Assembly: GCA_027493955.1 (NCBI GenBank)
Contig: JAOSJT010000001.1
Span: forward strand, 2,219,131 to 2,283,130
DNA length: 64,000 nt
Reading direction: 5' to 3'
From: Bacteroidia bacterium
Lineage (GTDB): Bacteria > Bacteroidota > Ignavibacteria > SZUA-365
Part shown: in pieces, positions 1 to 64,000 of the stretch
Numbering within the stretch: the first letter of the stretch is position 1
Layout of the letters: the number at the start of each line of letters is the position of its first letter
The notes under the pieces: generated by a model
Told to the model about the DNA's origin: nothing
The model's input: the letters and a program-made list of their open reading frames with translations, nothing else
Database searches by the model: none
Position numbers and translations under genes: made by a program

Positions 1-209
1 ACACCGAGGTATTGACCCGGCATCAAGGTCGCGCGCCAGGTATTCCACGCGGTGCATTGCGTTGTCGGAGTCTGACCATTGACGAACTGCATGGAGAACT
101 TGTGGTTCTGCGCGATCGCCGTAGCCCCTGCGAGGAGGAGCAAAGCGATGATGAGAAGCCCTCTCGATCGCAGTTCTGGAATGAATGATCGTGGTATCAT
201 TGCGTTCAT
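1..209 (-). CDS. N-terminus of a T9SS-exported array protein, cut by window edge (array member 0)
   Basis: Only the first 69 codons are present; the gene runs off the left edge. Translated from ATG at 209 it gives a signal peptide (hydrophobic run LLIIALLLLAGATAIA, then QN) followed by NHKFSMQFVNGQTPTTQC and AWNTWRATLMPGQYLGV. This is clearly homologous to the Cys-rich N-terminal module of the next gene (start 4476), so it is a sister copy. GGAGG lies four bases before ATG 209; the inner ATG at 200 is spaced too far. The leader motif GTCATCCAC (minus sense) is at 226-234. What lies beyond the signal and module is inferred from its neighbours. Confidence 0.85.
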   Translation of the reverse strand, partial: MNAMIPRSFIPELRSRGLLIIALLLLAGATAIAQNHKFSMQFVNGQTPTTQCTAWNTWRATLMPGQYLG

Positions 210-225
210 TGAACCTCCAGGTAAA

Positions 226-234
226 GTGGATGAC
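226..234 (-). promoter_or_regulatory. Conserved leader motif GTCATCCAC
   Basis: Read on the minus strand, the bases upstream of this start are GTCATCCAC. The same (T)CATCCAC or a close variant lies 17-36 bases before the start of nearly every array gene: 4493-4500, 16167-16174, 20025-20032, 31859-31868, 35710-35719, 39401-39408 and 41431-41438, with weaker forms at 8154, 12204, 23885, 27735 and 44447. It may mark the start of the transcript or act in the 5' leader; which of these is not decided by the sequence. Confidence 0.5.
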
Positions 235-1250
235 AGTATTGCGGGATAAATATTTTCAAATCCATAGGCGGCTTTCACTGAACCCCGACATAATGGGTGC
301 TGCATGTTTGAATATTAGATCAACATACTTCCACCACAGTCGGACCTCGAAGAGAACAGTCGTCGTGTCATTGGGAATCTAGCCCTTTCCCGGAACGAAA
401 GCAACAGATTCGTGATTTTTTTTCACGATTCTCCCGTAGTGAATATTCGTAGTAGCATTTTTACCTACATATCGCCTGTTTCGGTCAGATTTTAATTGCT
501 TTGGAGCTCTACCATTTCATCCCGGTCTCGGAGTTTCTCACAGCCGGCATATCTATTCACAATGTCGCAAGTTAGTGCCGTTTATGCACAGCAGAGCTCG
601 CCAAGATCAGTGCAGCCCATTTCCGGGTGACGGCAAGAAATTGCTTCGACACGGGAATAGAACGCAATGCAGAACATTTGACTGATCGAAGCTATTCGGT
701 CGCGTCTTCATTCACCCGAACCGGGGCTCCCGTCGCGCTGCGGCGGGTACTCCTTGCCGGCTATCCTTCCATCAGGCGATAGAGAGGATTTCAATCATAC
801 ATGTTTGTTTTTTTTGCACACACTCCTTCAACATCGGTTTGCAGGCGACATCCTTTCTTAGCTCCCGACCTCGTCCCTGATATCTGACCCTGTGCTGAGA
901 TGCTGATTCCCATCGGTTGATGTGATTTCTTTCTGCGGTTTGGGTGCTCCGATGCCGAAATCAGGGCGAAGATGCCTCCTTCACGAACGATAGTGATCGT
1001 GAAAATGGCCATTGTTGCGCCTTCGCATCATTGCGTCTTCGAGTTGAATTCCCCTCTTACCTCAGAAGAACGGAACGTAATGTTTCAAAGTGACTATACA
1101 GATGCTGTTGTCGGTCCGCGATTCAATGAGCCTTTTTCTGCGATGAGGGAAGTGTGATTCCTGCAGTGTCTTGGGTGCTGCAATGACGAACTCAGGAAAC
1201 ACCTTCCACGTAGGCTTCTCGTCTGCCGCCTCCCTTGGCAGCCTTCCAAA
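235..1250. other. Intergenic region of about 1 kb
   Basis: No convincing gene is seen. Short open frames at 791-1012 (-) and 972-1157 (+) have neither family resemblance nor a good ribosome-binding site. The stretch holds the palindromic operator candidate at 412-426 and a half-like copy (GTGAATATTC) near 439. A GC hairpin at 729-747 (CCCGTCGC, 3-base loop, GCGGCGGG) has no T-tract. Confidence 0.5.
412..426. promoter_or_regulatory. Candidate operator, GTGA-N7-TCAC palindrome
   Basis: GTGATTTTTTTTCAC, flanked by C and G so that the arms extend to CGTGA/TCACG. It lies about 200 bases upstream of the array member starting at 209. The same 15-bp layout recurs upstream of other array genes. The arms resemble CRP-family half sites, but the spacer is 7 bases rather than 6. 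The regulator is unknown. Confidence 0.5.
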
Positions 1251-1251
1251 T

Positions 1252-1281
1252 AAAAAAAACGCCCCGCATGCGCGGGGCGTT
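1252..1281 (-). terminator. Rho-independent terminator of array member 1
   Basis: Minus-strand hairpin AACGCCCCGC-GCAT-GCGGGGCGTT followed by eight T residues. It lies 28 bases after the stop of the gene ending at 1309. A textbook intrinsic terminator. Confidence 0.9.
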
Positions 1282-1308
1282 GATAGTCGTTCCTCGTTGG
1301 AGGATGAA

Positions 1309-4300
1309 CTATTTGTTCAGCGTCATCTTGATGGTTTTCGAGAAGCTCAGACCGCTTTCGTTGCCCGTCATGTTCACGATGGCCATGTACTGGCCGCTCG
1401 GAAGATTCGTGGCGTCGAAGGTGTACTGATGTACACCGGCTTCCACGATGCCGTCCACCGCGGTTGCCACAACGCGGCCCAGCATATCCACCACGCGCAG
1501 ATGCACGCGGCTCGGCTCGGGCACGCTGTACTGCAGCGTCGTCGTCGGGTTGAACGGATTCGGGAAGTTCTGGCTCATGTCAAAGGTCGTCGGCATGAAG
1601 CCGGCATCGCTACGCGGAGCGACACCGCCATGCTGACGCATCCAGTTGAGCTTGATGGCGAGGTAGTCGAAGTTGTTCACGACACCATTGCCGTCGGCAT
1701 CCATATAGCAACCCTTGGCCGTGAACCACGGGGCGCTCGCCTGCGGCATCCACTGAATGTAGGTCAGAGGATTCTGCACAGCGTCGGCACGGTAACGGGC
1801 CGGACCGTTCAGCCACTGCGTGTTCAGATTCGCGTCATGGATGTACTCGTTGAGATCCTTGCGGTCCGTGTAATTCACCACGCCATCGTTGTTCACGTCG
1901 CCCGGCCACACTTCGCAAGGGGTGGCGCCGAGGGGCACGAGCAGCAGCGACGAGGGATACGGCATGTAGTTGCGATAGTAACCGCAGCTGTTCTTGGTGT
2001 TGAACACGAGTTCGACTTTGTAATAGCCCGAGGGCAGCGAGGCCGGCAGATTGAAATAGGACGTGCCGTTCAGGTTCTGATTGGCGAGCTTGTTCGCGCT
2101 GAAGGTCTCGCTGTACATGAGCTGATTGCCCGGTACGCTGTAGAAGTTCGCCGTCATCGTGATCGTCGCGTCAAAGGGCGGGAAAATCACGCTGTAGCGG
2201 ACGCCGATGGTGCCGGGAAGCTCGACAAAGCCGATGGGATTGCCCGAGCCGTCCACAAAGTCGTAGGTCAGGCTGTTGGCGATCAGATAACAGGCCTCGT
2301 CGGCGCCCATGTAGGGACGCACGCGGGGCTCTTTGTCAATGTCGTCGGTCACGGATGGAAGTAGTGTCCCGATCAGATTGTCGTCGTCATCCGAGGGCGC
2401 GACCAGATGCAGATTGCCGGTTGCGGGATCCGCAAAGCTCACGGGCACGGTAACGGAATGCTGGTCTTTCCCGGATGCCGCGCGCAGCGCCGGCAGATTT
2501 GCGTAGTTGCCGTTCCAATAGGCGAGGTTTGCGCCACTCGAGCGGATGTTGTTGTAATCCGACTCGACGACGTTCGTACCCGGAACCACATACCAGGCGT
2601 ATCCGGCTCCGCTGTGAAGCATGATGTTGTTCAGGTAGCGGCCGTTTGCACCGTAGTACGTGTACAGCGCATAACCGGAGGCGTACGTGCCGTCCATGAG
2701 GATGGAGTTATGCGCGAAGTACAGATCGTTGCAGTAGTACATGCGCGCTGCGGAGTACGCGTAGGTCGTGGCGTTGCGGCCCACGATCATGTTGTTGACG
2801 AAACGTGAATTGCCTGCCTGATAGTAGTTGTCGTAGTACAGATACACACCGTACTGATAGGCACCGCCCTCGGCGACGAACACGTTGCGCTCGACACGGG
2901 TGTTGAAGCCGTAATACGACATGAACACGTACTTATAGGTGTAGCCGTAGTCCTGAATGACGCGGTTGTCGAAAAATTTCAATTCGCCGACATAGTAGAA
3001 GTATGTCGGATAGTAATATTGACCCGTAAACGTACAACCTTCGACGCGGAAGTTGTTCATCGTCGAAGTGGTGCTCGAGCCGTACACGTACATACCAAAG
3101 CTGCCGTTTCGAATGCCGCAGCGCAGGAAGGTATTGTTCGGCTTCATTGCGCCTGACGGTGAGTACACCACTGCATTGTACGTTGAGGTGGAGGTACTCG
3201 GCAGACTCACGAGTTCACAGTTTTCGATGAGGTTGTTGGTGGACGTCCCGGACAGATCCACTACGGTGCTATAGGATGCGTTGGTCGCGTTCATGGTCAG
3301 ATTCTTGAACGTCACCCACGAACAGCCGTTAAGCTTCACCACGAAATTGTTGGTGGTGGATGATGCCGCATGCGTCAACGTCACATCTGCTTTGTTGCCG
3401 GATTCGGACTGGAAGGTTACGGTATTGACCGCTGATGTTCCGGAGATGCTGCCAAGTTCCACATTGGTCGGATAGCTTCCGTTACGAATGTTGAATACCA
3501 CGGGACCACAAACGCCATTGGCATTCAGATCCGTCACCGCGGCGGCAATCGTCGGGTAGCTCGGCGAGGCACCGCCAATGGTGAACGTCCCCGAAATCGC
3601 GGCTTTACGCGTGACGGTGACCGTGTCGTTCATGTTTACCGTATCGGCGACGTTATTCGGCATGCTCGACCACACCTTGAATGCATAGGGTACGCCACTG
3701 GCGAAGGCCTGTGTGCCGAGGGTGATCTGTGTCTCACGGGTCGTGGCGTTCAGGGTATCAAGCAGGCCGGTCCAGTTGTATGCCGGCTGCGGGACACCGT
3801 TCAGCGTCCAGTTGATGGTGGCGCTGGTGACGGGCAGCGTACCGAAGTTCTTGAGCGTCACTTTGATCGGATGCGTTCCGGCGCAGAAATCCTTCGGGGA
3901 ATCCAGCGAAGCGATACCGATGTCATTCGGCGCGGAAGGCCGGATGAAAATCAGTTCCATCACCTGGGTAGGATTACTCGTACATGTCGGGGTGTTTGCA
4001 CCGCCCCAGTTCAGATTACCGATACACACACGCATGATGTACGCGGGATCGGGGCAGTTCGAACCGCTGCACAGCGCGGGGGCGTCTATCCACAGCTCAC
4101 CGCCGTACCGATCGCAAAGGTACCAGATTCGTCCGTTACACAGGGGCGAAGTGTACTGGGCGCCATTCACACCGGTCATAATGGCGGCCGCGAGCGCGTT
4201 CGCCATCGCAGGATCGTTGCAGGTTACACCAACCTGGGCACCCGCATTGGCGCTGCCGCGGAAGGTGACACCGAGATACTGGCCGGGTGTCAGGGTCGCT

Positions 4301-4476
4301 CGCCAGGCGTTCCAGGCGTTGCATTGCGCCGTCGGCGTCTGGCCATTGGTGAACGTGGCGGAAAAGATGTGGTTCTGGGCCGTTGCCTCACCGGCACCAA
4401 AAATGAGAATGCATAACAGCACGATACCTTGAAGCAGATGCTTCACGGCGACGCCCCGTCGTGACAAGGGTTTCAT
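1309..4476 (-). CDS. T9SS-exported beta-helix protein with Cys-rich N-terminal module (array member 1)
   Basis: A 1,055-residue exported protein, probably displayed on or released from the cell surface; its ligand is unknown. Signal peptide to about residue 34 (ends ATAQ). Residues 35-190 are a Cys-rich module (WNAWRATLTPGQYLGV, LCNGRIWYLCDRYGG, RVCIGNLNWGG) shared only with the partial gene at the left edge. A CARDB-like sandwich starts at NDIGIASLDSPKDFC. The beta-helix runs from TFTIGGASPSYPTIAAAV (about 295) to the SDDDDNLIG linker near 700. A MGADEACY motif and a beta-sandwich follow. The dockerin-like loops DVNNDGVVNYTD and DADGNGVVNNFD begin near 857. The sorting domain begins with FDMSQNFPNPFNPTT near 965 and ends KMTLNK. 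AGGAGG sits four bases before the ATG. Its helix is of the same subtype as in members 2 and 3, but its N-terminal module differs. Confidence 0.93.
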   Translation of the reverse strand: MKPLSRRGVAVKHLLQGIVLLCILIFGAGEATAQNHIFSATFTNGQTPTAQCNAWNAWRATLTPGQYLGVTFRGSANAGAQVGVTCNDPAMANALAAAIMTGVNGAQYTSPLCNGRIWYLCDRYGGELWIDAPALCSGSNCPDPAYIMRVCIGNLNWGGANTPTCTSNPTQVMELIFIRPSAPNDIGIASLDSPKDFCAGTHPIKVTLKNFGTLPVTSATINWTLNGVPQPAYNWTGLLDTLNATTRETQITLGTQAFASGVPYAFKVWSSMPNNVADTVNMNDTVTVTRKAAISGTFTIGGASPSYPTIAAAVTDLNANGVCGPVVFNIRNGSYPTNVELGSISGTSAVNTVTFQSESGNKADVTLTHAASSTTNNFVVKLNGCSWVTFKNLTMNATNASYSTVVDLSGTSTNNLIENCELVSLPSTSTSTYNAVVYSPSGAMKPNNTFLRCGIRNGSFGMYVYGSSTTSTMNNFRVEGCTFTGQYYYPTYFYYVGELKFFDNRVIQDYGYTYKYVFMSYYGFNTRVERNVFVAEGGAYQYGVYLYYDNYYQAGNSRFVNNMIVGRNATTYAYSAARMYYCNDLYFAHNSILMDGTYASGYALYTYYGANGRYLNNIMLHSGAGYAWYVVPGTNVVESDYNNIRSSGANLAYWNGNYANLPALRAASGKDQHSVTVPVSFADPATGNLHLVAPSDDDDNLIGTLLPSVTDDIDKEPRVRPYMGADEACYLIANSLTYDFVDGSGNPIGFVELPGTIGVRYSVIFPPFDATITMTANFYSVPGNQLMYSETFSANKLANQNLNGTSYFNLPASLPSGYYKVELVFNTKNSCGYYRNYMPYPSSLLLVPLGATPCEVWPGDVNNDGVVNYTDRKDLNEYIHDANLNTQWLNGPARYRADAVQNPLTYIQWMPQASAPWFTAKGCYMDADGNGVVNNFDYLAIKLNWMRQHGGVAPRSDAGFMPTTFDMSQNFPNPFNPTTTLQYSVPEPSRVHLRVVDMLGRVVATAVDGIVEAGVHQYTFDATNLPSGQYMAIVNMTGNESGLSFSKTIKMTLNK

Positions 4477-4500
4477 GAAACCTCCTGGAACTGTGGATGA

Positions 4501-4858
4501 TAGGTTTCATCGAACACAGAATACCAGAGATGCGGATCTGCGGGGTGTCCCCATCCGTCTGTCGGAATGTGGGAAGCCGATATTTCGGTGGGAAATGCCG
4601 AAAGGCTATTCTTTTCAGGCAGCAGCATCACTGGGTTCGTGGATGAGTTAAGTGAATGCGCGTGTATTTCAGGACTCGCAACTCATAAACTACTGCTCGC
4701 CGGAGTAAGATGCAAGACCGGGATTCGCCCCCCTTGCGTCTTTGCGACTCTGCACCTTTGCGCCTCTGCGCTCATGTCCCCTCCTCCGCACTTCACACCT
4801 CGGCTCGGAACGATCGAACTACGATTGCTCGCCACCCTTCACTCCGTTCATAAATCGA
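4501..4858. other. Intergenic region with short interspersed repeat
   Basis: No gene supported. Bases 4735-4772 carry a TTTGCG/CTCTGCG-type low-complexity repeat (TTGCGTCTTTGCGACTCTGC and following). A related, inverted version occurs at about 8470-8640. Bases just before the hairpin (about 4810-4858) resemble those before the next gene's hairpin (about 8850-8904), so the copy unit of these neighbours includes their 3' flank. Confidence 0.45.
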
Positions 4859-4888
4859 CGCATCCCGCCCCTTACGGGACGGGATGCG
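4859..4888 (-). terminator. GC hairpin after array member 2
   Basis: CGCATCCCG arms around an inner CCCC/CGGGA, 24 bases past the stop at 4913. There is no clear T-tract on the minus strand (TCGATTTATG follows), so termination efficiency is uncertain. Confidence 0.6.
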
Positions 4889-4912
4889 CTTGAAGAGAAT
4901 TATCGAGGTGAC

Positions 4913-7900
4913 TTACTTGTTCAGCGTCATCTTGATGGTTTTCGAGAAGCTCAGGCCGCTTTCGTTGCCCGTCATGTTCACGATGGCCATGTACTGACCG
5001 CTCGGGAGATTCGTGGCGTCGAATGTGTACTGATGAATGCCGGTTTCCACGATGCCGTCAACCGCTGTCGCAACAACGCGGCCCAACATGTCCACCACGC
5101 GCAGATGCACGCGGCTCGGCTCGGGGACGCTGTACTGAATGGTCGTCGTCGGATTGAACGGATTCGGGAAGTTCTGGCTCATGTCGAAGGTCGTCGGGGC
5201 AAAGCCGGCATCGTTGCGCGGGGTGACGCCTCCGTGCTGCTTCATCCAGTTGAGCTTGATGGCGAGGTAGTCGAAATTGTTCACCACACCGTTGCCGTCC
5301 GCATCCATGTAGCAGCCCATGGCCGTGAACCACGGAGCGCTCGCCTGCGGCTGCCACTGAATGTAGGTCAGCGGATTCTGCACGGCGTCGGCGCGGTAGC
5401 GGGCCGGGCCGTTCAGCCACTGCGTGCTCAAATTGGCGTCATGGATGTACTCGTTCAGATCCTTGCGGTCCGTGTAGTTCACCACGCCGTCGTTGTTCAC
5501 GTCGCCCGGCCACACTTCGCAGGGCGTTGCGCCGAGGGGCACAAGCAGCAGCGAGGTGGGATACGGCATGTAGTTGCGGTAATAGCCGCAGCTGTTCTTG
5601 GTGTTGAACACCAGCTCGATTTTGTAATACCCTGTCGGCAGGTTCGCCGGCAGATTGAAGTACGACGTGCCATCCAGCGGCTGGCCGGCCAGCTTGTTCG
5701 CGCTGAAGGTCTCGCTGTACACGAGCTGATTGCCCGGCACGCTGTAGAAATTCGCCGTCATCGTGATCGTCGCGTCGAAGTCCGGGAAAATCACGCGGTA
5801 ATGGACGCCCACGGTTCCGGGAAGTTCGATGTAACCGATCGGATTGCCGCTGCCGTCCACGAATTCGTAGTTCAGGCTGTTGGCGATCAGATAACAGGCC
5901 TCGTCGGCACCCATGTACGGACGCACGCGCGGTTCCTTGTCAATGTCGTCGGTCACCGACGGAAGCAGCATGCCGATCAGATCGTCATCGTCATCCGACG
6001 GCGCGACGAGATGCAGATTTCCTGTCGCGGGATCCGCAAAGCTCACGGGTTTGCTGACGGAGTTTCCATCCTTGCCCGAGGCCACCTGGAGAGCTGCGAG
6101 ATTCGCGCGGTTGCCGTTCCAGTATGCGAGATTGGCGCCATTGGACCGGATGTTGTTGTAGTCCGATTCAACGACATTCGTACCCGGAAGCACGTACCAG
6201 GCGTACCCCGCACCGGAGTGCTCGATGATGTTGTTCAGATAGCGGCTGTTCGCACCGTAGTAGGTGTACAACGCGTAACCGGAAGCGTAGGTCCCGGACA
6301 TTGTGATCGTGTTGTGCGCGAAATACAGGTCGTTGCAGTAGTACATGCGCGCCGCGGAGTACGCGTAGGTCGTGGCGTTGCGGCCCACGATCATGTTGTT
6401 GACGAAACGGGAATTCCCCGCCTGATAATAGTTGTCATAGTATAGATACACGCCGTACTGATATGCACCGCCGTCCGCGACGAACACGTTACGCTCCACC
6501 TGCGTGTTGAAACCGTAGTACGACATGAATACGTACTTATAGATGTAGCCGTAGTTCTGGATGACGCGGTTGTCGAAGAATTTAAGCTCGCCGACATAAT
6601 AGAAATACGTCGGATAATAATACTGACCGGTGAATTCGCAGCCCTCGACGCGGAAGTTGTTCATGGTCGAGGTGGTATTCGAACCAAACACGTACATACC
6701 AAAACTGCCGTTGCGTATGCCGCAGCGCAGGAAGGTGTTGTCGGGTTTACTGGCTCCGGACGGTGAATACACGACGGCATTGTACGTCGAGGTGGAGGTG
6801 CTCGGCAGACTGACGAGTTCGCAATTTTCGACGAGGTTGTTGGTGGAAGTACCCGACAAGTCCACCACCGTGCTGTACGAAACGTTCGTCGCGGTCATGG
6901 TGAGATTCCTGAACGTAATCCACGAGGCACCGTTGAACTTGACGACGAAGTTGTTCGTGGTCGACGTCGCCGCATGCGTCAAGGTCACATCGCCCTTATT
7001 GCCCGATTCGGACTGGAAGGTCACGGTGTTGACGGCGGACGTACCGGAGATGGCGCCGAGCTCCACATTTGTGGGATAGCTGCCGTTACGGATATTGAAT
7101 ACCACAGGACCACAGACGCCATTCGCATTCAAATCTGCCACCGCCGCTGCGATGGTCGGATAATCCGGTGATGCGCCGCCGATCGTATAGGTGCCGGAGA
7201 TAGCCGCCTTGACGTTGACTATGGCGGTGTCGTTCTTGTTGATCGTGTCGGCAACACCGTTCGGCATCGTTGTCCAGACAGTGATGTTGTACGGGACGCC
7301 TGAAGCGAACGTCCTGTTGCCAAGGGTGACCTGGGTTTGGCGTGTGGTCAGGTTGAGCGTATCGAGCAAGCCGGTCCAGTTCACCGTGGGTTGCGCGACG
7401 CTGTTCAGCGTCCAGTTGATTGTCGCACTGGTGAGCTGATTCGTGCCATAGTTGCGCAAGGTCACTTTGACGTCGTGTGCACCGGCGCAGAAATCTTTGG
7501 GGGAGTCGATGGATTCTATGCCGGCGTCGTTCGGCCCTGTGACCGTCGTCGTATAGTACATTTCGGTTCTGGCGATCGAACCGCTGACTTCCTGAGATAC
7601 CGCCGCAACGGGATAGCTGCCAGCCTGATACACCATACGGGTCAGCGTCACAGGGAATCCAAGGATACTGGAGTTGTACGGACCCGCCGGTGTCGCATAG
7701 GAGTTGTTCATGTTGGCACCGTTCGTTCGCGTGCCGAAAATCGCGATGTAATCACCGGCTTTGATATCGATGTTGCAGGGAATCATCGTGGTGGTGTTCA
7801 CATTTGTCCACAAACCAAGAGTGGTGTGCGCGGATGTCGAAGCCGCGTACACGGGCGGTGGACCCGCCGCGAAGCGGATGATCTGCACATTCTGCGGTGT

Positions 7901-8125
7901 CGTGCCAATATCTGTGGGTACGCGCACGCCCACGATCGTGAAGTCCGTCGGTGCCTGGAACCAGTATCCACGGATTTGATTGGCAGTATACGTGGAGCCG
8001 TATCCTGGCAATGGCATCATTGTCTGGGCCTGCGCCGAAAAAACCATGCAGAACAGCATGATCGGCAGAAGCACCGCGACGGCACGTCCGAGACTGCGTT
8101 TCGGGAAAAGCTTGTCGGGTATCAT
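4913..8125 (-). CDS. T9SS-exported beta-helix protein, N-terminal module type II (array member 2)
   Basis: A 1,070-residue exported protein. Signal peptide ends near residue 34 (FSAQAQ). Residues 35-198 form a predicted beta-sandwich module (RGYWFQAPTDFTIVGVRVP, CNIDIKAGDYIAIFGTR) found otherwise only in the next gene. A CARDB-like domain starts at NDAGIESIDSPKDFC, the beta-helix at about 308, dockerin-like loops near 871 and the sorting domain near 978. The helix contains an exceptionally Tyr-rich stretch (encoded at about 6230-6630) with 30 Tyr in 133 residues. AAGGAG lies about ten bases before ATG 8125; a weak leader motif (CTCCAC) is at 8154. Near-duplicate of the gene starting at 12171, with similarity extending into the 3' hairpin. 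Function beyond export is not predictable. Confidence 0.93.
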   Translation of the reverse strand: MIPDKLFPKRSLGRAVAVLLPIMLFCMVFSAQAQTMMPLPGYGSTYTANQIRGYWFQAPTDFTIVGVRVPTDIGTTPQNVQIIRFAAGPPPVYAASTSAHTTLGLWTNVNTTTMIPCNIDIKAGDYIAIFGTRTNGANMNNSYATPAGPYNSSILGFPVTLTRMVYQAGSYPVAAVSQEVSGSIARTEMYYTTTVTGPNDAGIESIDSPKDFCAGAHDVKVTLRNYGTNQLTSATINWTLNSVAQPTVNWTGLLDTLNLTTRQTQVTLGNRTFASGVPYNITVWTTMPNGVADTINKNDTAIVNVKAAISGTYTIGGASPDYPTIAAAVADLNANGVCGPVVFNIRNGSYPTNVELGAISGTSAVNTVTFQSESGNKGDVTLTHAATSTTNNFVVKFNGASWITFRNLTMTATNVSYSTVVDLSGTSTNNLVENCELVSLPSTSTSTYNAVVYSPSGASKPDNTFLRCGIRNGSFGMYVFGSNTTSTMNNFRVEGCEFTGQYYYPTYFYYVGELKFFDNRVIQNYGYIYKYVFMSYYGFNTQVERNVFVADGGAYQYGVYLYYDNYYQAGNSRFVNNMIVGRNATTYAYSAARMYYCNDLYFAHNTITMSGTYASGYALYTYYGANSRYLNNIIEHSGAGYAWYVLPGTNVVESDYNNIRSNGANLAYWNGNRANLAALQVASGKDGNSVSKPVSFADPATGNLHLVAPSDDDDDLIGMLLPSVTDDIDKEPRVRPYMGADEACYLIANSLNYEFVDGSGNPIGYIELPGTVGVHYRVIFPDFDATITMTANFYSVPGNQLVYSETFSANKLAGQPLDGTSYFNLPANLPTGYYKIELVFNTKNSCGYYRNYMPYPTSLLLVPLGATPCEVWPGDVNNDGVVNYTDRKDLNEYIHDANLSTQWLNGPARYRADAVQNPLTYIQWQPQASAPWFTAMGCYMDADGNGVVNNFDYLAIKLNWMKQHGGVTPRNDAGFAPTTFDMSQNFPNPFNPTTTIQYSVPEPSRVHLRVVDMLGRVVATAVDGIVETGIHQYTFDATNLPSGQYMAIVNMTGNESGLSFSKTIKMTLNK

Positions 8126-8159
8126 TGCAAATGAACTCCTTTTTGAGTTATTCGTGGAG

Positions 8160-8904
8160 TGTAAAATCCTATGAAAATCCTATCAGGGCGCGTTGAGTAT
8201 CCTGCGGAACCGGAACTTTCCGATTTAACAGGGTCATCGCGGAAGTAGGTTGTTGTGCGTTTTTCAAACGAATCAAGCGTTTTTGAAGATCGCCGTCTTA
8301 TCGAAGTGAATATTACTCACTTTTGCCCGCCAATGCAAGACATAAATCGTTGCCTTTTGGCACTGACTCCCTTGGCTTGATTTTTTTTCACATTCGGACA
8401 GAATTCTTCCAGATTTCGGCAGGAAAGAAGAAGAGGAAAATCTAACCCAATACGCAGAAAAGGGGAGTTAATCGCAGAGACGCGAAGGCGCAAAGACGAG
8501 ATGGAAGAGAATTAAACACAAAGACGCAGAGGGACTTTTTGCCCAATCACCCTTCCTTCTCGCTGATGTGGCGGCGTCCCTCCCCCTATAATTCTCCTCT
8601 GCGCCTCTGCCTCTCCTGAGCGTAGTCGAAGGAGTGCCTCTGCTCAGAAAATACTCACGCTGCCTCTTCACAGACCTCCAACGTAACTGCGTTATGAACT
8701 CGTAGTATCACAGAGATACGACCATGATCCCTCGCCGAATGCCGTGCTGGAATGTACGAGAGGGTAGCACCATTTTCATCTTTTTGGGTGTACCGAAGGA
8801 ACATGAGGGGCTGCGTTACATTTCCCCTCCCCTCAATTCTTTCCTCCGCTGGAAGCGGTCGAAATGGCGATTGCTCACCGAGACTCCCTCTGTTCATAAT
8901 ACAA
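8160..8904. other. Intergenic region with operators and MAG-type interspersed repeats
   Basis: No gene supported. Contains the two GTGA-N7-TCAC-like sites (8306-8320, 8377-8391). A low-complexity CGCAGAG/CGCGAAGGCGCAAAG repeat lies at about 8470-8535 with an inverted counterpart near 8595-8612 (CTCTGCGCCTCTGC). At 8615-8632 is CCTGAGCGTAGTCGAAGG, a form of the short CTGAGCG-AGTCGAAGG repeat known from intergenic regions of many environmental bacteria. Confidence 0.5.
8306..8320. promoter_or_regulatory. Candidate operator, GTGA-N7-TCAC palindrome
   Basis: GTGAATATTACTCAC, 181 bases upstream of the start at 8125. Perfect arms with 7-base spacer. A second, one-mismatch copy (TTGATTTTTTTTCAC) is at 8377-8391. 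Confidence 0.5.
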
Positions 8905-8934
8905 CGCATCCCGCCCCTTCCGGGACGGGATGCG
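8905..8934 (-). terminator. GC hairpin after array member 3
   Basis: Almost identical to the hairpin at 4859-4888 (CGCATCCCG arms), 24 bases after the stop at 8959. No strong T-tract follows on the minus strand. Confidence 0.6.
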
Positions 8935-8958
8935 CTTGAAGAGGATTATCGAGGTGAC

Positions 8959-11900
8959 TTACTTGTTCAGCGTCATCTTGATGGTTTTCGAGAAGCTCAG
9001 GCCGCTTTCGTTGCCCGTCATGTTCACGATGGCCATGTACTGGCCACTCGGGAGATTCGTGGCGTCGAACGTGTACTGATGAATGCCTGTTTCCACGATG
9101 CCGTCCACCGCTGTCGCAACGACGCGGCCCAGCATGTCGACCACGCGCAAATGCACGCGGCTCGGCTCGGGCACGCTGTACTGAATGGTCGTCGTCGGAT
9201 TGAACGGATTCGGGAAGTTCTGGCTCATGTCGAAGGTCGTCGGCGTGAAGCCGTCACCGTTGCGCGGAGCCACACCACCATGCTGGCGCATCCAGTTGAG
9301 CTTGATCGCGATGTAGTCGAAGTTGTTCACCACACCGTTGCCGTCCGCATCCATGTAGCAGCCCATGGCCGTGAACCACGGAGCGCTGGCCTGCGGCTGC
9401 CATTGAATATAGGTCAATGGATTCTGCACGGCATCAGCCCTGAAGCGGGCGGGTCCGTTCAGCCACTGCGTGCTCAAATTGGCGTCATGGATGTACTCGT
9501 TCAGATCCTTGCGGTCCGTGTAGTTCACCACGCCGTCGTTGTTCACGTCGCCCGGCCACACTTCGCAGGGCGTTGCGCCAAGGGGCACAAGCAGCAACGA
9601 AGTGGGATACGGCATGTAGTTGCGGTAATAGCCGCAGCTGTTTTTTGTGTTGAACACCAGCTCGATTTTGTAATACCCTGTCGGCAGGTTCGCCGGCAGA
9701 TTGAAGTATGAGGTGCCGTCCAGCAGCTGACCGGCCAGCTTGTTCGCGCTGAAGGTCTCGCTGTACATGAGCTGATTGCCCGGCACGCTGTAGAAATTCG
9801 CCGTCATCGTGATGGTCGCGTCGAAGTCCGGGAAAATCACGCGGTAATGGACGCCCACGGTTCCGGGAAGTTCGATGTAACCGATCGGATTGCCGCTGCC
9901 GTCCACGAATTCGTAGTTCAGGCTGTTGGCGATCAGATAACAGGCCTCGTCGGCACCCATATACGGACGCACGCGCGGCTCCTTGTCAATGTCGTCGGTC
10001 ACCGTCGGAAGCAATGTACCGATCAGATCGTCGTCGTCGTCCGACGGCGCGATCAGGTGCAGATTTCCTGTTGCGGGATCCGCGAAGCTCACGGGCTTGC
10101 TGACGGAATTCGCATCCATCGCGGACGCCGCCTGGAGAGCTGCGAGATTCGCGCGGTTACCGTTCCAGTATGCGAGATTGGCACCAGAGGAAAGGATATT
10201 ATTGTAGTCCGATTCGACAACGTTCGTCCCGGGCGTCACATACCACGCGTAGCCGGCGCCTGAATGCAATACGATGTTGTTCAGATACCGTCCATTCGCG
10301 CCGTAGTAGGTGTACAGTGCGTACCCGGATGCGTAGGTCCCATCCATGATGATGGAATTGTGCGCAAAATAGAGGTCGTTGCAGTAGTACATGCGCGCAG
10401 CGGAATACGCGTAGGTCGTGGCGTTGCGGCCCACGATCATGTTGTTGACGAAACGGGAATTGCCCGCCTGATAGTAGTTGTCGTAGTAGAGATACACGCC
10501 GTACTGGTATGCACCACCATCCGCGACGAACACGTTGCGCTCAACACGCGTGTTGAAGCCGTAGTACGACATGAACACGTACTTGTAGGTGTAGCCGTAG
10601 TCCTGGATTACGCGGTTGTCGAAGAATTTCAATTCACCGACATAGTAGAAATACGTCGGATAGTAATACTGACCGGTGAATTCGCAGCCCTCGACGCGGA
10701 AGTTGTTCATTGTGGACGTTGTGCCGGAGCCGTAAATGTACATGCCGAAGCTGCCGTTGCGGATGCCGCAACGGAGGAAGGTATTGTTGGGCTTACCGGC
10801 GCCGGACGGTGAATTCACGACGGCATTGTACGTCGAGGTGGAAGTGCTCGGGAGACTGACGAGTTCGCAGTTCTCCACGAGGTTGTCGGTGGAGGTCCCG
10901 GCCAGTTCCACCACCGTGCTGTACGAAACGTTCGTCGCGGTCATGGTGAGATTCCTGAACGTGACCCACGAAGCACCGTTGAACTTGACAACGAAGTTGT
11001 TCGTGGTCGAGGTCGCCGCATGCGTCAGCGTTACATCTGCTTTGTTGCCGGATTCGGACTGGAAGGTCACGGTGTTGACGGCGGACGTGCCGGAGATGGC
11101 ACCGAGCTCCACATTGGTGGGATAGCTGCCGTTGCGGATATTGAATACCACAGGACCACAGACGCCATTCGCATTCAGATCGGTCACCGCCGCTGCGATG
11201 CTCGGATAATCCGGAGAAGCGCCGCCGATAGTATACGTTCCCGAAATGGCCGCTTTCACGTTCACGACCGCCGAATCATTTTTGTTGATCGTATCGGCAA
11301 CACCATTCGGCATGGTTGTCCAGACGGCGATATTGTACGGCACGCCGGAAGCGAAGGAACGGTTGCCGAGCGTAACCTGTGTCTGACGGGTGGTCAGATT
11401 GAGCGTATCGAGCAACCCTGTCCAGTTCACCGCAGGCTGCGCAACGCTGTTCAGTGTCCAGTTGATTGTCGCGCTGGTGAGCTGATTCGTACCATAGTTG
11501 CGGAGAGTCACCTTCACATCATGGGTACCGGCGCAGAAATCTTTCGGAGAATCGATGGAGACGATCCCCGCATCGTTGGGGCCGGTAACCGTCGTCGTGT
11601 AATACATTTCCGTGCGGGCAATCTGGCCGCTGACTTCCTGCGAGACATCTGTCACGGGGAAGGAGCCGGCCTGATACACCATGCGTGTCAGTGTAACGGG
11701 ATAGCCGAGGATACTCGAATTGAACGGTCCCGCCGGTGTGGCGTAGGAGTTGTTCATGTTGGTACCGTTGTTGCGCGTACCAAAAATCGCGATGTAGTCA
11801 CCCGACTTGATGTCGATGTTACAAGGGATGATGGTCGTGGTATTGACATTGGTCCACAGTCCCAAAGTCGTATGGGCGTTCGTGGATGTGGCGTATACCG

Positions 11901-12171
11901 GAGGAGGACCGGCGGCGAAGCGGATGATTTGCACGTTCTGCGGTGTCGTACCGATATCCGTCGGTACGCGTACGCCTACGATCGTGAAGTCCGTCGGCGC
12001 CTGGAACCAATAGCCGCGGATTTGAGAAGATGTGTAGGTGGAACCGTAGCCCGGCAATGGCATCATTGTCTGGGCCTCTGCCTGGGACAGGACTCCAAAG
12101 ATCAATGCCGGCAGGACAAGCAGATACAGCTTCCTGAACGATCTGTGGAGAATCGGATTGTCATTCATCAT
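8959..12171 (-). CDS. T9SS-exported beta-helix protein, N-terminal module type II (array member 3)
   Basis: 1,070 residues, same length and layout as the gene starting at 8125 and nearly identical to it along its whole length, including the type II N-terminal module. Signal peptide ends SQAEAQ. Differences are scattered substitutions, for example INKNDSAVV against INKNDTAIV and VVELAGTSTDN against VVDLSGTSTNN. AAAAGGAG precedes tandem ATG codons at 12171 and 12168; I keep the first, but either could serve. The leader element is at 12204-12210 (AATCCAC in minus sense). Dockerin-like loops and sorting domain are intact (ends SKTIKMTLNK). It appears to be the product of a tandem duplication with the preceding gene. 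Confidence 0.93.
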   Translation of the reverse strand: MMNDNPILHRSFRKLYLLVLPALIFGVLSQAEAQTMMPLPGYGSTYTSSQIRGYWFQAPTDFTIVGVRVPTDIGTTPQNVQIIRFAAGPPPVYATSTNAHTTLGLWTNVNTTTIIPCNIDIKSGDYIAIFGTRNNGTNMNNSYATPAGPFNSSILGYPVTLTRMVYQAGSFPVTDVSQEVSGQIARTEMYYTTTVTGPNDAGIVSIDSPKDFCAGTHDVKVTLRNYGTNQLTSATINWTLNSVAQPAVNWTGLLDTLNLTTRQTQVTLGNRSFASGVPYNIAVWTTMPNGVADTINKNDSAVVNVKAAISGTYTIGGASPDYPSIAAAVTDLNANGVCGPVVFNIRNGSYPTNVELGAISGTSAVNTVTFQSESGNKADVTLTHAATSTTNNFVVKFNGASWVTFRNLTMTATNVSYSTVVELAGTSTDNLVENCELVSLPSTSTSTYNAVVNSPSGAGKPNNTFLRCGIRNGSFGMYIYGSGTTSTMNNFRVEGCEFTGQYYYPTYFYYVGELKFFDNRVIQDYGYTYKYVFMSYYGFNTRVERNVFVADGGAYQYGVYLYYDNYYQAGNSRFVNNMIVGRNATTYAYSAARMYYCNDLYFAHNSIIMDGTYASGYALYTYYGANGRYLNNIVLHSGAGYAWYVTPGTNVVESDYNNILSSGANLAYWNGNRANLAALQAASAMDANSVSKPVSFADPATGNLHLIAPSDDDDDLIGTLLPTVTDDIDKEPRVRPYMGADEACYLIANSLNYEFVDGSGNPIGYIELPGTVGVHYRVIFPDFDATITMTANFYSVPGNQLMYSETFSANKLAGQLLDGTSYFNLPANLPTGYYKIELVFNTKNSCGYYRNYMPYPTSLLLVPLGATPCEVWPGDVNNDGVVNYTDRKDLNEYIHDANLSTQWLNGPARFRADAVQNPLTYIQWQPQASAPWFTAMGCYMDADGNGVVNNFDYIAIKLNWMRQHGGVAPRNGDGFTPTTFDMSQNFPNPFNPTTTIQYSVPEPSRVHLRVVDMLGRVVATAVDGIVETGIHQYTFDATNLPSGQYMAIVNMTGNESGLSFSKTIKMTLNK

Positions 12172-12210
12172 GTCGAATGGACTCCTTTTATGAAGAGATA
12201 CTCGTGGATT

Positions 12211-12825
12211 AGTGTATAATGGTATTGTTTCTGACGAGGGGGTGTGGTCAGCGGTGCGACTACCGGAAAAATGTATACAAGCGACAGCCCTGGGAATTCA
12301 TACACAGTGGTCTTAATGTTCACACTGCAGGTGAAGCAGATGCAGGTGTTTCAACTCTGCATAGTGAAAAATTGACACTTTTCTCCATTAAAAGCAAGCA
12401 GGAAAAATGGAGGCCTCAAGCCAAGGCGAGGGCGAAGCGGATGTGTCGGGAACGATCGCCTCCCGGCCCACTCCCGACGCAGGTATCGTTGCCCGCCGGA
12501 CCTTGCGCGAGGTCTCCGGGCGGGGTCGAATACTATCGACACACAGGATCCGAAACGATTGGAAACAAACGTCCTCTACAATAACCCGGCTCAGCGCTTT
12601 CAACATCATTGCGCAGCGCTCCTTGACCTCCCCGCCTCCACACCCGCAACCGTCCGTCTATCGTCGTCATACCTCGAACAGCATGCGCAGTAACCATGTT
12701 GGGTGAGCAAAACGGACAATAAGAGCAAAGGGAGCGAAGAGAGCTTCCGACAGAGATCGGGTCACACCTCAGGCTTCGGTACGTCGTACGTCGTTAAAGG
12801 TTGAACGTTTAACCGCAAATCGTAA
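12211..12825. other. Intergenic region
   Basis: No gene supported. The plus frame at 12219-12584 and overlapping minus frames lack homology and ribosome-binding sites. Holds the degenerate operator at 12364-12378, an imperfect GC hairpin around 12491-12524, and a 16-bp near-palindrome GGTTGAACGTTTAACC at 12799-12814. Confidence 0.45.
12364..12378. promoter_or_regulatory. Candidate operator, one-mismatch copy of the palindrome
   Basis: GTGAAAAATTGACAC (TCAC arm reads ACAC), 193 bases upstream of the start at 12171, a distance similar to that of the sites before members 0 and 2. Confidence 0.35.
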
Positions 12826-12863
12826 ATGCGCAGGTCCCACTCTTTCGAGCGGGACCTGCGCAT
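12826..12863 (-). terminator. GC hairpin after array member 4
   Basis: Long stem ATGCGCAGGTCCC paired with GGGACCTGCGCAT, 12-base loop, 25 bases after the stop at 12888. No T-run follows on the minus strand. Confidence 0.6.
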
Positions 12864-12887
12864 TCCGGGATTTGACGTTGATGAAAA

Positions 12888-15800
12888 TTATTTATTCAGC
12901 GTCATCTTGATGGTCTTCGAGAAGCTCAGACCGCTTTCGTTGCCCGTCATGTTCACGATGGCCAGGTACTGACCGCTCGGAAGATTCACGGCGTCGAAGG
13001 TGCACTGATGCACACCAGCTTCCACGATACCGTCCACCGCCGTGGCCACAACGCGGCCCAGCATATCCACCACGCGCAGATGCACGCGGCTCGGCTCGGG
13101 TACGCTGTACTGAAGCACCGTCGTCGGATTGAACGGATTCGGGAAGTTCTGACTCATGTCGAAGGTCGTCGGTGTGAAGCTGTCGCCGAAGCGCGGTGTC
13201 ACGCCGCCGTGCTGCTTCATCCAGTTGAGCTTGATGGCGAGGTAGTCGAAGTTGTTCACCACGCCGTTACCATCGGCATCCATGTAGCAGCCCATGGCCG
13301 TGAACCACGGAGCGCTCGCCTGCGGCATCCACTGAATGTAGGTCAGCGGATTCTGCACGGCGTCGGCGCGGTAGCGGGCGGGACCTGTGAGCCACTGCGT
13401 GCTCAGGTTTGCGTCATGGATGTACTCGTTGAGATCCTTGCGGTCGGTGTAGTTCACCACGCCGTCGTTGTTCACGTCGCCCGGCCACACTTCGCAGGGT
13501 GTCGCACCGAGGGGCACGAGCAGCAGCGACGAGGGATACGGCATGTAGTTGCGGTAGTAACCGCAGCTGTTCTTCGTGTTGAACACCAGCTCGATTTTGT
13601 AGTACCCAGAGGGCAGCGAGGCCGGCAGGTTGAAGTACGACGTGCCGTTCAACTCCTGATTGGCCAGCTTGTTCGCGCTGAACGTCTCGCTGTACATGAG
13701 CTGATTGCCCGGCACGCTGTAGAAATTCGCCGTCATCGTGATCGTCGCGTCAAACGGCGGGAAAATCACACGGTAGCGCACGCCGATCGTTCCGGGAAGT
13801 TCGATGTAACCGATCGGATTGCCGGAGCCATCCACGAAATCGTAGGTCAGGCTGTTGGCGATCAGATAGCAGGCCTCGTCGGCGCCCATGTACGGACGCA
13901 CGCGCGGTTCGAGGTCGATGTCGTCTACGACGCTTGGGAGCGTCACGCCGATCAGATCGTCGTCGTCGTCAGAGGGAGCGACAAGATGCAGGTTGCCCGC
14001 AAACGGATCCGCGAAGCTCACCGGCTTGCTCACTGAATTCGCGTCGCGGCCCGAAGCCACCTGAAGTGCCGCGAGATTGGCGCGGTTGCCACCCCAGTAC
14101 GCGAGATTGGCGCCGGTCGTGTACCAGTTGTTGTGATCGGACTCGACCACGTTTGTTCCGGGAACGACATACCAGGCAAAACCCGCACCGGTGTTCATGA
14201 CGATGTTGTTCACATAGCGATTATTCGCTCCGTAATACGAATACAGTGTATACGTGGATGTGTACGGACTCTCAACGCGGATTGAATTGTGCGCGAAGAG
14301 CATGTCCTGACAGTAGTACTGATTGATGCCGTAATACGCCGTCGCGACGTTGCGTATCGTAATCATGTTGTTCACGTAGCGCGAAGTACCCGCCTGATAG
14401 TAGTTGTCGTAGTACATGTACATGCCGTATGCGGTGGAGCCGCCGTCCGAGAGGAACACATTGCGCTCCATCTGCGTCGCGAAGCCGTACATGAAATAGC
14501 CCAGATACTTCGTCGCATAGGCCGAATTGTTCACCACCTTGTTGCCGATGAATTTGAGCTGGCCCAGGTAATAGAAATACACCGGGAAGTAGTACGCGCC
14601 GGTAATCTCGCAGTTCTCGACACGCAGATTGTTCATGGTCGAGGTCGTGCCGCCTCCGTACAGGTACATACCGAATCCGCCGTTACGGATATTGCAGTTT
14701 CTGAAGGTCATATTGTGTGCGATGGTGCCGGTATTGGAGCGAACCACCGCGTTATTGGTCGAAGTCGAGGCGACCACCGGTGAATTCAGGTCGCAACCTT
14801 CGGTTGTACAGTCATTCGAACCGCCGGTAATCTCGACGACGGTGCTGAACGATGTGCTTGTCGCGTTCATCGTCATGTTCTTGAACGTGGTAAACTTCGC
14901 ACCGCCGAAACGGAGGACGAAATTGTTCGTTGTGGATGTGGCGGCAAAGTTGATGATCACGTCCGCTTTGTTTCCGCTTTCCGACTGGAACGTCACCGTA
15001 TTCACCGCCGAGGCGCCGGGAATATTCAGAAGATCGATGTTCGTGTTGTACGTGCCGCTCCGCACGTTGAACAGCACCGGACCGCAGATACCATTGGTGG
15101 TCAGATCGGCGATCGCGGCGGCGAAGGTCGGATAATCCGGCGATGCGCCGCCGATGGTGTACGTGCCGCTGATGGCCGCCTTCAAATTCGCACGCAATGT
15201 GTCATTCTGCAGGAAGCTGTCGGCGACGTTGTTGGGCTGCGAAGTCCAAACGGCGAGTGGATAGGTAATTCCGGGTGCGAAGGTCCGTGTCCCCAGAGTC
15301 AGGTCTACCTCGGTCAGCGTCGGGATGGGCGTGTTGTACGCAATCGGCGTTTGGGGGACACCGTCAAATGACCAGTTGACGGTCACATTGTTCACCGTAT
15401 TCGTGCCGAAATTGCGCAATTTCACCTTGATGTCGTGCGTACCGGTGCAGAAGTTCACCGGGGAAATCAGCGCGGAAATACCGGCATCATCCGGCAACGC
15501 GGGACTGAGATAGAAACCGAAATTGGCGCGATAGCTGGACGTGAATCCGGCCGGTGTCGTCGTGGAGCATCCGAGCGGCCCACCGTAGATACGGCCCACG
15601 TTCGGTATGGTATGCGCTCCTCCGTCATAGACGGCGAAACCCGCACCAGCGGTAACGCCCTCGCTGCATATTTGCACGATAAGTGTCTGGGCGGGATTAT
15701 AGTAGAATGGTGTCGTGAGCTGTATCTCGAACCATTGCCCCGCCGCGCCTGCGGGAACGGTGTAGGACGTGGCATACAGGGCCTGCGTCATGGGAGAAAA

Positions 15801-16148
15801 GAACTGATTTGTCGGAAAATTCGTCAGGGAGGATTGACCGAGATACACGCCAAAGTTGGAGAAGGTCGTCGCTGATGTGGCCTGATAGCGTTGAAAGTAT
15901 ACGCGGCTGATGTTGCCGGCGTACGCTCCGGTGAAAAGACCGGCTTGATAAAAACCCTGCCACTTCTGCCAGGTAGTTGAAACGTTTGGATTCCAGGGGA
16001 TGTTGTTCCCGCCGGTTGCCAGACCGTAATAATACGGTGGTGTCTGAGCCTGAACCGGGTTGTGGAAGGCGAGTATGGACAAAGCGAAAGTAAGCAGCAC
16101 GCAAACTCCAAGCAGCCATCCGCCAGAAATGCGGATCAGTTGATTCAT
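12888..16148 (-). CDS. T9SS-exported beta-helix protein, N-terminal module type III (array member 4)
   Basis: 1,086 residues. Signal peptide ends near 35 (HNPVQAQ). The type III module (36-223) carries YYYGLATGGNNIPWNPN, GAYAGNI and the signature LTTPFYYNP followed by QICSEG. CARDB-like domain from DDAGISALISPVNFC (about 224), beta-helix from about 328, SDDDDDLIG near 728, dockerin-like loops from about 888, sorting domain from about 996. The terminal domain has HQCTFDAVNLPSGQ, a Cys where sister proteins have Tyr or Phe. AAGGAG precedes ATG 16148 and the leader motif is at 16167-16174. Shares module and exact length with the next three genes, but its helix differs from theirs at many positions. 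Ligand unknown. Confidence 0.93.
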   Translation of the reverse strand: MNQLIRISGGWLLGVCVLLTFALSILAFHNPVQAQTPPYYYGLATGGNNIPWNPNVSTTWQKWQGFYQAGLFTGAYAGNISRVYFQRYQATSATTFSNFGVYLGQSSLTNFPTNQFFSPMTQALYATSYTVPAGAAGQWFEIQLTTPFYYNPAQTLIVQICSEGVTAGAGFAVYDGGAHTIPNVGRIYGGPLGCSTTTPAGFTSSYRANFGFYLSPALPDDAGISALISPVNFCTGTHDIKVKLRNFGTNTVNNVTVNWSFDGVPQTPIAYNTPIPTLTEVDLTLGTRTFAPGITYPLAVWTSQPNNVADSFLQNDTLRANLKAAISGTYTIGGASPDYPTFAAAIADLTTNGICGPVLFNVRSGTYNTNIDLLNIPGASAVNTVTFQSESGNKADVIINFAATSTTNNFVLRFGGAKFTTFKNMTMNATSTSFSTVVEITGGSNDCTTEGCDLNSPVVASTSTNNAVVRSNTGTIAHNMTFRNCNIRNGGFGMYLYGGGTTSTMNNLRVENCEITGAYYFPVYFYYLGQLKFIGNKVVNNSAYATKYLGYFMYGFATQMERNVFLSDGGSTAYGMYMYYDNYYQAGTSRYVNNMITIRNVATAYYGINQYYCQDMLFAHNSIRVESPYTSTYTLYSYYGANNRYVNNIVMNTGAGFAWYVVPGTNVVESDHNNWYTTGANLAYWGGNRANLAALQVASGRDANSVSKPVSFADPFAGNLHLVAPSDDDDDLIGVTLPSVVDDIDLEPRVRPYMGADEACYLIANSLTYDFVDGSGNPIGYIELPGTIGVRYRVIFPPFDATITMTANFYSVPGNQLMYSETFSANKLANQELNGTSYFNLPASLPSGYYKIELVFNTKNSCGYYRNYMPYPSSLLLVPLGATPCEVWPGDVNNDGVVNYTDRKDLNEYIHDANLSTQWLTGPARYRADAVQNPLTYIQWMPQASAPWFTAMGCYMDADGNGVVNNFDYLAIKLNWMKQHGGVTPRFGDSFTPTTFDMSQNFPNPFNPTTVLQYSVPEPSRVHLRVVDMLGRVVATAVDGIVEAGVHQCTFDAVNLPSGQYLAIVNMTGNESGLSFSKTIKMTLNK

Positions 16149-16174
16149 GGTGAATCTCCTTATGGTGTGGATGA

Positions 16175-16684
16175 GAATATGTGAAGGAACAAATGGCGGA
16201 TCAGATCACCATTACACAAACGGAGATACAGCGATGCACTGCATCTCTCCCTTTGTGCAGCAGGTACTACGATGGACGCGGTGCTTGTACGCCACGCCGG
16301 GCTTGGAGCAAGCGCTCCGGCTACGGAAATGTATTTCGCCCGCATACTAACGCTTTTCCGGAAATAATGCAACATCTGTTGCACGATCAGAAAAACGATC
16401 ACAAAGGTATATCGGGAAGGGGTTGAGAAACCGGGTGAGTAAAGGTCAAAAATGAGATCTGCTTGAGAGGAATTCAACTGTAATGTGTAATGCGGTCACC
16501 GTCGGGGGCTCCCCTTCCCGCCCGTTTACAGGTTTCATCCGACAGAGTTTCGATACCTCCCTCTCCTCTGCATTCGCTTCAATGTGCTGGTTCGTTCATG
16601 CGGAGAGGGCAGCATCCATCGTATCCGCATCCCCTCCCCTGTCGACATTGATCCTCCGGAGGTGTCGCCCCGCCCCGAAAGCAC
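16175..16684. other. Intergenic region
   Basis: No gene supported and no GTGA-N7-TCAC site seen. Short frames on both strands lack homology. The sequence becomes C-rich just before the hairpin at 16685. Confidence 0.4.
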
Positions 16685-16717
16685 AAGTCCCGCCCCGCTT
16701 TAAGCGGGACGGGACTT
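16685..16717 (-). terminator. GC hairpin after array member 5
   Basis: Stem CAAGTCCCG-CCCGC with GCGGG-CGGGACTTG, TTTA in the loop, 30 bases after the stop at 16747. Part of a hairpin family with a TCCCGCCCC core seen after several array genes. Confidence 0.6.
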
Positions 16718-16746
16718 GCGTGATGCAATATTGATGCTGCTGAAGC

Positions 16747-19700
16747 TTACTTGTTCAGCGTCATCTTTACGGTCTTCGAGAAGCTCAGGCCGCTTTCGTT
16801 GCCCGTCATGTTCACGATGGCCAGGTACTGACCGCTCGGAAGATTCACGGCGTCGAAGGTGTACTGATGCACGCCGGCTTCCACGATACCGTCAACGGCC
16901 GTCGCCACAACGCGGCCCAGCATGTCCACCACGCGCAGATGCACGCGGCTCGGCTCGGGGACGCTGTACTGCAGCACCGTCGTCGGATTGAACGGATTCG
17001 GGAAGTTCTGGCTCATGTCGAAGGTCGTCGGTGCGAAGCTGTCGCCCAGGCGCGGAGCCACGCCGCCGTGCTGGCGCATCCAGTTGAGCTTGATGGCGAG
17101 GTAGTCGAAGTTGTTCACCACGCCGTTACCGTCGGCATCCATGTAGCAGCCCATCGCCGTAAACCACGGAGCGCTCGCCTGCGGCATCCACTGAATGTAG
17201 GTCAGCGGATTCTGCACCGCGTCGGCGCGGTAGCGGGCCGGACCGTTGAGCCACTGCGTGCTCAGGTTCGCGTCATGGATGTACTCGTTGAGATCCTTGC
17301 GGTCCGTGTAGTTGACCACGCCGTCGTTGTTCACGTCGCCCGGCCACACTTCGCACGGCGTCGCGCCATTGGGCACGAGCAGCAGCGACGAGGGATACGG
17401 CATGTAGTTGCGGTAGTAGCCGCAGCTGTTCTTCGTGTTGAACACCAGCTCGATCTTATAGTAACCCGAGGGCAGCGAGGCCGGCAGATTGAAGTACGAC
17501 GTGCCGTTCAGATCCTGATTGGCCAGCTTGTTCGCGCTGAACGTCTCGCTGTACATGAGCTGATTGCCCGGCACGCTGTAGAAATTCGCCGTCATCGTGA
17601 TCGTCGCGTCGAACGGCGGGAAAATCACGCGGTAGCGCACGCCGATCGTTCCGGGAAGTTCGACGTACCCGATCGGATTGCCTGAGCCGTCCACGAAGTC
17701 GTAGGTCAGGCTGTTGGCGATCAAATAGCAGGCCTCGTCGGCGCCCATGTACGGACGCACGCGCGGTTCGAGATCGATGTCGTCTGTCACCTGCGGCAGA
17801 AGCACGCCGATCAGATCGTCATCGTCGTCGGAGGGAGCGACCAGATGCAGATTCCCGGACATCACATCGGCAAAGCTCACAGGCTTGCTGACCGATTGCG
17901 CATCCTGTCCGGAGGCGGCCTGAAGCGCTGCCAGATTCGCGCGCGCCGCGCCCCAGTACGCCAGATTCGCTCCGGCGCTATACCAGTTGTTGTCATTTGA
18001 TGCGGTAACGTTGGTACCGGGCGCCACGTACCAGGCGTAGCCGGCGCCGGTGTGCATGACGATGTTGTTGCGGTACGTGTTGTTGGCGCCGTAGTACGAG
18101 TACAGCGCGTAACCGCTCGCGTACCCGCTCTCGACGCGGATAGTGTTATGCGCGAACAGGCTGCCGTTGCTGTAATAGTGATTGATGCCGTAATAGGCGT
18201 TCGTCACGTTGCGCACGGTTATCATGTTGTTGACGATGCGCGACATGCCCGCCTGATAGTAGTTGTCGTAGTAAATGTACAGACCGTACGCGGTCGAGCC
18301 ACCGTCGCTCACGAAGGTATTGCGCTCGATTTGCGTATTGAAGCCGTACATCAGGTAGCCGAGATACTTCGTGGCGTAGGCGGAATTCTGGACGATCTTG
18401 TTGCCGATGAGCTTGAGTTCGCCGAGATAATAGAAATACAGCGGGAAGTAGTACATGCCCGTGATCTCGCAGTTCTCCACGCGGAGATTGTTCATCGTCG
18501 AAGTCGTGCTCGAGCCGTAGAGGTACATACTGTAGGCGCCGTTGCGGATATTGCAGCCGCGGAAGGTCATGTTATGCGCGAGGGTGCCCGTGTTGGAACG
18601 CACCACGGCGTTGTTCGTCGACGTGGAGGTCGCCGGAAGACTGTTCAGATCACAGCCCTCCACCGTACAGTCGTTCGAGCTGCCGGTCACTTCCACGACG
18701 GTGCTGTAGGACACGTTGGTGGCGTTCAGCGTCATGTTCTTGAACGTCACGAATTTCGCACCACCGAAGCGGAGGACGTAATTGTCCGTCGTCGACGTCG
18801 CGGCGTAATTGATGATCACATCCGCGCGGTTACCGGTTTCGGATTGGAACGTGACCGTATTCACCGCCGAGGCGCCGGGAATATTCAGAAGATCGATCTT
18901 GGTCGTGTACGTGCCGCTTCGGACATTGAACACCACGGGACCGCAGATACCGTTCGTGGTCAGATCCGCGATCGCCGCGGCGAAGGTGGCGTAGTTAGGC
19001 GACGCACCGCCAATGGTGTATGTGCCACTCACGGCCGCTTTCAGGTTCGCGCGCAGCGTGTCATTCTGCATGAAGCTGTCGGCGACGTTGTTTGGCTGCG
19101 AGGTCCACACCGCCAGAGGATAGCTGATACCGGAGGCGAAGGTCCGCGTACCCAGGGTCAGATCCACTTCCGTGAGCGTCGGGATTGGCGTGTTGTACGC
19201 AATCGGCGTTTGGGGGACACCGTCAAATGACCAGTTGACGGTCACGTTGTTCACCGTATTCGTACCGAAATTACGCAACTTCACCTTGATGTCGTGCGTA
19301 CCGGTGCAGAAATTCACCGGAGAAATCAGCGCGGAAATACCGGCATCATCCGGCAACGCCGGACTGAGATTGAAGCCGAAATTGGCGCGATAGCTGGAGC
19401 TGTAGCCGACCGGGGCCGTGGCGCTGCAACCACCGGGACCGCCGTACATACGTGTGACGTTGGGAGTTGAGGCCGCAGCGCCGTCATTGATTGCGAAGCC
19501 GGTTCCGGCCGTCACACCCTCGGAGCAAATCTGCACGATGAGAGTTTGATTCGGATTATAGTAAAAAGGTGTTGTGAGGACGATTTGGAACCACTGTCCG
19601 GCCGAACCCGCCGGAATCGTGTAACTCGCCTGATACAGACATTGCTGCATGGGTGAGAAGAACTGGTTCGTGGGGAAGGTGGTCAGCGATGATTGGCCGA

Positions 19701-20007
19701 TAAACACCCCGAAATTCGAGTATGTCGTTCCCGTGGTCGCCGCATTGCGTTGGAAAAACACGCTCGTGATATTACCGGCATACGCTCCTGTAAACAGGTT
19801 CGCATTGTAATACTGCTGCCACTTCTGCCAACCGGTGGAGAGGTTGGGATTGAAGGGGATGGAGTTGCCTCCCGAAGCCAGGTTGAAGAAATACTGTGGG
19901 GTCTGTGCCTGAACCGTGTTCTGGAAAAGCGACACAGAAATGAGAAGAACGAGAAGCATACAAGCTCCAAGCAGCCGTACGCTCGTAAAGCGGTGCGGTA
20001 GATTCAT
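16747..20007 (-). CDS. T9SS-exported beta-helix protein, N-terminal module type III (array member 5)
   Basis: 1,086 residues from ATG 20007 (MNLPHRFTSVRLLG). GAGGAG and the leader motif at 20025-20032 support this start; an upstream ATG at 20103 would put 32 non-signal residues before the signal peptide. Type III module with QTPQYFFNLASGGNSIPFN and LTTPFYYNP. CARDB-like domain, beta-helix, dockerin-like loops and sorting domain are as in its neighbours. Its 3' 2,126 bp (16747-18872) match 36157-38282 in array member 10 with about a dozen mismatches and no indel. In this block the two proteins differ by one residue (NNMITVRN against NNMISVRN), yet their N-terminal modules are of different types. 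Gene conversion or recombinational module exchange is the simplest reading. Confidence 0.93.
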   Translation of the reverse strand: MNLPHRFTSVRLLGACMLLVLLISVSLFQNTVQAQTPQYFFNLASGGNSIPFNPNLSTGWQKWQQYYNANLFTGAYAGNITSVFFQRNAATTGTTYSNFGVFIGQSSLTTFPTNQFFSPMQQCLYQASYTIPAGSAGQWFQIVLTTPFYYNPNQTLIVQICSEGVTAGTGFAINDGAAASTPNVTRMYGGPGGCSATAPVGYSSSYRANFGFNLSPALPDDAGISALISPVNFCTGTHDIKVKLRNFGTNTVNNVTVNWSFDGVPQTPIAYNTPIPTLTEVDLTLGTRTFASGISYPLAVWTSQPNNVADSFMQNDTLRANLKAAVSGTYTIGGASPNYATFAAAIADLTTNGICGPVVFNVRSGTYTTKIDLLNIPGASAVNTVTFQSETGNRADVIINYAATSTTDNYVLRFGGAKFVTFKNMTLNATNVSYSTVVEVTGSSNDCTVEGCDLNSLPATSTSTNNAVVRSNTGTLAHNMTFRGCNIRNGAYSMYLYGSSTTSTMNNLRVENCEITGMYYFPLYFYYLGELKLIGNKIVQNSAYATKYLGYLMYGFNTQIERNTFVSDGGSTAYGLYIYYDNYYQAGMSRIVNNMITVRNVTNAYYGINHYYSNGSLFAHNTIRVESGYASGYALYSYYGANNTYRNNIVMHTGAGYAWYVAPGTNVTASNDNNWYSAGANLAYWGAARANLAALQAASGQDAQSVSKPVSFADVMSGNLHLVAPSDDDDDLIGVLLPQVTDDIDLEPRVRPYMGADEACYLIANSLTYDFVDGSGNPIGYVELPGTIGVRYRVIFPPFDATITMTANFYSVPGNQLMYSETFSANKLANQDLNGTSYFNLPASLPSGYYKIELVFNTKNSCGYYRNYMPYPSSLLLVPNGATPCEVWPGDVNNDGVVNYTDRKDLNEYIHDANLSTQWLNGPARYRADAVQNPLTYIQWMPQASAPWFTAMGCYMDADGNGVVNNFDYLAIKLNWMRQHGGVAPRLGDSFAPTTFDMSQNFPNPFNPTTVLQYSVPEPSRVHLRVVDMLGRVVATAVDGIVEAGVHQYTFDAVNLPSGQYLAIVNMTGNESGLSFSKTVKMTLNK

Positions 20008-20032
20008 ATGAATCTCCTCATGGTGTGGATGA

Positions 20033-20544
20033 GATATGTGAAAGAACAGATTCTCGGAAGCGTCATCGTCTCTGATTGCACGCATCGCTTGCCGAATTCT
20101 CACTCGCGCGGTGTGTCAGGGACTTGTTTGACGGGATGCGTAACATCCGACATCAGACCCGAAACTCGGATGAAGAGGTGTGAGGGTCCAAAATATCACG
20201 GATATGGTAACTCTTTTGTTAAGAAAATGCAAATGCTTCATTCATCCAGTCAGAATCCCAGTCTGAAAGTCCTGTCAGAAAAGACAATTCTATATGTCAC
20301 TACTCTCAATCATGATCGGGTTTCGTTCTGTGGGTATCGCGAAACCGGCATTTTGCACCGGGCCCATCATCCAACAGCGCATCGGGATGCAAATGCGATG
20401 TACCATCGCGGAGGAACCGTTGACTCCGCTGCAATGCAGCTTCGGCAGGATGATACGACGACGCGCGCTTTCCCAGCGTGCGAGTATCCTCCGCGCAGAG
20501 AAAACCTGACGGTTCCGCTCCCCGCTTTACACCCCATATAGCGA
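20033..20544. other. Intergenic region
   Basis: No gene supported. A plus frame covers 20008-20541 but lacks homology and a ribosome-binding site. No perfect GTGA-N7-TCAC site; the closest is a GTGA at 20180 and a TCAC near 20197 with too long a spacer. Confidence 0.4.
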
Positions 20545-20574
20545 GCAAGCCCCGCTCGTCTGAGCGGGGCTTGC
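20545..20574 (-). terminator. GC hairpin after array member 6
   Basis: GCAAGCCCCGCTC-GTCT-GAGCGGGGCTTGC, a perfect 13-bp stem 29 bases after the stop at 20603. No T-tract. Confidence 0.65.
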
Positions 20575-20602
20575 GTCCACTGAAACCGGTTTCGACCCGG
20601 AT

Positions 20603-23600
20603 TTATTTGTTCAGCGTCATCTTGATGGTCTTCGAGAAGCTCAATCCGCTTTCGTTGCCCGTCATGTTCACGATGGCCATGTACTGACCGCTCGGAAGGT
20701 CTGTAGCGTCGAAGGTGAACTGATGGACGCCGGCTTCCACGATGCCGTCCACCGCCGTCGCAACAACGCGGCCCAGCATGTCCACCACGCGCAGATGCAC
20801 GCGACTCGGCTCGGGAAGGCTGTACTGCAACGTCGTCGTCGGATTGAACGGATTCGGGAAGTTCTGGCTCATGTCGAACGTCGTCGGAGTGAAGCCAACG
20901 TCACTACGGGGTGTGACACCGCCATGCTGCTTCATCCAGTTGAGCTTGATGGCCAGGTAGTCGAAGTTGTTGACCACACCGTTACCGTCGGCGTCCATAT
21001 AACACCCCATGGCGGTAAACCACGGAGCGCTGGCCTGCGGCTGCCATTGCAGGTAGGTCAATGGATTCTGCACGGCGTCCGCGCGATAGCGGGCAGGACC
21101 ATTCAGCCACTGCGTGCTCAGATTCGCGTCGTGGATGTACACGTTCAGGTCCTTGCGGTCTGTGTAATTCACCACGCCATCGTTGTTCACGTCACCGGGC
21201 CATACCTCGCAGGGTGTCGCACCAAGCGGCACAAGCAGCAGCGACGAGGGATACGGCATGTAATCGCGATAGTAGCCGCAGCTGTTCTTGGTGTTGAACA
21301 CCAACTCGATCTTATAGTAGCCCGAAGGCAGCGACGCCGGGAGGTTGAAATACGCCGTACCGTCGAGGTCCTGATTGGCCAGCTTCGTGTCGCTGAAGGT
21401 TTCGCTGTACATAAGCTGATTGCCCGGCACACTATAGAAGTTCGCCGTCATCGTGATCGTCGCATCGAACGGCGGGAAAATAACGCGATAATGCACACCG
21501 ATGGTACCCGGAAGTTCGATATAGCCGATGGGATTGCCACTGCCGTCCACGAAGTCGTACTGCAGACTGTTGGCGATCAGATAGCAAGCCTCGTCGGCGC
21601 CCATGTACGGTCGTACACGCGGTTCTTCGTCAATATCCTCCGTCACTTCCTGGAGCAGAACACCGATGAGATCGTCGTCGTCGTCCGAGGGAGCGACCAG
21701 ATGCAAGTCGCCGGTGAACGCATCCGCGAAACTCACCGGCTTGCTCACCGAAGCACCGTCCATACCGGACGCCGCCTGCAGAGCGGCGAGATTGTTGCGG
21801 TTACCGTTCCAATACGCGAGATTCGCACCTGTTCCGTAAATGTTGTTGTTATTCGATTCGACGATGTTGGAACCGGGAAGCACATACCATGCATACCCCG
21901 AACCGGTGTTCAGAAGCATGTTGTTGAGAAAGCGATTTCCGCTTCCGTAGTAGGAATATATCGCACGGCCGGAAGTATAGGGGCTCTCGAGAATCACCGT
22001 GTTATGCGCGAACAGTGTGTTCGTCGCGTAGTAGTGATTGATGCCGTACACACCGGTGTTGACGCCGCGCACCGTGATCATGTTGTTGACGATGCGCGAG
22101 CTGCCGGCCTGATAGTAGTTGTCGTAGTAAATGTACATGCCGTACGCCGTGGATCCGCCACTGGACAGGAAGACGTTCCGCTCCATCTGCGTATTGAAGC
22201 CGTACATGAAATAGCCGAGATACTTGGTGGAGTACGGGGAGGTGTTCTCCACGCGGTTGCCGATGAATTTCATTTCACCGAGGTAGTAGAAGTACAGCGG
22301 GAAGTAATACGCCCCGGTGATCGCGCAGTTCTCGACGCGCAGGTTGTTCATCGTGCTGGTCGTGCTGCCACCATAGAGATACATTCCGAAACCACCATTG
22401 CGGATGTTGCAGTCGAGAAAGGTCATGTTATGCGCGAGCGTACCGGTTGGCGATCGAACCACCGCGGTATTCGTCGAGGTGGATGCCACCACGGGAGCGT
22501 TCAGGTCGCAGCCCTCCACCGTACAGTCGCTGGAACTGCCGGTGACCTCGACCACCGTGCTGAACGATGTACTGGTGGCATTCAACGTCATATTCCGGAA
22601 GGTGGTGAATTTCGCGCCGCCGAAACGAAGCACGAAGTTGTTCGTCGTGCTTGTCGCCGCATAGTTGATGATCACGTCGGCTTTGTTTCCGGTCTCGGAT
22701 TGGAAGGTCACGGTATTCACCGCCGAAGCGCCGGGTATATTCTGGAGATCTATGTTCGTGTTGTACGTCCCGCTTCGCACATTGAACGTCACGGGTCCGC
22801 AAATGCCGTTGGCTACCAGATCCGCTATCGCCGCGGCGAAAGTCGGATAGTCCGGCGAAGCTCCGCCGATGGTGTATGTACCGCTCACCGCAGCTTTCAG
22901 ATTCGCGACAAGGGAGTCATTTGCCGAGAAGCTGTCCGCGACATTGTTCGGCTGCGATGTCCATACCACGAGGGGATAACTGATTCCGGAGGCAAAGGTC
23001 CGGGTACCCAGAGTCAGGTCCACCTCGGTGAGGGTCGGGATGGGCGTGTTGTACGCGATCGGCGTCTGCGGTACACCGTCGAAGCTCCAGTTCACGGTCA
23101 CGTTGTTCAGGGTGTTGGTGCCGAAGTTCCGCAGCTTCACCTTGATGTCATGCGTCCCGGCACAGAAATTCACCGGTTCCAGCAACGCGGAGATGCCCGC
23201 GTCATCGGGCAGCGCCGGACTGAGATTGAAGCCGAAATTTGCGCGATAGCTGGAACTGGAACCGGACGGAGAGGTCGCGTTGCAGCCGCCCGGACCACCC
23301 CACATGCGTGTCACATTCGGCGATGAAGCAGCGGCTCCATCAAGCATGGCGAATCCCGCCCCGGCGGTTACACCTTCGCTGCATATTTGAATGATGAGCG
23401 TCTGATTGGGATTATAGTAAAACGGCGTGGTCAGGACAATCTGGAACCAGGTATTGGTCGCACCAGCAGGTATGGTGTAACTGGCCTGATACAGGCATTG
23501 CTGTACGGGCGTGAAAAACTGATTCGTCGGGAAAGTAGTCGCGGACGATTGTCCGATGTACACTCCGAAATTTGAGAACGTTGTTCCGGAGGTCGCTTGC

Positions 23601-23863
23601 CAACGCTGGAAATACACACTGGTGATGTTTCCGGCGTAGGCGCCGGTGAACAGCCCTGCATTATAGTAGCCCTGCCATTTCTGCCAGGAAGTGGAAAGAT
23701 TTGGATTGAAGGGGATATTGTTCCCCCCCGTCGCCGAACCGAAGTAATACTGCGGCGTTTGCGCCTGCACCTCGCCATCGAATGCGATACAGAATAGCAT
23801 CGCAAGAACCAGGAAGAGCCCGGCTGACCTGCCGGCTATTTTCCGTGTATCGTGTTTCGTCAT
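20603..23863 (-). CDS. T9SS-exported beta-helix protein, N-terminal module type III (array member 6)
   Basis: 1,086 residues. Signal peptide ends near 35 (GEVQAQ). Type III module QTPQYYFGSATGGNNIPFN. CARDB-like domain variant DDAGISALLEPVNFCAGT, and helix with ASTSTNTAVVRSPTG. The dockerin-like first loop is followed by RKDLNVYIHD, where the others have NEYIHD. The sorting domain has YSLPEPSR instead of YSVPEPSR. AGGAG lies nine bases before ATG 23863. The leader element is the weakest of the set (CACCCACGATC, at about 23883-23893). Two operator candidates lie upstream (23955 and 24093). Exported by T9SS judging from the terminal domain; function otherwise unknown. Confidence 0.93.
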   Translation of the reverse strand: MTKHDTRKIAGRSAGLFLVLAMLFCIAFDGEVQAQTPQYYFGSATGGNNIPFNPNLSTSWQKWQGYYNAGLFTGAYAGNITSVYFQRWQATSGTTFSNFGVYIGQSSATTFPTNQFFTPVQQCLYQASYTIPAGATNTWFQIVLTTPFYYNPNQTLIIQICSEGVTAGAGFAMLDGAAASSPNVTRMWGGPGGCNATSPSGSSSSYRANFGFNLSPALPDDAGISALLEPVNFCAGTHDIKVKLRNFGTNTLNNVTVNWSFDGVPQTPIAYNTPIPTLTEVDLTLGTRTFASGISYPLVVWTSQPNNVADSFSANDSLVANLKAAVSGTYTIGGASPDYPTFAAAIADLVANGICGPVTFNVRSGTYNTNIDLQNIPGASAVNTVTFQSETGNKADVIINYAATSTTNNFVLRFGGAKFTTFRNMTLNATSTSFSTVVEVTGSSSDCTVEGCDLNAPVVASTSTNTAVVRSPTGTLAHNMTFLDCNIRNGGFGMYLYGGSTTSTMNNLRVENCAITGAYYFPLYFYYLGEMKFIGNRVENTSPYSTKYLGYFMYGFNTQMERNVFLSSGGSTAYGMYIYYDNYYQAGSSRIVNNMITVRGVNTGVYGINHYYATNTLFAHNTVILESPYTSGRAIYSYYGSGNRFLNNMLLNTGSGYAWYVLPGSNIVESNNNNIYGTGANLAYWNGNRNNLAALQAASGMDGASVSKPVSFADAFTGDLHLVAPSDDDDDLIGVLLQEVTEDIDEEPRVRPYMGADEACYLIANSLQYDFVDGSGNPIGYIELPGTIGVHYRVIFPPFDATITMTANFYSVPGNQLMYSETFSDTKLANQDLDGTAYFNLPASLPSGYYKIELVFNTKNSCGYYRDYMPYPSSLLLVPLGATPCEVWPGDVNNDGVVNYTDRKDLNVYIHDANLSTQWLNGPARYRADAVQNPLTYLQWQPQASAPWFTAMGCYMDADGNGVVNNFDYLAIKLNWMKQHGGVTPRSDVGFTPTTFDMSQNFPNPFNPTTTLQYSLPEPSRVHLRVVDMLGRVVATAVDGIVEAGVHQFTFDATDLPSGQYMAIVNMTGNESGLSFSKTIKMTLNK

Positions 23864-23954
23864 AGTCTGTTACTCCTGATAGATCGTGGGTGTGGTTCCG
23901 AGTGTGTCTCGTTTCATTTCTATCGTGCGTGAAGAAAAATCTGAAACCTGCAAT

Positions 23955-23969
23955 GTGATATTTCTTCAC
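23955..23969. promoter_or_regulatory. Candidate operator, GTGA-N7-TCAC palindrome
   Basis: GTGATATTTCTTCAC, 92 bases upstream of the start at 23863. Confidence 0.5.
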
Positions 23970-24092
23970 TGTGTCTTGCTCCGGATTCACCGTATTGAGG
24001 CGTATTAGAGCATTCAGGAGTGGATGAGAGGTGCCTAAGCGGTATTTCTGTGATTTCAGGATAGTAAATTTAAACTTGAAAAGCAACGCAAC

Positions 24093-24107
24093 GTGATATT
24101 TTTTCAC
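24093..24107. promoter_or_regulatory. Candidate operator, GTGA-N7-TCAC palindrome
   Basis: GTGATATTTTTTCAC, 230 bases upstream of the start at 23863 and 138 bases from the site at 23955. Both sites share GTGATATTT. Confidence 0.5.
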
Positions 24108-24398
24108 ATGTTCGCTATCACCACAGTTATTGACACGTTTCAGGCAGCTTCACGGACGCGGCGGACGCCATCGTGAGTATCGGATCTGTTTCCCGGTGAC
24201 CGCCGTTTCATCTCGGGAAAAACCCCGACGCGAGACGATGCACGACGAGCCGCATCATGTCCGCCACCTCCCTGCCGATGGACTGAAGGTGAGAGGGAAG
24301 ATCAATGCGCAAGATTGATGGGAATATCCGGGGGCTCCCTACCCGCATGCTTCGCGTCTCCCTTGACGGACGGATCCATTATCAGTGTATTAAACGAG

Positions 24399-24433
24399 CG
24401 AGTCCCGCTCCGCTGGACGCGGGGCGGGACTCG
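24399..24433 (-). terminator. GC hairpin after array member 7
   Basis: CGAGTCCCGC arms with inner TCCGC/GCGGGG, 21 bases after the stop at 24455. Shares the AGTCCCGC core with the hairpins at 16685 and 28543. No T-run. Confidence 0.6.
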
Positions 24434-24454
24434 TATGAGGCTTGGGAATGACGC

Positions 24455-27400
24455 TTACTTGTTCAGCGTCATCTTGATGGTCTTCGAGAAGCTCAGGCCG
24501 CTTTCGTTGCCCGTCATGTTCACGATTGCCATGTATTGACCGCTCGGGAGATTCGCGGCGTCGAAGGTGTACTGATGCACGCCGGCTTCCACGATACCGT
24601 CAACGGCCGTGGCCACAACGCGGCCCAGCATATCCACCACGCGCAGATGCACGCGGCTCGGCTCGGGGACGCTGTACTGCAGCACCGTCGTCGGATTAAA
24701 CGGATTCGGGAAGTTCTGGCTCATGTCGAACGTCGTCGGGGCAAAGCTGTCGCCCAGGCGCGGGGCCACGCCGCCGTGCTGCTTCATCCAGTTGAGCTTG
24801 ATGGCGAGGTAGTCGAAGTTGTTGACTACGCCGTTACCGTCGGCGTCCATGTAGCAGCCCATGGCCGTGAACCACGGAGCGCTCGCCTGCGGCATCCACT
24901 GAATGTAGGTCAGCGGATTCTGCACGGCGTCCGCGCGGTAGCGGGCGGGACCGGTGAGCCACTGCGTGCTCAGATTGGCGTCATGGATGTACTCGTTGAG
25001 ATCCTTGCGGTCGGTGTAGTTCACCACGCCGTCGTTGTTTACGTCGCCCGGCCACACTTCGCAGGGCGTCGCGCCGAGGGGCACGAGCAGCAGCGACGAC
25101 GGATACGGCATGTAGTCGCGATAGTAGCCGCAGCTGTTCTTCGTGTTGAACACGAGTTCAACCTTGTAGTAGCCCGAGGGCAGCGAGGCCGGCAGATTGA
25201 AATACGCCGTTCCATCGAGATCCTGATTGGCCAGCTTGTTCGCGCTGAACGTCTCGCTGTACATGAGCTGATTGCCCGGCACGCTGTAGAAGTTCGCCGT
25301 CATCGTGATCGTCGCGTCAAACGGCGGGAAAATCACGCGATAGTGCACGCCGACGGTCCCCGGCAACTCCACGTAGCCGATGGGATTGCCGCTGCCGTCC
25401 ACGAAGTCGTACTGCAGGCTGTTGGCGATCAGGTAGCAGGCCTCGTCGGCACCCATGTACGGACGCACGCGCGGTTCAAGATCGATGTCGTCTGTCACCT
25501 GCGGCAGAAGCACGCCAATGAGATCGTCATCGTCGTCCGAGGGAGCAACCAGGTGCAGATTACCCGTGAAGGCATCGGCGAAGCTCACCGGCTTGCTCAC
25601 CGAGGCGCCGTCCATGCCCGATGCCGCTTGCAGCGCTGCGAGGTTGGCACGGTTGGCGTTCCAGTAGGCGAGGTTTGCGCCCGTGGAATAGATGTTATTG
25701 TTATCCGACTCGACGATGTTCGAGCCGGGGAGTACGTACCAGGCATAGCCCGCGCCCGTGTTGAGTATCATGTTGTTCAGGTAGCGGTTACCACTGCCGT
25801 AGTACGAGTAGATCGCCCTGCCGGAAGTGTAGGGGCTCTCAAGAATCACGGTGTTATGAGCGAAGAGCGTGTTCGTCGCATAATAGTGGTTGATGCCGTA
25901 CTGGCCGGTGTTCACATTGCGCACGGTGATCATGTTATTGACGATACGCGAATTGCCGGCCTGATAGTAATTGTCGTAGTAAATGTAGATGCCATACGCG
26001 GTGCTGCCTCCGCTGGATAAGAAGACGTTCCGTTCCATCTGCGTATCGAAGCCGTACATGAAGTAGCCAAGATACTTCGTGGCATAGGGGGACGTGTTTT
26101 CCACGCGGTTCCCGATGAACTTGAGCTGTCCGATATAGTACAGATACACCGGGAAGTAGTATGCACCGGTCAAGCTACAATTCTCGACGCGCAAATTGTT
26201 CATCGTTGCGGTTGTACTGGCTCCGAAAATGTACATGCCGTAGCTGCCGTTGCGGATATTGCAGTCGCGGAAGGTAGTGTTGTGATTCATGGTGCCGCTG
26301 GTACCGAAAATCACCGCGTTGTTCGTCGAGGTCGAGGTGGCCACGAGACTGTTGAGGTCGCAACCTTCGACTGTGTTGTCCGAGGAACTCCCGCTGAGCT
26401 GCACGACCGTGCTGAACGAAACATTCGTCGCGTTCAAGGTCATGTTCTTGAACGTCACGAACTTCGCGCCACCAAAACGGAGGACGAAATTGTTGGTGGT
26501 CGAAGTCGCCGCCCAATTGATGATCACATCCGCCTTGTTGCCGGTCTCGGACTGGAAGGTGATGGTGTTGACGGCTGAAGCACCCGGAATGCTTTGCAGG
26601 TCGATGTTGGTGGAATAGGTCCCGCTCCGCACATTGAACGTTACAGGTCCGCAAATACCGTTGGCCACCAGATCAGCGATAGCAGCGGCAAATGTCGGGT
26701 AGTCGGGAGATGCGCCACCTATGGTATACGTGCCGCTTACCGCCGCCTTCAGACTCGCGGTGAGGGAGTCGTTCGGTGTGAAGCTGTCAGCGACGTTGTT
26801 CGGCTGTGACGTCCAGACGGCGAGCGGATAGGTGATACCGGAGGCAAAGGTCCGGGTACCCAGGGTAAGATCCACTTCGGTGAGCGTCGGGATGGGTGTA
26901 TTGTACGCAATCGGAGTCTGAGGCACACCGTCAAAGCTCCAGTTTACGGTCACGTTGTTCAAGGTGTTGGTACCGAAGTTGCGCAATTTCACTTTGATCT
27001 CATGCGTACCGGTGCAGAAATTCATCGGGGAGATCAGAGCGGAGATGCCTGCATCGTCCGGCAAGGCCGGGCTGAGATTGAAGCCGAAATTGGCGCGATA
27101 ACTGGAGCTGGATCCCGATGGCGAGGCCGTGTTGCAGCCACCCGGACCGCCCCACATTCGCGTGACGTTGGGCGTTGCGGCGGCCGCACCATCGTTCATG
27201 GCAAAGCCGGTCCCTGCCGTCACACCCTCGGAGCAAATCTGCACGATGAGCGTCTGATTCGGATTATAGTAAAACGGCGTCGTCAGGACGATCTGGAACC
27301 ATTGACCGGCCGAGCCGGCGGGGATGGTGTAGCTGGCCTGGTAGAGACCTTGCTGCATGGGAGAGAAAAACTGATTCGTCGGGAAGGTGGTCGACGAGGA

Positions 27401-27715
27401 TTGGCCGAGATACACGCCGAAATTGGAGTATGTCGTTCCGGACGTCGCCTGATTGCGCTGGAAGAACACGCTCGTGATATTGCCGGCATAGGCGCCGGTG
27501 AAGAGTCCTGCGTTATAGTAACCCTGCCATTTCTGCCAGGACGTCGAAAGGTTCGGATTGAAAGGGATGGAATTTCCACCGGTAGCGAGACCGAAGGAAT
27601 ATTGCGGGGTCTGCGCTTGCGCATCCTCCGGAAGGGTGAAGCCGGCGAACAACGCCACAACGAGAAAACAGACAACCGTTTTCACGGATGACTGCACTGT
27701 AAGGGCTCTTCTCAT
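24455..27715 (-). CDS. T9SS-exported beta-helix protein, N-terminal module type III (array member 7)
   Basis: 1,086 residues from ATG 27715 (MRRALTVQSSVKTVV), chosen because AGGAG lies eight bases upstream and the signal peptide (ending EDAQAQ) begins there; the open frame continues to 27826 without a signal-like start. Type III module QTPQYSFGLATGGNSIPFN. From the beta-helix onward it closely follows array member 8: both have VVQLSGSSSDNTVEG, AVIFGTSGTMNHNTTF and the same terminal 350 residues with few changes. The N-terminal module of member 8, however, is type IV. A leader variant (CTCATCTAC) is at 27735-27743 and an operator candidate is at 27812. Confidence 0.93.
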   Translation of the reverse strand: MRRALTVQSSVKTVVCFLVVALFAGFTLPEDAQAQTPQYSFGLATGGNSIPFNPNLSTSWQKWQGYYNAGLFTGAYAGNITSVFFQRNQATSGTTYSNFGVYLGQSSSTTFPTNQFFSPMQQGLYQASYTIPAGSAGQWFQIVLTTPFYYNPNQTLIVQICSEGVTAGTGFAMNDGAAAATPNVTRMWGGPGGCNTASPSGSSSSYRANFGFNLSPALPDDAGISALISPMNFCTGTHEIKVKLRNFGTNTLNNVTVNWSFDGVPQTPIAYNTPIPTLTEVDLTLGTRTFASGITYPLAVWTSQPNNVADSFTPNDSLTASLKAAVSGTYTIGGASPDYPTFAAAIADLVANGICGPVTFNVRSGTYSTNIDLQSIPGASAVNTITFQSETGNKADVIINWAATSTTNNFVLRFGGAKFVTFKNMTLNATNVSFSTVVQLSGSSSDNTVEGCDLNSLVATSTSTNNAVIFGTSGTMNHNTTFRDCNIRNGSYGMYIFGASTTATMNNLRVENCSLTGAYYFPVYLYYIGQLKFIGNRVENTSPYATKYLGYFMYGFDTQMERNVFLSSGGSTAYGIYIYYDNYYQAGNSRIVNNMITVRNVNTGQYGINHYYATNTLFAHNTVILESPYTSGRAIYSYYGSGNRYLNNMILNTGAGYAWYVLPGSNIVESDNNNIYSTGANLAYWNANRANLAALQAASGMDGASVSKPVSFADAFTGNLHLVAPSDDDDDLIGVLLPQVTDDIDLEPRVRPYMGADEACYLIANSLQYDFVDGSGNPIGYVELPGTVGVHYRVIFPPFDATITMTANFYSVPGNQLMYSETFSANKLANQDLDGTAYFNLPASLPSGYYKVELVFNTKNSCGYYRDYMPYPSSLLLVPLGATPCEVWPGDVNNDGVVNYTDRKDLNEYIHDANLSTQWLTGPARYRADAVQNPLTYIQWMPQASAPWFTAMGCYMDADGNGVVNNFDYLAIKLNWMKQHGGVAPRLGDSFAPTTFDMSQNFPNPFNPTTVLQYSVPEPSRVHLRVVDMLGRVVATAVDGIVEAGVHQYTFDAANLPSGQYMAIVNMTGNESGLSFSKTIKMTLNK

Positions 27716-27811
27716 ACTGAAAACTCCTGAAAATGTAGATGAGTGGGGTCGCAGTGCTGGAGGGGTACCGAAATACCCGCTACGGCCGAAAAGCTGTTCA
27801 ATTCCCAAATC

Positions 27812-27826
27812 GTGAAGTATTTTCAC
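27812..27826. promoter_or_regulatory. Candidate operator, GTGA-N7-TCAC palindrome
   Basis: GTGAAGTATTTTCAC, flanked C/G (CGTGAA...TTCACG is symmetric over six bases), 97 bases upstream of the start at 27715. Confidence 0.55.
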
Positions 27827-28536
27827 GCATGGCGCAAGCAGGGGCTTTTCAGTAGCGCTGATCGAACTCAGGAGTGGATGAGAGAGGTTCGAGCAGATTA
27901 ATGCATAATGTCAATATAGTATTTCCTTCACATTCAAAGCAAGTACCTTTGAATGTTTCTCACATGTCCCGTTTTATCACGAGGTATAACCGCTGTATTT
28001 GGGGAGCATCCCGCCCGAAGAATGCGCGTTCCACCCGGACGAGCAAGTACACACGCGGCCGATAACAGCCCGGTAACGCTCCCCCCCTGCTCTCCTTAGC
28101 GGTATGAATCATCCGACAGAGTTCCGCGCGAAGCTCCCGCTGAAATGGCTCGCGTCAGCCGAACTGCGCACACCAGTCAGCCGCAGTGTTCCCACCAGCG
28201 CCGTACCCTGGTCCATTTCATGGGATGACATCAACTTCTTCGGGCATTCACAAGAACTTCACACGGATCAGCCGCAGGTTGAACCGCAGCAAAACAGGTG
28301 TTCGAAGAACAAGGTAAACGCGGTGTGTCCACCTCAGGCGGAGAAGTGCGGCGTTCGGATCTCTCGGTGTATGTAGGGAGGGTCCTCCAAATGTCACTAT
28401 CTAGGCTGCGACAACAGAGATTACGCACAAAAATCTGTTGTCAACAGAGCAGTTCCGCAACTGCGGAAAAGCGTGAATTTTTCCGTTACGCATGCAGAAA
28501 GTAGGTACTGGCTTTGGGATGTCATGAGCTTGGAAA
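27827..28536. other. Intergenic region with two small palindromes
   Basis: About 700 bases with no gene supported. CTGTTGTCAACAG (28435-28447) and TTCCGCAACTGCGGAA (28453-28468) are perfect inverted repeats six bases apart, lying between the end of member 8 and the start of member 7. They could be a protein-binding pair; no regulator is suggested. Confidence 0.45.
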
Positions 28537-28572
28537 GAAAAAAGTCCCGCCCCACACAAAGCGGGGCGGGAC
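28537..28572 (-). terminator. Rho-independent terminator of array member 8
   Basis: Minus strand: AGTCCCGCCCC paired with GGGGCGGGACT (stem 11) and a run of six T. 24 bases after the stop at 28596. Confidence 0.85.
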
Positions 28573-28595
28573 TCGAATGGGGACTGGTGATGAGG

Positions 28596-31500
28596 CTATT
28601 TGTTCAGCGTCATCTTGACGGTCTTCGAGAAGCTCAGTCCGCTTTCGTTGCCTGTCATGTTCACGATGGCCAGGTACTGACCGCTCGGAAGATTCGTGGC
28701 GTCGAAGGTGTACTGATGCACGCCGGCTTCCACGATACCGTCCACCGCGGTCGCAACAACGCGGCCCAGCATGTCCACCACGCGCAGATGCACGCGGCTC
28801 GGCTCGGGTACGCTGTACTGCAGCACCGTCGTCGGATTGAACGGATTCGGGAAGTTCTGGCTCATGTCGAAGGTCGTCGGGGCAAAGCTGTCGCCCAGGC
28901 GCGGGGCCACGCCGCCGTGCTGCTTCATCCAGTTGAGCTTGATGGCGAGGTAGTCGAAGTTGTTCACCACGCCGTTACCGTCGGCGTCCATGTAGCAGCC
29001 CATGGCCGTGAACCACGGCGCGCTGGCCTGCGGCATCCACTGAATGTAGGTCAGCGGATTCTGTACGGCGTCCGCGCGGTAGCGGGCGGGACCTGTGAGC
29101 CACTGCGTGCTCAGGTTTGCGTCATGGATGTACTCGTTGAGATCCTTGCGGTCGGTGTAGTTCACCACGCCGTCGTTGTTTACGTCGCCCGGCCACACTT
29201 CGCAGGGCGTCGCGCCGAGGGGCACGAGCAGCAGCGACGACGGATACGGCATGTAGTCGCGATAGTAGCCGCAGCTGTTCTTCGTGTTGAACACGAGTTC
29301 AACCTTGTAGTAGCCCGAGGGCAGCGAGGCCGGCAGATTGAAATACGCCGTTCCATCGAGATCCTGATTGGCCAGCTTGTTCGCGCTGAACGTCTCGCTG
29401 TACATGAGCTGATTGCCCGGCACGCTGTAGAAGTTCGCCGTCATCGTGATCGTCGCGTCGAACGGCGGGAAAATCACGCGATAGTGCACGCCGACGGTCC
29501 CCGGCAACTCCACGTAGCCGATGGGATTGCCGCTGCCGTCCACGAAGTCGTACTGCAGGCTGTTGGCGATCAGGTAGCAGGCCTCGTCGGCACCCATGTA
29601 TGGACGCACACGCGGTTCGAGATCGATGTCGTCTGTCACCTGCGGCAGAAGCACGCCGATCAGATCGTCATCGTCGTCCGAGGGAGCGACCAGGTGCAGG
29701 TTCCCGGTCATCGCATCCGCGAAGCTCACCGGCTTGCTCACCGAGGCGCCGTCCATACCGGACGCCGCTTGCAGCGCCGCGAGATTGGCACGATTGGCGT
29801 TCCAGTAGGCGAGGTTTGCACCCGTGGAGTAGATGTTGTTGTTGTCCGATTCCACGATGTTCGAGCCGGGGAGTACGTACCAGGCATAACCCGCGCCCGT
29901 GTTGAGTATCATATTGTTCAGGAAGCGGTTGCCGCTGCCGTAGTACGAGTAAATCGCCCTGCCGGAAGTGTAAGGGCTCTCAAGAATCACGGTGTTATGC
30001 GCGAAGAGCGTGTTCGTCGCGTAGTAGTGATTGATGCCGTACTGGCCCGTGTTCACATTGCGCACGACGATCATGTTATTGACGATGCGCGAATTGCCAG
30101 CCTGGTAGTAGTTGTCGTAGTAGATGTACATGCCGTACGCCGTGGATCCGCCACTGGAAAGAAAGACATTTCTTTCCATCTGCGTATCAAAGCCGTACAT
30201 GAAGTAGCCAAGATACTTCGTGGCATAGGGGGATGTGTTTTCTACGCGGTTTCCGATGAACTTGAGCTGTCCGATATAGTACAGATACACCGGGAAATAG
30301 TACGCACCGGTCAAATTACAATTCTCGACGCGCAAGTTGTTCATCGTCGCGGTTGTGCTCGATCCGAAAATGTACATGCCGAAGCTGCCGTTACGGATAT
30401 TGCAGTCGCGGAAGGTGGTGTTGTGATTCATCGTGCCGCTGGTGCCGAAAATCACCGCGTTGTTCGTTGAAGTGGACGTGGCGACGAGGCTGTTGAGGTC
30501 ACAACCTTCCACCGTATTGTCCGAAGAACTTCCACTGAGCTGCACGACGGTGCTGAACGAAACATTCGTCGCGTTCATCGTCATGTTCTTGAACGTCACG
30601 AACTTCGCGCCACTGAAGCGGAGCACGAAATTGTTCGTGGTCGAGGATGCCGCCCAGTTGATGATCACATCCGCTTTGTTCCCGGTCTCGGACTGGAAGG
30701 TGACGGTGTTGACCGCAGAAGCACCCGGGATGGCTGCAAGGTCGATGTTGGCTGTATAGGTGCCGCTGCGCACATTGAACACCACGGGACCACAAATGCC
30801 ATTGGCAACCAGATCGGCCACTGCCGCGGCGAAGGTCGCATAATCCGGTGAAGCGCCGCCTATAGTGTAGTTGCCACTGATGGCAGCTTTCAGATTCGCA
30901 CGTAATGTATCGTTCGCCTGAAAGCTGTCGTTGACACTGTTCGGCTGCGAGGTGTACACCAGCAGCGGATAGTTGACGCCGCCAGCGAAAGTGCGCGTGC
31001 CGAGGGTAAGCTCGACTTCCGTATTCGACGGAAGCGGAGTAGTGTAGTTGATCGGGGTCTGCGCAACGTTATCGAACGACCAGTTGACAGTCACATTGTT
31101 GATTGTGTTTGTGCCAAAATTGCGCAGCTTCACCTTGATGTCTTCGGTGCCGGAGCAGAAGTTCACCGGTGAAACCAGTGCGGATATTCCCGCGTCGTCC
31201 GGCAGCGTCGGGTTCATATCGATACCAAAATCATACCAGTTACCATCGGTGGAACCGGTGGTAGTGTTACAGCCGCTCGCCCAGAGGCGCCGCATCGGAG
31301 GAGTTGTCATCGAGGAGGTCCGGAGTTGGACACCACCACCGGAGTATCCTTCGTGGCATACGATTATGGCGAAGGCCTGTGCGGGATTGTAATAGAACGG
31401 TGTTGTCAGCGGGATGCTGAACCAATCACCGGCGTTCCCGGCAGGGATGGTGAATGTCGTAGCATTCAGATGCTGTGTGACGGACGTATAGAATGCGTTC

Positions 31501-31823
31501 GTCGAAGGCCATGCATTGGTCGGATTGAGACCAAGCCAGATTTTCAGGTTGGTGTACGTCGTCGCAGAACTGTTCGTGTTCCGCTTGAAGTACACGGTAG
31601 TGATGTTTCCGGCGTAGGCTCCCGGAAACTCATTGGGCATGAAATTCTGCTGAACCTTGTTCGTTGTGGTCGAGCCAAACGGGAAGATATTGTTGCTGTT
31701 CGCGGTACTCGCGTGGGAGAACTGCGGAGTCTGCGCATCAAGCGTCGCCGACGGAAAGGTCAGCCACGCAGCCATGCACAGGAGCAGAAGCGAACTGCGG
31801 AACAATGTGGATCGTATGGTCAT
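28596..31823 (-). CDS. T9SS-exported beta-helix protein, N-terminal module type IV (array member 8)
   Basis: 1,075 residues. Signal peptide ends near 31 (ATLDAQ). Type IV module (32-208): QTPQFSHASTANSNN, KVQQNFMPNEFPGAYAGN and LTTPFYYNPAQ, followed by VCHEGYSGGG; it is a diverged relative of type III sharing GAYAGNI and LTTPFYYNP. CARDB-like domain from DDAGISALVSPVNFC, beta-helix from about 318, dockerin-like loops near 878, sorting domain near 983 (ends SKTVKMTLNK). GGAGG sits four bases before ATG 31823; leader motif TCATCCAC at 31859-31868. Downstream of the module it is close to member 7, so the same helix and stalk carry different heads in the two genes. Confidence 0.93.
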   Translation of the reverse strand: MTIRSTLFRSSLLLLCMAAWLTFPSATLDAQTPQFSHASTANSNNIFPFGSTTTNKVQQNFMPNEFPGAYAGNITTVYFKRNTNSSATTYTNLKIWLGLNPTNAWPSTNAFYTSVTQHLNATTFTIPAGNAGDWFSIPLTTPFYYNPAQAFAIIVCHEGYSGGGVQLRTSSMTTPPMRRLWASGCNTTTGSTDGNWYDFGIDMNPTLPDDAGISALVSPVNFCSGTEDIKVKLRNFGTNTINNVTVNWSFDNVAQTPINYTTPLPSNTEVELTLGTRTFAGGVNYPLLVYTSQPNSVNDSFQANDTLRANLKAAISGNYTIGGASPDYATFAAAVADLVANGICGPVVFNVRSGTYTANIDLAAIPGASAVNTVTFQSETGNKADVIINWAASSTTNNFVLRFSGAKFVTFKNMTMNATNVSFSTVVQLSGSSSDNTVEGCDLNSLVATSTSTNNAVIFGTSGTMNHNTTFRDCNIRNGSFGMYIFGSSTTATMNNLRVENCNLTGAYYFPVYLYYIGQLKFIGNRVENTSPYATKYLGYFMYGFDTQMERNVFLSSGGSTAYGMYIYYDNYYQAGNSRIVNNMIVVRNVNTGQYGINHYYATNTLFAHNTVILESPYTSGRAIYSYYGSGNRFLNNMILNTGAGYAWYVLPGSNIVESDNNNIYSTGANLAYWNANRANLAALQAASGMDGASVSKPVSFADAMTGNLHLVAPSDDDDDLIGVLLPQVTDDIDLEPRVRPYMGADEACYLIANSLQYDFVDGSGNPIGYVELPGTVGVHYRVIFPPFDATITMTANFYSVPGNQLMYSETFSANKLANQDLDGTAYFNLPASLPSGYYKVELVFNTKNSCGYYRDYMPYPSSLLLVPLGATPCEVWPGDVNNDGVVNYTDRKDLNEYIHDANLSTQWLTGPARYRADAVQNPLTYIQWMPQASAPWFTAMGCYMDADGNGVVNNFDYLAIKLNWMKQHGGVAPRLGDSFAPTTFDMSQNFPNPFNPTTVLQYSVPEPSRVHLRVVDMLGRVVATAVDGIVEAGVHQYTFDATNLPSGQYLAIVNMTGNESGLSFSKTVKMTLNK

Positions 31824-31868
31824 ACGGCCTCCAGGCTTATGTGAAGAAAGGACTATTCGTGGATGATG

Positions 31869-32396
31869 AGCCTGAGGAGCAGAAAAATCCCAATCAGGAT
31901 CATCGTATTTTACACATGTTACAAATCTTCACTATAATACAACAAGAAATGTAGCCGCGCAAGGGGGATTTCTTTCTCCATGGATTACGATCGGCACACA
32001 TTCTCTCGCCTGCTAGCTCCTAAAAGCGCCACTGCAGCGTATTTTTCATTTGTTGACCCGAATTTCATCGTAAATGGCTTGTTTTAGGCCTTCAGCGCTG
32101 TTCGAGAGCAGACAACAGACGTGGGTTCTTTCTTCGAACAACTGTATCCGCTATTCACTTTTAGCGATGAACCGTGATATTTTTCCACTATTCGTGGCGA
32201 AATGCTATCGGACAGTTGATGCAAACAACCATCACTAAAGCCGTACCCAAAGACGAAGGCTCATTCCGTGGAAGCATCTCCCTGCTTCGCAACGATTGCA
32301 GGTGATAGACTCGCGGCGCTGAATTGCCATTTTGAACAGGCGCAAACTGGGAACTGCCAGTTTCCATCCATCGCAGCCGCCGCCAGGATACAGATC
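31869..32396. other. Intergenic region
   Basis: No gene supported. AT-rich proximal part with the operator-like site at 32174; the rest is featureless up to the hairpin at 32397. Confidence 0.4.
32174..32188. promoter_or_regulatory. Candidate operator, one-mismatch copy of the palindrome
   Basis: GTGATATTTTTCCAC, 351 bases upstream of the start at 31823. This is the most distant of the set. Confidence 0.4.
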
Positions 32397-32425
32397 GGCC
32401 CGCCCCGTTGGAGACGGGGCGGGCC
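32397..32425 (-). terminator. GC hairpin after array member 9
   Basis: GGCCCGCCCCGT-TGGAG-ACGGGGCGGGCC, a perfect 12-bp stem 25 bases after the stop at 32451. No T-run. Confidence 0.65.
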
Positions 32426-32450
32426 TGTCAATGAAACTGCGCGGTGCTGC

Positions 32451-35400
32451 TTACTTGTTCAGCGTCATCTTAACGGTCTTCGAGAAGCTCAGGCCGCTTT
32501 CGTTGCCCGTCATGTTCACGATGGCCAGGTACTGACCGCTCGGAAGATTCACGGCGTCGAAGGTGTACTGATGCACGCCGGCTTCCACGATGCCGTCAAC
32601 GGCTGTGGCCACAACGCGGCCCAGCATGTCCACCACGCGCAGATGCACGCGGCTCGGCTCGGGTACGCTGTACTGCAGCACCGTCGTCGGATTGAACGGA
32701 TTCGGGAAGTTCTGGCTCATGTCGAAAGTCGTCGGTGTGAAGCCATTATCGCTCCGCGGTGTCACGCCGCCGTGCTGCTTCATCCAGTTGAGCTTGATGG
32801 CAATGTAGTCGAAGTTGTTGACCACGCCGTTGCCGTCGGCATCCATGTAACAGCCCATCGCCGTGAACCACGGAGCGCTGGCTTGCGGCATCCACTGAAT
32901 GTAGGTCAGCGGATTCTGCACGGCGTCGGCGCGATAGCGGGCCGGACCATTGAGCCACTGCGTGCTCAGGTTCGCATCGTGGATGTACTCGTTGAGATCT
33001 TTGCGATCCGTGTAGTTCACGACGCCGTCATTGTTCACGTCGCCCGGCCAGACTTCGCACGGAGTAGCGCCGAGGGGAACGAGCAGCAGCGACGAGGGAT
33101 ACGGCATGTAATTGCGGTAGTAGCCGCAGCTGTTCTTGGTGTTGAACACCAGCTCGATTTTGTAGTAACCCGAGGGCAGCGAGGCCGGCAGATTAAAGTA
33201 TGACGTGCCGTTCAAATCCTGATTGGCCAGCTTGTTCGCGCTGAAGGTCTCGCTGAACACCAGCTGATTGCCCGGTACGCTGTAGAAATTCGCCGTCATC
33301 GTGATCGTCGCGTCGAACGGCGGGAAAATCACACGGTAACGAACACCAACAGTGCCCGGAAGTTCGACGAATCCTATCGGATTGCCGCTACCATCCACAA
33401 AGTCGTACGTCAGGCTGTTCGGAATCAAGTAGCAGGCCTCGTCGGCACCCATGTACGGACGTACGCGCGGTTCCTTGTCGATGTCTTCGGTGACCGAGGG
33501 CAGAAGCGCGCCGATCAGATCGTCGTCGTCGTCCGAAGGCGCTACCAGATGCAGATCCCCCACAAACACGTCGGCGACGCTCACCGGCTTGCTGACGGAT
33601 GCGCCGTCCATACCAGACGCCGCCTGCAGAGCCGCAAGGTTTGCCCTGTCGGCATTCCAGTATGCGAGATTGGTACCGGAACTAAACCAGTTGTTATAGT
33701 TTGATTCCACCACGTTGGTCCCGGGAAGGACGTACCAGGCGTATCCGGCGCCGGTGTTCAGGATGATGTTGTTCAGGTAGCGATTGTTGGCGCCGTAGTA
33801 GGAATACAGGGCACGTCCGGATGTGTACGGACTTTCGAGTATGATGGTGTTGTGCGCGAAATACGTGTCATTGCAGTAGTAATGGTTGATACCGTAGTAG
33901 CCGGTAGCCACATTACGCACGGTAACCATGTTGTTGACGATACGTGACGTGCCCGCCTGATAGTAGTTGTCGTAGTAGATGTAAATACCGTAGGCTCCGG
34001 TTCCGCCGTCGGAGAGGAAGGTGTTCCGCTCCATCTGCGTGTTGAAGCCGTACATGAAGTAGCCGAGATATTTCGTCGCGTAGGCGGAGTTCTGCACAAC
34101 CTTGTTGCCGATGAATTTGACCTCGCCGACGTAGTAGCAATACATCGGGAAATAGTACTGACCGGTGAACTCGCAATCCTCGACACGGAGGTTGTTCATG
34201 GTGGACGTCGTACTGCTGCCGTAAATATACATGCCGTAGCTTCCATTGCGGACGCCGGTATTTTTCACGGTGAAGTTGTGATCGAGCGAACCGCTGGTGG
34301 ACCACACCACGGCAGTGTTCGTCGAGATCGTGGTGGTTACCGGACCGATGAGTTCGCAGTTCTCGATTGTGATGTTCTGCGAACCTCCGGTGAGGTACAC
34401 GACAACCCCATAGCTCACATTGAGCGCGCGTATGGTCATGTTCTTCATGGTCACCCAACTGATGCCGTTGAAGTACAGCGTCGGATTACCCGTCACGGAG
34501 GTGAACTGCACTGTGACGTCGTTCTTGTTCCCGCTTTCGGACTGGAACGTGATCGTATTGACGGAGGAGGTGCCGGAGATGGATCCGACGTTGCCAAAGG
34601 CCATCTGTTCCGTGTACGTCCCGGAACGGATATTGTACACCACGGGACCGCATACACCATTCGCATGAAGATCCGCAATCGCCGCTGCGATTGTGGAATA
34701 ATCCGGCGAGGCCCCACCAATGGTAAAGGTACCGGACATCGCCGCTTTGCGTGTAACCCGCAAGGTGTCGTTCACATTCGAGGTATCCGGTACCCCATTC
34801 GGATTCGAGGTCCAGAGCTCGAAGGTGTAGGGTATACCGGAAGTGAAGTTCTGTGAGCCAAGGGTCACCGTGGTCTTTCGCGTGGTGGCGTTCAACGTAT
34901 CGAGCAGGCCGGTCCAGCTCACAGGTGTCTGTGGTACGCCGTTCAGTTTCCAGTTGATGGTCGCCGAAGTGATCTGATTGATGCCGAAATTCTGAAGGGT
35001 CGCCTTGATGTCATGCGTGCCAGCGCAGAAATCCTTGGGGGACTCCAGCGCCGAAATGCCGGCATCGTTCGGCGCCGTTGCGCCTTCATCGTATCGAACA
35101 GCTCCGGCAATCTGGCGGGGACAGAGACTGAAGTTGAAGCTGGTCACTTGCGTCACTGGATCACCAGTGCCGGTACCTGCGCAGTGGTTGCCGCAGCTGA
35201 TGGTGATGCGTCCGTCGGTATACGTCGCCGGAGTGACGGTGGAATTGTACTTCACCGAGATGGTGTGATGCGAAATGATGAAGCCCCAGGTCTCGTTCGC
35301 CTGAATGAGAAAATCGAGATTGATGGGGATCTCGGTGTAGGTGGTCGTACTCGTCACGGTGACATTGGCGCGGCCCAGATGGATCCAGCCGTTGTTCTGA

Positions 35401-35690
35401 TTGACGTATCCGTTCGGCCGGGCCCAGATGTCCACGAGTGTGGTGCCCGTCCCCGCGAAGGTATTCTGAAAACGGTAGAGTCGCACGGCCTGATGCGCTG
35501 TGATGTCGAAGGAAATAAAGGAATTCGACGAGGTTGACGTTGTCGAGGTGGGTTGCGTCGAGAGCATGTACGCTCCCTGTGCGCTGACATCGGTCTGCAG
35601 TGGACCGATCTGTAACAACATGATCAGTGCGAACAGTGTGAGAGCTCCGGATACACGTAAGCTTGCACACGGTTTGGTACACAGTGTCAT
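32451..35690 (-). CDS. T9SS-exported beta-helix protein with unique N-terminal module V (array member 9)
   Basis: 1,079 residues from ATG 35690 (MTLCTKPCASLRVSG); CGGAGG lies four bases upstream and the leader motif is at 35710-35719. The frame extends to 35735 without signal features. The N-terminal module (about 40-208) occurs once in the window: FISFDITAHQAVRLYRF, HLGRANVTVTSTTTYTEIP, ISCGNHC, FNFSLCPRQIAGAVRYDEG. The CARDB-like domain (DDAGISALESPKDFCAGT, TGLLDTLNATTRKT) resembles that of members 1-3. The second half of the helix (MYGFNTQMERNTFLSDGG, SPYTSGRALYSYYG) resembles members 4-8, so the protein looks like a mosaic. The early helix rungs (VQFTSVTGNPTLYFNGISW) are its own. Dockerin-like loops near 882, sorting domain near 990. 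Confidence 0.92.
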   Translation of the reverse strand: MTLCTKPCASLRVSGALTLFALIMLLQIGPLQTDVSAQGAYMLSTQPTSTTSTSSNSFISFDITAHQAVRLYRFQNTFAGTGTTLVDIWARPNGYVNQNNGWIHLGRANVTVTSTTTYTEIPINLDFLIQANETWGFIISHHTISVKYNSTVTPATYTDGRITISCGNHCAGTGTGDPVTQVTSFNFSLCPRQIAGAVRYDEGATAPNDAGISALESPKDFCAGTHDIKATLQNFGINQITSATINWKLNGVPQTPVSWTGLLDTLNATTRKTTVTLGSQNFTSGIPYTFELWTSNPNGVPDTSNVNDTLRVTRKAAMSGTFTIGGASPDYSTIAAAIADLHANGVCGPVVYNIRSGTYTEQMAFGNVGSISGTSSVNTITFQSESGNKNDVTVQFTSVTGNPTLYFNGISWVTMKNMTIRALNVSYGVVVYLTGGSQNITIENCELIGPVTTTISTNTAVVWSTSGSLDHNFTVKNTGVRNGSYGMYIYGSSTTSTMNNLRVEDCEFTGQYYFPMYCYYVGEVKFIGNKVVQNSAYATKYLGYFMYGFNTQMERNTFLSDGGTGAYGIYIYYDNYYQAGTSRIVNNMVTVRNVATGYYGINHYYCNDTYFAHNTIILESPYTSGRALYSYYGANNRYLNNIILNTGAGYAWYVLPGTNVVESNYNNWFSSGTNLAYWNADRANLAALQAASGMDGASVSKPVSVADVFVGDLHLVAPSDDDDDLIGALLPSVTEDIDKEPRVRPYMGADEACYLIPNSLTYDFVDGSGNPIGFVELPGTVGVRYRVIFPPFDATITMTANFYSVPGNQLVFSETFSANKLANQDLNGTSYFNLPASLPSGYYKIELVFNTKNSCGYYRNYMPYPSSLLLVPLGATPCEVWPGDVNNDGVVNYTDRKDLNEYIHDANLSTQWLNGPARYRADAVQNPLTYIQWMPQASAPWFTAMGCYMDADGNGVVNNFDYIAIKLNWMKQHGGVTPRSDNGFTPTTFDMSQNFPNPFNPTTVLQYSVPEPSRVHLRVVDMLGRVVATAVDGIVEAGVHQYTFDAVNLPSGQYLAIVNMTGNESGLSFSKTVKMTLNK

Positions 35691-35719
35691 GGTACCTCCG
35701 AATGTGATTGTGGATGATG

Positions 35720-36098
35720 CAGATGTACGAATCATTGTATGTGGCCAGCTCGTCGGCGTTCGGCGGGCTCGGAAGAGAGAGGAAATGACCGGTTGTGTTG
35801 CCAGGTTCCAACAACCGGCTTCATTTAGCTAAAATAAATGGAAACAGCTACCTCTCCCAATAAGGAGAAGCGGCAATTTCGCACAATAATAAACGACACA
35901 TCAGATGCCGAAAAGTTACAGGGGAAAATGTTCTCAGATGCTCCCTTTCGTCGGATGCTCACGCATTTTCGAATAGGATGGTTATGATTCGTTGCGGGGC
36001 AACCGTGCGAGCGGCCACAGAGGGGGGGCTGTGTACGGTTACGGGATGCCGGCTTGGTAGGTCTACACGCCTTTTTCCTTCCCTATTCGCACAGAAAA
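35720..36098. other. Intergenic region
   Basis: No gene supported and no operator palindrome seen. Partly AT-rich (35820-35990). Confidence 0.4.
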
Positions 36099-36133
36099 AG
36101 CGCATCCCGCCCTGGCAGTGGGCGGGATGCGCT
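36099..36133 (-). terminator. Rho-independent terminator of array member 10
   Basis: AGCGCATCCCGCCC paired with GGGCGGGATGCGCT (14-bp stem, 7-base loop), followed on the minus strand by TTTTCTGTG, a short T-run. 23 bases after the stop at 36157. Confidence 0.75.
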
Positions 36134-36156
36134 GTGCAGAAATGCTCTGACGCGGA

Positions 36157-39100
36157 TTACTTGTTCAGCGTCATCTTAACGGTCTTCGAGAAGCTCAGGC
36201 CGCTTTCGTTGCCCGTCATGTTCACGATGGCCAGGTACTGACCGCTCGGAAGATTCACGGCGTCGAAGGTGTACTGATGCACGCCGGCTTCCACGATACC
36301 GTCAACGGCCGTCGCCACAACGCGGCCCAGCATGTCCACCACGCGCAGATGCACGCGGCTCGGCTCGGGGACGCTGTACTGCAGCACCGTCGTCGGATTG
36401 AACGGATTCGGGAAGTTCTGGCTCATGTCGAAGGTCGTCGGTGCGAAGCTGTCGCCCAGGCGCGGAGCCACGCCGCCGTGCTGGCGCATCCAGTTGAGCT
36501 TGATGGCGAGGTAGTCGAAGTTGTTCACCACGCCGTTACCGTCGGCATCCATGTAGCAGCCCATCGCCGTAAACCACGGAGCGCTCGCCTGCGGCATCCA
36601 CTGAATGTAGGTCAGCGGATTCTGCACCGCGTCGGCGCGGTAACGGGCGGGACCGTTGAGCCACTGCGTGCTCAGGTTCGCGTCATGGATGTACTCGTTG
36701 AGATCCTTGCGGTCCGTGTAGTTGACCACGCCGTCGTTGTTCACGTCGCCCGGCCACACTTCGCACGGCGTCGCGCCATTGGGCACGAGCAGCAGCGACG
36801 AGGGATACGGCATGTAGTTGCGGTAGTAGCCGCAGCTGTTCTTCGTGTTGAACACCAGCTCGATCTTATAGTAACCCGAGGGCAGCGAGGCCGGCAGATT
36901 GAAGTACGACGTGCCGTTCAGATCCTGATTGGCCAGCTTGTTCGCGCTGAACGTCTCGCTGTACATGAGCTGATTGCCCGGCACGCTGTAGAAATTCGCC
37001 GTCATCGTGATCGTCGCGTCGAACGGCGGGAAAATCACGCGGTAGCGCACGCCGATCGTTCCGGGAAGTTCGACGTACCCGATCGGATTGCCTGAGCCGT
37101 CCACGAAGTCGTAGGTCAGGCTGTTGGCGATCAAATAGCAGGCCTCGTCGGCGCCCATGTACGGACGCACGCGCGGTTCGAGATCGATGTCGTCTGTCAC
37201 CTGCGGCAGAAGCACGCCGATCAGATCGTCATCGTCGTCGGAGGGAGCGACCAGATGCAGATTCCCGGACATCACATCGGCAAAGCTCACAGGCTTGCTG
37301 ACCGATTGCGCATCCTGTCCGGAGGCGGCCTGAAGCGCTGCCAGATTCGCGCGCGCCGCGCCCCAGTACGCCAGATTCGCTCCGGCGCTATACCAGTTGT
37401 TGTCATTTGATGCGGTAACGTTGGTACCGGGCGCCACGTACCAGGCGTAGCCGGCGCCGGTGTGCATGACGATGTTGTTGCGGTACGTGTTGTTGGCGCC
37501 GTAGTACGAGTACAGCGCGTAACCGCTCGCGTACCCGCTCTCGACGCGGATAGTGTTATGCGCGAACAGGCTGCCGTTGCTGTAATAGTGATTGATGCCG
37601 TAATAGGCGTTGGTCACATTGCGCACGGATATCATGTTGTTGACGATGCGCGACATGCCCGCCTGATAGTAGTTGTCGTAGTAAATATACAGACCGTACG
37701 CGGTCGAGCCACCGTCGCTCACGAAGGTATTGCGCTCGATTTGCGTATTGAAGCCGTACATCAGGTAGCCGAGATACTTCGTGGCGTAGGCGGAATTCTG
37801 GACGATCTTGTTGCCGATGAGCTTGAGTTCGCCGAGATAATAGAAATACAGCGGGAAGTAGTACATGCCCGTGATCTCGCAGTTCTCGACGCGGAGATTG
37901 TTCATCGTCGAAGTCGTGCTCGAGCCGTAGAGGTACATACTGTAGGCGCCGTTGCGGATATTGCAGCCGCGGAAGGTCATGTTATGCGCGAGGGTGCCCG
38001 TGTTGGAACGAACCACGGCGTTGTTCGTCGAGGTGGAGGTCGCCGGAAGACTGTTCAGATCACAGCCCTCCACCGTACAGTCGTTCGAGCTGCCGGTCAC
38101 TTCCACGACGGTGCTGTAGGACACGTTGGTGGCGTTCAGCGTCATGTTCTTGAACGTCACGAATTTCGCACCACCGAAGCGGAGGACGTAATTGTCCGTC
38201 GTCGACGTCGCGGCGTAATTGATAATCACATCCGCGCGGTTACCGGTTTCGGATTGGAACGTGACCGTATTCACCGCCGAGGTTCCGGCAATATTGGCAA
38301 GATCAATTTTCGTTGTGTACGTGCCGCTTCGGACGTTGAACACCACGGGACCGCAGATACCGTTAGCGGTAAGATCCGCAACCGCGGCGGCGAAGGTGGC
38401 GTAGTTCGGCGACGCGCCGCCGATGGTATACGTTCCGCTGATCGCTGCTTTCAGGTTTGCGCGCAGCGTGTCGTTCTGCGGGAAGCTGTCCGCCACATTA
38501 TTCGGCTGAGAGGTCCACACGGCGAGAGGATAGCTGATACCGGATGCGAAAGTCCGCGAACCGAGAGTCAGATCGACCTCCGTCGTGGAGGGGATGGGCG
38601 TGTTGTACGCGATCGGTGTTTGCGGCACGCCGTCGAAACTCCAGTTCACGGTCACGTTGTTGACGGTGTTCGTGCCGTAGTTGCGGAGCTTCACCTTGAT
38701 GTCATAGGTCCCGGTACAGAAGTTGATCGGCGAGACCAGTGCCGAGATTCCCGCATCGTCGGGAAGCGCCGGATTCATGTTGAAACCGAAATCGTACCAG
38801 TTACCGTCGGTGCTGCTTCCGGGATTCGTCGTGCATGTAGATGCCCAGATGCGCCGAAAAGGCGGGGTCGTCATACTGGATGTGCGTAACTGAATACCTC
38901 CCCCGGAATAGCCCTCATGACAGACCTGCACGACCAGGGATTGGTTCGGATTGTAATAAAATGGTGTTTGGAGCTGAACAGAGAACCAGTCACCCGCATT
39001 ACCCGCAGGGATGGCTGTGCTCGCCGCGCTATACACCAGCGTCACCGGAGTATAGAACGTCGTCGTGGACGGGAAGGCGTTGGCAGGATTCTGACCGAGC

Positions 39101-39378
39101 CAGATCTTCAGGTTCGTGTATGTCGTCAACGTGCTGGCGGTATTCCGTTTCCAGAACACGGTGACGATATTCCCCGCATAGGCACCGGAGAACTCATTAT
39201 TCATGTAGTTCTGCTGGACCTTCATGGTCGAGGTTGAACCGAAAGGGAAAACATTGTTGCTGTTTCCCGTGCTCGCATTTGAGTACTGAGGCGTTTGTGC
39301 TGCGACAATGAGCGGCAACAAAAAAAGCCCTCCGAGCACAAGTAACCAGCGGGGGGCGTTCATGGAACGTATGGTCAT
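36157..39378 (-). CDS. T9SS-exported beta-helix protein, N-terminal module type IV (array member 10)
   Basis: 1,073 residues from ATG 39378 (MTIRSMNAPRWLLVLGG); GGAGG four bases upstream and the leader motif at 39401-39408 select this start over the open frame reaching 39516. Signal peptide ends near 28 (LIVAAQ). Type IV module QTPQYSNASTGNSNNVFPFG, related to that of member 8. From base 38282 to its stop it is almost identical to array member 5, whose module is type III; the match ends abruptly inside the first beta-helix rungs (after FQSETGNR in reading order, the codons before it differ). CARDB-like domain from about 208, helix from 316, dockerin-like loops near 876, sorting domain near 983. 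The 290 bases upstream hold no other gene. Confidence 0.93.
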   Translation of the reverse strand: MTIRSMNAPRWLLVLGGLFLLPLIVAAQTPQYSNASTGNSNNVFPFGSTSTMKVQQNYMNNEFSGAYAGNIVTVFWKRNTASTLTTYTNLKIWLGQNPANAFPSTTTFYTPVTLVYSAASTAIPAGNAGDWFSVQLQTPFYYNPNQSLVVQVCHEGYSGGGIQLRTSSMTTPPFRRIWASTCTTNPGSSTDGNWYDFGFNMNPALPDDAGISALVSPINFCTGTYDIKVKLRNYGTNTVNNVTVNWSFDGVPQTPIAYNTPIPSTTEVDLTLGSRTFASGISYPLAVWTSQPNNVADSFPQNDTLRANLKAAISGTYTIGGASPNYATFAAAVADLTANGICGPVVFNVRSGTYTTKIDLANIAGTSAVNTVTFQSETGNRADVIINYAATSTTDNYVLRFGGAKFVTFKNMTLNATNVSYSTVVEVTGSSNDCTVEGCDLNSLPATSTSTNNAVVRSNTGTLAHNMTFRGCNIRNGAYSMYLYGSSTTSTMNNLRVENCEITGMYYFPLYFYYLGELKLIGNKIVQNSAYATKYLGYLMYGFNTQIERNTFVSDGGSTAYGLYIYYDNYYQAGMSRIVNNMISVRNVTNAYYGINHYYSNGSLFAHNTIRVESGYASGYALYSYYGANNTYRNNIVMHTGAGYAWYVAPGTNVTASNDNNWYSAGANLAYWGAARANLAALQAASGQDAQSVSKPVSFADVMSGNLHLVAPSDDDDDLIGVLLPQVTDDIDLEPRVRPYMGADEACYLIANSLTYDFVDGSGNPIGYVELPGTIGVRYRVIFPPFDATITMTANFYSVPGNQLMYSETFSANKLANQDLNGTSYFNLPASLPSGYYKIELVFNTKNSCGYYRNYMPYPSSLLLVPNGATPCEVWPGDVNNDGVVNYTDRKDLNEYIHDANLSTQWLNGPARYRADAVQNPLTYIQWMPQASAPWFTAMGCYMDADGNGVVNNFDYLAIKLNWMRQHGGVAPRLGDSFAPTTFDMSQNFPNPFNPTTVLQYSVPEPSRVHLRVVDMLGRVVATAVDGIVEAGVHQYTFDAVNLPSGQYLAIVNMTGNESGLSFSKTVKMTLNK

Positions 39379-39696
39379 ACGACCTCCAAGCAGATAGAGA
39401 GTGGATGAGAATATGTATTTGAATCTCGAGGTTTGCTGTGGATGAGCTTCCTCGTCCCGATCTTTGAAAAACCAATCGGGTGGTGCGCCTATTTTGTCAA
39501 TCAGTAAAAAATACATGAAATCAGCATCCTTCGCAAGTCCGAAAAACTGTCTCGGATGGATAGAAATGGGACCTTGGGGGCGCGCAAGTCGAGGGCACTA
39601 GGAGGCTATCCTCCCGCGCCGACGATACCACTCGTGGTTTCGGACGCCTCGTATCGGGTCGATCCATTCTTGCATTTCGCTTTGGTCTCGAGTTGG

Positions 39697-39725
39697 CAAA
39701 AAAAACCCCGCCTCCCGGCGGGGTT
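39697..39725 (-). terminator. Rho-independent terminator of array member 11
   Basis: AACCCCGCC-GGGA-GGCGGGGTT then a run of eight T on the minus strand, 25 bases after the stop at 39750. Confidence 0.9.
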
Positions 39726-39749
39726 GTCATCCACAGAGGATGTACGCTG

Positions 39750-41411
39750 TTACCTGGCCAGCGTCATCCTGATGGTTTTCGAGAACGTGAGACCGCTCTC
39801 GAGACCACGCATAGCCACGGTGGCGAAGTACTGGCCGCCGGGCAATTCCGCAGAATCAAAGATCGCAGTGGACACCCCTTCCTCGATACAACCGTCAACG
39901 AGCGTTGCGACGGTGCGTCCGAGCATATCCGTTACCCGGAGCTTTACAAGACTGCGCTCCGGTACGCTGTATCGAACAGAGGTACCGGGATTGAAGGGAT
40001 TCGGGAAATTTTGTTCCATATCGAAGGTGGCCGCGGCGAGTCGCTGAGCAGGCTTCGCGGGAGTCATGCCGTGTGCGCGCAACCAATTCATCTTGACGCC
40101 GATGTAATCGAAGTTGTTGATAACACCGTTTCCGTCGGCATCCATATAGCATCCCTCGGTGGTATACCAGGGAACGGAAGGTTGTCCTTCCCAACGAAGA
40201 TACACAAGCGGATCCGTCTGGCCTTCGATTTTGTATCGCGCCGGACCATGGAGCCACAGCGTCCGCAGGTTGGCGTCAAAGATGTATTTGTTCAGCGCGC
40301 CGCGATCCCCGTAGTTCACCACACCATCGTTGTTCACGTCACCGGGCCAGACCTCGCAGAGCTGCGTCCCGGGCGCGATAAACAGTGTGGAGGTTTCGGT
40401 CTTGACATCCTCGTACATGAGACAGTTGTTCCACATCGAGAAGGTTGCCTCGACGCGGTAGTAGGATGGAGGAAGGTTGAGATTCATGCCGCGCACGCCG
40501 TCGAGCACACCCAGCGGTTTGTGCACGACGAAGGTTTCCGTATGCGCGGGCTGCGCGCCGGGATCGCCTATGCGGAAGAACTTCAATGTTATGGTAACGT
40601 CGTATTCCTGATCGAGTGGATACCGGATCGAGTAGCGCGCATACACCATACCCGGAGTGGTGTAATACCCCATCGGCGAACCGAGCGCGTCCGTCATGGC
40701 AATGGCCACCGAACCTTGCGGGACATAGCAACCAAAGCGATAGATATACCCGACGGGCGGCTTCACCGCGCCACCGTATTGCTTCGCAATGGTTCCGTCA
40801 GTTGAGGCACTTGTGCCTGTCCACTGCCCGATTCTGTTCTGCACGTCACCCGCGGTCGCGCTGCGGATACCGACATAGCCGGTGTTCGTTGTGGCTGCGG
40901 TGATCCAGTCACCATACACTAACTCGATCATATTGCTGGTCTCGTAGAATTTGACCTGGAAGTTCAGCTTGTCGAGTTGGTTGTAATACGTCATCCAATC
41001 CTTCCACTGAACCGTCATCACGCGATTGGGCATCGTCCCACTGACAGCCCAGGTAATCGTGCCCTGGTAATTGCCGTGTAAGTCGCGGCTGATCGGGCTC
41101 ACCACATCGTAATTGTTGTTGAGCGCCTGTCCGTAGATATACGGTTGCGAACTTCCGAAGGTGATGTACCCATTCGTGGTGACGTACATCACGGTATGCG
41201 GGTTGGCATTGTAGTAGAAGGTGAACGGGATGTTCACGGCGTAGCTCTCGTCGTCATGATAGCCGACGGGCGTGCAGATATCGGTACCGGTAATTTCCGT
41301 ATACGTGCCCTGCAGTTCGACAAACGGCTTTGTGGCGATGGTTTGAGCGCCGAGTCCCGCACTCATCGCGCCGATCAACAGCACGGTTAACAGCATGGTG
41401 CGCGAGTTCAT
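39750..41411 (-). CDS. Short T9SS-exported protein without beta-helix (array member 11)
   Basis: 553 residues from ATG 41411 (MNSRTMLLTVLLIG). GAGG lies about seven bases upstream and the leader motif TTCATCCAC is at 41431-41438, matching the spacing in the full-length genes; ATG 41423 lacks a Shine-Dalgarno. Signal peptide ends GLGAQ. In place of module plus helix it has a beta-rich domain (about 24-230) with IPFTFYYN, MYVTTNGYITFG, NRVMTVQWKDW and NFQVKFYE, a pattern common in T9SS-secreted Bacteroidota proteins. It then shares the family stalk: beta-sandwich, dockerin-like loops DVNNDGVVNYGD and DADGNGVINNFD near 355, sorting domain NFPNPFNPGTSVRYSVPERS near 462, ending MTLAR. Confidence 0.92.
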   Translation of the reverse strand: MNSRTMLLTVLLIGAMSAGLGAQTIATKPFVELQGTYTEITGTDICTPVGYHDDESYAVNIPFTFYYNANPHTVMYVTTNGYITFGSSQPYIYGQALNNNYDVVSPISRDLHGNYQGTITWAVSGTMPNRVMTVQWKDWMTYYNQLDKLNFQVKFYETSNMIELVYGDWITAATTNTGYVGIRSATAGDVQNRIGQWTGTSASTDGTIAKQYGGAVKPPVGYIYRFGCYVPQGSVAIAMTDALGSPMGYYTTPGMVYARYSIRYPLDQEYDVTITLKFFRIGDPGAQPAHTETFVVHKPLGVLDGVRGMNLNLPPSYYRVEATFSMWNNCLMYEDVKTETSTLFIAPGTQLCEVWPGDVNNDGVVNYGDRGALNKYIFDANLRTLWLHGPARYKIEGQTDPLVYLRWEGQPSVPWYTTEGCYMDADGNGVINNFDYIGVKMNWLRAHGMTPAKPAQRLAAATFDMEQNFPNPFNPGTSVRYSVPERSLVKLRVTDMLGRTVATLVDGCIEEGVSTAIFDSAELPGGQYFATVAMRGLESGLTFSKTIRMTLAR

Positions 41412-41438
41412 GATTTGCCTCATGGATTGGGTGGATGA

Positions 41439-41966
41439 AGGATCGAGATCACCGTCCGGTGCGTTTTCAGGCGACGATCACAAGAATAAAAACATACAAC
41501 GTTATCTCTTCATTGTGTGTGATAAATATATTGATTCATTTTCTGATACGCAAGAATTTTTTATAAAATATACATATTACAGAGCATACGACCTCATTCC
41601 ATGGAACGCGCCCGATCGCCACAGCGTGCCGTCCACTCCCACCGAGGCCGGCGCATCACCGGGGCAGCCACACACGCTTCGTGAATAAAGGGCACGAACA
41701 TTCGCGCACGTGAAACGGATGCGTGGATGCATTTCACACGGGCATCCGTGCGTCACGATGCAAGCGTACCGGAACGTTCCTTCCTGCTTTCAGAACAGCT
41801 ATACGTCATCACACTGCATTCTCGTCACTCGGTATGTTGCCTCCGCCGCGCATGCGACGACCGCCCGCTTCCGTCGATTCCATCCCGTCGCGCATCGGGG
41901 TGGGACCGACCCCGACAGCAGACACTGGGCATACTGTCTCCCGCAGACGGAAGGTGTCTGCATAAA
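41439..41966. other. Intergenic region
   Basis: No gene supported. AT-rich from 41480 to 41600, then GC-rich; plus frames at 41710-42240 are shadows of the gene on the other strand or lack homology. Confidence 0.4.
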
Positions 41967-41997
41967 AAAGCAGGCGCGGCTCAATGGCCGCGCCTGC
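41964..41997 (-). terminator. Rho-independent terminator of array member 12
   Basis: GCAGGCGCGGC-CATTGA-GCCGCGCCTGC then TTTTTTATG on the minus strand, 22 bases after the stop at 42020. Confidence 0.9.
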
Positions 41998-42019
41998 CGG
42001 AATAGAAAAATCGTCGTGC

Positions 42020-44428
42020 TTATTTGGAGAGCAGCATGCGTATGGTACGCGAGTAGCTCAGACCGCTGTCCTTGCCCGTCATGCTCACCGTCGCATTATA
42101 CTGCCCGGACGGCAGCGAACCGCCATCGAAGCTCAGCACATGCGCACCTGCTTCCATGCTTCCCTGCACCAGAGTTTCCACCTCGCGACCAAGCATGTCG
42201 GTTACGCGGAGGGTCACCTCGCTCCTCTCAGGAATGTTGAGGCGAATACTCGTTGCGGGATTGAAGGGATTGGGGTAGTTCTGGCTCATATCGAAGCCGG
42301 TGACAGCCACGCCATCGCTCTGCTTGGGATTGATCGCACCGTGCACGCGGGTCCAGTTGAGCTTGATAGCGAGGTAATCGAAGTTGTTCACAACGCCGTT
42401 GCCATCGGAATCCATGTAGCAGCCGAGCGGGGTGTACCACGGCGCGCCTGCCTGCGGCGTCCATGCGACGTATGCCATCGGATCGCTCACGGCTTCGGCG
42501 ACGTAACGTGCCGGCCCATTGAGCCACAGGGAGTTCATTCTGGAATCGTAGATGTACGTGTTGAGATCCTTGCGATCACCATAGTTCACGACACCATCGT
42601 TATTGACATCACCCGGCCACACGACGCAGGGATTGGTTCCGGGAGCCACAACGAGCACACCACGATCGGGGAAGGCCTTGCGGTCCACATACAGCGCGCA
42701 GGAATTCATCAGGTTGAAGAACACCTCGATGCGATAGTAACCGGGAGGCAGGTCCGCAGGTATGGAAACCGGATACAAACCATCTACCGCCTGGCCGTAG
42801 GGCTTATTAACCTGGAAGCTCTGCGTGGTGACGAGACTGTTATCGGTGACGCTGTAAAAACGCAGTGTGATAGTAATGGTGGCGGCATCGAGAGGATTGT
42901 TCACGTTGTAGCGCACAAACACCGTACCTGGTGCGACGATGTACGACGGGGGTAAACCGTTGCCGTCTTCCAGGCTGTAGCTGTACCATTCGGGTTTCGT
43001 ATAGCAGGCCTCGTCCGCGCCCCGGTACGGAACGGTACGCTGATCGCCGTCAATATCGTCTGTCACAGAAGCAAGAACGAGTCCGGTGAGATCCGTATCG
43101 TTCTGTGATGGACCGGCAAGGTGGAGATCGCCGATGGACTCATTGAGGAAGGTCGCATTCTTGAAAATGGAGTTCGCGTCCATAAGACTTGCGGCGCGGA
43201 GGGCGTTGATATCGGGCATTGCGACCGCATTCCAGTAAATTGCGGTACCCGGGTTCGGCCCCCAATACACATTGTAGTCTTGCGCAAAGATCGGTGCGGT
43301 GGTGGTTACGCCCTGCGTATAGTAGGACTGGCCGTTGCCATGGTTGATGATAATGTTGTTCAGCAGCTCGAGTCCCTCCTGTCGCGGAATGACGATGTAG
43401 GCCCCACGGCTGCTCGCGGCGGTGCCGGTACAGACAAAGGTGTTGTTGTAGATCAGCTTTCCGCCGGAAGTGGAGATATAGAACGCGTAGGAAGTCGACC
43501 CCCCGCCATTGACGGTGACGAAATTGTTGCGGATGAAGCCGCGGGGCATGATGCTGGAATTCCAGAACTGAATACCGCGTTTGGCGCCGGAGCCGCCCAT
43601 GAGCGCGATTTTGTTTTTCTCGATCAGGAAGCCGACGTACAGGGTGTTGAGGTACAAACCATACTGCGTCACCGTGCTGGTGGTGGAGAGGTTGATGGTG
43701 TTACCCCGCATGGTGGGATTATCCACATTCCACAAGTAGATGCCGGCTTCACCCTGGTTCTGCATGATGTTGTTTTCCGCGATCATGCCGCCATAGCGGG
43801 TGGTGCCTGTACCATAGAGCTGAATGCCCTTGGCGCCATTGATGAAGGTGTTGCCGCGGAAAGTGTTATTCGTGTGATTGGCTGCAACCTGATAGCAGTG
43901 CACCAGGCTGTGCTCGAGCGATGTGGAAGCGACGTTGATTCCTTCAATAACACAACCCTCGACCGTATTATTGGTCGAGGCGTTCGTCGTTCCGAAACGG
44001 ATGACGATCCCATAGGTGGTGTTTGTGGCGCGAAGAGTCATGTTTTTCAGCGTCACATAGTCTGCACCATCGAAGCGGATGGTGAAGTTATTCGCGCTGG
44101 TCGTTGACGAGAAGGCGACGATAACACTCGCGGCCTGACCATTTTCCGCCTGAAACGTAATGGTATTCGCCGCGGAGGCACCTGTTACGGCGGGCAGGGT
44201 GAATTGCTCCGGATAGGTTCCGGGACGAACATTGAACACCACGGGGCCCGACACGCCGGCCGAAAGCGCGGCGGCGGCAGCGGTAAAGGTGGCGTAATTC
44301 GGCGAGGACCCGCCGATGGTGTATGTACCGGACAGCTGCGATACCGCCGAAGGAGGCACGGCTATCAGCAGCATTGCGAATACAGTCACACCCAGAACAG
44401 TGACGAAACGCGGTTTGTGATGTATCAT
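42020..44428 (-). CDS. T9SS-exported beta-helix protein lacking N-terminal module (array member 12)
   Basis: 802 residues from ATG 44428 (MIHHKPRFVTVLG); AGGAG six bases upstream. The signal peptide ends near 31 (SAVSQ) and leads straight into the helix at LSGTYTIGGSSPNYATFTAA, so variable module and CARDB-like domain are both absent. The helix (NNTVEGCVIEG, NNTFRGNTFINGAKGIQLYG) lacks the extreme tyrosine content of the longer proteins. Linker GPSQNDTDLTG replaces SDDDDD; YRGADEACY is kept. Dockerin-like loops DVNNDGVVNYGD and DSDGNGVVNNFD near 603; sorting domain NYPNPFNPATSIRLNIPERS near 711, ending MLLSK. A diverged leader element (CATCTAC) is at 44447. It is the most compact architecture in the array. 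Confidence 0.92.
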   Translation of the reverse strand: MIHHKPRFVTVLGVTVFAMLLIAVPPSAVSQLSGTYTIGGSSPNYATFTAAAAALSAGVSGPVVFNVRPGTYPEQFTLPAVTGASAANTITFQAENGQAASVIVAFSSTTSANNFTIRFDGADYVTLKNMTLRATNTTYGIVIRFGTTNASTNNTVEGCVIEGINVASTSLEHSLVHCYQVAANHTNNTFRGNTFINGAKGIQLYGTGTTRYGGMIAENNIMQNQGEAGIYLWNVDNPTMRGNTINLSTTSTVTQYGLYLNTLYVGFLIEKNKIALMGGSGAKRGIQFWNSSIMPRGFIRNNFVTVNGGGSTSYAFYISTSGGKLIYNNTFVCTGTAASSRGAYIVIPRQEGLELLNNIIINHGNGQSYYTQGVTTTAPIFAQDYNVYWGPNPGTAIYWNAVAMPDINALRAASLMDANSIFKNATFLNESIGDLHLAGPSQNDTDLTGLVLASVTDDIDGDQRTVPYRGADEACYTKPEWYSYSLEDGNGLPPSYIVAPGTVFVRYNVNNPLDAATITITLRFYSVTDNSLVTTQSFQVNKPYGQAVDGLYPVSIPADLPPGYYRIEVFFNLMNSCALYVDRKAFPDRGVLVVAPGTNPCVVWPGDVNNDGVVNYGDRKDLNTYIYDSRMNSLWLNGPARYVAEAVSDPMAYVAWTPQAGAPWYTPLGCYMDSDGNGVVNNFDYLAIKLNWTRVHGAINPKQSDGVAVTGFDMSQNYPNPFNPATSIRLNIPERSEVTLRVTDMLGREVETLVQGSMEAGAHVLSFDGGSLPSGQYNATVSMTGKDSGLSYSRTIRMLLSK

Positions 44429-44849
44429 ACGAAACTCCTGAATGAGTAGATGTGAATGAGCGAAAATTCCGTGCTCTGCAACAAGCCGACTCTGCCACAC
44501 TGAAAATATTCCGAGGAAATTTCTGTGAACAAGGAGCCGGGAAGTCCGTCCGGATGTACGGACACGAATGAGAAATCGAAAATAACTTTAACAATTTACA
44601 TGCGTGGCGAATAATTCACAAGGGTGAAAATTAGTACCACACTGGCGCTCTCGGAGGGTGTCCAGAAGGACGAACACGAAGCGCAGAACTGTGTACGGGG
44701 AGCGCAAAAAGAAATAATCACAACGTCAAGCGTTGACAGATGTTCTCCCGTGTTGCAGTCCCTTATCGAGAATTTTCGGAGAGCTTCCGTACGCAGGCCC
44801 AGCCCCAATACTGCGCGACATCCCGCACACCTTCACGCATGCACAAAAA

Positions 44850-44960
44850 AACAACCCCGCCTGTCGGCGGGGTCGCTCATCCACGAGGTGATGCCGCTGC
44901 TGCTTGGACAGCGTCATCCTGTTGGTTTTCGGAAGCGTGAGGCCGCGACCGATACCACTT
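44850..44960 (-). pseudogene. Remnant of the 3' end of an array gene with its terminator
   Basis: Compared with the end of member 11 (39700-39820), the plus-strand text matches in order: a CCCCGCC...GGCGGGG hairpin with an adjacent A-run, CTCATCCAC, then CAGCGTCATCCTG-TGGTTTTCG and GCGTGAGGCCGC. In minus translation one frame reads GIGRGLTLPKTNRMTLSK, matching the conserved GLESGLTFSKTIRMTLAR, but the stop codon is lost and homology ends near 44960. The rest of the gene is gone. This suggests the array once extended further towards purM. Confidence 0.7.
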
Positions 44961-45094
44961 GTGTGATCATCGCTTCAACGGAAGTGTCCGCGTCACAAGC
45001 GAAATCAAAATTCGATCGGCGAGCAAAGTGTTATTCGCATGACGTAGTCGTGGCTACACCACTCTGTCAGATTATGAAGCTCGCCAGTTGCTAT

Positions 45095-45109
45095 GTGAAT
45101 ATACTTCAC
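45095..45109. promoter_or_regulatory. Candidate operator, GTGA-N7-TCAC palindrome
   Basis: GTGAATATACTTCAC. It lies about 135 bases upstream (minus sense) of the decayed array gene end and 330 bases before purM, so it may be a leftover of a lost array gene. Confidence 0.45.
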
Positions 45110-45136
45110 CGATTTGCAGAATGCAAGTCTTTCGAT

Positions 45137-45151
45137 GTGCTTTTTTTTCAC
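45137..45151. promoter_or_regulatory. Candidate operator, one-mismatch copy of the palindrome
   Basis: GTGCTTTTTTTTCAC within TGTGC...TCACA, 42 bases (about four helical turns) from the site at 45095. Confidence 0.35.
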
Positions 45152-45378
45152 ATTGTTTTTTTGAACCAATTTTGCATGCCGATTCGCGCAAATACGCGGT
45201 GTTTGGAAGCAGATCTCCTGGTGACGCAGCACCCGTTTTCCCAAGGATTTGCCTTGATCCCGGGGCCACCCGGGTTCCTGACGCGAACGAGGTTCATATC
45301 CAATGAACCGACGTTGTTTCCGGGACTTCTTTTCAGATAATGCCTTGAACCCTGACGTATGCTTGTTTTGTAAACTCC

Positions 45379-45407
45379 TTGCCTTTCACTGCTTCGCGTT
45401 CTAACTT
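45379..45407 (+). promoter_or_regulatory. Putative purM promoter
   Basis: TTGCCT, 17 bases, TAACTT, followed by TGTATATTTT. Ends about 30 bases before the purM start. A sigma70-like reading; a Bacteroidota-type TTG/TAnnTTTG reading is also possible. Confidence 0.4.
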
Positions 45408-45438
45408 GTATATTTTCTACCTGAAGGAGTGAAAAAAC

Positions 45439-46428
45439 GTGAGTCTGACATATAAGAACGCGGGTGTGGACATAGATTCGGGAGAGGAGCTCGTACGTCG
45501 CATAAAAGGCAAGGTGGCGGCCACGCATGGGCCCCGGGTACTGTCAAACATCGGCGGATTCGGTGCTTTGTACGACGCTTCCTTTCCGGAAATGCGTGAG
45601 CCCGTGCTCGTCTCCAGCGTTGACGGTGTCGGCACAAAGCTGAAAATTGCCTCGATGGTCAACAGGCACGACACGGTGGGACAGGATCTCGTCAATCACT
45701 GCGTCAATGATATACTCACAACGGGTGCGAAACCCCTGTTCTTCATGGATTATTTCGCAACAGGCAAGCTCGATACTGATGTTGCGGAGCAGGTGATTTC
45801 CGGTTTTGCCAAATCCTGCGGTGAAAATGGTTGTGCGCTCATTGGTGGCGAAACCGCAGAGATGCCGGGGATGTATGCCCCGAACGAGTACGACATCGCC
45901 GGGACCATTGTTGGGATAGTCGAAAAAAGCGCGATACTGAACCGAAATAATGTGCGCCCTGGTGATGTGTTGATCGGGCTCCCCTCTTCGGGACTGCATA
46001 CGAATGGGTATTCACTTGCCCGCGCGGCACTTCTCCCGCATTTCAGTCTGGATGCGCAATTCGATGATCTCGGTGGTACGCTTGGCGACGCTCTCCTTGC
46101 AGTGCATCGTTCCTATCTCGGGCCGGTGTATCCATTGCTGTCCACGGGTATGATTCACGGTCTGTCGCATATCACGGGTGGCGGCATTGTCGGAAACACG
46201 AGCCGCGTCATTCCCGAGGACCGCAGGCTCGACATCCAATGGGACGCGTGGACACTTCCGAGGATTTTTTCCATGATTCAGGAGCTCGGAGAAGTTCCAG
46301 AAGAGGACATGCGTCGCACCTTCAATCTTGGTATCGGCATGATCATCATTGCCGACCGGGATGCGGTTGCGGATCTTTTGCCTGCGCTGGAGGGTGAGCA
46401 AGCGGTGATCATGGGAAGCGTGGTTTGA
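45439..46428 (+). CDS. purM: Phosphoribosylformylglycinamidine cyclo-ligase (AIR synthetase)
   Basis: Cytosolic enzyme of de novo purine synthesis: ATP-dependent ring closure of FGAM to aminoimidazole ribotide. 329 residues, slightly shorter than the usual 340-350. Family marks are the N-terminal YKNAGVDIDSGEELV, the ATP/metal-binding VSSVDGVGTKLKIA, DILTTGAKPLFFMDYFATGKL, GETAEMPGMY and the C-terminal HITGGGIVGNTSRVIP and FNLGIGM. Start is GTG 45439 with AAGGAG about ten bases upstream. It stands alone, separated from the array by 1 kb and facing a converging minus-strand remnant. No PurR-like site is recognised. Confidence 0.96.
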   Translation: MSLTYKNAGVDIDSGEELVRRIKGKVAATHGPRVLSNIGGFGALYDASFPEMREPVLVSSVDGVGTKLKIASMVNRHDTVGQDLVNHCVNDILTTGAKPLFFMDYFATGKLDTDVAEQVISGFAKSCGENGCALIGGETAEMPGMYAPNEYDIAGTIVGIVEKSAILNRNNVRPGDVLIGLPSSGLHTNGYSLARAALLPHFSLDAQFDDLGGTLGDALLAVHRSYLGPVYPLLSTGMIHGLSHITGGGIVGNTSRVIPEDRRLDIQWDAWTLPRIFSMIQELGEVPEEDMRRTFNLGIGMIIIADRDAVADLLPALEGEQAVIMGSVV

Positions 46429-46806
46429 GATACGCAGGGGGTGGCGGAGGAGAGGTGTAGGATCTCGGCGGGGCATCCTGAGGGTGTTGCTGGGTTCTGG
46501 ACATCGTCCTGGATCGATCTCACGTCGCTTTTACAGGAAATTTCGATTCATGAATCGAAATTGGTCGTTCGCTTGTCCGAGGGAGCATCTATTTCGATTC
46601 ATGCATCGAGACTATTGCGTGAAGCCACCAAACATCGTGCGATTTCATCCGCCATCACCCTCCTTCACTTCCCTTCCCCCAACAACTCCCTCCCGATCCG
46701 ATTCCATACCGCTGTACCCCACGCTCCGCCTCCCCGCACAAACCTCTCCAGCCGCGGAATGTCTGTTTTCACCATCCGTCAAGGGATCAGATATCTGAGC
46801 TACCCG
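46429..46806. other. Intergenic region downstream of purM
   Basis: No gene supported. Holds the palindrome pair at 46539-46610; the stretch 46640-46760 is C-rich and featureless. Confidence 0.4.
46539..46562. repeat. Perfect 24-bp palindrome with a second imperfect copy
   Basis: AATTTCGATTCA followed directly by its reverse complement. At about 46591-46610 comes ATTTCGATTCATGCATCGAG, the same sequence with the right arm degraded. The pair lies about 110 bases after purM and between it and the transposase-like ORF. It could be a terminator-like hairpin, an operator or a REP-type element. Confidence 0.6.
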
Positions 46807-47597
46807 TCAGCTCTCCGCGGAATCTCGCAAGAATATCCTCCCGGGACCGACCGACCAGATCAACGGCAATCGCGTGCGACCTCCCGGTGCACGCGCTTCG
46901 CTTCCGAAAATGCCGCTCAACGGACGCAACCACGAGCAGTTCAGAAACAACGCCCTCCTCAGAACAAGCGTGTCGCACGGCAGATCCCCGAACTCCGGTA
47001 CCGACACCACAGCCTCGCTGCCCGACAACGCGCCAAACACCGTCCGCAGGCCGCGCGTCATCGCCGAGGCGAAACTTTGCACCGTTGCTTCCGGCACCGC
47101 ACGCGACGGAAGCGCACATCGAGTCGCGCGCACACGCGATCAATCTCATGCTGATCGGTCAATACCCGAACCTTGCACCTGAGTGTCCAGAAATGCGTCC
47201 CGCTCCCGCCGCGCGCGCTGTGCATTTTCACATATCCCGCGAACGCCGAAATGGTCATCTGGCCGCGATACAGCCACTTGTCGAACCATTCGATGAAGCG
47301 GGAACGGGATGGCTTCCGCCACGACTCGATAGTGACGACGAACTCGACACAGCGCGGACGAATGTCCATTGCGTCAATACGCAAACATGAGAATATCTGC
47401 TGCGCTGTGCCCAGTGCGCCCAACAGCAACTCGCCAAAAGCGTTGAGCGTCATGACTCCGCCGCTCATCGTACCGAGCGTACTTCCGTGCTTTCCGACGT
47501 CGAAACGCGAATGATACGTCCCCGGCGTGGAGTAATCATGATCCGGCGAACACTTTTGATTAAATTGTCCACTGCTTTCCATGCAATACTCCCACAT
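46807..47597 (-). pseudogene. Broken ORF resembling a REP-associated tyrosine transposase
   Basis: The 179-residue frame 47058-47597 follows the IS200-like/REP-associated transposase (Y1_Tnp) pattern: DYSTPGTYHSRFDV at the start, LGTMSGGVMTLNAFGELL next, later HFWTLRCKVRVLTDQHEIDRV, where family members have FWQRNYYE-IIR-E-EL--I. Both catalytic signatures are missing: the HUH segment (MPNHVHG in the family) reads RPRCVE, and the YYE tyrosine reads LRCK. After the stop at 47058 another minus frame (46807-47133) continues with protein-like sequence (SRAVPEATVQSFASAMTRG), suggesting a frameshift near 47060-47135. It is either a decayed transposase or a diverged, non-catalytic relative. The family assignment is by eye only. 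Confidence 0.45.
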
Positions 47598-47734
47598 AGT
47601 GCATGGTCAGGTGATTTGAATCGGTAAGCTACGAGATACTCACATCAGCCGAAAGTCAAAACCGAGTGGACTATCCCCCTGGTGAGTTCATGCGCGCTCC
47701 ACTCTCCACCGCCGACACGTCGCACAACCGTGCG

Positions 47735-48691
47735 CTACGTATCTCTGCTCTCCTCAGCGCTCTCGAGTCTCGCCACAGCCGCCGCGAGGCAGGCGGCAAT
47801 GTCGGGAGTGGCCTCGTTCAGCCAGGATCGAAAAAGGGTGACCACGGAATCATGCGGGATGCGCTCCCAATGCTGTTTCGGATTCTTTAGCGACTCGCAG
47901 AACAGACGTCGTGCGTGTTCGACGGGACTGTGACGCAGCGTGTCGAAAAAACTCAATATCGCGCGTTGATCTCCGTAAAGCACGGCGACACGAAGCACAT
48001 ACAATGTTGCCCGATACGTGCTCTCCTCATGCAGATAGGGTAGCGCTTTCCGTACCAGGGTTATTGCGCGGTCGGATTCCTCAGGATGCATGCCGATGAT
48101 ACGCGCGGCGGTACCGAGCGGCAGGAGGCGACGCCACATTTTTTTCCCGGCCGCCATGGAAGACAGCAGCTTTTCTTCCTCCACGAACACACGCTCGAAA
48201 TGATCCACAAGCGCGAATTTTACGAGATTGCGCGCATCCACCCAGTCCATGCTCGAATCAAGTAATTCAATGACCGTCTCGCTCTTCTGTGGCTGCTGCG
48301 CGACATATAAACCACACAGCATGGATGCGATGCGGCGTAGATGCAAGACGCCGTGGCGAAAACCTTTCTCGGCTGTAGCGTATGCCGGCATGGGTATACC
48401 AACCACATGCAACGGCGCAACTTCCCAGAGCCAGCAGGCGAACTCAAAGCCGGCCGGATGCAAACCGGAAAAGCCCTCACCCATTGCTTCCGCGACAAGC
48501 TCGGACAGTTCGAGCGTCGTTGCGGCCCTGTCTCCGCGCATCGGTGGGTTCTCGAACTGCTCAATAATGTCAGCCAGCACTTCCTCAAAGTCGTTCACGA
48601 TCACCCGCTGGCAGTTGCGTACATTGCGGATAAAGGCTTCTCGCAGCTGTCCGGAATCGGATGTACTTTCCTGAACCGAGGGTGCACTCAT
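47735..48691 (-). CDS. Alpha-helical protein of unknown function
   Basis: 318 residues from ATG 48691 (MSAPSVQESTSDSGQL). The open frame extends to 48928, but those extra codons overlap the preceding thioredoxin-like gene and look non-coding. Sequence is rich in amphipathic helices of about 30-40 residues (FEEVLADIIEQFENP, DARNLVKFALVDHFERVF, HARRLFCESLKNPKQHW), which suggests a helical repeat (HEAT- or AlkD-like) fold; I cannot name a family. No signal peptide or membrane segment. It lies 58 bases after the thioredoxin-like gene on the same strand, so the two are probably cotranscribed. Confidence 0.7.
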   Translation of the reverse strand: MSAPSVQESTSDSGQLREAFIRNVRNCQRVIVNDFEEVLADIIEQFENPPMRGDRAATTLELSELVAEAMGEGFSGLHPAGFEFACWLWEVAPLHVVGIPMPAYATAEKGFRHGVLHLRRIASMLCGLYVAQQPQKSETVIELLDSSMDWVDARNLVKFALVDHFERVFVEEEKLLSSMAAGKKMWRRLLPLGTAARIIGMHPEESDRAITLVRKALPYLHEESTYRATLYVLRVAVLYGDQRAILSFFDTLRHSPVEHARRLFCESLKNPKQHWERIPHDSVVTLFRSWLNEATPDIAACLAAAVARLESAEESRDT

Positions 48692-48749
48692 TCGTATCTG
48701 CCAGAGAATTCTGCGGTGATAGTGGATAGCCGGGATACGGGTGAAGAAC

Positions 48750-49238
48750 TTACCGATACATGGACGGGTCGAGCACGACGGGCCCCCACATTCGAAGGAC
48801 GCGCACGACAAGCTCCGTATTGTGCGCGGACCCGGTCTCGAGAAGAGCACTGTCCTGCGTATGAATGCGGTGACCGGTCCCGTCCAATATGACAAGCACC
48901 GGAAAGCCGAAACGTTCCGGGTGCCCAAGCCGCTTCATAACCGAAAGGTTTTTATTCTCTTCGCTGTAATTGACGTGAAGCAGAATATAATCTGCGTTCA
49001 ATACGGCGTTCACGAGCGTATCCTGCTTGAACAGTTTATCCAGCTTGCGACACCAGGTGCACCAATTACCTCCCACAACAACCAGCACATGCTTCCCGAG
49101 AATCGCGGCACGTTCGATGGCCTCGTCCAGTTGCGCCTCGGCGTTGGCCTCCGGGTTATAAGGACTTGACACGTGCGATTGCGCCGGAAGCACCGGCGCC
49201 GCAAACACGAGCAAGAATAATACGATGAAGTGTTTCAC
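48750..49238 (-). CDS. Exported thioredoxin-like protein
   Basis: 162 residues from GTG 49238 (KHFIVLFLLVFAAPVLPAQ as signal peptide), chosen because AAGGAG lies six bases upstream; the frame extends to 49307 but would place charged residues before the signal. Thioredoxin-fold marks: HVLVVVGGNWCTWCRKLDKLF with active-site CTWC near residue 60, and GFPVLVIL with the cis-proline. It resembles the thioredoxin_7/DUF255-type periplasmic proteins. Likely a periplasmic thiol reductase or disulfide-related enzyme; the partner is unknown. Followed by the helical protein at 47735-48691. Confidence 0.85.
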   Translation of the reverse strand: MKHFIVLFLLVFAAPVLPAQSHVSSPYNPEANAEAQLDEAIERAAILGKHVLVVVGGNWCTWCRKLDKLFKQDTLVNAVLNADYILLHVNYSEENKNLSVMKRLGHPERFGFPVLVILDGTGHRIHTQDSALLETGSAHNTELVVRVLRMWGPVVLDPSMYR

Positions 49239-49322
49239 GACGGACTCCTTGCGTGTCTCGATGAGCGGCACACGATGTAAGTTTGTGCTTTTTACAGGAA
49301 GAAGCAAGGGATCGACGATTGA

Positions 49323-49378
49323 CGAGGTACGAGGTTCGAGGTTCGAGGTTCGAGGTTCGAGGTTCGAGGTACGAGGTA
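49323..49378. repeat. Tandem 7-bp repeat (CGAGGTT/A)
   Basis: Eight consecutive copies of CGAGGTT or CGAGGTA (56 bp), flanked by GATTGACGA-like sequence on both sides. It lies between the start of the thioredoxin-like gene and the terminator of the oxidoreductase operon, so variation in copy number could alter the upstream region. Confidence 0.9.
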
Positions 49379-49452
49379 CGATTGACGATTGCGAATTGTA
49401 TTGCGTGAAAGAGCCGGCGAGTACGCAATCGCCTCATGGAGTTCAGCGTGTT

Positions 49453-49486
49453 CAAAAAAAATGGTCCCCGGATTGCTCCGGGGACC
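49453..49486 (-). terminator. Rho-independent terminator of the oxidoreductase operon
   Basis: GGTCCCCGG-AGCAAT-CCGGGGACC followed by ATTTTTTTT on the minus strand, 27 bases after the stop at 49513. Confidence 0.92.
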
Positions 49487-49512
49487 GAGATATATGCTTT
49501 CGTCGGTGAACG

Positions 49513-52500
49513 CTATGCGTGAATGAGCTGCATGCGGTTCGTCATTCGCGCATCGATTTCCAGCACCTGCGGGGCGCGGGCGCCGGTGGCGAGGATTTGG
49601 TCGGAGTACAGAATGAAATGCGCCTTGCCGTCGGTTGTAGGGAAGACCTGCCGGATGCGGCCTTCACTGCCCTGCTGACGGATGAAGGACATCATTTCCG
49701 ACGAGAGCTGCTCGTGCGTCTCGAAGGACGGGGTGAGGCCTTCGATCTCAAGAAGCCGACGGAGGATGTGAATGTTCAGCATGCCGTTTTTCGGATCGCC
49801 GATAGGAACGGTCGGCTGGCGCATGCCCGCCCAGTTGGTGAAATGTCCGCGGCCTTCGAGGTACGACGACATCGGAAGGAATACGTCGGCCGCCTGCGCG
49901 GTCTCGGTCAAGTACATATCCGCGACAACGAGGAACTCGAGGTTGTTGATGAAACCATTGTAGTCCTCCGAAGCGGCAGGATTTTCGCCGAATATCATCG
50001 CGGCGCGGATCTTGTCCTCGCGAATCTTCCTGCCGATGTTGCTTCCCGAAGCCACGACATCGGTGATGTCGGTTTTCCAGAAGCGGTTCACAGCATCCAG
50101 AAGACGCTCGTTGCGAATACTCGCGCCGCCGGGCAGAAGCTGCCGGTCGAAGCCGGCAACCGTCATTCCGGTGAGATTGCACTCGCCGCTGAACAACGCG
50201 AGTCCGGAACCCGGTACGGCGATTTTGCCGAGAGCGAGCAGCACCGAGACCAGGGCCTTGAGATCGTCGCTGGAGCGGTCGATACGGCTCTCGATGTTGT
50301 ACCAGGCCACAATACGCTGATCGGGCTGCACGAGGAGATCCACGATGGCATGTATGCGAGCCGGCGCAACACCGGTGACTTCCGCGACCTCCGCGAGGTC
50401 GGTTCTCAAGGCCTTGTCGCGTAGCTGGTCGAAATTGACGCAACGCTTTGCGACAAATTCTTCATTGACCGCCCCCCTTCGGATCAGCTCACCAAGTAAG
50501 CCGGTCAGCAGCAGGGTGGACGTGCCGCGACGAGGATCGGCCCACACAGTGGCATGGGGTACGAGATCGATCTCCGAGGAATTGATGACGATGGCTTTCG
50601 TGCCGTGGCGCATGCGCCGCTTCACCCGCCATCCCATCACGGGATTCTCGATGGTGGGATTGCCACCGAGGAAAAGATACAGATCCGCATTCTCAAGTTC
50701 CTCGACGCCGACGCTGGATACGGTGGAGCCGAGCATGTCGTCGAGCGCGTGATAATCCGCCTCGTTGACGAGCTGATGGAAGGATACGAGATTGTTGGTG
50801 CGGAGCGCGGCCCTCGCGTAGCGGCCGGCAAGATACAATTCCTCGTCGGTGAGTTTCGGCGACGCGGAGACGAGCATGGCATCGGCTCCGTGCGTGGCAA
50901 GCATACGCTCGCGGCCTTTGTGAATAGCCTCGAACGCCTCTTCCCACGACACTTCGACCAACGCGCCGTCCTTACGGACCATGGGCTTGGTGACGCGCGA
51001 TCCGTCGAGGTAGTGCTGATAGCCGAAGCGACCCTTTACGCACAGCTCACCGTAATTCGGCCCATGCTCGGGCGAGGCGCCTACAACATAGAACAGGTCA
51101 GCCGCCTTGACTTTCAGCGTGATGTTGCACCCGACGGAACAGTAGTTGCACACGCTGTACATGGAGTCCATAACCCACGGACCCGAACGGCGGAAGGGCA
51201 TTTTCTCGACGAGCGTCCCTGTGGGACACACATCGATGCAGTTGCCGCAACTCACGCAGTTCGTCTCGTGCAGGGCTTTTTCCATCGCCGGTTTGACGAT
51301 GGTACGGAAACCGCGATTGACGAAGCCCAGTGCCGCGACGTTGAGAATCTCGGCGCAGGTGTTCACGCAGCGTCCGCAGTTGATGCATTTGTTGGAGTCA
51401 ATCTTGACGAAGGGATGCCGCGTATCCACCTTGTAACGATTGAACTCGCCGACGAAACGCTTCTGGTCCACGCCGTACTCGGTGCAGTAGTCTTGCAAAC
51501 GACACGCGAGACCCGCGTCGCAGCCGCATTCGGCGCAGCGAAGCGCTTCTTCGAAAGCAGTCTGGTCGTCGTAAGCGAATTCCACTTCGCCAAAGCCCTT
51601 GATGCGCTCCTCGGCGGGAACTTCATGCGCGTGATGGCGCTCGCTTTCCAGAATCTGCGGCACGTCCTCGCGCGTCAGTTTGTGGAAATTGTCACGCTTG
51701 CTTTCGAAGCGATCCGTGAGGGGTACAACGATACCGGTCTGTATGTACTTGTCGATGGCACGCGCGGCCATACGGCCCGCGGCGATCGCGTCAATCGCAT
51801 CTGCCGGACCCGTGACCACATCACCGCCGGAGAACACGCCGGGTCGGTCGGTTTCGAAGGTGCCTTCTTTGGCTTCGATCGTTTTCCACTTTGTGACTTT
51901 CACGTGCTGGTCGCTTTCCACGCCGTCCAGATCGGGTTCCTGACCGATGGCGGAAATGACCCAATCGCATTCGAGCTGGTATTCGGAGCCGTCCACGATG
52001 ACAGGCCGGCGGCGCCCACTGGCATCGGGTTCGCCCAATTCCATGCGGAGGCATTCAATGGATTTCATGCGGCCTTCTTCCACGATCACCCGTGTGGGAG
52101 CTGCGAGGAAATGCATCTGTACACCTTCTTCCTCGGCAGCGACGATTTCCATTTCATTTGCGGGCATTTCCTTGCGGGTGCGGCGATACAGAAGAATAAC
52201 TTCCGTTGCACCGAGGCGTAGAGATGTACGTGCGGCATCGATGGCTGTGTTACCACCGCCTACAACCACCACGCGGCCCTTGACGTCGGGATTGGTCTTC
52301 ATTTCCACCTGGCGGAGGAAATCCACGCCGCGGAGCACGCCCTCGGCCTCTTCATTCTCGACCTGCATGGGCTTGCCGACCTGCGCACCGAGTGCGACGA
52401 AAACCGCGCGGTAGCCCTGGTCGAACAGATCGTCCATGGAAAAGTCCTTGCCCAGCGTGCGGTTCGTGTGCACTTCCACGCCGAGATCGGTGATCCAGCT

Positions 52501-53244
52501 GATTTCCTTATCAAGGACGTCTTTCGGGAGGCGGTACTCGGGTATGCCGTAGCGCAGCATGCCGCCCAGTTTGGGCAGGGACTCGAACACCACGGGACGA
52601 TAGCCCTCGATCGCGAGATAGTACGCCGCCGTCAGGCCGCCGGGTCCGGAGCCGATGATAGCCACGCGCACACCGTTGTCGTCCTTCACCTCGGGTTTCC
52701 ACATATCGCCGATCATGTCCTGGTCGGCGGCATAGCGCTTGAGGAAATCGATGCCCACGGGGGAATCCACCATCGAGCGTCGGCAGCTCACTTCGCATTT
52801 GCGTGTGCAGACGCGGCCGCATACGGAGGGAAGCGGATTCTTTTCCTTGATCAAAGCCACCGCTTCGGTAAACTTGCCCATGCTGATCAGCGACATGTAG
52901 CCCTGAATGTCCACATCGGCCGGGCAGCTCAGGCGGCACGGGCCGAAGCAATCGGCATAGTGATTGCTGACGATGAGTTCGAGACAGGTTTTGCGTGCAC
53001 GGCGCACGGTGTCGGACTTGGTCTTGATGACCATGCCCTCTTGCACACGCGTGGAACACGACGGGAAGAGGCGGCTTTGACCCTCGACCTCCACCACGCA
53101 GAGGAAGCAGGCACCGAAGGGCGGCAGTTTCTCGTCGTAACAGAGGGTCGGGATCTGGTCAAGGTCCTGTTCGTGACAGACCTGGAGAATGGTCTTGTCG
53201 GGGGAGGCGGTTACTTGTTTTCCGTTGATTGTCAATGTTACCAT
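49513..53244 (-). CDS. NuoG/GltD/molybdopterin-oxidoreductase fusion subunit
   Basis: 1,243 residues from ATG 53244 (MVTLTINGKQVTASPDKT) with a GAGGTG ribosome-binding site. Modules in order: NuoG-type [2Fe-2S] ferredoxin (C35, C46, C49, C63); GltD-like domain with Cys at 99, 103 and 107, FAD site IIGSGPGGLTAA near 198 and NAD(P) site VVGGGNTAIDAA near 328; a Cys-rich insert near 570-587; two [4Fe-4S] clusters (C620-C630, C663-C673); a molybdopterin-oxidoreductase domain with [4Fe-4S] Cys 699, 702, 706 and 735. Where formate dehydrogenases carry the catalytic Cys/Sec (about 826) the text is SFHQLVNEADYH, so formate oxidation is unlikely. With the NuoE- and NuoF-like genes upstream it probably forms a soluble NAD(P)H-linked, possibly flavin-bifurcating, electron-transfer complex. 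The electron acceptor is unknown. Confidence 0.85.
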   Translation of the reverse strand: MVTLTINGKQVTASPDKTILQVCHEQDLDQIPTLCYDEKLPPFGACFLCVVEVEGQSRLFPSCSTRVQEGMVIKTKSDTVRRARKTCLELIVSNHYADCFGPCRLSCPADVDIQGYMSLISMGKFTEAVALIKEKNPLPSVCGRVCTRKCEVSCRRSMVDSPVGIDFLKRYAADQDMIGDMWKPEVKDDNGVRVAIIGSGPGGLTAAYYLAIEGYRPVVFESLPKLGGMLRYGIPEYRLPKDVLDKEISWITDLGVEVHTNRTLGKDFSMDDLFDQGYRAVFVALGAQVGKPMQVENEEAEGVLRGVDFLRQVEMKTNPDVKGRVVVVGGGNTAIDAARTSLRLGATEVILLYRRTRKEMPANEMEIVAAEEEGVQMHFLAAPTRVIVEEGRMKSIECLRMELGEPDASGRRRPVIVDGSEYQLECDWVISAIGQEPDLDGVESDQHVKVTKWKTIEAKEGTFETDRPGVFSGGDVVTGPADAIDAIAAGRMAARAIDKYIQTGIVVPLTDRFESKRDNFHKLTREDVPQILESERHHAHEVPAEERIKGFGEVEFAYDDQTAFEEALRCAECGCDAGLACRLQDYCTEYGVDQKRFVGEFNRYKVDTRHPFVKIDSNKCINCGRCVNTCAEILNVAALGFVNRGFRTIVKPAMEKALHETNCVSCGNCIDVCPTGTLVEKMPFRRSGPWVMDSMYSVCNYCSVGCNITLKVKAADLFYVVGASPEHGPNYGELCVKGRFGYQHYLDGSRVTKPMVRKDGALVEVSWEEAFEAIHKGRERMLATHGADAMLVSASPKLTDEELYLAGRYARAALRTNNLVSFHQLVNEADYHALDDMLGSTVSSVGVEELENADLYLFLGGNPTIENPVMGWRVKRRMRHGTKAIVINSSEIDLVPHATVWADPRRGTSTLLLTGLLGELIRRGAVNEEFVAKRCVNFDQLRDKALRTDLAEVAEVTGVAPARIHAIVDLLVQPDQRIVAWYNIESRIDRSSDDLKALVSVLLALGKIAVPGSGLALFSGECNLTGMTVAGFDRQLLPGGASIRNERLLDAVNRFWKTDITDVVASGSNIGRKIREDKIRAAMIFGENPAASEDYNGFINNLEFLVVADMYLTETAQAADVFLPMSSYLEGRGHFTNWAGMRQPTVPIGDPKNGMLNIHILRRLLEIEGLTPSFETHEQLSSEMMSFIRQQGSEGRIRQVFPTTDGKAHFILYSDQILATGARAPQVLEIDARMTNRMQLIHA

Positions 53245-53252
53245 GGGGCACC

Positions 53253-55010
53253 TCAGTCCTTCACTACCGCGTCGAAGCGGCATACCGTGAAACACTTGCC
53301 GCATTTGATGCAGAGTTCCTGATCAATGGAATGCAGCTGTTTGTTTTCGCCCGCGATGGCAACCGTCGGGCAAGCCTTGGCACAGAGCGTGCAGCCCGTG
53401 CATTTGTCGTTGATCGAATAGGTGAGCAGCGGCGCGCAAACGTGGGCGGGACATTTTTTGTCCACAATGTGCGCCACGTATTCGTCGCGGAAATACTTCA
53501 ATGTGGTGACGACGGGATTTGGTGCCGTCTGTCCCAGGCCGCAAAGTGACGCGGCCTTGATCTGCGCGGAAAGCTCCTCGAGATTGTCGAGGTCCTCCAT
53601 CGTGCCGTTGCCGTCGGTGATGCGCTCGAGGATTTCGAGCATACGCTTGGTGCCGATACGGCAGAACGTGCATTTACCGCAGGATTCCGACTGCGTGAAT
53701 GTGAGGAAGTACCGTGCGACGTCCACCATACAAGTGGTTTCGTCCATCACGATCAAACCACCGGAGCCCATGATAGCGCCGGTTTTGTTGATTTCCTGGT
53801 AGTCGACGCCGATGTCGCACATGTCCGCGGGGATACAGCCGCCGGAGGGACCACCCATCTGTACGGCCTTGAATTTCTTATCCTCGTTGATGCCGCCGCA
53901 GACGCGGAAAATGATGTCGCGAATGGTGAGCCCCATGGGAACCTCCACGAGACCTGCGCGGCGCACCTTGCCCGCCATGGCGAATACCTTGGTGCCCTTG
54001 CTGTTCTCCGTGCCGTACGCCGCGTACGCGGAACCGCCGTTGAGAATAATCCAGGGGACATTGGCGAAGGTTTCGACATTGTTGATGTTCGTGGGTTTGC
54101 CCCAGAGTCCGGCTTCCGCGGGGAAAGGCGGACGGAATTTGGGCATTCCGCGGCGGCCTTCGATGGATGCGATAAGCGCCGTTTCCTCGCCACAGACGAA
54201 TGCGCCGGCGCCTTCCTTGATGCGAATGTGGAAATTGAAGCCGCTGTCGAGAATGTTCTCGCCCAGCAGTCCTCGGGTCATGGCCTGCGAAATCGCCTGA
54301 CGAAGTCGTGCGATGGCTTTCGGATACTCTGCGCGGCAGTAGATGTACGCCTCATCCGCACCTATGGCGTATGCGGCGATCATCATGCCCTCGAGTACGG
54401 AATGCGGATCGCTTTCGAGCACCGAGCGGTCCATGAACGCGCCCGGATCGCCTTCGTCGGCATTGCAGATGATGTATTTCTTCGTGCCTTTGGCGTTGCG
54501 GGTAAATTCCCACTTCTTTCCCGTGGGGAAACCGCCGCCACCGCGTCCGCGAAGGCCGGATGCCAGCACCTCGCGAATGACACCGTCCGGTTTCAGTTCG
54601 TGTACCGCTTTGCGCAGCGCTTCATACCCTTGCCGGGCGATGTATTCGTCTATCGAACCCGGATCGATGATACCGCTGTTGCGCAGCACGATGCGGACTT
54701 GATTGTCGAAAAACTCCTGCTCTTTCGGATCGGTCGTGGCAAGCCATTCGTCAATCGCCTTACCTCCGAGGATGTCCTCCTCGACGAGCCGACCGATACG
54801 GTCGGGCGTCACTTCGGCATACAGTCGACCGGGGGCGTCTCCGTCGATAACTTCGACGAGCGGCTCGCGGTAGCACATTCCGATGCAGCCGGTTTCCTTG
54901 AGTTCGAATGCTCCGGGGTGCTCTTTCAGCTCTTCCTGCAGCGCCCGGTACACTTTCTCGCCTCCTGCGGAAATACCGCACGTGCCGAGACCAACGAGTA
55001 CTGTTTTCAT
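53253..55010 (-). CDS. NuoF/HydB-like NADH-binding subunit
   Basis: 585 residues from ATG 55010 (MKTVLVGLGTCG), with AGGAAGG seven bases upstream. N-terminal thioredoxin-like [2Fe-2S] region (C11, C42, C46). NADH/FMN core with GLRGRGGGGFPTGKKWEF (about 152-169), CNADEGDPGAFMDRS and HSVLEGMMIAAYAIGA. A [4Fe-4S] site SESCGKCTFCRIG lies near 445, with its fourth Cys in LCGLGQTAPNP. C-terminal 2[4Fe-4S] ferredoxin (CTGCTLCAKACP and CIKCGKCFTVC). This is the layout of the diaphorase subunit of NAD-linked hydrogenases and formate dehydrogenases. It oxidises or reduces NAD(H) and passes electrons to the fusion subunit encoded eight bases downstream. Confidence 0.93.
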   Translation of the reverse strand: MKTVLVGLGTCGISAGGEKVYRALQEELKEHPGAFELKETGCIGMCYREPLVEVIDGDAPGRLYAEVTPDRIGRLVEEDILGGKAIDEWLATTDPKEQEFFDNQVRIVLRNSGIIDPGSIDEYIARQGYEALRKAVHELKPDGVIREVLASGLRGRGGGGFPTGKKWEFTRNAKGTKKYIICNADEGDPGAFMDRSVLESDPHSVLEGMMIAAYAIGADEAYIYCRAEYPKAIARLRQAISQAMTRGLLGENILDSGFNFHIRIKEGAGAFVCGEETALIASIEGRRGMPKFRPPFPAEAGLWGKPTNINNVETFANVPWIILNGGSAYAAYGTENSKGTKVFAMAGKVRRAGLVEVPMGLTIRDIIFRVCGGINEDKKFKAVQMGGPSGGCIPADMCDIGVDYQEINKTGAIMGSGGLIVMDETTCMVDVARYFLTFTQSESCGKCTFCRIGTKRMLEILERITDGNGTMEDLDNLEELSAQIKAASLCGLGQTAPNPVVTTLKYFRDEYVAHIVDKKCPAHVCAPLLTYSINDKCTGCTLCAKACPTVAIAGENKQLHSIDQELCIKCGKCFTVCRFDAVVKD

Positions 55011-55031
55011 ATCTGTGCCTTCCTGCATGGG

Positions 55032-55523
55032 TTATTGTTGATCCCTGGCACGACGGCGGGCGTCGCGGAGAATTTTGCGCAATTTTGCCGCTGTCAGGCG
55101 GCCGTGAACCTCGCCATTGATGGTGATTACCGGAGCGAGCGAACAGCAGCCGAGGCAGGCGACGGACAGCAAACTGAATGCGCCGTCGTCGGAGGTCTCC
55201 TCGTAACTGATATGAAGTTCATCCTGAATGGTGCTGTAGATATCTTTCACCCCGTTGACATGGCAGGCGGTACCGTTGCAGACGCGAATGATATTCCGGC
55301 CAAGGGGTTTTGTGCGGAATTGGGCGTAGAAAGTAACAACGCCGTAAATTTCCGCGGAAGGAATCCCGGTAACGTGGCTGATGGAGTGAATCGCCTTCTC
55401 GGGCACGTAACCGTAAGTGTCCTGTGCGGACTGCAGCAGCGGAATGAGCGCGCCGGCGTGCCCGTCATATTTCCACAGGTCCACGTTAAAGCGCTTGAAT
55501 TCTTCGGTGTGTTGTTCTGACAT
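55032..55523 (-). CDS. NuoE-like [2Fe-2S] thioredoxin-fold subunit
   Basis: 163 residues from ATG 55523 (MSEQHTEEFKRFNVD); AGGAAGG lies six bases upstream. NuoE family marks: LIPLLQSAQDTYGYVPEKAI, the cluster Cys C82 and C87 (VCNGTACHVNG) and C123 and C127 (ACLGCCSLAP). It lies between the Lrp-type gene (overlapping frame, 15 bases) and the NuoF-like gene (21 bases), so translation is coupled. It would carry the auxiliary [2Fe-2S] cluster next to FMN. The 6 extra codons upstream of 55523 are not needed. Confidence 0.93.
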   Translation of the reverse strand: MSEQHTEEFKRFNVDLWKYDGHAGALIPLLQSAQDTYGYVPEKAIHSISHVTGIPSAEIYGVVTFYAQFRTKPLGRNIIRVCNGTACHVNGVKDIYSTIQDELHISYEETSDDGAFSLLSVACLGCCSLAPVITINGEVHGRLTAAKLRKILRDARRRARDQQ

Positions 55524-55537
55524 CCTCGTCCTTCCTT

Positions 55538-56026
55538 TCAAAGCTGGGTGAGGTCTATGATCCAGTCACGCTTCAGGCGGAGCACGCCGTCGAGTGGCCG
55601 CACGACCGAATTGATTGTGCGCTCGATGGCGTCGAAGCTCTCGGCGCTCAATACGCCGACGATGCCGCAGTCTGTTGCGGCGAGCATACCCCATTGGGGT
55701 CCTCCGTCCGCAGCCAGCGTGCTCAAAATGCGTTCCTGCGTGTCAGGAGCGATTTCCATGGAGATGTAGGCATGTGTGTGTTCAGAGGACAGCGAGCCGG
55801 TGGAGATCATCTCTTTCGCCACGGTACAGACAGCCACGTCGACCAGCCCGGGAAGAGAGCGTAGCGCGGCGACCGCGTCGGCGGTGTCGGCCGCGATGGC
55901 GAGGTGATAATGTCCTTCGATGGCGTGCCAATGAAGCACGCCGGGGGTGGATCGAACCGTGTCGACCGCGGGAAGAAGCTGCTCAGGGTCCTCGAACGCC
56001 AGAAAAGCGTAGGCGCCGATGCTCAT
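55538..56026 (-). CDS. Lrp/AsnC-type ligand-binding-domain protein
   Basis: 162 residues, apparently two copies of an ACT/RAM-like beta-alpha-beta fold: first AYAFLAFEDPEQLLPAVDTVRSTPGV...YHLAIAADTADAVAALRSLPGLVDV, then AYISMEIAPDTQERILSTL. There is no DNA-binding helix-turn-helix, so it is not a full Lrp regulator; it more likely binds a small molecule or acts as an adaptor. It is the first gene of the oxidoreductase operon, its end lying next to the NuoE start, which suggests a role in sensing for or assembly of that complex. This is inference from position. Confidence 0.7.
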   Translation of the reverse strand: MSIGAYAFLAFEDPEQLLPAVDTVRSTPGVLHWHAIEGHYHLAIAADTADAVAALRSLPGLVDVAVCTVAKEMISTGSLSSEHTHAYISMEIAPDTQERILSTLAADGGPQWGMLAATDCGIVGVLSAESFDAIERTINSVVRPLDGVLRLKRDWIIDLTQL

Positions 56027-56418
56027 TGACGGTTCCTTTGTATGGTGTGAAACGGGAAGTGCGCAGGAATGCGTGGAGAGGAAGGGAAGCTGAAACGCGG
56101 TGAAAAGATCATCATTGGGGCGGTCGTATCAGTCGAACGGGTGGCAGTTACGGTATACAGACCAGAATATCTGATGGAAAATGGTAAAAAATCTGATCGT
56201 TACAAAGGGCGCAGGACACTTTTTTATAAAAATCTCAAATATCGGCTCTGGCAGGTCCGGATTCGGCACTTTTTTCCCCTGAAAAATCCACGGCGAGCTC
56301 CCCGACGGGGAGTTATGCGCACCCAAGAGGGAGCGCCACCCGCGCAGATCGAACTTGATCGGACGCAGGACATCTCAAACGTCACTGTTCCGTCACTACT
56401 ATCTTCAACGGTTTCGGT
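56027..56418. other. Intergenic region upstream of the oxidoreductase operon
   Basis: About 390 bases without a supported gene. Should hold the operon promoter, for which I see no clear consensus; TTTCCAT...GTATAC (minus, about 56155-56190) is a weak candidate. A 15-bp hairpin CTCCCCG-A-CGGGGAG lies at 56298-56312, a possible end of the glycosylase transcript although no T-run follows. Confidence 0.4.
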
Positions 56419-57018
56419 CTATCCGGGCTCGGCGGATCTTCCCGATACCCAGGGATTGTCTTTCAGGCAGAAGCGCCAGGGCAAGGACATGCTTTTCCTG
56501 ATACCGATGCGCGTCGTGACGATAATATCTCTTCCCGAAGGTGTGGGTGCGTCGTACATGCCGACGACTGTGCCGTCGAGAGCGAGCCCGTTCTCTCGCC
56601 TCCCGATTCCGAAGGCCTGGCAGCACTTGGCCGGGCCATTGGTCAGATCGATATCGCGCACAGAACGGCCTCTCATCGATCTCATGTGGTCAAGCCCTTC
56701 CAACGGCTCGATGGCGCGTATCAGGACGGCGGCGCCGATTCCTTCCTCTTCCGTCACCACATTCATGCAGTGATGCATCCCATAAATGAAGTACACGTAG
56801 AGAACACCACCGGTCTGGTACATCACGGAATTGCGCGGCGTACGACCCTTGAATGAGTGCGCAGCCTCGTCTCCGCATTCATGATACGCCTCCACCTCGA
56901 CGATGCGGCCGGAAAGTACCCTCTCCCCCATGCGACGTACCAAGATCTTCCCCAGCAACTCACGCGCCACCGCCAACGTCGGGCGCAGATAGAAATCACT
57001 GCCAAGAAGTTCGCTCAT
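56419..57018 (-). CDS. 3-methyladenine DNA glycosylase (AAG/MPG family)
   Basis: 199 residues, the usual length for bacterial AAG-type glycosylases, which excise alkylated purines in base-excision repair. Family marks: VARELLGKILVRR, SGRIVEVEAYHECGDEAAHSFKGRTPRN with the catalytic Glu in VEVEAY, MYQTGGVLYVYFIYGMHHCMNVVTE containing the intercalating Tyr region, LIRAIEPLEG and LTNGPAKCCQAFGI. The C-terminus (FCLKDNPWVSGRSAEPG) is standard. Start ATG 57018. It lies alone between the oxidoreductase operon and the cytochrome gene, all on the minus strand with sizeable gaps. Confidence 0.94.
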   Translation of the reverse strand: MSELLGSDFYLRPTLAVARELLGKILVRRMGERVLSGRIVEVEAYHECGDEAAHSFKGRTPRNSVMYQTGGVLYVYFIYGMHHCMNVVTEEEGIGAAVLIRAIEPLEGLDHMRSMRGRSVRDIDLTNGPAKCCQAFGIGRRENGLALDGTVVGMYDAPTPSGRDIIVTTRIGIRKSMSLPWRFCLKDNPWVSGRSAEPG

Positions 57019-57299
57019 GAGAACACTGTCACGGGTGCATAGCAGAGGGCCGAGCCGGGAGCGGGAGGTGGAGCATTTCCACGACGAACGGATGCAAAAT
57101 ACAGGAAGACATCGAACAGGTACGTGAAGTAGTCCTCAGACACGATGTGCGAGTGATCACAGGTGCTGGACGCGGACTATACCGCGGGTCTGTGGAAAAC
57201 CGTGCAATGTGCAGCACTTCTTCTCATCGGATACATGAGACTCTTCGACGGTCCCGAAACGAAATGCTGAAATCCAACTCTGGGAGGAGCGTAGACATT

Positions 57300-58037
57300 T
57301 CATTTCCCCTCCAGAAGCATCCGTATATCGGCCACATCCTGATCGCTGAGCTTGTCACGGGAGAAAAAGGGCATGCCGCCATAGCCGGCACGGACATTGC
57401 GTGTGACGTTGCGCCGGAGCATGCGCATGGCCGGAGCGTAGCCATCGACGTGACAGCCGGCGCAAGCGCGCTTGAACAATGCCTCGCCGCGCTGCGCGTT
57501 GCCACGTATGCCCTCAAGTTTTGCGATTTCCGTCTTGAGTTGCTCGCGACTCAAGCTGGTATCGCCCGGCCAGGTCAGTGCATCCCATGGCAGGAGCATC
57601 GCTTCCTCACCGGTGGATATGTATTCGTAAAACGCCATGAGCGCTTCGGCTTCAGATTGCGTAATAGCGTTCGCCGGAGAGGAGCCGCGGCCCTGATACA
57701 GATGCGCGCATTTCGCCGCACCCGCCGCCGTAGCAAGGAGAGCCTCGCCCGAGAATTCGCCGTTCCAGGTCCGGGCGCGACGATGCGCACCAAGGATGCT
57801 GCTGCCGGGACGGATGGTCTCCTCGTCGGTCAGAGTTTCATCGAAATCCGCATGACAATCGGCACAGGCAACGTTTTCCTCTCCGAATTCGCGATCGCGG
57901 AATATTGTCTGGCCCCGCTCGGCAAGCTCTTCGATAGCGGAAAAATCCGTCGTCTCGCCGTTGTTCCGGCCGGGTTTCTCATCACCTCCGCAGGCGCAAA
58001 GGAGAATCACACTGAAAAGATAGAGGGAAAGTCGCAT
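57300..58037 (-). CDS. Diheme cytochrome c lipoprotein
   Basis: 245 residues. N-terminus MRLSLYLFSVILLCACGGDEK is a lipoprotein signal with lipobox LLCAC, so the protein should be membrane-anchored facing the periplasm. Two heme c motifs, CADCH (about residue 58) and CAGCH (about 192), each in a cytochrome c-like half (RGQTIFRDREFGEENVACADCH, RGEALFKRACAGCH). The spacing and the central GAHRRARTWNGEF resemble diheme cytochromes related to the MauG/CCP group, but with 245 residues it is shorter than typical peroxidases. Its redox partner is unknown. The 280 bases between it and the glycosylase gene hold no supported gene. Confidence 0.88.
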   Translation of the reverse strand: MRLSLYLFSVILLCACGGDEKPGRNNGETTDFSAIEELAERGQTIFRDREFGEENVACADCHADFDETLTDEETIRPGSSILGAHRRARTWNGEFSGEALLATAAGAAKCAHLYQGRGSSPANAITQSEAEALMAFYEYISTGEEAMLLPWDALTWPGDTSLSREQLKTEIAKLEGIRGNAQRGEALFKRACAGCHVDGYAPAMRMLRRNVTRNVRAGYGGMPFFSRDKLSDQDVADIRMLLEGK

Positions 58038-58166
58038 GGGATCGGGAGTTCCACAGTGAACTGAACGAGTTAACGGAAGGGATTTATGAAAAAAACAGGC
58101 TGTTCTCTCTCACCCGGTGCGCGTTTGCGCACCGCAGCGATGGACATGTCGCTTTCTGCGCGGCGG

Positions 58167-58541
58167 TCATTCATCTTCATAGCCTTTGGGTTCCCACAGC
58201 TCGCCCTCGCAGGGGATATCGTCCTCACTGACATGCTCGTCGAGCTTGAGGCAAAGCACACTGCCCTTTTCAAAATGTCTGCATGTGGAGCACAGCGTTC
58301 CCGACACCACGTCGGAGGTATCCTGCTTGTAGAGCTGGTACTGAATGGTGATGGGATGTATTACCACGGCATAGATGCTGATCAATGTCACGCCCCACCA
58401 CACTCCGTAGTCGAGCCAGGGCGCATATTCGTTGAGGAGCCAGGCACCGAAAATGACGGCTGCGGCGCGAAAAATCGCCCAGCTTACAATGCTGCCCAGA
58501 GTGTTGCGGTACATCCGTTTTCTGCGCTGTTGTGCTTGCAT
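58167..58541 (-). CDS. Small membrane protein with C-terminal Cys cluster
   Basis: 124 residues from ATG 58541 (MQAQQRRKRMYRNTLG), preceded by AAAGGAC; the frame extends to 58643, but this overlaps the promoter side of the divergent gene. Two probable membrane segments: SIVSWAIFRAAAVIFGAWLL and YGVWWGVTLISIYAVVIHPI. The soluble tail has four Cys, C-x2-C (LCSTCRHFEKG), then VLCLKL and IPCEGELW, a pattern often seen in small metal- or Fe-S-binding tails. No family name is recognised. Divergent from the DUF4905 operon, with about 100 bases between starts. Confidence 0.65.
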   Translation of the reverse strand: MQAQQRRKRMYRNTLGSIVSWAIFRAAAVIFGAWLLNEYAPWLDYGVWWGVTLISIYAVVIHPITIQYQLYKQDTSDVVSGTLCSTCRHFEKGSVLCLKLDEHVSEDDIPCEGELWEPKGYEDE

Positions 58542-58648
58542 CTGTCCTTTCTGTGCAGTGCCGCCGGATTGCACGACAACACCGAAACGCATAAGTTGAA
58601 GGTTCGTACCCGGTAAAATGCCAAATATCAGCCGGAAATTCAACTGCG

Positions 58649-59509
58649 TTGAAGCTCTTCAGTAAAAATAACACCCTCACGCCACGACCGCTCTGGGAAT
58701 TTGATGCGGGAACCGTACTCTGGAGAATAAAGCCCGATAACGCCGGGCACTTTCTTGGGGAAGCACGCGATCCCGAAGCCCGCATCTGTACATTTTTCTG
58801 CATCGACGAACACACCGGAGCTCCGCTCTGGCAGGGTTTGCGTTTCGAGGAGAGCTGGTGGATCGGCATCGAGGATGCCATTGACGGACGGATCTTCTTT
58901 CACGGTTTCGGCAAACCGGATATGCCGCAACATCTCGGCATCATCGCTTGCAGTATCGACACGGCTGAGGTCCTGTGGCGCGAAACGGAACTGGCGTTTC
59001 TTTTTTACCACGAGGGACATGTGTACGCCGCGGAGCAGCGTTTCGACACCCTGCACTTCCATCAGTTGGACGCGGCAACGGGGGCGCGGGTCCGGGATCT
59101 CGGAGACGACCCCGCCCCGCTCAATCGATTGCGAGCGCAGCTGAACGAGGAAGAATGGTTCAGCGGTTATGCCTATCCTGAACAGTTCACACCGGGCCAC
59201 ACGGAATGGCAGCAGGTGCTGGATCGCACGCAGGCTCTTTTCGACACCGCAGCGATCGTTGGGACTGTGGACATCCTCGATCGCGGAGATGTGCGCTATG
59301 TCGCCTGGCATGAAAAGCTGACCGCCGGCGGACTCGCCCAACGTTTCGCGGTTCTCGATGCCGACGGCCGCCAGCTCATGCGCGATACGATACTGGACTA
59401 TGCCGATGCCCCGGGAATGGATTCCTTTTTCGTCAAAGACCATCAATTACTGTATGTACGCAACCGGAGCGTGCTTGTCGCGCACCCGGTGGCCGGGAGG
59501 GGCAAATGA
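58649..59509 (+). CDS. DUF4905 domain protein
   Basis: 286 residues starting with TTG 58649 (KLFSKNNTLTPRPLWEFDAG); no ATG or GTG fits better. The repeated strands WRIKPDNAGHFLGEARD, FFCIDEHTGAPLWQGL, ACSIDTAEVLWRETEL and FHQLDAATGARV resemble PQQ-like propeller blades, as in DUF4905 proteins of Bacteroidota. No signal peptide. First gene of a five-gene plus operon, its stop overlapping the next start by four bases (ATGA). Function unknown. Confidence 0.8.
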   Translation: MKLFSKNNTLTPRPLWEFDAGTVLWRIKPDNAGHFLGEARDPEARICTFFCIDEHTGAPLWQGLRFEESWWIGIEDAIDGRIFFHGFGKPDMPQHLGIIACSIDTAEVLWRETELAFLFYHEGHVYAAEQRFDTLHFHQLDAATGARVRDLGDDPAPLNRLRAQLNEEEWFSGYAYPEQFTPGHTEWQQVLDRTQALFDTAAIVGTVDILDRGDVRYVAWHEKLTAGGLAQRFAVLDADGRQLMRDTILDYADAPGMDSFFVKDHQLLYVRNRSVLVAHPVAGRGK

Positions 59510-59925
59510 CCATTATCAACGATTCGCTGAACATCGACACGCATGGCGGCTGCGACATGGTGGACATCACCGATCAACTCACGCGCATGCTTCAGCGATA
59601 TAAGCTCAAGAACGGTCAGGTCCTGGTGTTCGTCCCCGGATCCACCGCAGGAGTGACGACCATCGAGTATGAGCCGGGGCTTAAAAAGGATTTTTCCGTG
59701 TTTATGGAGCGCATTATCCCGAAGAACGCGCAATACTACCACGAAGAAACCTGGAATGACGGAAATGGCCATTCGCATATTCGTGCGTCACTGCTCGGTC
59801 CGAGTCTCGTGATACCCATCGGCCAGGGACGTCTGCTGCTCGGCACCTGGCAACAGGTCGTCGTAGTGGATTTCGACAACCGGCCTCGTTCGCGCGATCT
59901 TGTCGTGCAATTCAGCGGGGAATAG
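59506..59925 (+). CDS. yjbQ: YjbQ family protein (UPF0047, secondary thiamine-phosphate synthase type)
   Basis: 139 residues, the normal family length. Conserved blocks: DITDQLTRMLQRYKLKNGQVLVFVPGSTAGVTTIEYEPGL, YYHEETWNDGNGHSHIRASLLGPSLVIPI with the three His cluster, and LGTWQQVVVVDFDNRPRSRDLVV. Family members show weak thiamine-phosphate synthase activity and are widely conserved; the physiological role remains unsettled. Start ATG overlaps the preceding stop; the stop TAG overlaps the GTG start of the next gene. Confidence 0.94.
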   Translation: MTIINDSLNIDTHGGCDMVDITDQLTRMLQRYKLKNGQVLVFVPGSTAGVTTIEYEPGLKKDFSVFMERIIPKNAQYYHEETWNDGNGHSHIRASLLGPSLVIPIGQGRLLLGTWQQVVVVDFDNRPRSRDLVVQFSGE

Positions 59926-60656
59926 TGCGCGGGGCGGAACATACAGTGCTTTCAGCGACAGAGCAATCGTTGTTGCGGTGGATTCTCCCCGCACACCGTC
60001 CGGCCTACGCCGCCTTACTCCGGCGCCTCGAGGGCATGTCCTGTGCCGGAAATCCTTTGGACGAGGAACTCATTTTTTCTGACGGGGCCACGCCGGACGA
60101 CCGCGATGGGACGCTTGAGCCCGTATCCGCGATAGGCGTGCTGCGCTTTCCCTCGAAACGCGTTACCATGACCGTTCACGACGAGAACGAAGGAAGCATC
60201 ACTCTGCGTATCTGCCCCCGCGTGCCTGACAACGGAGCAGCGGAAACAGCACGTTGGAGTCTGTCATACTGGTCGCCCGGCGACCCGGGCCCGGAGCGAG
60301 GATCGGAGGTGCGATGCATCGAGATACAGGCATCACCTTACGTGTTCGCGCTCTGTCCCGCTGAGCAACGGCTCTGGTTGCATGATACCTCTTCCGAATT
60401 CAACCGTCTGCTCCCCATGACAGCCGTGTACAACCATCTGATGCGGAATTGCGGGATTCGCGATCCCGAACGTATTCTGGCGCCAGAGCGTCTGTTTTCC
60501 GATCATGCTCTTTTCAGCGATATTGATATCATTCACGCCCTCCTCCGCTACGGGGCGCATTCCGGTCGTTTCACGATTCCCGAAGCGGCAGTGGCGGATC
60601 GCGAGAAGAATACCATTTTTCAACGACTCCTGAATTCTTTCAAACGGCATGGCTGA
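59925..60656 (+). CDS. Conserved-looking protein of unknown function
   Basis: 243 residues from GTG 59925, which shares its first base with the preceding stop codon (TAGTG). I do not recognise a family. Sequence alternates beta-like segments (SAIGVLRFPSKRVTMTVHDENEG, SITLRICPRV, RCIEIQASPYVFALCPAEQRLWLHD) with helical ones (YNHLMRNCGI, DIDIIHALLRYGAH), with no signal or membrane segment. The 3' end overlaps the kdsD start by eight bases, so it is translationally coupled on both sides. Confidence 0.8.
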   Translation: MRGAEHTVLSATEQSLLRWILPAHRPAYAALLRRLEGMSCAGNPLDEELIFSDGATPDDRDGTLEPVSAIGVLRFPSKRVTMTVHDENEGSITLRICPRVPDNGAAETARWSLSYWSPGDPGPERGSEVRCIEIQASPYVFALCPAEQRLWLHDTSSEFNRLLPMTAVYNHLMRNCGIRDPERILAPERLFSDHALFSDIDIIHALLRYGAHSGRFTIPEAAVADREKNTIFQRLLNSFKRHG

Positions 60657-61620
60657 CGAACAGATCATAGAACACGGGCGCGAGGTCATCGGAATCGAAG
60701 CCGAAGCCCTGCGCGACATTGTGGACCGCATCGATTCTCGTTTCGCGGATGCGGTGAATCTCATCTTCGAGAGCCGCGGCAGACTCATCGTCAGCGGTAT
60801 CGGGAAGAGCGGTATCATCGCACGAAAAATCGTCGCGACCATGAATTCCACCGGCACTCCCGCGATTTATCTGCACCCTGCCGACGCCATTCACGGCGAC
60901 CTCGGTATGGTGCGCGGCGAGGATGTGGTGCTGCTCATTTCGAAAAGCGGCAACACCGATGAACTCAAGCACATCCTGCCCATTTTCCGTCGCATCGGTG
61001 TGAAACTCATCTCCATTCTCGGAGCCGTGCACTCGTCTCTGGGCGAAGTGTCGGATATCATCCTCGACGCCAGCGTGCGTGAGGAGGCCTGCCCGCACAA
61101 TCTTGCGCCCACGGCGTCGACAACCGCCGCGCTCGCCATGGGCGATGCACTCGCTGTCGCGCTCCTGAAAAAGCGGGACTTCACTGTGGAGGATTTCGCG
61201 CTCTTCCATCCGGGCGGCAGTCTTGGAAAACGCCTGCTGCTGCAGGTGGATCAGATCATGACCAAGGGCGAGCGCGTCCCGGTCGTCCATCAGGCCGTCC
61301 CCTTGAAGGACTCCATTCTTGAAATCACATCCAAGCGCCTCGGCGCCACCTGCGTCGTCAATGACGAGGGCATTCTCGTCGGTGTCATCACCGACGGCGA
61401 CCTCCGTCGTCTGCTGGAACGCGACACTGACATGAAGAATCTGCTGGCGGTGGATGTGATGAACACCCGGCCGAAAGCGGTGAGCAGCAATATTCTCGCC
61501 TCAACAGCGCTGGAGCTGATGGAGAAGCACAAAATCACGCAGTTGATCGTGATTGACGATCAACGACATCCCGTCGGGATTATTCACCTGCACGACCTCG
61601 TGCAGTTGGGATTGGGGTAA
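60649..61620 (+). CDS. kdsD: Arabinose-5-phosphate isomerase (KdsD/KpsF family)
   Basis: 323 residues, the usual length. Interconverts ribulose 5-phosphate and arabinose 5-phosphate, the first step towards Kdo for lipopolysaccharide or capsule. SIS domain (about 40-175) with VSGIGKSGIIARKIVATMNSTG, HGDLGMV, LLISKSGNTDELKHI, LAPTASTTAALAMGDALA and FHPGGSLGKRL. Two CBS domains follow (about 205-260 and 270-323: GVITDGDLRRLLE and VGIIHLHDLVQLGLG). Embedded in the DUF4905-YjbQ operon; no other Kdo gene is in the window. Confidence 0.95.
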   Translation: MADEQIIEHGREVIGIEAEALRDIVDRIDSRFADAVNLIFESRGRLIVSGIGKSGIIARKIVATMNSTGTPAIYLHPADAIHGDLGMVRGEDVVLLISKSGNTDELKHILPIFRRIGVKLISILGAVHSSLGEVSDIILDASVREEACPHNLAPTASTTAALAMGDALAVALLKKRDFTVEDFALFHPGGSLGKRLLLQVDQIMTKGERVPVVHQAVPLKDSILEITSKRLGATCVVNDEGILVGVITDGDLRRLLERDTDMKNLLAVDVMNTRPKAVSSNILASTALELMEKHKITQLIVIDDQRHPVGIIHLHDLVQLGLG

Positions 61621-61630
61621 GAGACACGCT

Positions 61631-63463
61631 ATGCGTAAACCATTTCGGGAACGGTTGGCCTCCGGAGCCGTGCTCTTCGACGGTGGCATGGGCACGGAAC
61701 TGTATCGGCGGGGTGTGTTCATCAACAAGTGCTATGATGAGCTGAACCTCAGCAATCCCTCCCTCGTCGAACAGGTGCATCGCGATTACAAAGCGGCAGG
61801 CGCCGAGGTGCTGGAAACCAACACCTATGGGGCCAATCCCCACAAACTGCAAGCCCACGGTCTGCTCGACAAGCTCAATGCCATCAATCTCGCCGGCGCG
61901 ACCATCGCCCGGAACGTTGCAGGAGACGATGCGTACGTTGCCGCATCCGTCGGACCACTCGGCGCGCAGATGGAGCCGCTGGGTCCGCTGTCCCGCGAAG
62001 AGGTTCGCGAAATGTTCATGCTGCAACTTCGACCGTTGATCGAAGGCGGCGTGGACCTGGTGATCCTCGAAACCTTCGTCTACCCGGAGGAACTCGAACA
62101 GGCCATTCTCGCAGTGCGCGCGTTATGCGATCTCCCGGTCATCGCACAGATGACCATCAACGACGACGCAACTTCGCTGACCGGCGCAAGTCCGGAGATC
62201 ATGATCCGCGAAATCGAGGCCATGAAACCGGATGTGCTCGGCGTGAACTGCACCGTCGGTCCCAGCGTCATGCTGCAATGGCTGGAGCAGGTGCGGCCGT
62301 TGACGGATTTGCCCATTTCCGTCATGCCCAACGCCGGCAAACCACGCAATATCGACGGACGCAACATCTACCTGACCTCGCCGGAGTACATGGGCACCTA
62401 TGCGCGGCGTTATCTGCAATCCGGTTCGAATATCATCGGCGGTTGCTGCGGGACGGGTCCCGAGCACATCCGTGCGATGCGGAATGCGCTGTCGGCGCAT
62501 GATTCCAAGGCCGAGCAACCCGCTGTCCATGTGCGCGAATTCGAGAAACCCGCAGATGTCGAGGTTATTCCGCTGCCGGATAAATCGCGACTCGCCCGCC
62601 GGCTCTCCGATGGACATTTTGTTACTCTGGTCGAGCTCGTCGCACCTCGGGGAATCTCCGCCAGGACGGAGTTGGATAAAGCCAAACGTCTCTACTATAG
62701 CGGTATTGACGCCATCAACATTCCGGACGGACCGCGCGCGAGTGCGCGCATGTCGGCCATGGCGCTGGCGGCAACGATTCAACGGGAAATCGGCGTCGAA
62801 CCTGTGCTCCACTACGCCTGCCGGGACCGCAACGTCATCGGAATACAGTCCGACTTGCTCGGAGCATACGCCCTTGGTGTGCGAAACATACTCGCGGTCA
62901 CGGGTGATCCTCCCAAGCTGGGGAATTATCCCGACGCGACGGCCGTGTTCGATGTTGACGCCATTGGACTGGTGAATATCATCAACCGCCTGAACCACGG
63001 CCTCGACATCGCCGGTAATCCGATCGGTCCACCCGCGGGCATGCACATCGGGGTTGCAGCCAATCCCGGTGCGCTGGATCTCGATCACGAACTGCGGCGA
63101 CTGGACTGGAAAGTGGAGGCGGGAGCGGAGTTCATCGTCACACAACCCGTCTTCGATCTCGATGTATTCTGGCATTTTCTCAAACGGATTGCGCACATCC
63201 ATATTCCGCTGATCGCAGGCCTCTGGCCCTTGGCGTCGTTGCGCAACGCCGAGTTCATGAGCAACGAAGTTCCCGGCTGCAGCGTGCCCGAAGCGATCAT
63301 GGAGCGCATGCGCCGCTTCGCCGATTCAAAGGAAGCCGGTCGTGCCGAGGGCATCGCCATCGCTCGCGAAACGCTCGCCGAAATGCGGGGCAGCATAGCC
63401 GGCATCCAGATCTCCGCACCATTCGGAAGAGTGGAAACAGTGATGGAAGTCCTGGAAAATTGA
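61631..63463 (+). CDS. Bifunctional homocysteine S-methyltransferase / methylenetetrahydrofolate reductase
   Basis: 610 residues from ATG 61631 (MRKPFRERLASGAVLFDGGMG), ten bases after the kdsD stop; the frame extends upstream inside kdsD. The N-terminal half (1 to about 290) is a homocysteine methyltransferase barrel: FDGGMGTELYRRG, ETNTYGANPHKL, and zinc ligands in LGVNCTVGP and GGCCGTGPEHIRAM. The C-terminal half (about 325-610) is a MetF-type flavin reductase: TLVELVAPRGISA, NIPDGPRASARMSAMALA, HYACRDRNVIGIQSDLLGA, LAVTGDPPKLG, FIVTQPVF. The fusion matches the YitJ type of Firmicutes and FCB bacteria, coupling methyl-group supply to methionine formation. The donor used by the N-terminal half is not evident from sequence. 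Confidence 0.94.
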   Translation: MRKPFRERLASGAVLFDGGMGTELYRRGVFINKCYDELNLSNPSLVEQVHRDYKAAGAEVLETNTYGANPHKLQAHGLLDKLNAINLAGATIARNVAGDDAYVAASVGPLGAQMEPLGPLSREEVREMFMLQLRPLIEGGVDLVILETFVYPEELEQAILAVRALCDLPVIAQMTINDDATSLTGASPEIMIREIEAMKPDVLGVNCTVGPSVMLQWLEQVRPLTDLPISVMPNAGKPRNIDGRNIYLTSPEYMGTYARRYLQSGSNIIGGCCGTGPEHIRAMRNALSAHDSKAEQPAVHVREFEKPADVEVIPLPDKSRLARRLSDGHFVTLVELVAPRGISARTELDKAKRLYYSGIDAINIPDGPRASARMSAMALAATIQREIGVEPVLHYACRDRNVIGIQSDLLGAYALGVRNILAVTGDPPKLGNYPDATAVFDVDAIGLVNIINRLNHGLDIAGNPIGPPAGMHIGVAANPGALDLDHELRRLDWKVEAGAEFIVTQPVFDLDVFWHFLKRIAHIHIPLIAGLWPLASLRNAEFMSNEVPGCSVPEAIMERMRRFADSKEAGRAEGIAIARETLAEMRGSIAGIQISAPFGRVETVMEVLEN

Positions 63464-63513
63464 AGTTTGACGATTATACTTATTCCGTGCGGACAATCGG
63501 ACGTTCGTACCAG

Positions 63514-63574
63514 GTGAAAAGGTGAAAAGGTAAGATGCTCTCCGTTATACACTCTTACCTCTTCACCTTTTCAC
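63514..63574. repeat. Inverted repeat in a CTTTTCACC low-complexity tract
   Basis: GGTGAAAAGGTGAAAAGG... (63514-63535) pairs with its near-exact inverse at 63553-63574 across a 17-base loop, one mismatch in 22. Further CTTTTCACC-like units continue to about 63645. It lies between two converging genes, so it may act as a bidirectional terminator. Confidence 0.7.
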
Positions 63575-63641
63575 GCCCCCCCCTTCACCCTTTACCTTTT
63601 CACCTTTTTCCCTTTTTACCTTTTCACGACCTCTTCACTCT

Positions 63642-64000
63642 TCACTCAAAGCCGCTGCCGGGGCTGTTCCGCAAAATCCAGTAGGCGATGATCAGAAACG
63701 CGAGAGCCCAGGTGAGTGGTGCAGGGATTTCGAAGCGGCGAGTGGGTACGTCAAAACAACGCTGCAGATACCACACGACGAATGCTGCGAGGGTCAGCGG
63801 CAGCAGAAGCAGACTCAGCACGTTGTGATGAAGTGCGGCGGCGATATCTCCATGCAGCAGGGCATGTGCGGCGCGCTGCAGGCCGCAACCCGGACATTTC
63901 GTTCCGGTCGCTTCATACCACGGACAGGGTATGGTCCAGCCCGCCGCGATGGGATCGAGCACGAAGGCCCACAGCGCGACCGCAACGGCAGCAATCAGAG
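63642..64000 (-). CDS. DUF2752 membrane protein, cut by window edge
   Basis: The frame stays open to the right edge. Upstream of the GTG at 63962 the codons read LIAAVAVALWAFV, a plausible membrane segment continuing into LDPIAAGW, so the true start lies outside. Family signature TGTKCPGCGLQRAAHALLHGD, then membrane segments VLSLLLLPLTLAAFVVWYL and LTWALAFLIIAYWIL, ending near a polar SPGSGFE. DUF2752 proteins are small inner-membrane proteins of unknown function, common in Bacteroidota. Confidence 0.9.
   Translation of the reverse strand, partial: LIAAVAVALWAFVLDPIAAGWTIPCPWYEATGTKCPGCGLQRAAHALLHGDIAAALHHNVLSLLLLPLTLAAFVVWYLQRCFDVPTRRFEIPAPLTWALAFLIIAYWILRNSPGSGFE

Follow-up and report, generated by a model that had tools for sequence, protein, structure and literature searches.

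The locus considered here raises the question of how proteins that share their export and anchoring parts come to carry different N-terminal heads, and whether those heads are still being changed. It lies in a window of 64,000 nucleotides, the whole stretch of DNA first annotated, from the genome of a Bacteroidia bacterium (GCA_027493955.1, JAOSJT010000001.1:2219131-2283130). This genome (G000) is a single contig of 5.24 Mb with at least 150 sorting-domain matches. A first-pass annotation had described thirteen genes for proteins exported by the type IX secretion system (T9SS), and had compared them with cassette systems in which the exposed head is varied.

The twelve complete genes and the partial one that had been placed at positions 1-44428 are borne out by the open reading frames, all of them on the minus strand (Table 1). 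The array is real and its genes share one strand, but it is larger than thirteen genes: in the stretches adjoining the window on the left, the rest of m0 is followed by mA (head V) and mB (head I), which makes 15 same-strand genes, and a solo copy, s1, is found at 1.41 Mb, 0.8 Mb off. Long open frames of up to 867 aa (e.g. window 20723-23326, plus strand) run antisense to the array genes and are probably a by-product of codon usage. The right flank is occupied by housekeeping genes.

Table 1. Features of the array and its surroundings. Positions are counted in the window unless stated otherwise.
Feature	Position	Strand	Description
m0	1..209	-	Only the 5' end: signal peptide and start of head I/D (head 1-107)
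m1	1309..4476	-	Head I/D (3931-4374), linker, helix, post, dockerin-like part, CTD
m2	4913..8125	-	Head II/C (7535-8023), full stalk; 3' part near-identical to m0
m3	8959..12171	-	Head II/C (11581-12069), full stalk
m4	12888..16148	-	Head III/A (15495-16043); AlphaFold model, pLDDT 86
m5	16747..20007	-	Head III/A (19354-19902); start codon picked by leader and signal peptide
m6	20603..23863	-	Head III/A (23210-23758)
m7	24455..27715	-	Head III/A (27062-27610)
m8	28596..31823	-	Head IV/A (31203-31730); stalk protein ~95% identical to that of m7
m9	32451..35690	-	Head V/B (35073-35576)
m10	36157..39378	-	Head IV/A (38764-39294), stalk of m5
m11	39750..41423	-	Head F (40734-41342) directly on post, dockerin-like part and CTD, without helix
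m12	42020..44428	-	Helix, post, dockerin-like part and CTD, without head
Converted tract of m5	16747..18813	-	Final 2067 nt, ~identical to m10 36157-38223; 962-nt exact run
Same tract in m10	36157..38223	-	Different head above
Homogenised final 996 nt	24455..25450	-	Post, dockerin-like part and CTD, m7 as example; common to m1-m10
Hairpin	16685..16746	-	Right after m5 stop codon, not shared with m10, which has a hairpin of its own
TCATCCAC sites	226, 4493, 16167, 20025, 31859, 35710, 39401, 41431 and others	-	
Cohesin-like matches	Genome (G000) 4433500, 2902104, 4387427, 3599315, 4349871, 4015832, 4146748		
AIR-synthase-like gene	45439-46428		Right flank
NADH/molybdopterin oxidoreductase-like operon	49513-56026		Right flank
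Methylpurine-DNA glycosylase	56419-57018		Right flank
SIS-CBS protein	60649-61620		Right flank
Homocysteine methyltransferase-MTHFR fusion	61553-63463		Right flank

Home-made domain profiles recovered one order of modules, namely head, linker, helix, post, dockerin-like part and C-terminal sorting domain (CTD), in mB, mA, m0-m10 and s1. The conserved helix, dockerin-like part and sorting domain of the first-pass annotation were found again, together with the linker and post, as common parts of m1-m10. The only member above the Pfam cut-off for Beta_helix is m12 (42 bits against 25.9); the helix of the others has weak DUF4957/NosD matches and appears, from the profile comparison (2e-110), to be homologous to that of m12. 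Por_Secre_tail (PF18962/TIGR04183) is above its Pfam cut-off in m1, m2 and s1; it can still be recognised at lower scores in m4, m8, m9 and m12, and also in m11, where the score is far under the cut-off. Signal peptides were seen by inspection at the N-termini, and SprA, of the T9SS translocon, is encoded in the genome (1050 bits, cut-off 200). Judged by signal peptide, Por_Secre_tail and SprA, the array proteins would be T9SS type A substrates, and they are probably located on the cell surface.

The heads were grouped by BLAST clustering of 49 members from ten genomes, which gave five groups: A (types III and IV), B (V), C (II), D (I) and E, a further type borne by s1. The memberships proposed earlier, I (m0, m1), II (m2, m3), III (m4-m7), IV (m8, m10) and V (m9), were confirmed. 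These types had been called unrelated or distant, and they do hold as types, but III and IV fall into one BLAST cluster and are remotely homologous, with 37-41% identity; between head types, no homology was detected by hhalign in five profile pairs (A/B, A/C, B/C, A/D and D/E). Two members had been said to lack these heads: m12 is without any head, and m11 bears a different one of ~200 residues (F), which was found again in L050 and L051. Heads scanned alone gave no Pfam family, with one sub-threshold match for head B, and among PDB sequences the head profiles had no significant match; the head of s1 has a weak DUF7402/F5_F8 match in Pfam. A Pfam scan of the linker gave no assignment either, and the name CARDB, considered for it, was dropped for lack of Pfam support.

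The relationships among members change along the gene. In the head, the linker and most of the helix, identity at four-fold sites is around the chance value between members (0.38, as expected from codon usage), and in head and linker this is so even inside one type (0.34 in m4-m7). In the final 996 nt it is mostly 0.5-1.0 in all pairs without mA, s1 included. At the protein level, members with different heads share ~12-24% identity in the head (III vs IV, 37-41%), and mostly 85-100% in the post and dockerin modules and 91-100% in the CTD, that of mA excepted. The C-terminal likeness exceeds what selection alone would give, because synonymous four-fold sites have been homogenised too. The earlier observation that the same stalk is found under different heads (m7/m8 and m5/m10) holds in protein and in DNA, and m0/m2 is a third such pair: the 3' DNA is near-identical in m7/m8 and in m0/m2, the latter with a 788-nt exact run, while the heads are different. 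The array is thus a mosaic whose 3' part was recently homogenised, and the process behind it, as judged from one assembly per species, would be RecA-type conversion. As for mA (L001:12972-16472), its sorting domain is 62-67% identical to the others and its post and dockerin modules 85-96%; it may have escaped conversion at the sorting domain or acquired another tail.

Every full-length array gene comes with a signal peptide, a leader and a terminator-like hairpin of its own, and no silent cassettes devoid of expression signals were seen among the full-length members. Same-stalk pairs do not share their flanks: downstream flanks and hairpins showed no sharing in m5/m10 and m0/m2 and a short weak match in m7/m8, and among the upstream flanks compared the only long match was m4/m5, with 29 nt in m8/m10 and none otherwise. 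Non-shared flanks favour overwriting of the 3' part in place over duplication with head replacement. Related to the leaders, TCATCCAC was counted 15 times where 3.0 would be expected, most copies lying 15-45 nt ahead of array start codons, and in relatives similar A/C-rich, G-poor leaders precede AGGAG-like sites.

The head types recur in related genera, where they are borne by the stalks of those genomes. Heads A, B and C are present in 9/12, 10/12 and 10/12 genomes of the family, respectively, and head E in 6/16 genomes of the order; head D was found in this genome only. Among the 149 genomes of the class searched, head B is confined to the order (11 genomes) and head A reaches other families (31 genomes). 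When pairs from the same genome with different heads are set against pairs from different genomes with the same head, identity is 54% vs 64% in the linker, 63% vs 54% in the N-terminal helix, 68% vs 49% in the C-terminal helix and 88% vs 60% in the C-terminal part. Trees, on which AU tests were run leaving out three long-branch rows, agree with this gradient. For the linker, where the groups were chosen after being noticed, genome clades were rejected (G0 6e-6, G5 4e-8, G6 0.003), and of the head clades A and E were recovered, B was mildly rejected (p 0.036) and C was neither supported nor rejected. For the C-terminal part, the head clades A, B, C and E were rejected (B, C and E again chosen after being noticed), G0 and G5 group and G6 was not rejected. 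Since the linkers of heads B and C do not form clean clades, linkers have not in every case moved with their heads. From 5' to 3' the genes thus pass from type-specific to genome-specific. Tree-like divergence along the full length, which the first-pass annotation had listed among what would refute its reading, is not found: head and stalk have different histories. One genome per species was compared, and the contigs of most relatives break inside the arrays.

The heads are old and under purifying selection, and not hypervariable: heads of the same type within this genome have dN of 0.09-0.28 and dS from 1.4 to saturation, with dN/dS of roughly 0.05-0.15.

Several explanations could be given to these data. 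Plain duplication and divergence, in which the C-terminal part is under stronger purifying selection and no conversion takes place, fits the conservation expected of export signals, but four-fold sites homogenised in a pair-specific mosaic, and C-terminal trees that follow the genome and reject head-type clades, make it very improbable. An identical stalk under different heads would also result if whole genes had recently been duplicated and their heads then replaced through 5' conversion. This is nevertheless quite unlikely, as upstream and downstream flanks of the members are unrelated and the array holds no recent donor, the nearest to the head of m10 being that of m8 (66%, saturated dS). 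Active antigenic or phase variation, with heads now shuffled by recombination within the population, could call on the chimeric genes (5/10, 7/8, 0/2) and on direct-orientation repeats, which are good recombination substrates. We regard it as unlikely: the heads have saturated synonymous divergence, are under strong purifying selection and are common to several genera, there are no silent or promoterless cassettes and every gene comes with a separate leader and hairpin, and Pfam scans of selected right-flank ORFs (44.6-63.5 kb) gave no recombinase.

The explanation that we consider probable is concerted evolution of the export and anchor end beneath an ancient and purified set of heads, by in-place 3' conversion. 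The array would consist of tandem type IX-exported modular proteins, with signal peptide, exchangeable head, linker, parallel beta-helix, post, dockerin-like part and sorting domain. Unrelated head families would have arisen, or been acquired, before the genera of the bacterial family split, and would be kept by purifying selection, probably because the tips have different binding targets. The near-identical 3' parts would let homologous recombination repeatedly convert stalk and tail in place, each conversion tract stopping in the helix or linker as the copies become less alike. In this manner export and anchoring would stay uniform while the heads persist and, on a longer scale, heads would have moved between three carriers.

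Those carriers are seen directly. Besides the array stalk, the same head families are found on a carrier of ~1500 residues (L048, L049, L057, L054) and on one of ~500-600 residues without helix (L047, L050-L053). The genome of the window has the long carrier at 2.60-2.62 and 2.765 Mb, where it bears heads A, B and C; the two loci (L048 and L049, 2.604-2.622 and 2.758-2.770 Mb) have a tail different from that of the array, and one long-carrier frame (L048:8256-11510) has no tail match. Another T9SS array in this genome, unrelated to the first and with at least three genes (L004/L006, 2.555-2.567 Mb), has the same pattern of dissimilar N-termini and near-identical C-termini: n1 and n2 are 15-30% alike in their N-terminal parts and 98-100% identical over the final ~400 columns. 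A broader reading for this bacterial family, a plug-and-play T9SS display in which portable and mostly undescribed head families are recombined onto at least three carriers, in-place 3' conversion holds the export end uniform across the genome and heads are still exchanged between loci in populations, seems rather doubtful to us.

With respect to function, the heads are probably ligand-binding tips, each with a different target. The fold predicted for head A (m4, ten-sequence alignment) is all beta, with pLDDT 86. Against a viral library its best match was an uncultured phage protein (E 3e-7, TM 0.70), with many minor tail proteins; against PDB folds nothing had E below 1e-3, and the best, weak matches were a polyvinyl-alcohol esterase, a mycobacteriophage tail tip and CBMs of carbohydrate esterases. 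The model of head C was too poor (pLDDT 68) and its matches were discounted. Head A, as modelled, would resemble phage tail-protein and carbohydrate-binding beta-sandwich domains, which suits a binding tip but is no proof of it. On the other hand, the proteins could be secreted to capture polymers or plug into a scaffold and not be adhesins, with heads acting as CBMs and the dockerin-like part docking cohesin-bearing proteins. Dockerin_1 is above its cut-off (22.9) in most members tested, at a marginal 24-27 bits and with the match limited to the profile's first half, and under it in m12 (20.9 bits); seven cohesin-like matches in long frames exceed the Pfam cut-off in the genome, also marginally (22-29 bits). 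The fold likeness of head A to esterase CBMs and to a polymer-binding esterase domain, and the weakly F5/8-type C-like head of s1, point the same way. All of these scores are marginal, though, the genome has only one strong Dockerin_1 match and head A is closer to phage tail proteins, so that polymer capture is a tentative possibility. At least one of the frames with a cohesin-like match has a sorting-domain match too (4389212).

In cassette antigenic variation of the vlsE, pilE or tprK type, many related genes have constant parts in common and differ in one part. The array is like these systems in having related genes with constant parts and one differing part, but it has no silent donors, and here the variable part is ancient and purified and the constant part recently converted. 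The earlier idea of a repertoire with varied head and constant anchor stands as far as one export and anchor scaffold, several heads and separate histories of head and stalk are concerned. The likeness to cassette systems with a changing exposed head, however, found no support, the heads being old and present in other genera and the stalk recently overwritten; fast antigenic switching is not supported. A closer parallel is found in Helicobacter pylori, where babA/babB and homA/homB have 5' and middle parts like the counterpart of another strain and a 3' part like the paralogue of the same genome; in babA/babB the 3' part is in concerted evolution and binding specificity resides in the variable part (PMC3960876). 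The array shows both sides of the babA/babB pattern, its 5' part sorting by type across genomes and its 3' part by genome. Unlike babA/babB, it comprises 16 copies and several head families that are unrelated to one another, with predicted type IX export and a putative beta-helix stalk; it was compared between genera and babA/babB between strains. In Porphyromonas gingivalis, gingipain and haemagglutinin proteins are T9SS-exported, with common CTDs and adhesin domains that differ by recombination (PMC5266723); that variation is allelic, between strains and at few loci, whereas the array is tandem, with conserved heads and homogenised stalks. No earlier report of such an array was found in the open-access literature.

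The array is a large and clean natural case of one protein under two evolutionary regimes, with the export and anchor end homogenised per genome and the head end common across genera. It also carries a warning, as contig breaks and apparent orthology mislead at such loci, where C-terminal similarity tells the genome and not the function. Several head families and a linker, all without Pfam assignment, are now defined, whose ligands are directly screenable, and the data suggest that T9SS proteins can exchange head and CTD independently of each other.

Follow-up and report, generated by a model that had tools for sequence, protein, structure and literature searches.

We identified a nearly identical 3' portion in two genes, w5 and w10, of a tandem array encoding surface proteins, and we consider it very probable that one of these members overwrote the 3' two-thirds of the other by RecA-type homologous gene conversion. 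A tract that starts in the first rungs of the beta-helix and ends at the stop codon would have been copied, in one direction or the other, between two tandem genes for T9SS-exported surface proteins. Conversion of this kind may serve to keep the helix, stalk and sorting tail uniform and the divergent N-terminal heads apart.

The window, that is, the whole stretch of DNA that was analysed (64,000 nucleotides), comes from a genome represented by a single 5.24-Mb contig (100% complete). The initial annotation had described an array of 10 members. The family proved larger, with 13 tandem minus-strand genes (genome positions 2208629-2258646) and a dispersed copy, D (1412366-1415629), 0.8 Mb away. 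We refer to the members as U3, U2, U1, w1-w10 and D; 10 lie wholly within the window and three start upstream of it (Table 1). All 14 are intact open reading frames with a signal-peptide-like N-terminus, followed in the family layout by a variable head, an Ig/CARDB-like domain, a beta-helix, a linker, a dockerin-like motif and a T9SS sorting tail. The name CARDB/Ig-like for the second domain of w5 was given by eye and from predicted beta strands, without a Pfam match. The dockerin-like motif of w5 reaches 26.5 bits with Dockerin_1 (cut-off 22.9), and its tail reaches 23.5 bits with Por_Secre_tail, under the cut-off of 27. In single-protein scans, the sorting tails of w5, w10 and w4 match PF18962 and TIGR04183 just under the curated cut-offs, and in the genome search the PF18962 cut-off is passed by several members, including U2, U1, w1, w2, w3, w6, w7 and D. 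The T9SS machinery is present in the genome, with SprA (about 1050 bits) and the PorV family both over their cut-offs.

Table 1. Positions, within the window, of the array members and of the shared tracts, protein regions and hairpins discussed in the text
Feature	Position	Strand	Remarks
Near-identical block, w5 part	16747..18872	minus	codon 411 to stop; 11 mismatches/2126 vs 36157-38282
Near-identical block, w10 part	36157..38282	minus	11 mismatches/2126
Array member w1	1309..4476	minus	
Array member w2	4913..8125	minus	
Array member w3	8959..12171	minus	
Array member w4	12888..16148	minus	
Gene w5	16747..20103	minus	1118 aa from GTG; likelier start ATG at 20007, ahead of signal peptide
Array member w6	20603..23863	minus	
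Array member w7	24455..27826	minus	
Array member w8	28596..31823	minus	
Array member w9	32451..35735	minus	
Gene w10	36157..39516	minus	1119 aa; ATG at 39378, ahead of signal peptide, may be an internal start
w5 variable head, residues 66-245, outside block	19369..19908	minus	51% DNA identity to w10, dS saturated; head tree
w5 CARDB/Ig-like second domain, residues 246-350, outside block	19054..19368	minus	dS 1.41 vs w10; predicted strands
w5 beta-helix, residues 355-790	17734..19041	minus	predicted strand ladder; matched in part by pectin methylesterase beta-helix structures
w5 dockerin-like motif and T9SS sorting tail, residues 916-1118	16750..17358	minus	Pfam Dockerin_1, Por_Secre_tail
Second tract, w2 part, common to U1 (upstream of window)	4914..6676	minus	40 mismatches/1763; last ~1.2 kb nearly identical
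Third tract, w7 part, common to w8	24615..25546	minus	18 mismatches/932
w7/w8 tract, w8 part	28756..29687	minus	
3' hairpin (terminator-like) after w5, outside block	16688..16714	minus	
3' hairpin after w10	36105..36127	minus	stem sequence different from w5 hairpin

A sequence search of the PDB returned no relative with a solved structure, and a fold search gave partial beta-sandwich and beta-helix matches only; the model of the full-length structure has low confidence (mean pLDDT 63, pTM 0.48). The heads probably serve as binding modules, with a common helix and stalk to present them. Promoter scans yielded nothing above chance. Across the whole genome, about 149 sorting-tail matches exceed the cut-off, a very large T9SS cargo set. 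Clusters of open reading frames with near-equal sorting-tail scores at genome positions 2555178-2563286 and 2606209-2616737 suggest further T9SS cargo arrays, which may also be homogenised. Two shorter genes upstream in the window (39750-41423 and 42020-44500) have the dockerin-like motif and part of the tail in common (68-70% DNA identity) behind other fronts.

Aligned column for column at an offset of 19,410, the w5 and w10 blocks comprise 2,126 bp with 11 mismatches and no indels, which bears out the ungapped block with about a dozen mismatches described initially. A maximal-segment scan recovered the same length and mismatch count, with limits from CDS nucleotide 1232 to the stop in w5 and from 1235 to the stop in w10. 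As the initial annotation had placed it, the 5' break falls in the first beta-helix rungs, near w5 residue 411; the last base common to both genes, 18872, comes immediately after TTCACCGCCGAGG. On the 3' side the block closes with the stop codon, beyond which the two genes are no longer homologous. Ten of the 11 differences are synonymous and one is a replacement (T to S), the single-residue protein difference already noted. Given these counts and a dN of 0.0006, the block implies that both copies have been under purifying selection since the event. That the event is recent, as first stated, holds in relative terms only, the block dS being 0.021 and the 11 changes having arisen since. Later micro-conversions were considered as the source of the mismatches and rejected: several of the alleles are present in other members, with no consistent donor.

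Upstream of the block, dS between w5 and w10 rises to 0.63 over residues 350-411 and 1.41 over residues 246-350, and the head is saturated. Among codons for the same amino acid, 665 of 675 are identical in the block, compared with 85 of 148 just upstream (Fisher p = 4e-42). Both dS and same-amino-acid codon identity step at the break, and a step of this kind is not due to chance and cannot be the work of purifying selection on protein sequence. An abrupt synonymous switch (0.021 versus 0.63-1.41) inside continuous homology is instead what gene conversion leaves behind. Total identity falls in steps, from 80-87% to 76-80% and then to about 50% in the head, so that the sharp upstream divergence reported initially applies to synonymous sites and not to total identity. 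Import of the tract from another strain would be indistinguishable from conversion within the genome.

Repeats of 2.1 kb that are nearly identical are well known to give rise to misassembly, and the assembler might have copied or collapsed one tail onto the other. We regard this as very unlikely, since sequencing and collapse errors are blind to reading frame, whereas 10 of the 11 differences are synonymous (random expectation 23%, p = 3.5e-6) and none is an indel. The genome is moreover one complete contig, and like tracts recur in an independent assembly.

Past their stop codons, w5 and w10 have no sequence relationship, hairpins included, and the heads are distinct; flanking markers were not exchanged. 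These features also bear on a scenario in which one member was duplicated as a whole gene and then had its head and flanks replaced, which would likewise leave identical tails with different heads. Such a history has very little probability in view of the unrelated 3' flanks and hairpins, the saturation of the next domain at synonymous sites, and the lack of a near-identical donor in the genome for either head. No pair of heads in the genome exceeds 80.5% DNA identity, which indicates that a tail was overwritten, not that a head was newly imported from another member.

Mosaic surface proteins in an array could also reflect a programme of antigenic variation in which a single expression site draws on silent donors, but this too is highly improbable here. 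Each of the 14 genes is intact and has its own 3' hairpin in addition to the signal-peptide-like N-terminus, and no layout of one expression site with silent truncated donors was found among them. Copying affected the constant tail and left out the variable head, and the block has diverged too far for the event to have been within-culture switching.

The copied piece starts inside homology and ends where homology ends, which argues for gene conversion and not for a crossover, the alternative offered in the initial annotation. Direct repeats 19 kb apart are able to cross over, but the product of a single reciprocal or unequal crossover would carry DNA beyond the tail; the unrelated flanks of w5 and w10 rule this out, and their 3' neighbours, w4 and w9, are not near-copies. 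RecA is present in the genome, and we infer its pathway for the w5/w10 conversion. Since w8, to which w10 is related by its head, has itself exchanged sequence with w7, either w5 or w10 may have been the donor.

A GENECONV-like permutation test revealed further tracts, in U1/w2, w7/w8 and w9/w10, and together with sliding comparisons it gave short 3' tracts involving w9. For w5/w10 alone, with sites from residue 350 on, the global p is 0.005 for all sites and 0.02 for third positions, a modest significance because most of the tested stretch sits inside the block. In G006, a genome from another genus (g4) of the same family, G006_4/5/6, 3/8 and 3/7 show 3'-anchored near-identity with variable 5' ends. 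These tracts run to the 3' end wherever sequence is present, some G006 and G005 genes running off contig ends and lacking their 3' ends, and none includes the head. Gene conversion, as proposed in the initial annotation, is therefore supported by the synonymous break in continuous homology, the unrelated 3' flanks, and replicate tracts in this genome and in another genus. The w5/w10 block is one case of a family-wide and long-running process.

Trees of the two gene ends give different groupings. For the tails (residues 791-1118, 38 rows), the tree accounts for the genome labels with six changes, the smallest number possible (6/6). The head tree (residues 66-350, 47 rows) requires 18, and a single head clade for this genome (G000) is rejected (p-AU 2e-37). 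Tails group according to genome, whereas heads group according to type, irrespective of genus. In copy D, a head type common to G005 is joined to a tail matching the array 0.8 Mb off. The heads of w5 and w10, initially described as different types, are indeed divergent subtypes, although not unrelated: they belong to one broad head clade, in which the w8 and w10 heads nest inside the w4-w7 group. Codon identity within the genome is 42% at the head but 79% at the 3' end; the comparison of G000 with G005 gives 44% at the head and 62-66% at the tail. As the between-genome rise shows that part of the gradient is common, we credit only the excess within-genome rise to homogenisation.

Some members depart from the general pattern or qualify it. 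The tail of U2 (genome 2212102-2215602) is the most divergent, at 76% DNA identity versus about 90% for the others, and U2 has apparently escaped tail homogenisation. The head proteins of U1/U3 and w9/U2 are 88-94% identical despite fourfold sites near saturation (0.34-0.45), which marks these heads as old and strongly constrained within type. Named relatives are MAGs labelled Bacteroidetes. The G005 array lies near valS. In this genome valS is found at 217480, a long way from the array, and the two arrays are therefore at different locations.

Strong hairpins, specific to the family, lie 20-30 nt past the stop in all 14 members. The motif TCCCGYCCN{3,14}GGRCGGGA has 10 matches genome-wide, eight of them directly behind family members, including D. 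Hairpins are also found in the relatives G005, G006 and G003, with stems common to members of the same genome in G005 and G006. The identity between several G006 pairs extends beyond the stop codon and across the hairpin, ending immediately behind it; that of w5/w10 ends ahead of the hairpin. The simplest reading is that the terminator is part of the conserved unit. The hairpin could additionally act as an initiator or boundary of recombination, with breaks or stalled forks starting conversion at the 3' end. We consider this unlikely, but if true it would explain 3'-anchored tracts, variable 5' ends and permanently spared heads. The 3' anchoring, the variable 5' ends and the stop of homology at the terminator hairpin in relatives would also suit cDNA-mediated conversion primed from the mRNA 3' end; its probability is close to nil, as simple loss of homology outside the gene accounts for the boundary and no match to the reverse transcriptase family PF00078 was detected in the genome by a search that was positive in control genomes. 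On the same evidence, copying by reverse transcriptases of the DGR, retron and similar kinds was rejected.

Under homologous gene conversion, the heads may be spared because their divergence blocks strand exchange, because selection keeps them different, or both. We read the overall pattern as concerted evolution that acts on the sorting tail, the stalk and the beta-helix, the heads in front of them being ancient and divergent. Concerted evolution would then be limited to one gene end, a situation replicated across genera, with a common export tail, stalk and helix and private heads. Trees and family counts drawn from such surface-protein tails reflect genome identity and not gene ancestry; for function, the heads are the parts to compare. 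The array is furthermore a naturally occurring case in which to study why conversion does not reach the head.

Related behaviour is known from other bacteria. In the account given by PMC3960876 (citing Pride & Blaser 2002), Helicobacter pylori babA/babB and homA/homB have 3' segments alike within a strain and 5' parts alike between strains, a pattern ascribed there to concerted evolution through intragenomic conversion, most likely RecA-dependent. Compared with that description, the array likewise has a 3' part homogenised within the genome and a 5' part that follows gene type across genomes. The H. pylori genes are described there as outer-membrane adhesins at two or three loci, whereas the present family has 13 tandem genes and a dispersed copy, with T9SS tails, a beta-helix and a dockerin-like motif, and its pattern spans genera where the one reported for H. 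pylori spans strains.

In Porphyromonas gingivalis, the gingipain/HagA proteins are likewise exported to the surface by the T9SS, and they diversify through recombination and the rearrangement of domains (PMC5266723). That study deals with adhesin domains and with allelic exchange between strains; in the present array, homogenisation acts on the tail that the paralogues have in common. Borrelia vlsE or vmp similarly involve gene conversion among surface-protein copies, as cassette antigenic variation, and relapsing-fever Borrelia have inverted repeats near a downstream homology block (PMC4534519). Unlike in those systems, no silent cassettes or expression site were found in the array, and all copies are intact genes. 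Long-lasting concerted evolution is described as rare in prokaryotes, with 26 genes reported, most of them characterised as key members of important pathways (PMC6053082). As in those cases, paralogues within the genome are closer than orthologues between genomes; unlike them, the effect is limited to the 3' part of the genes in a surface-protein family. The array is thus a well-replicated new example of the already known concerted evolution of 3' gene ends.
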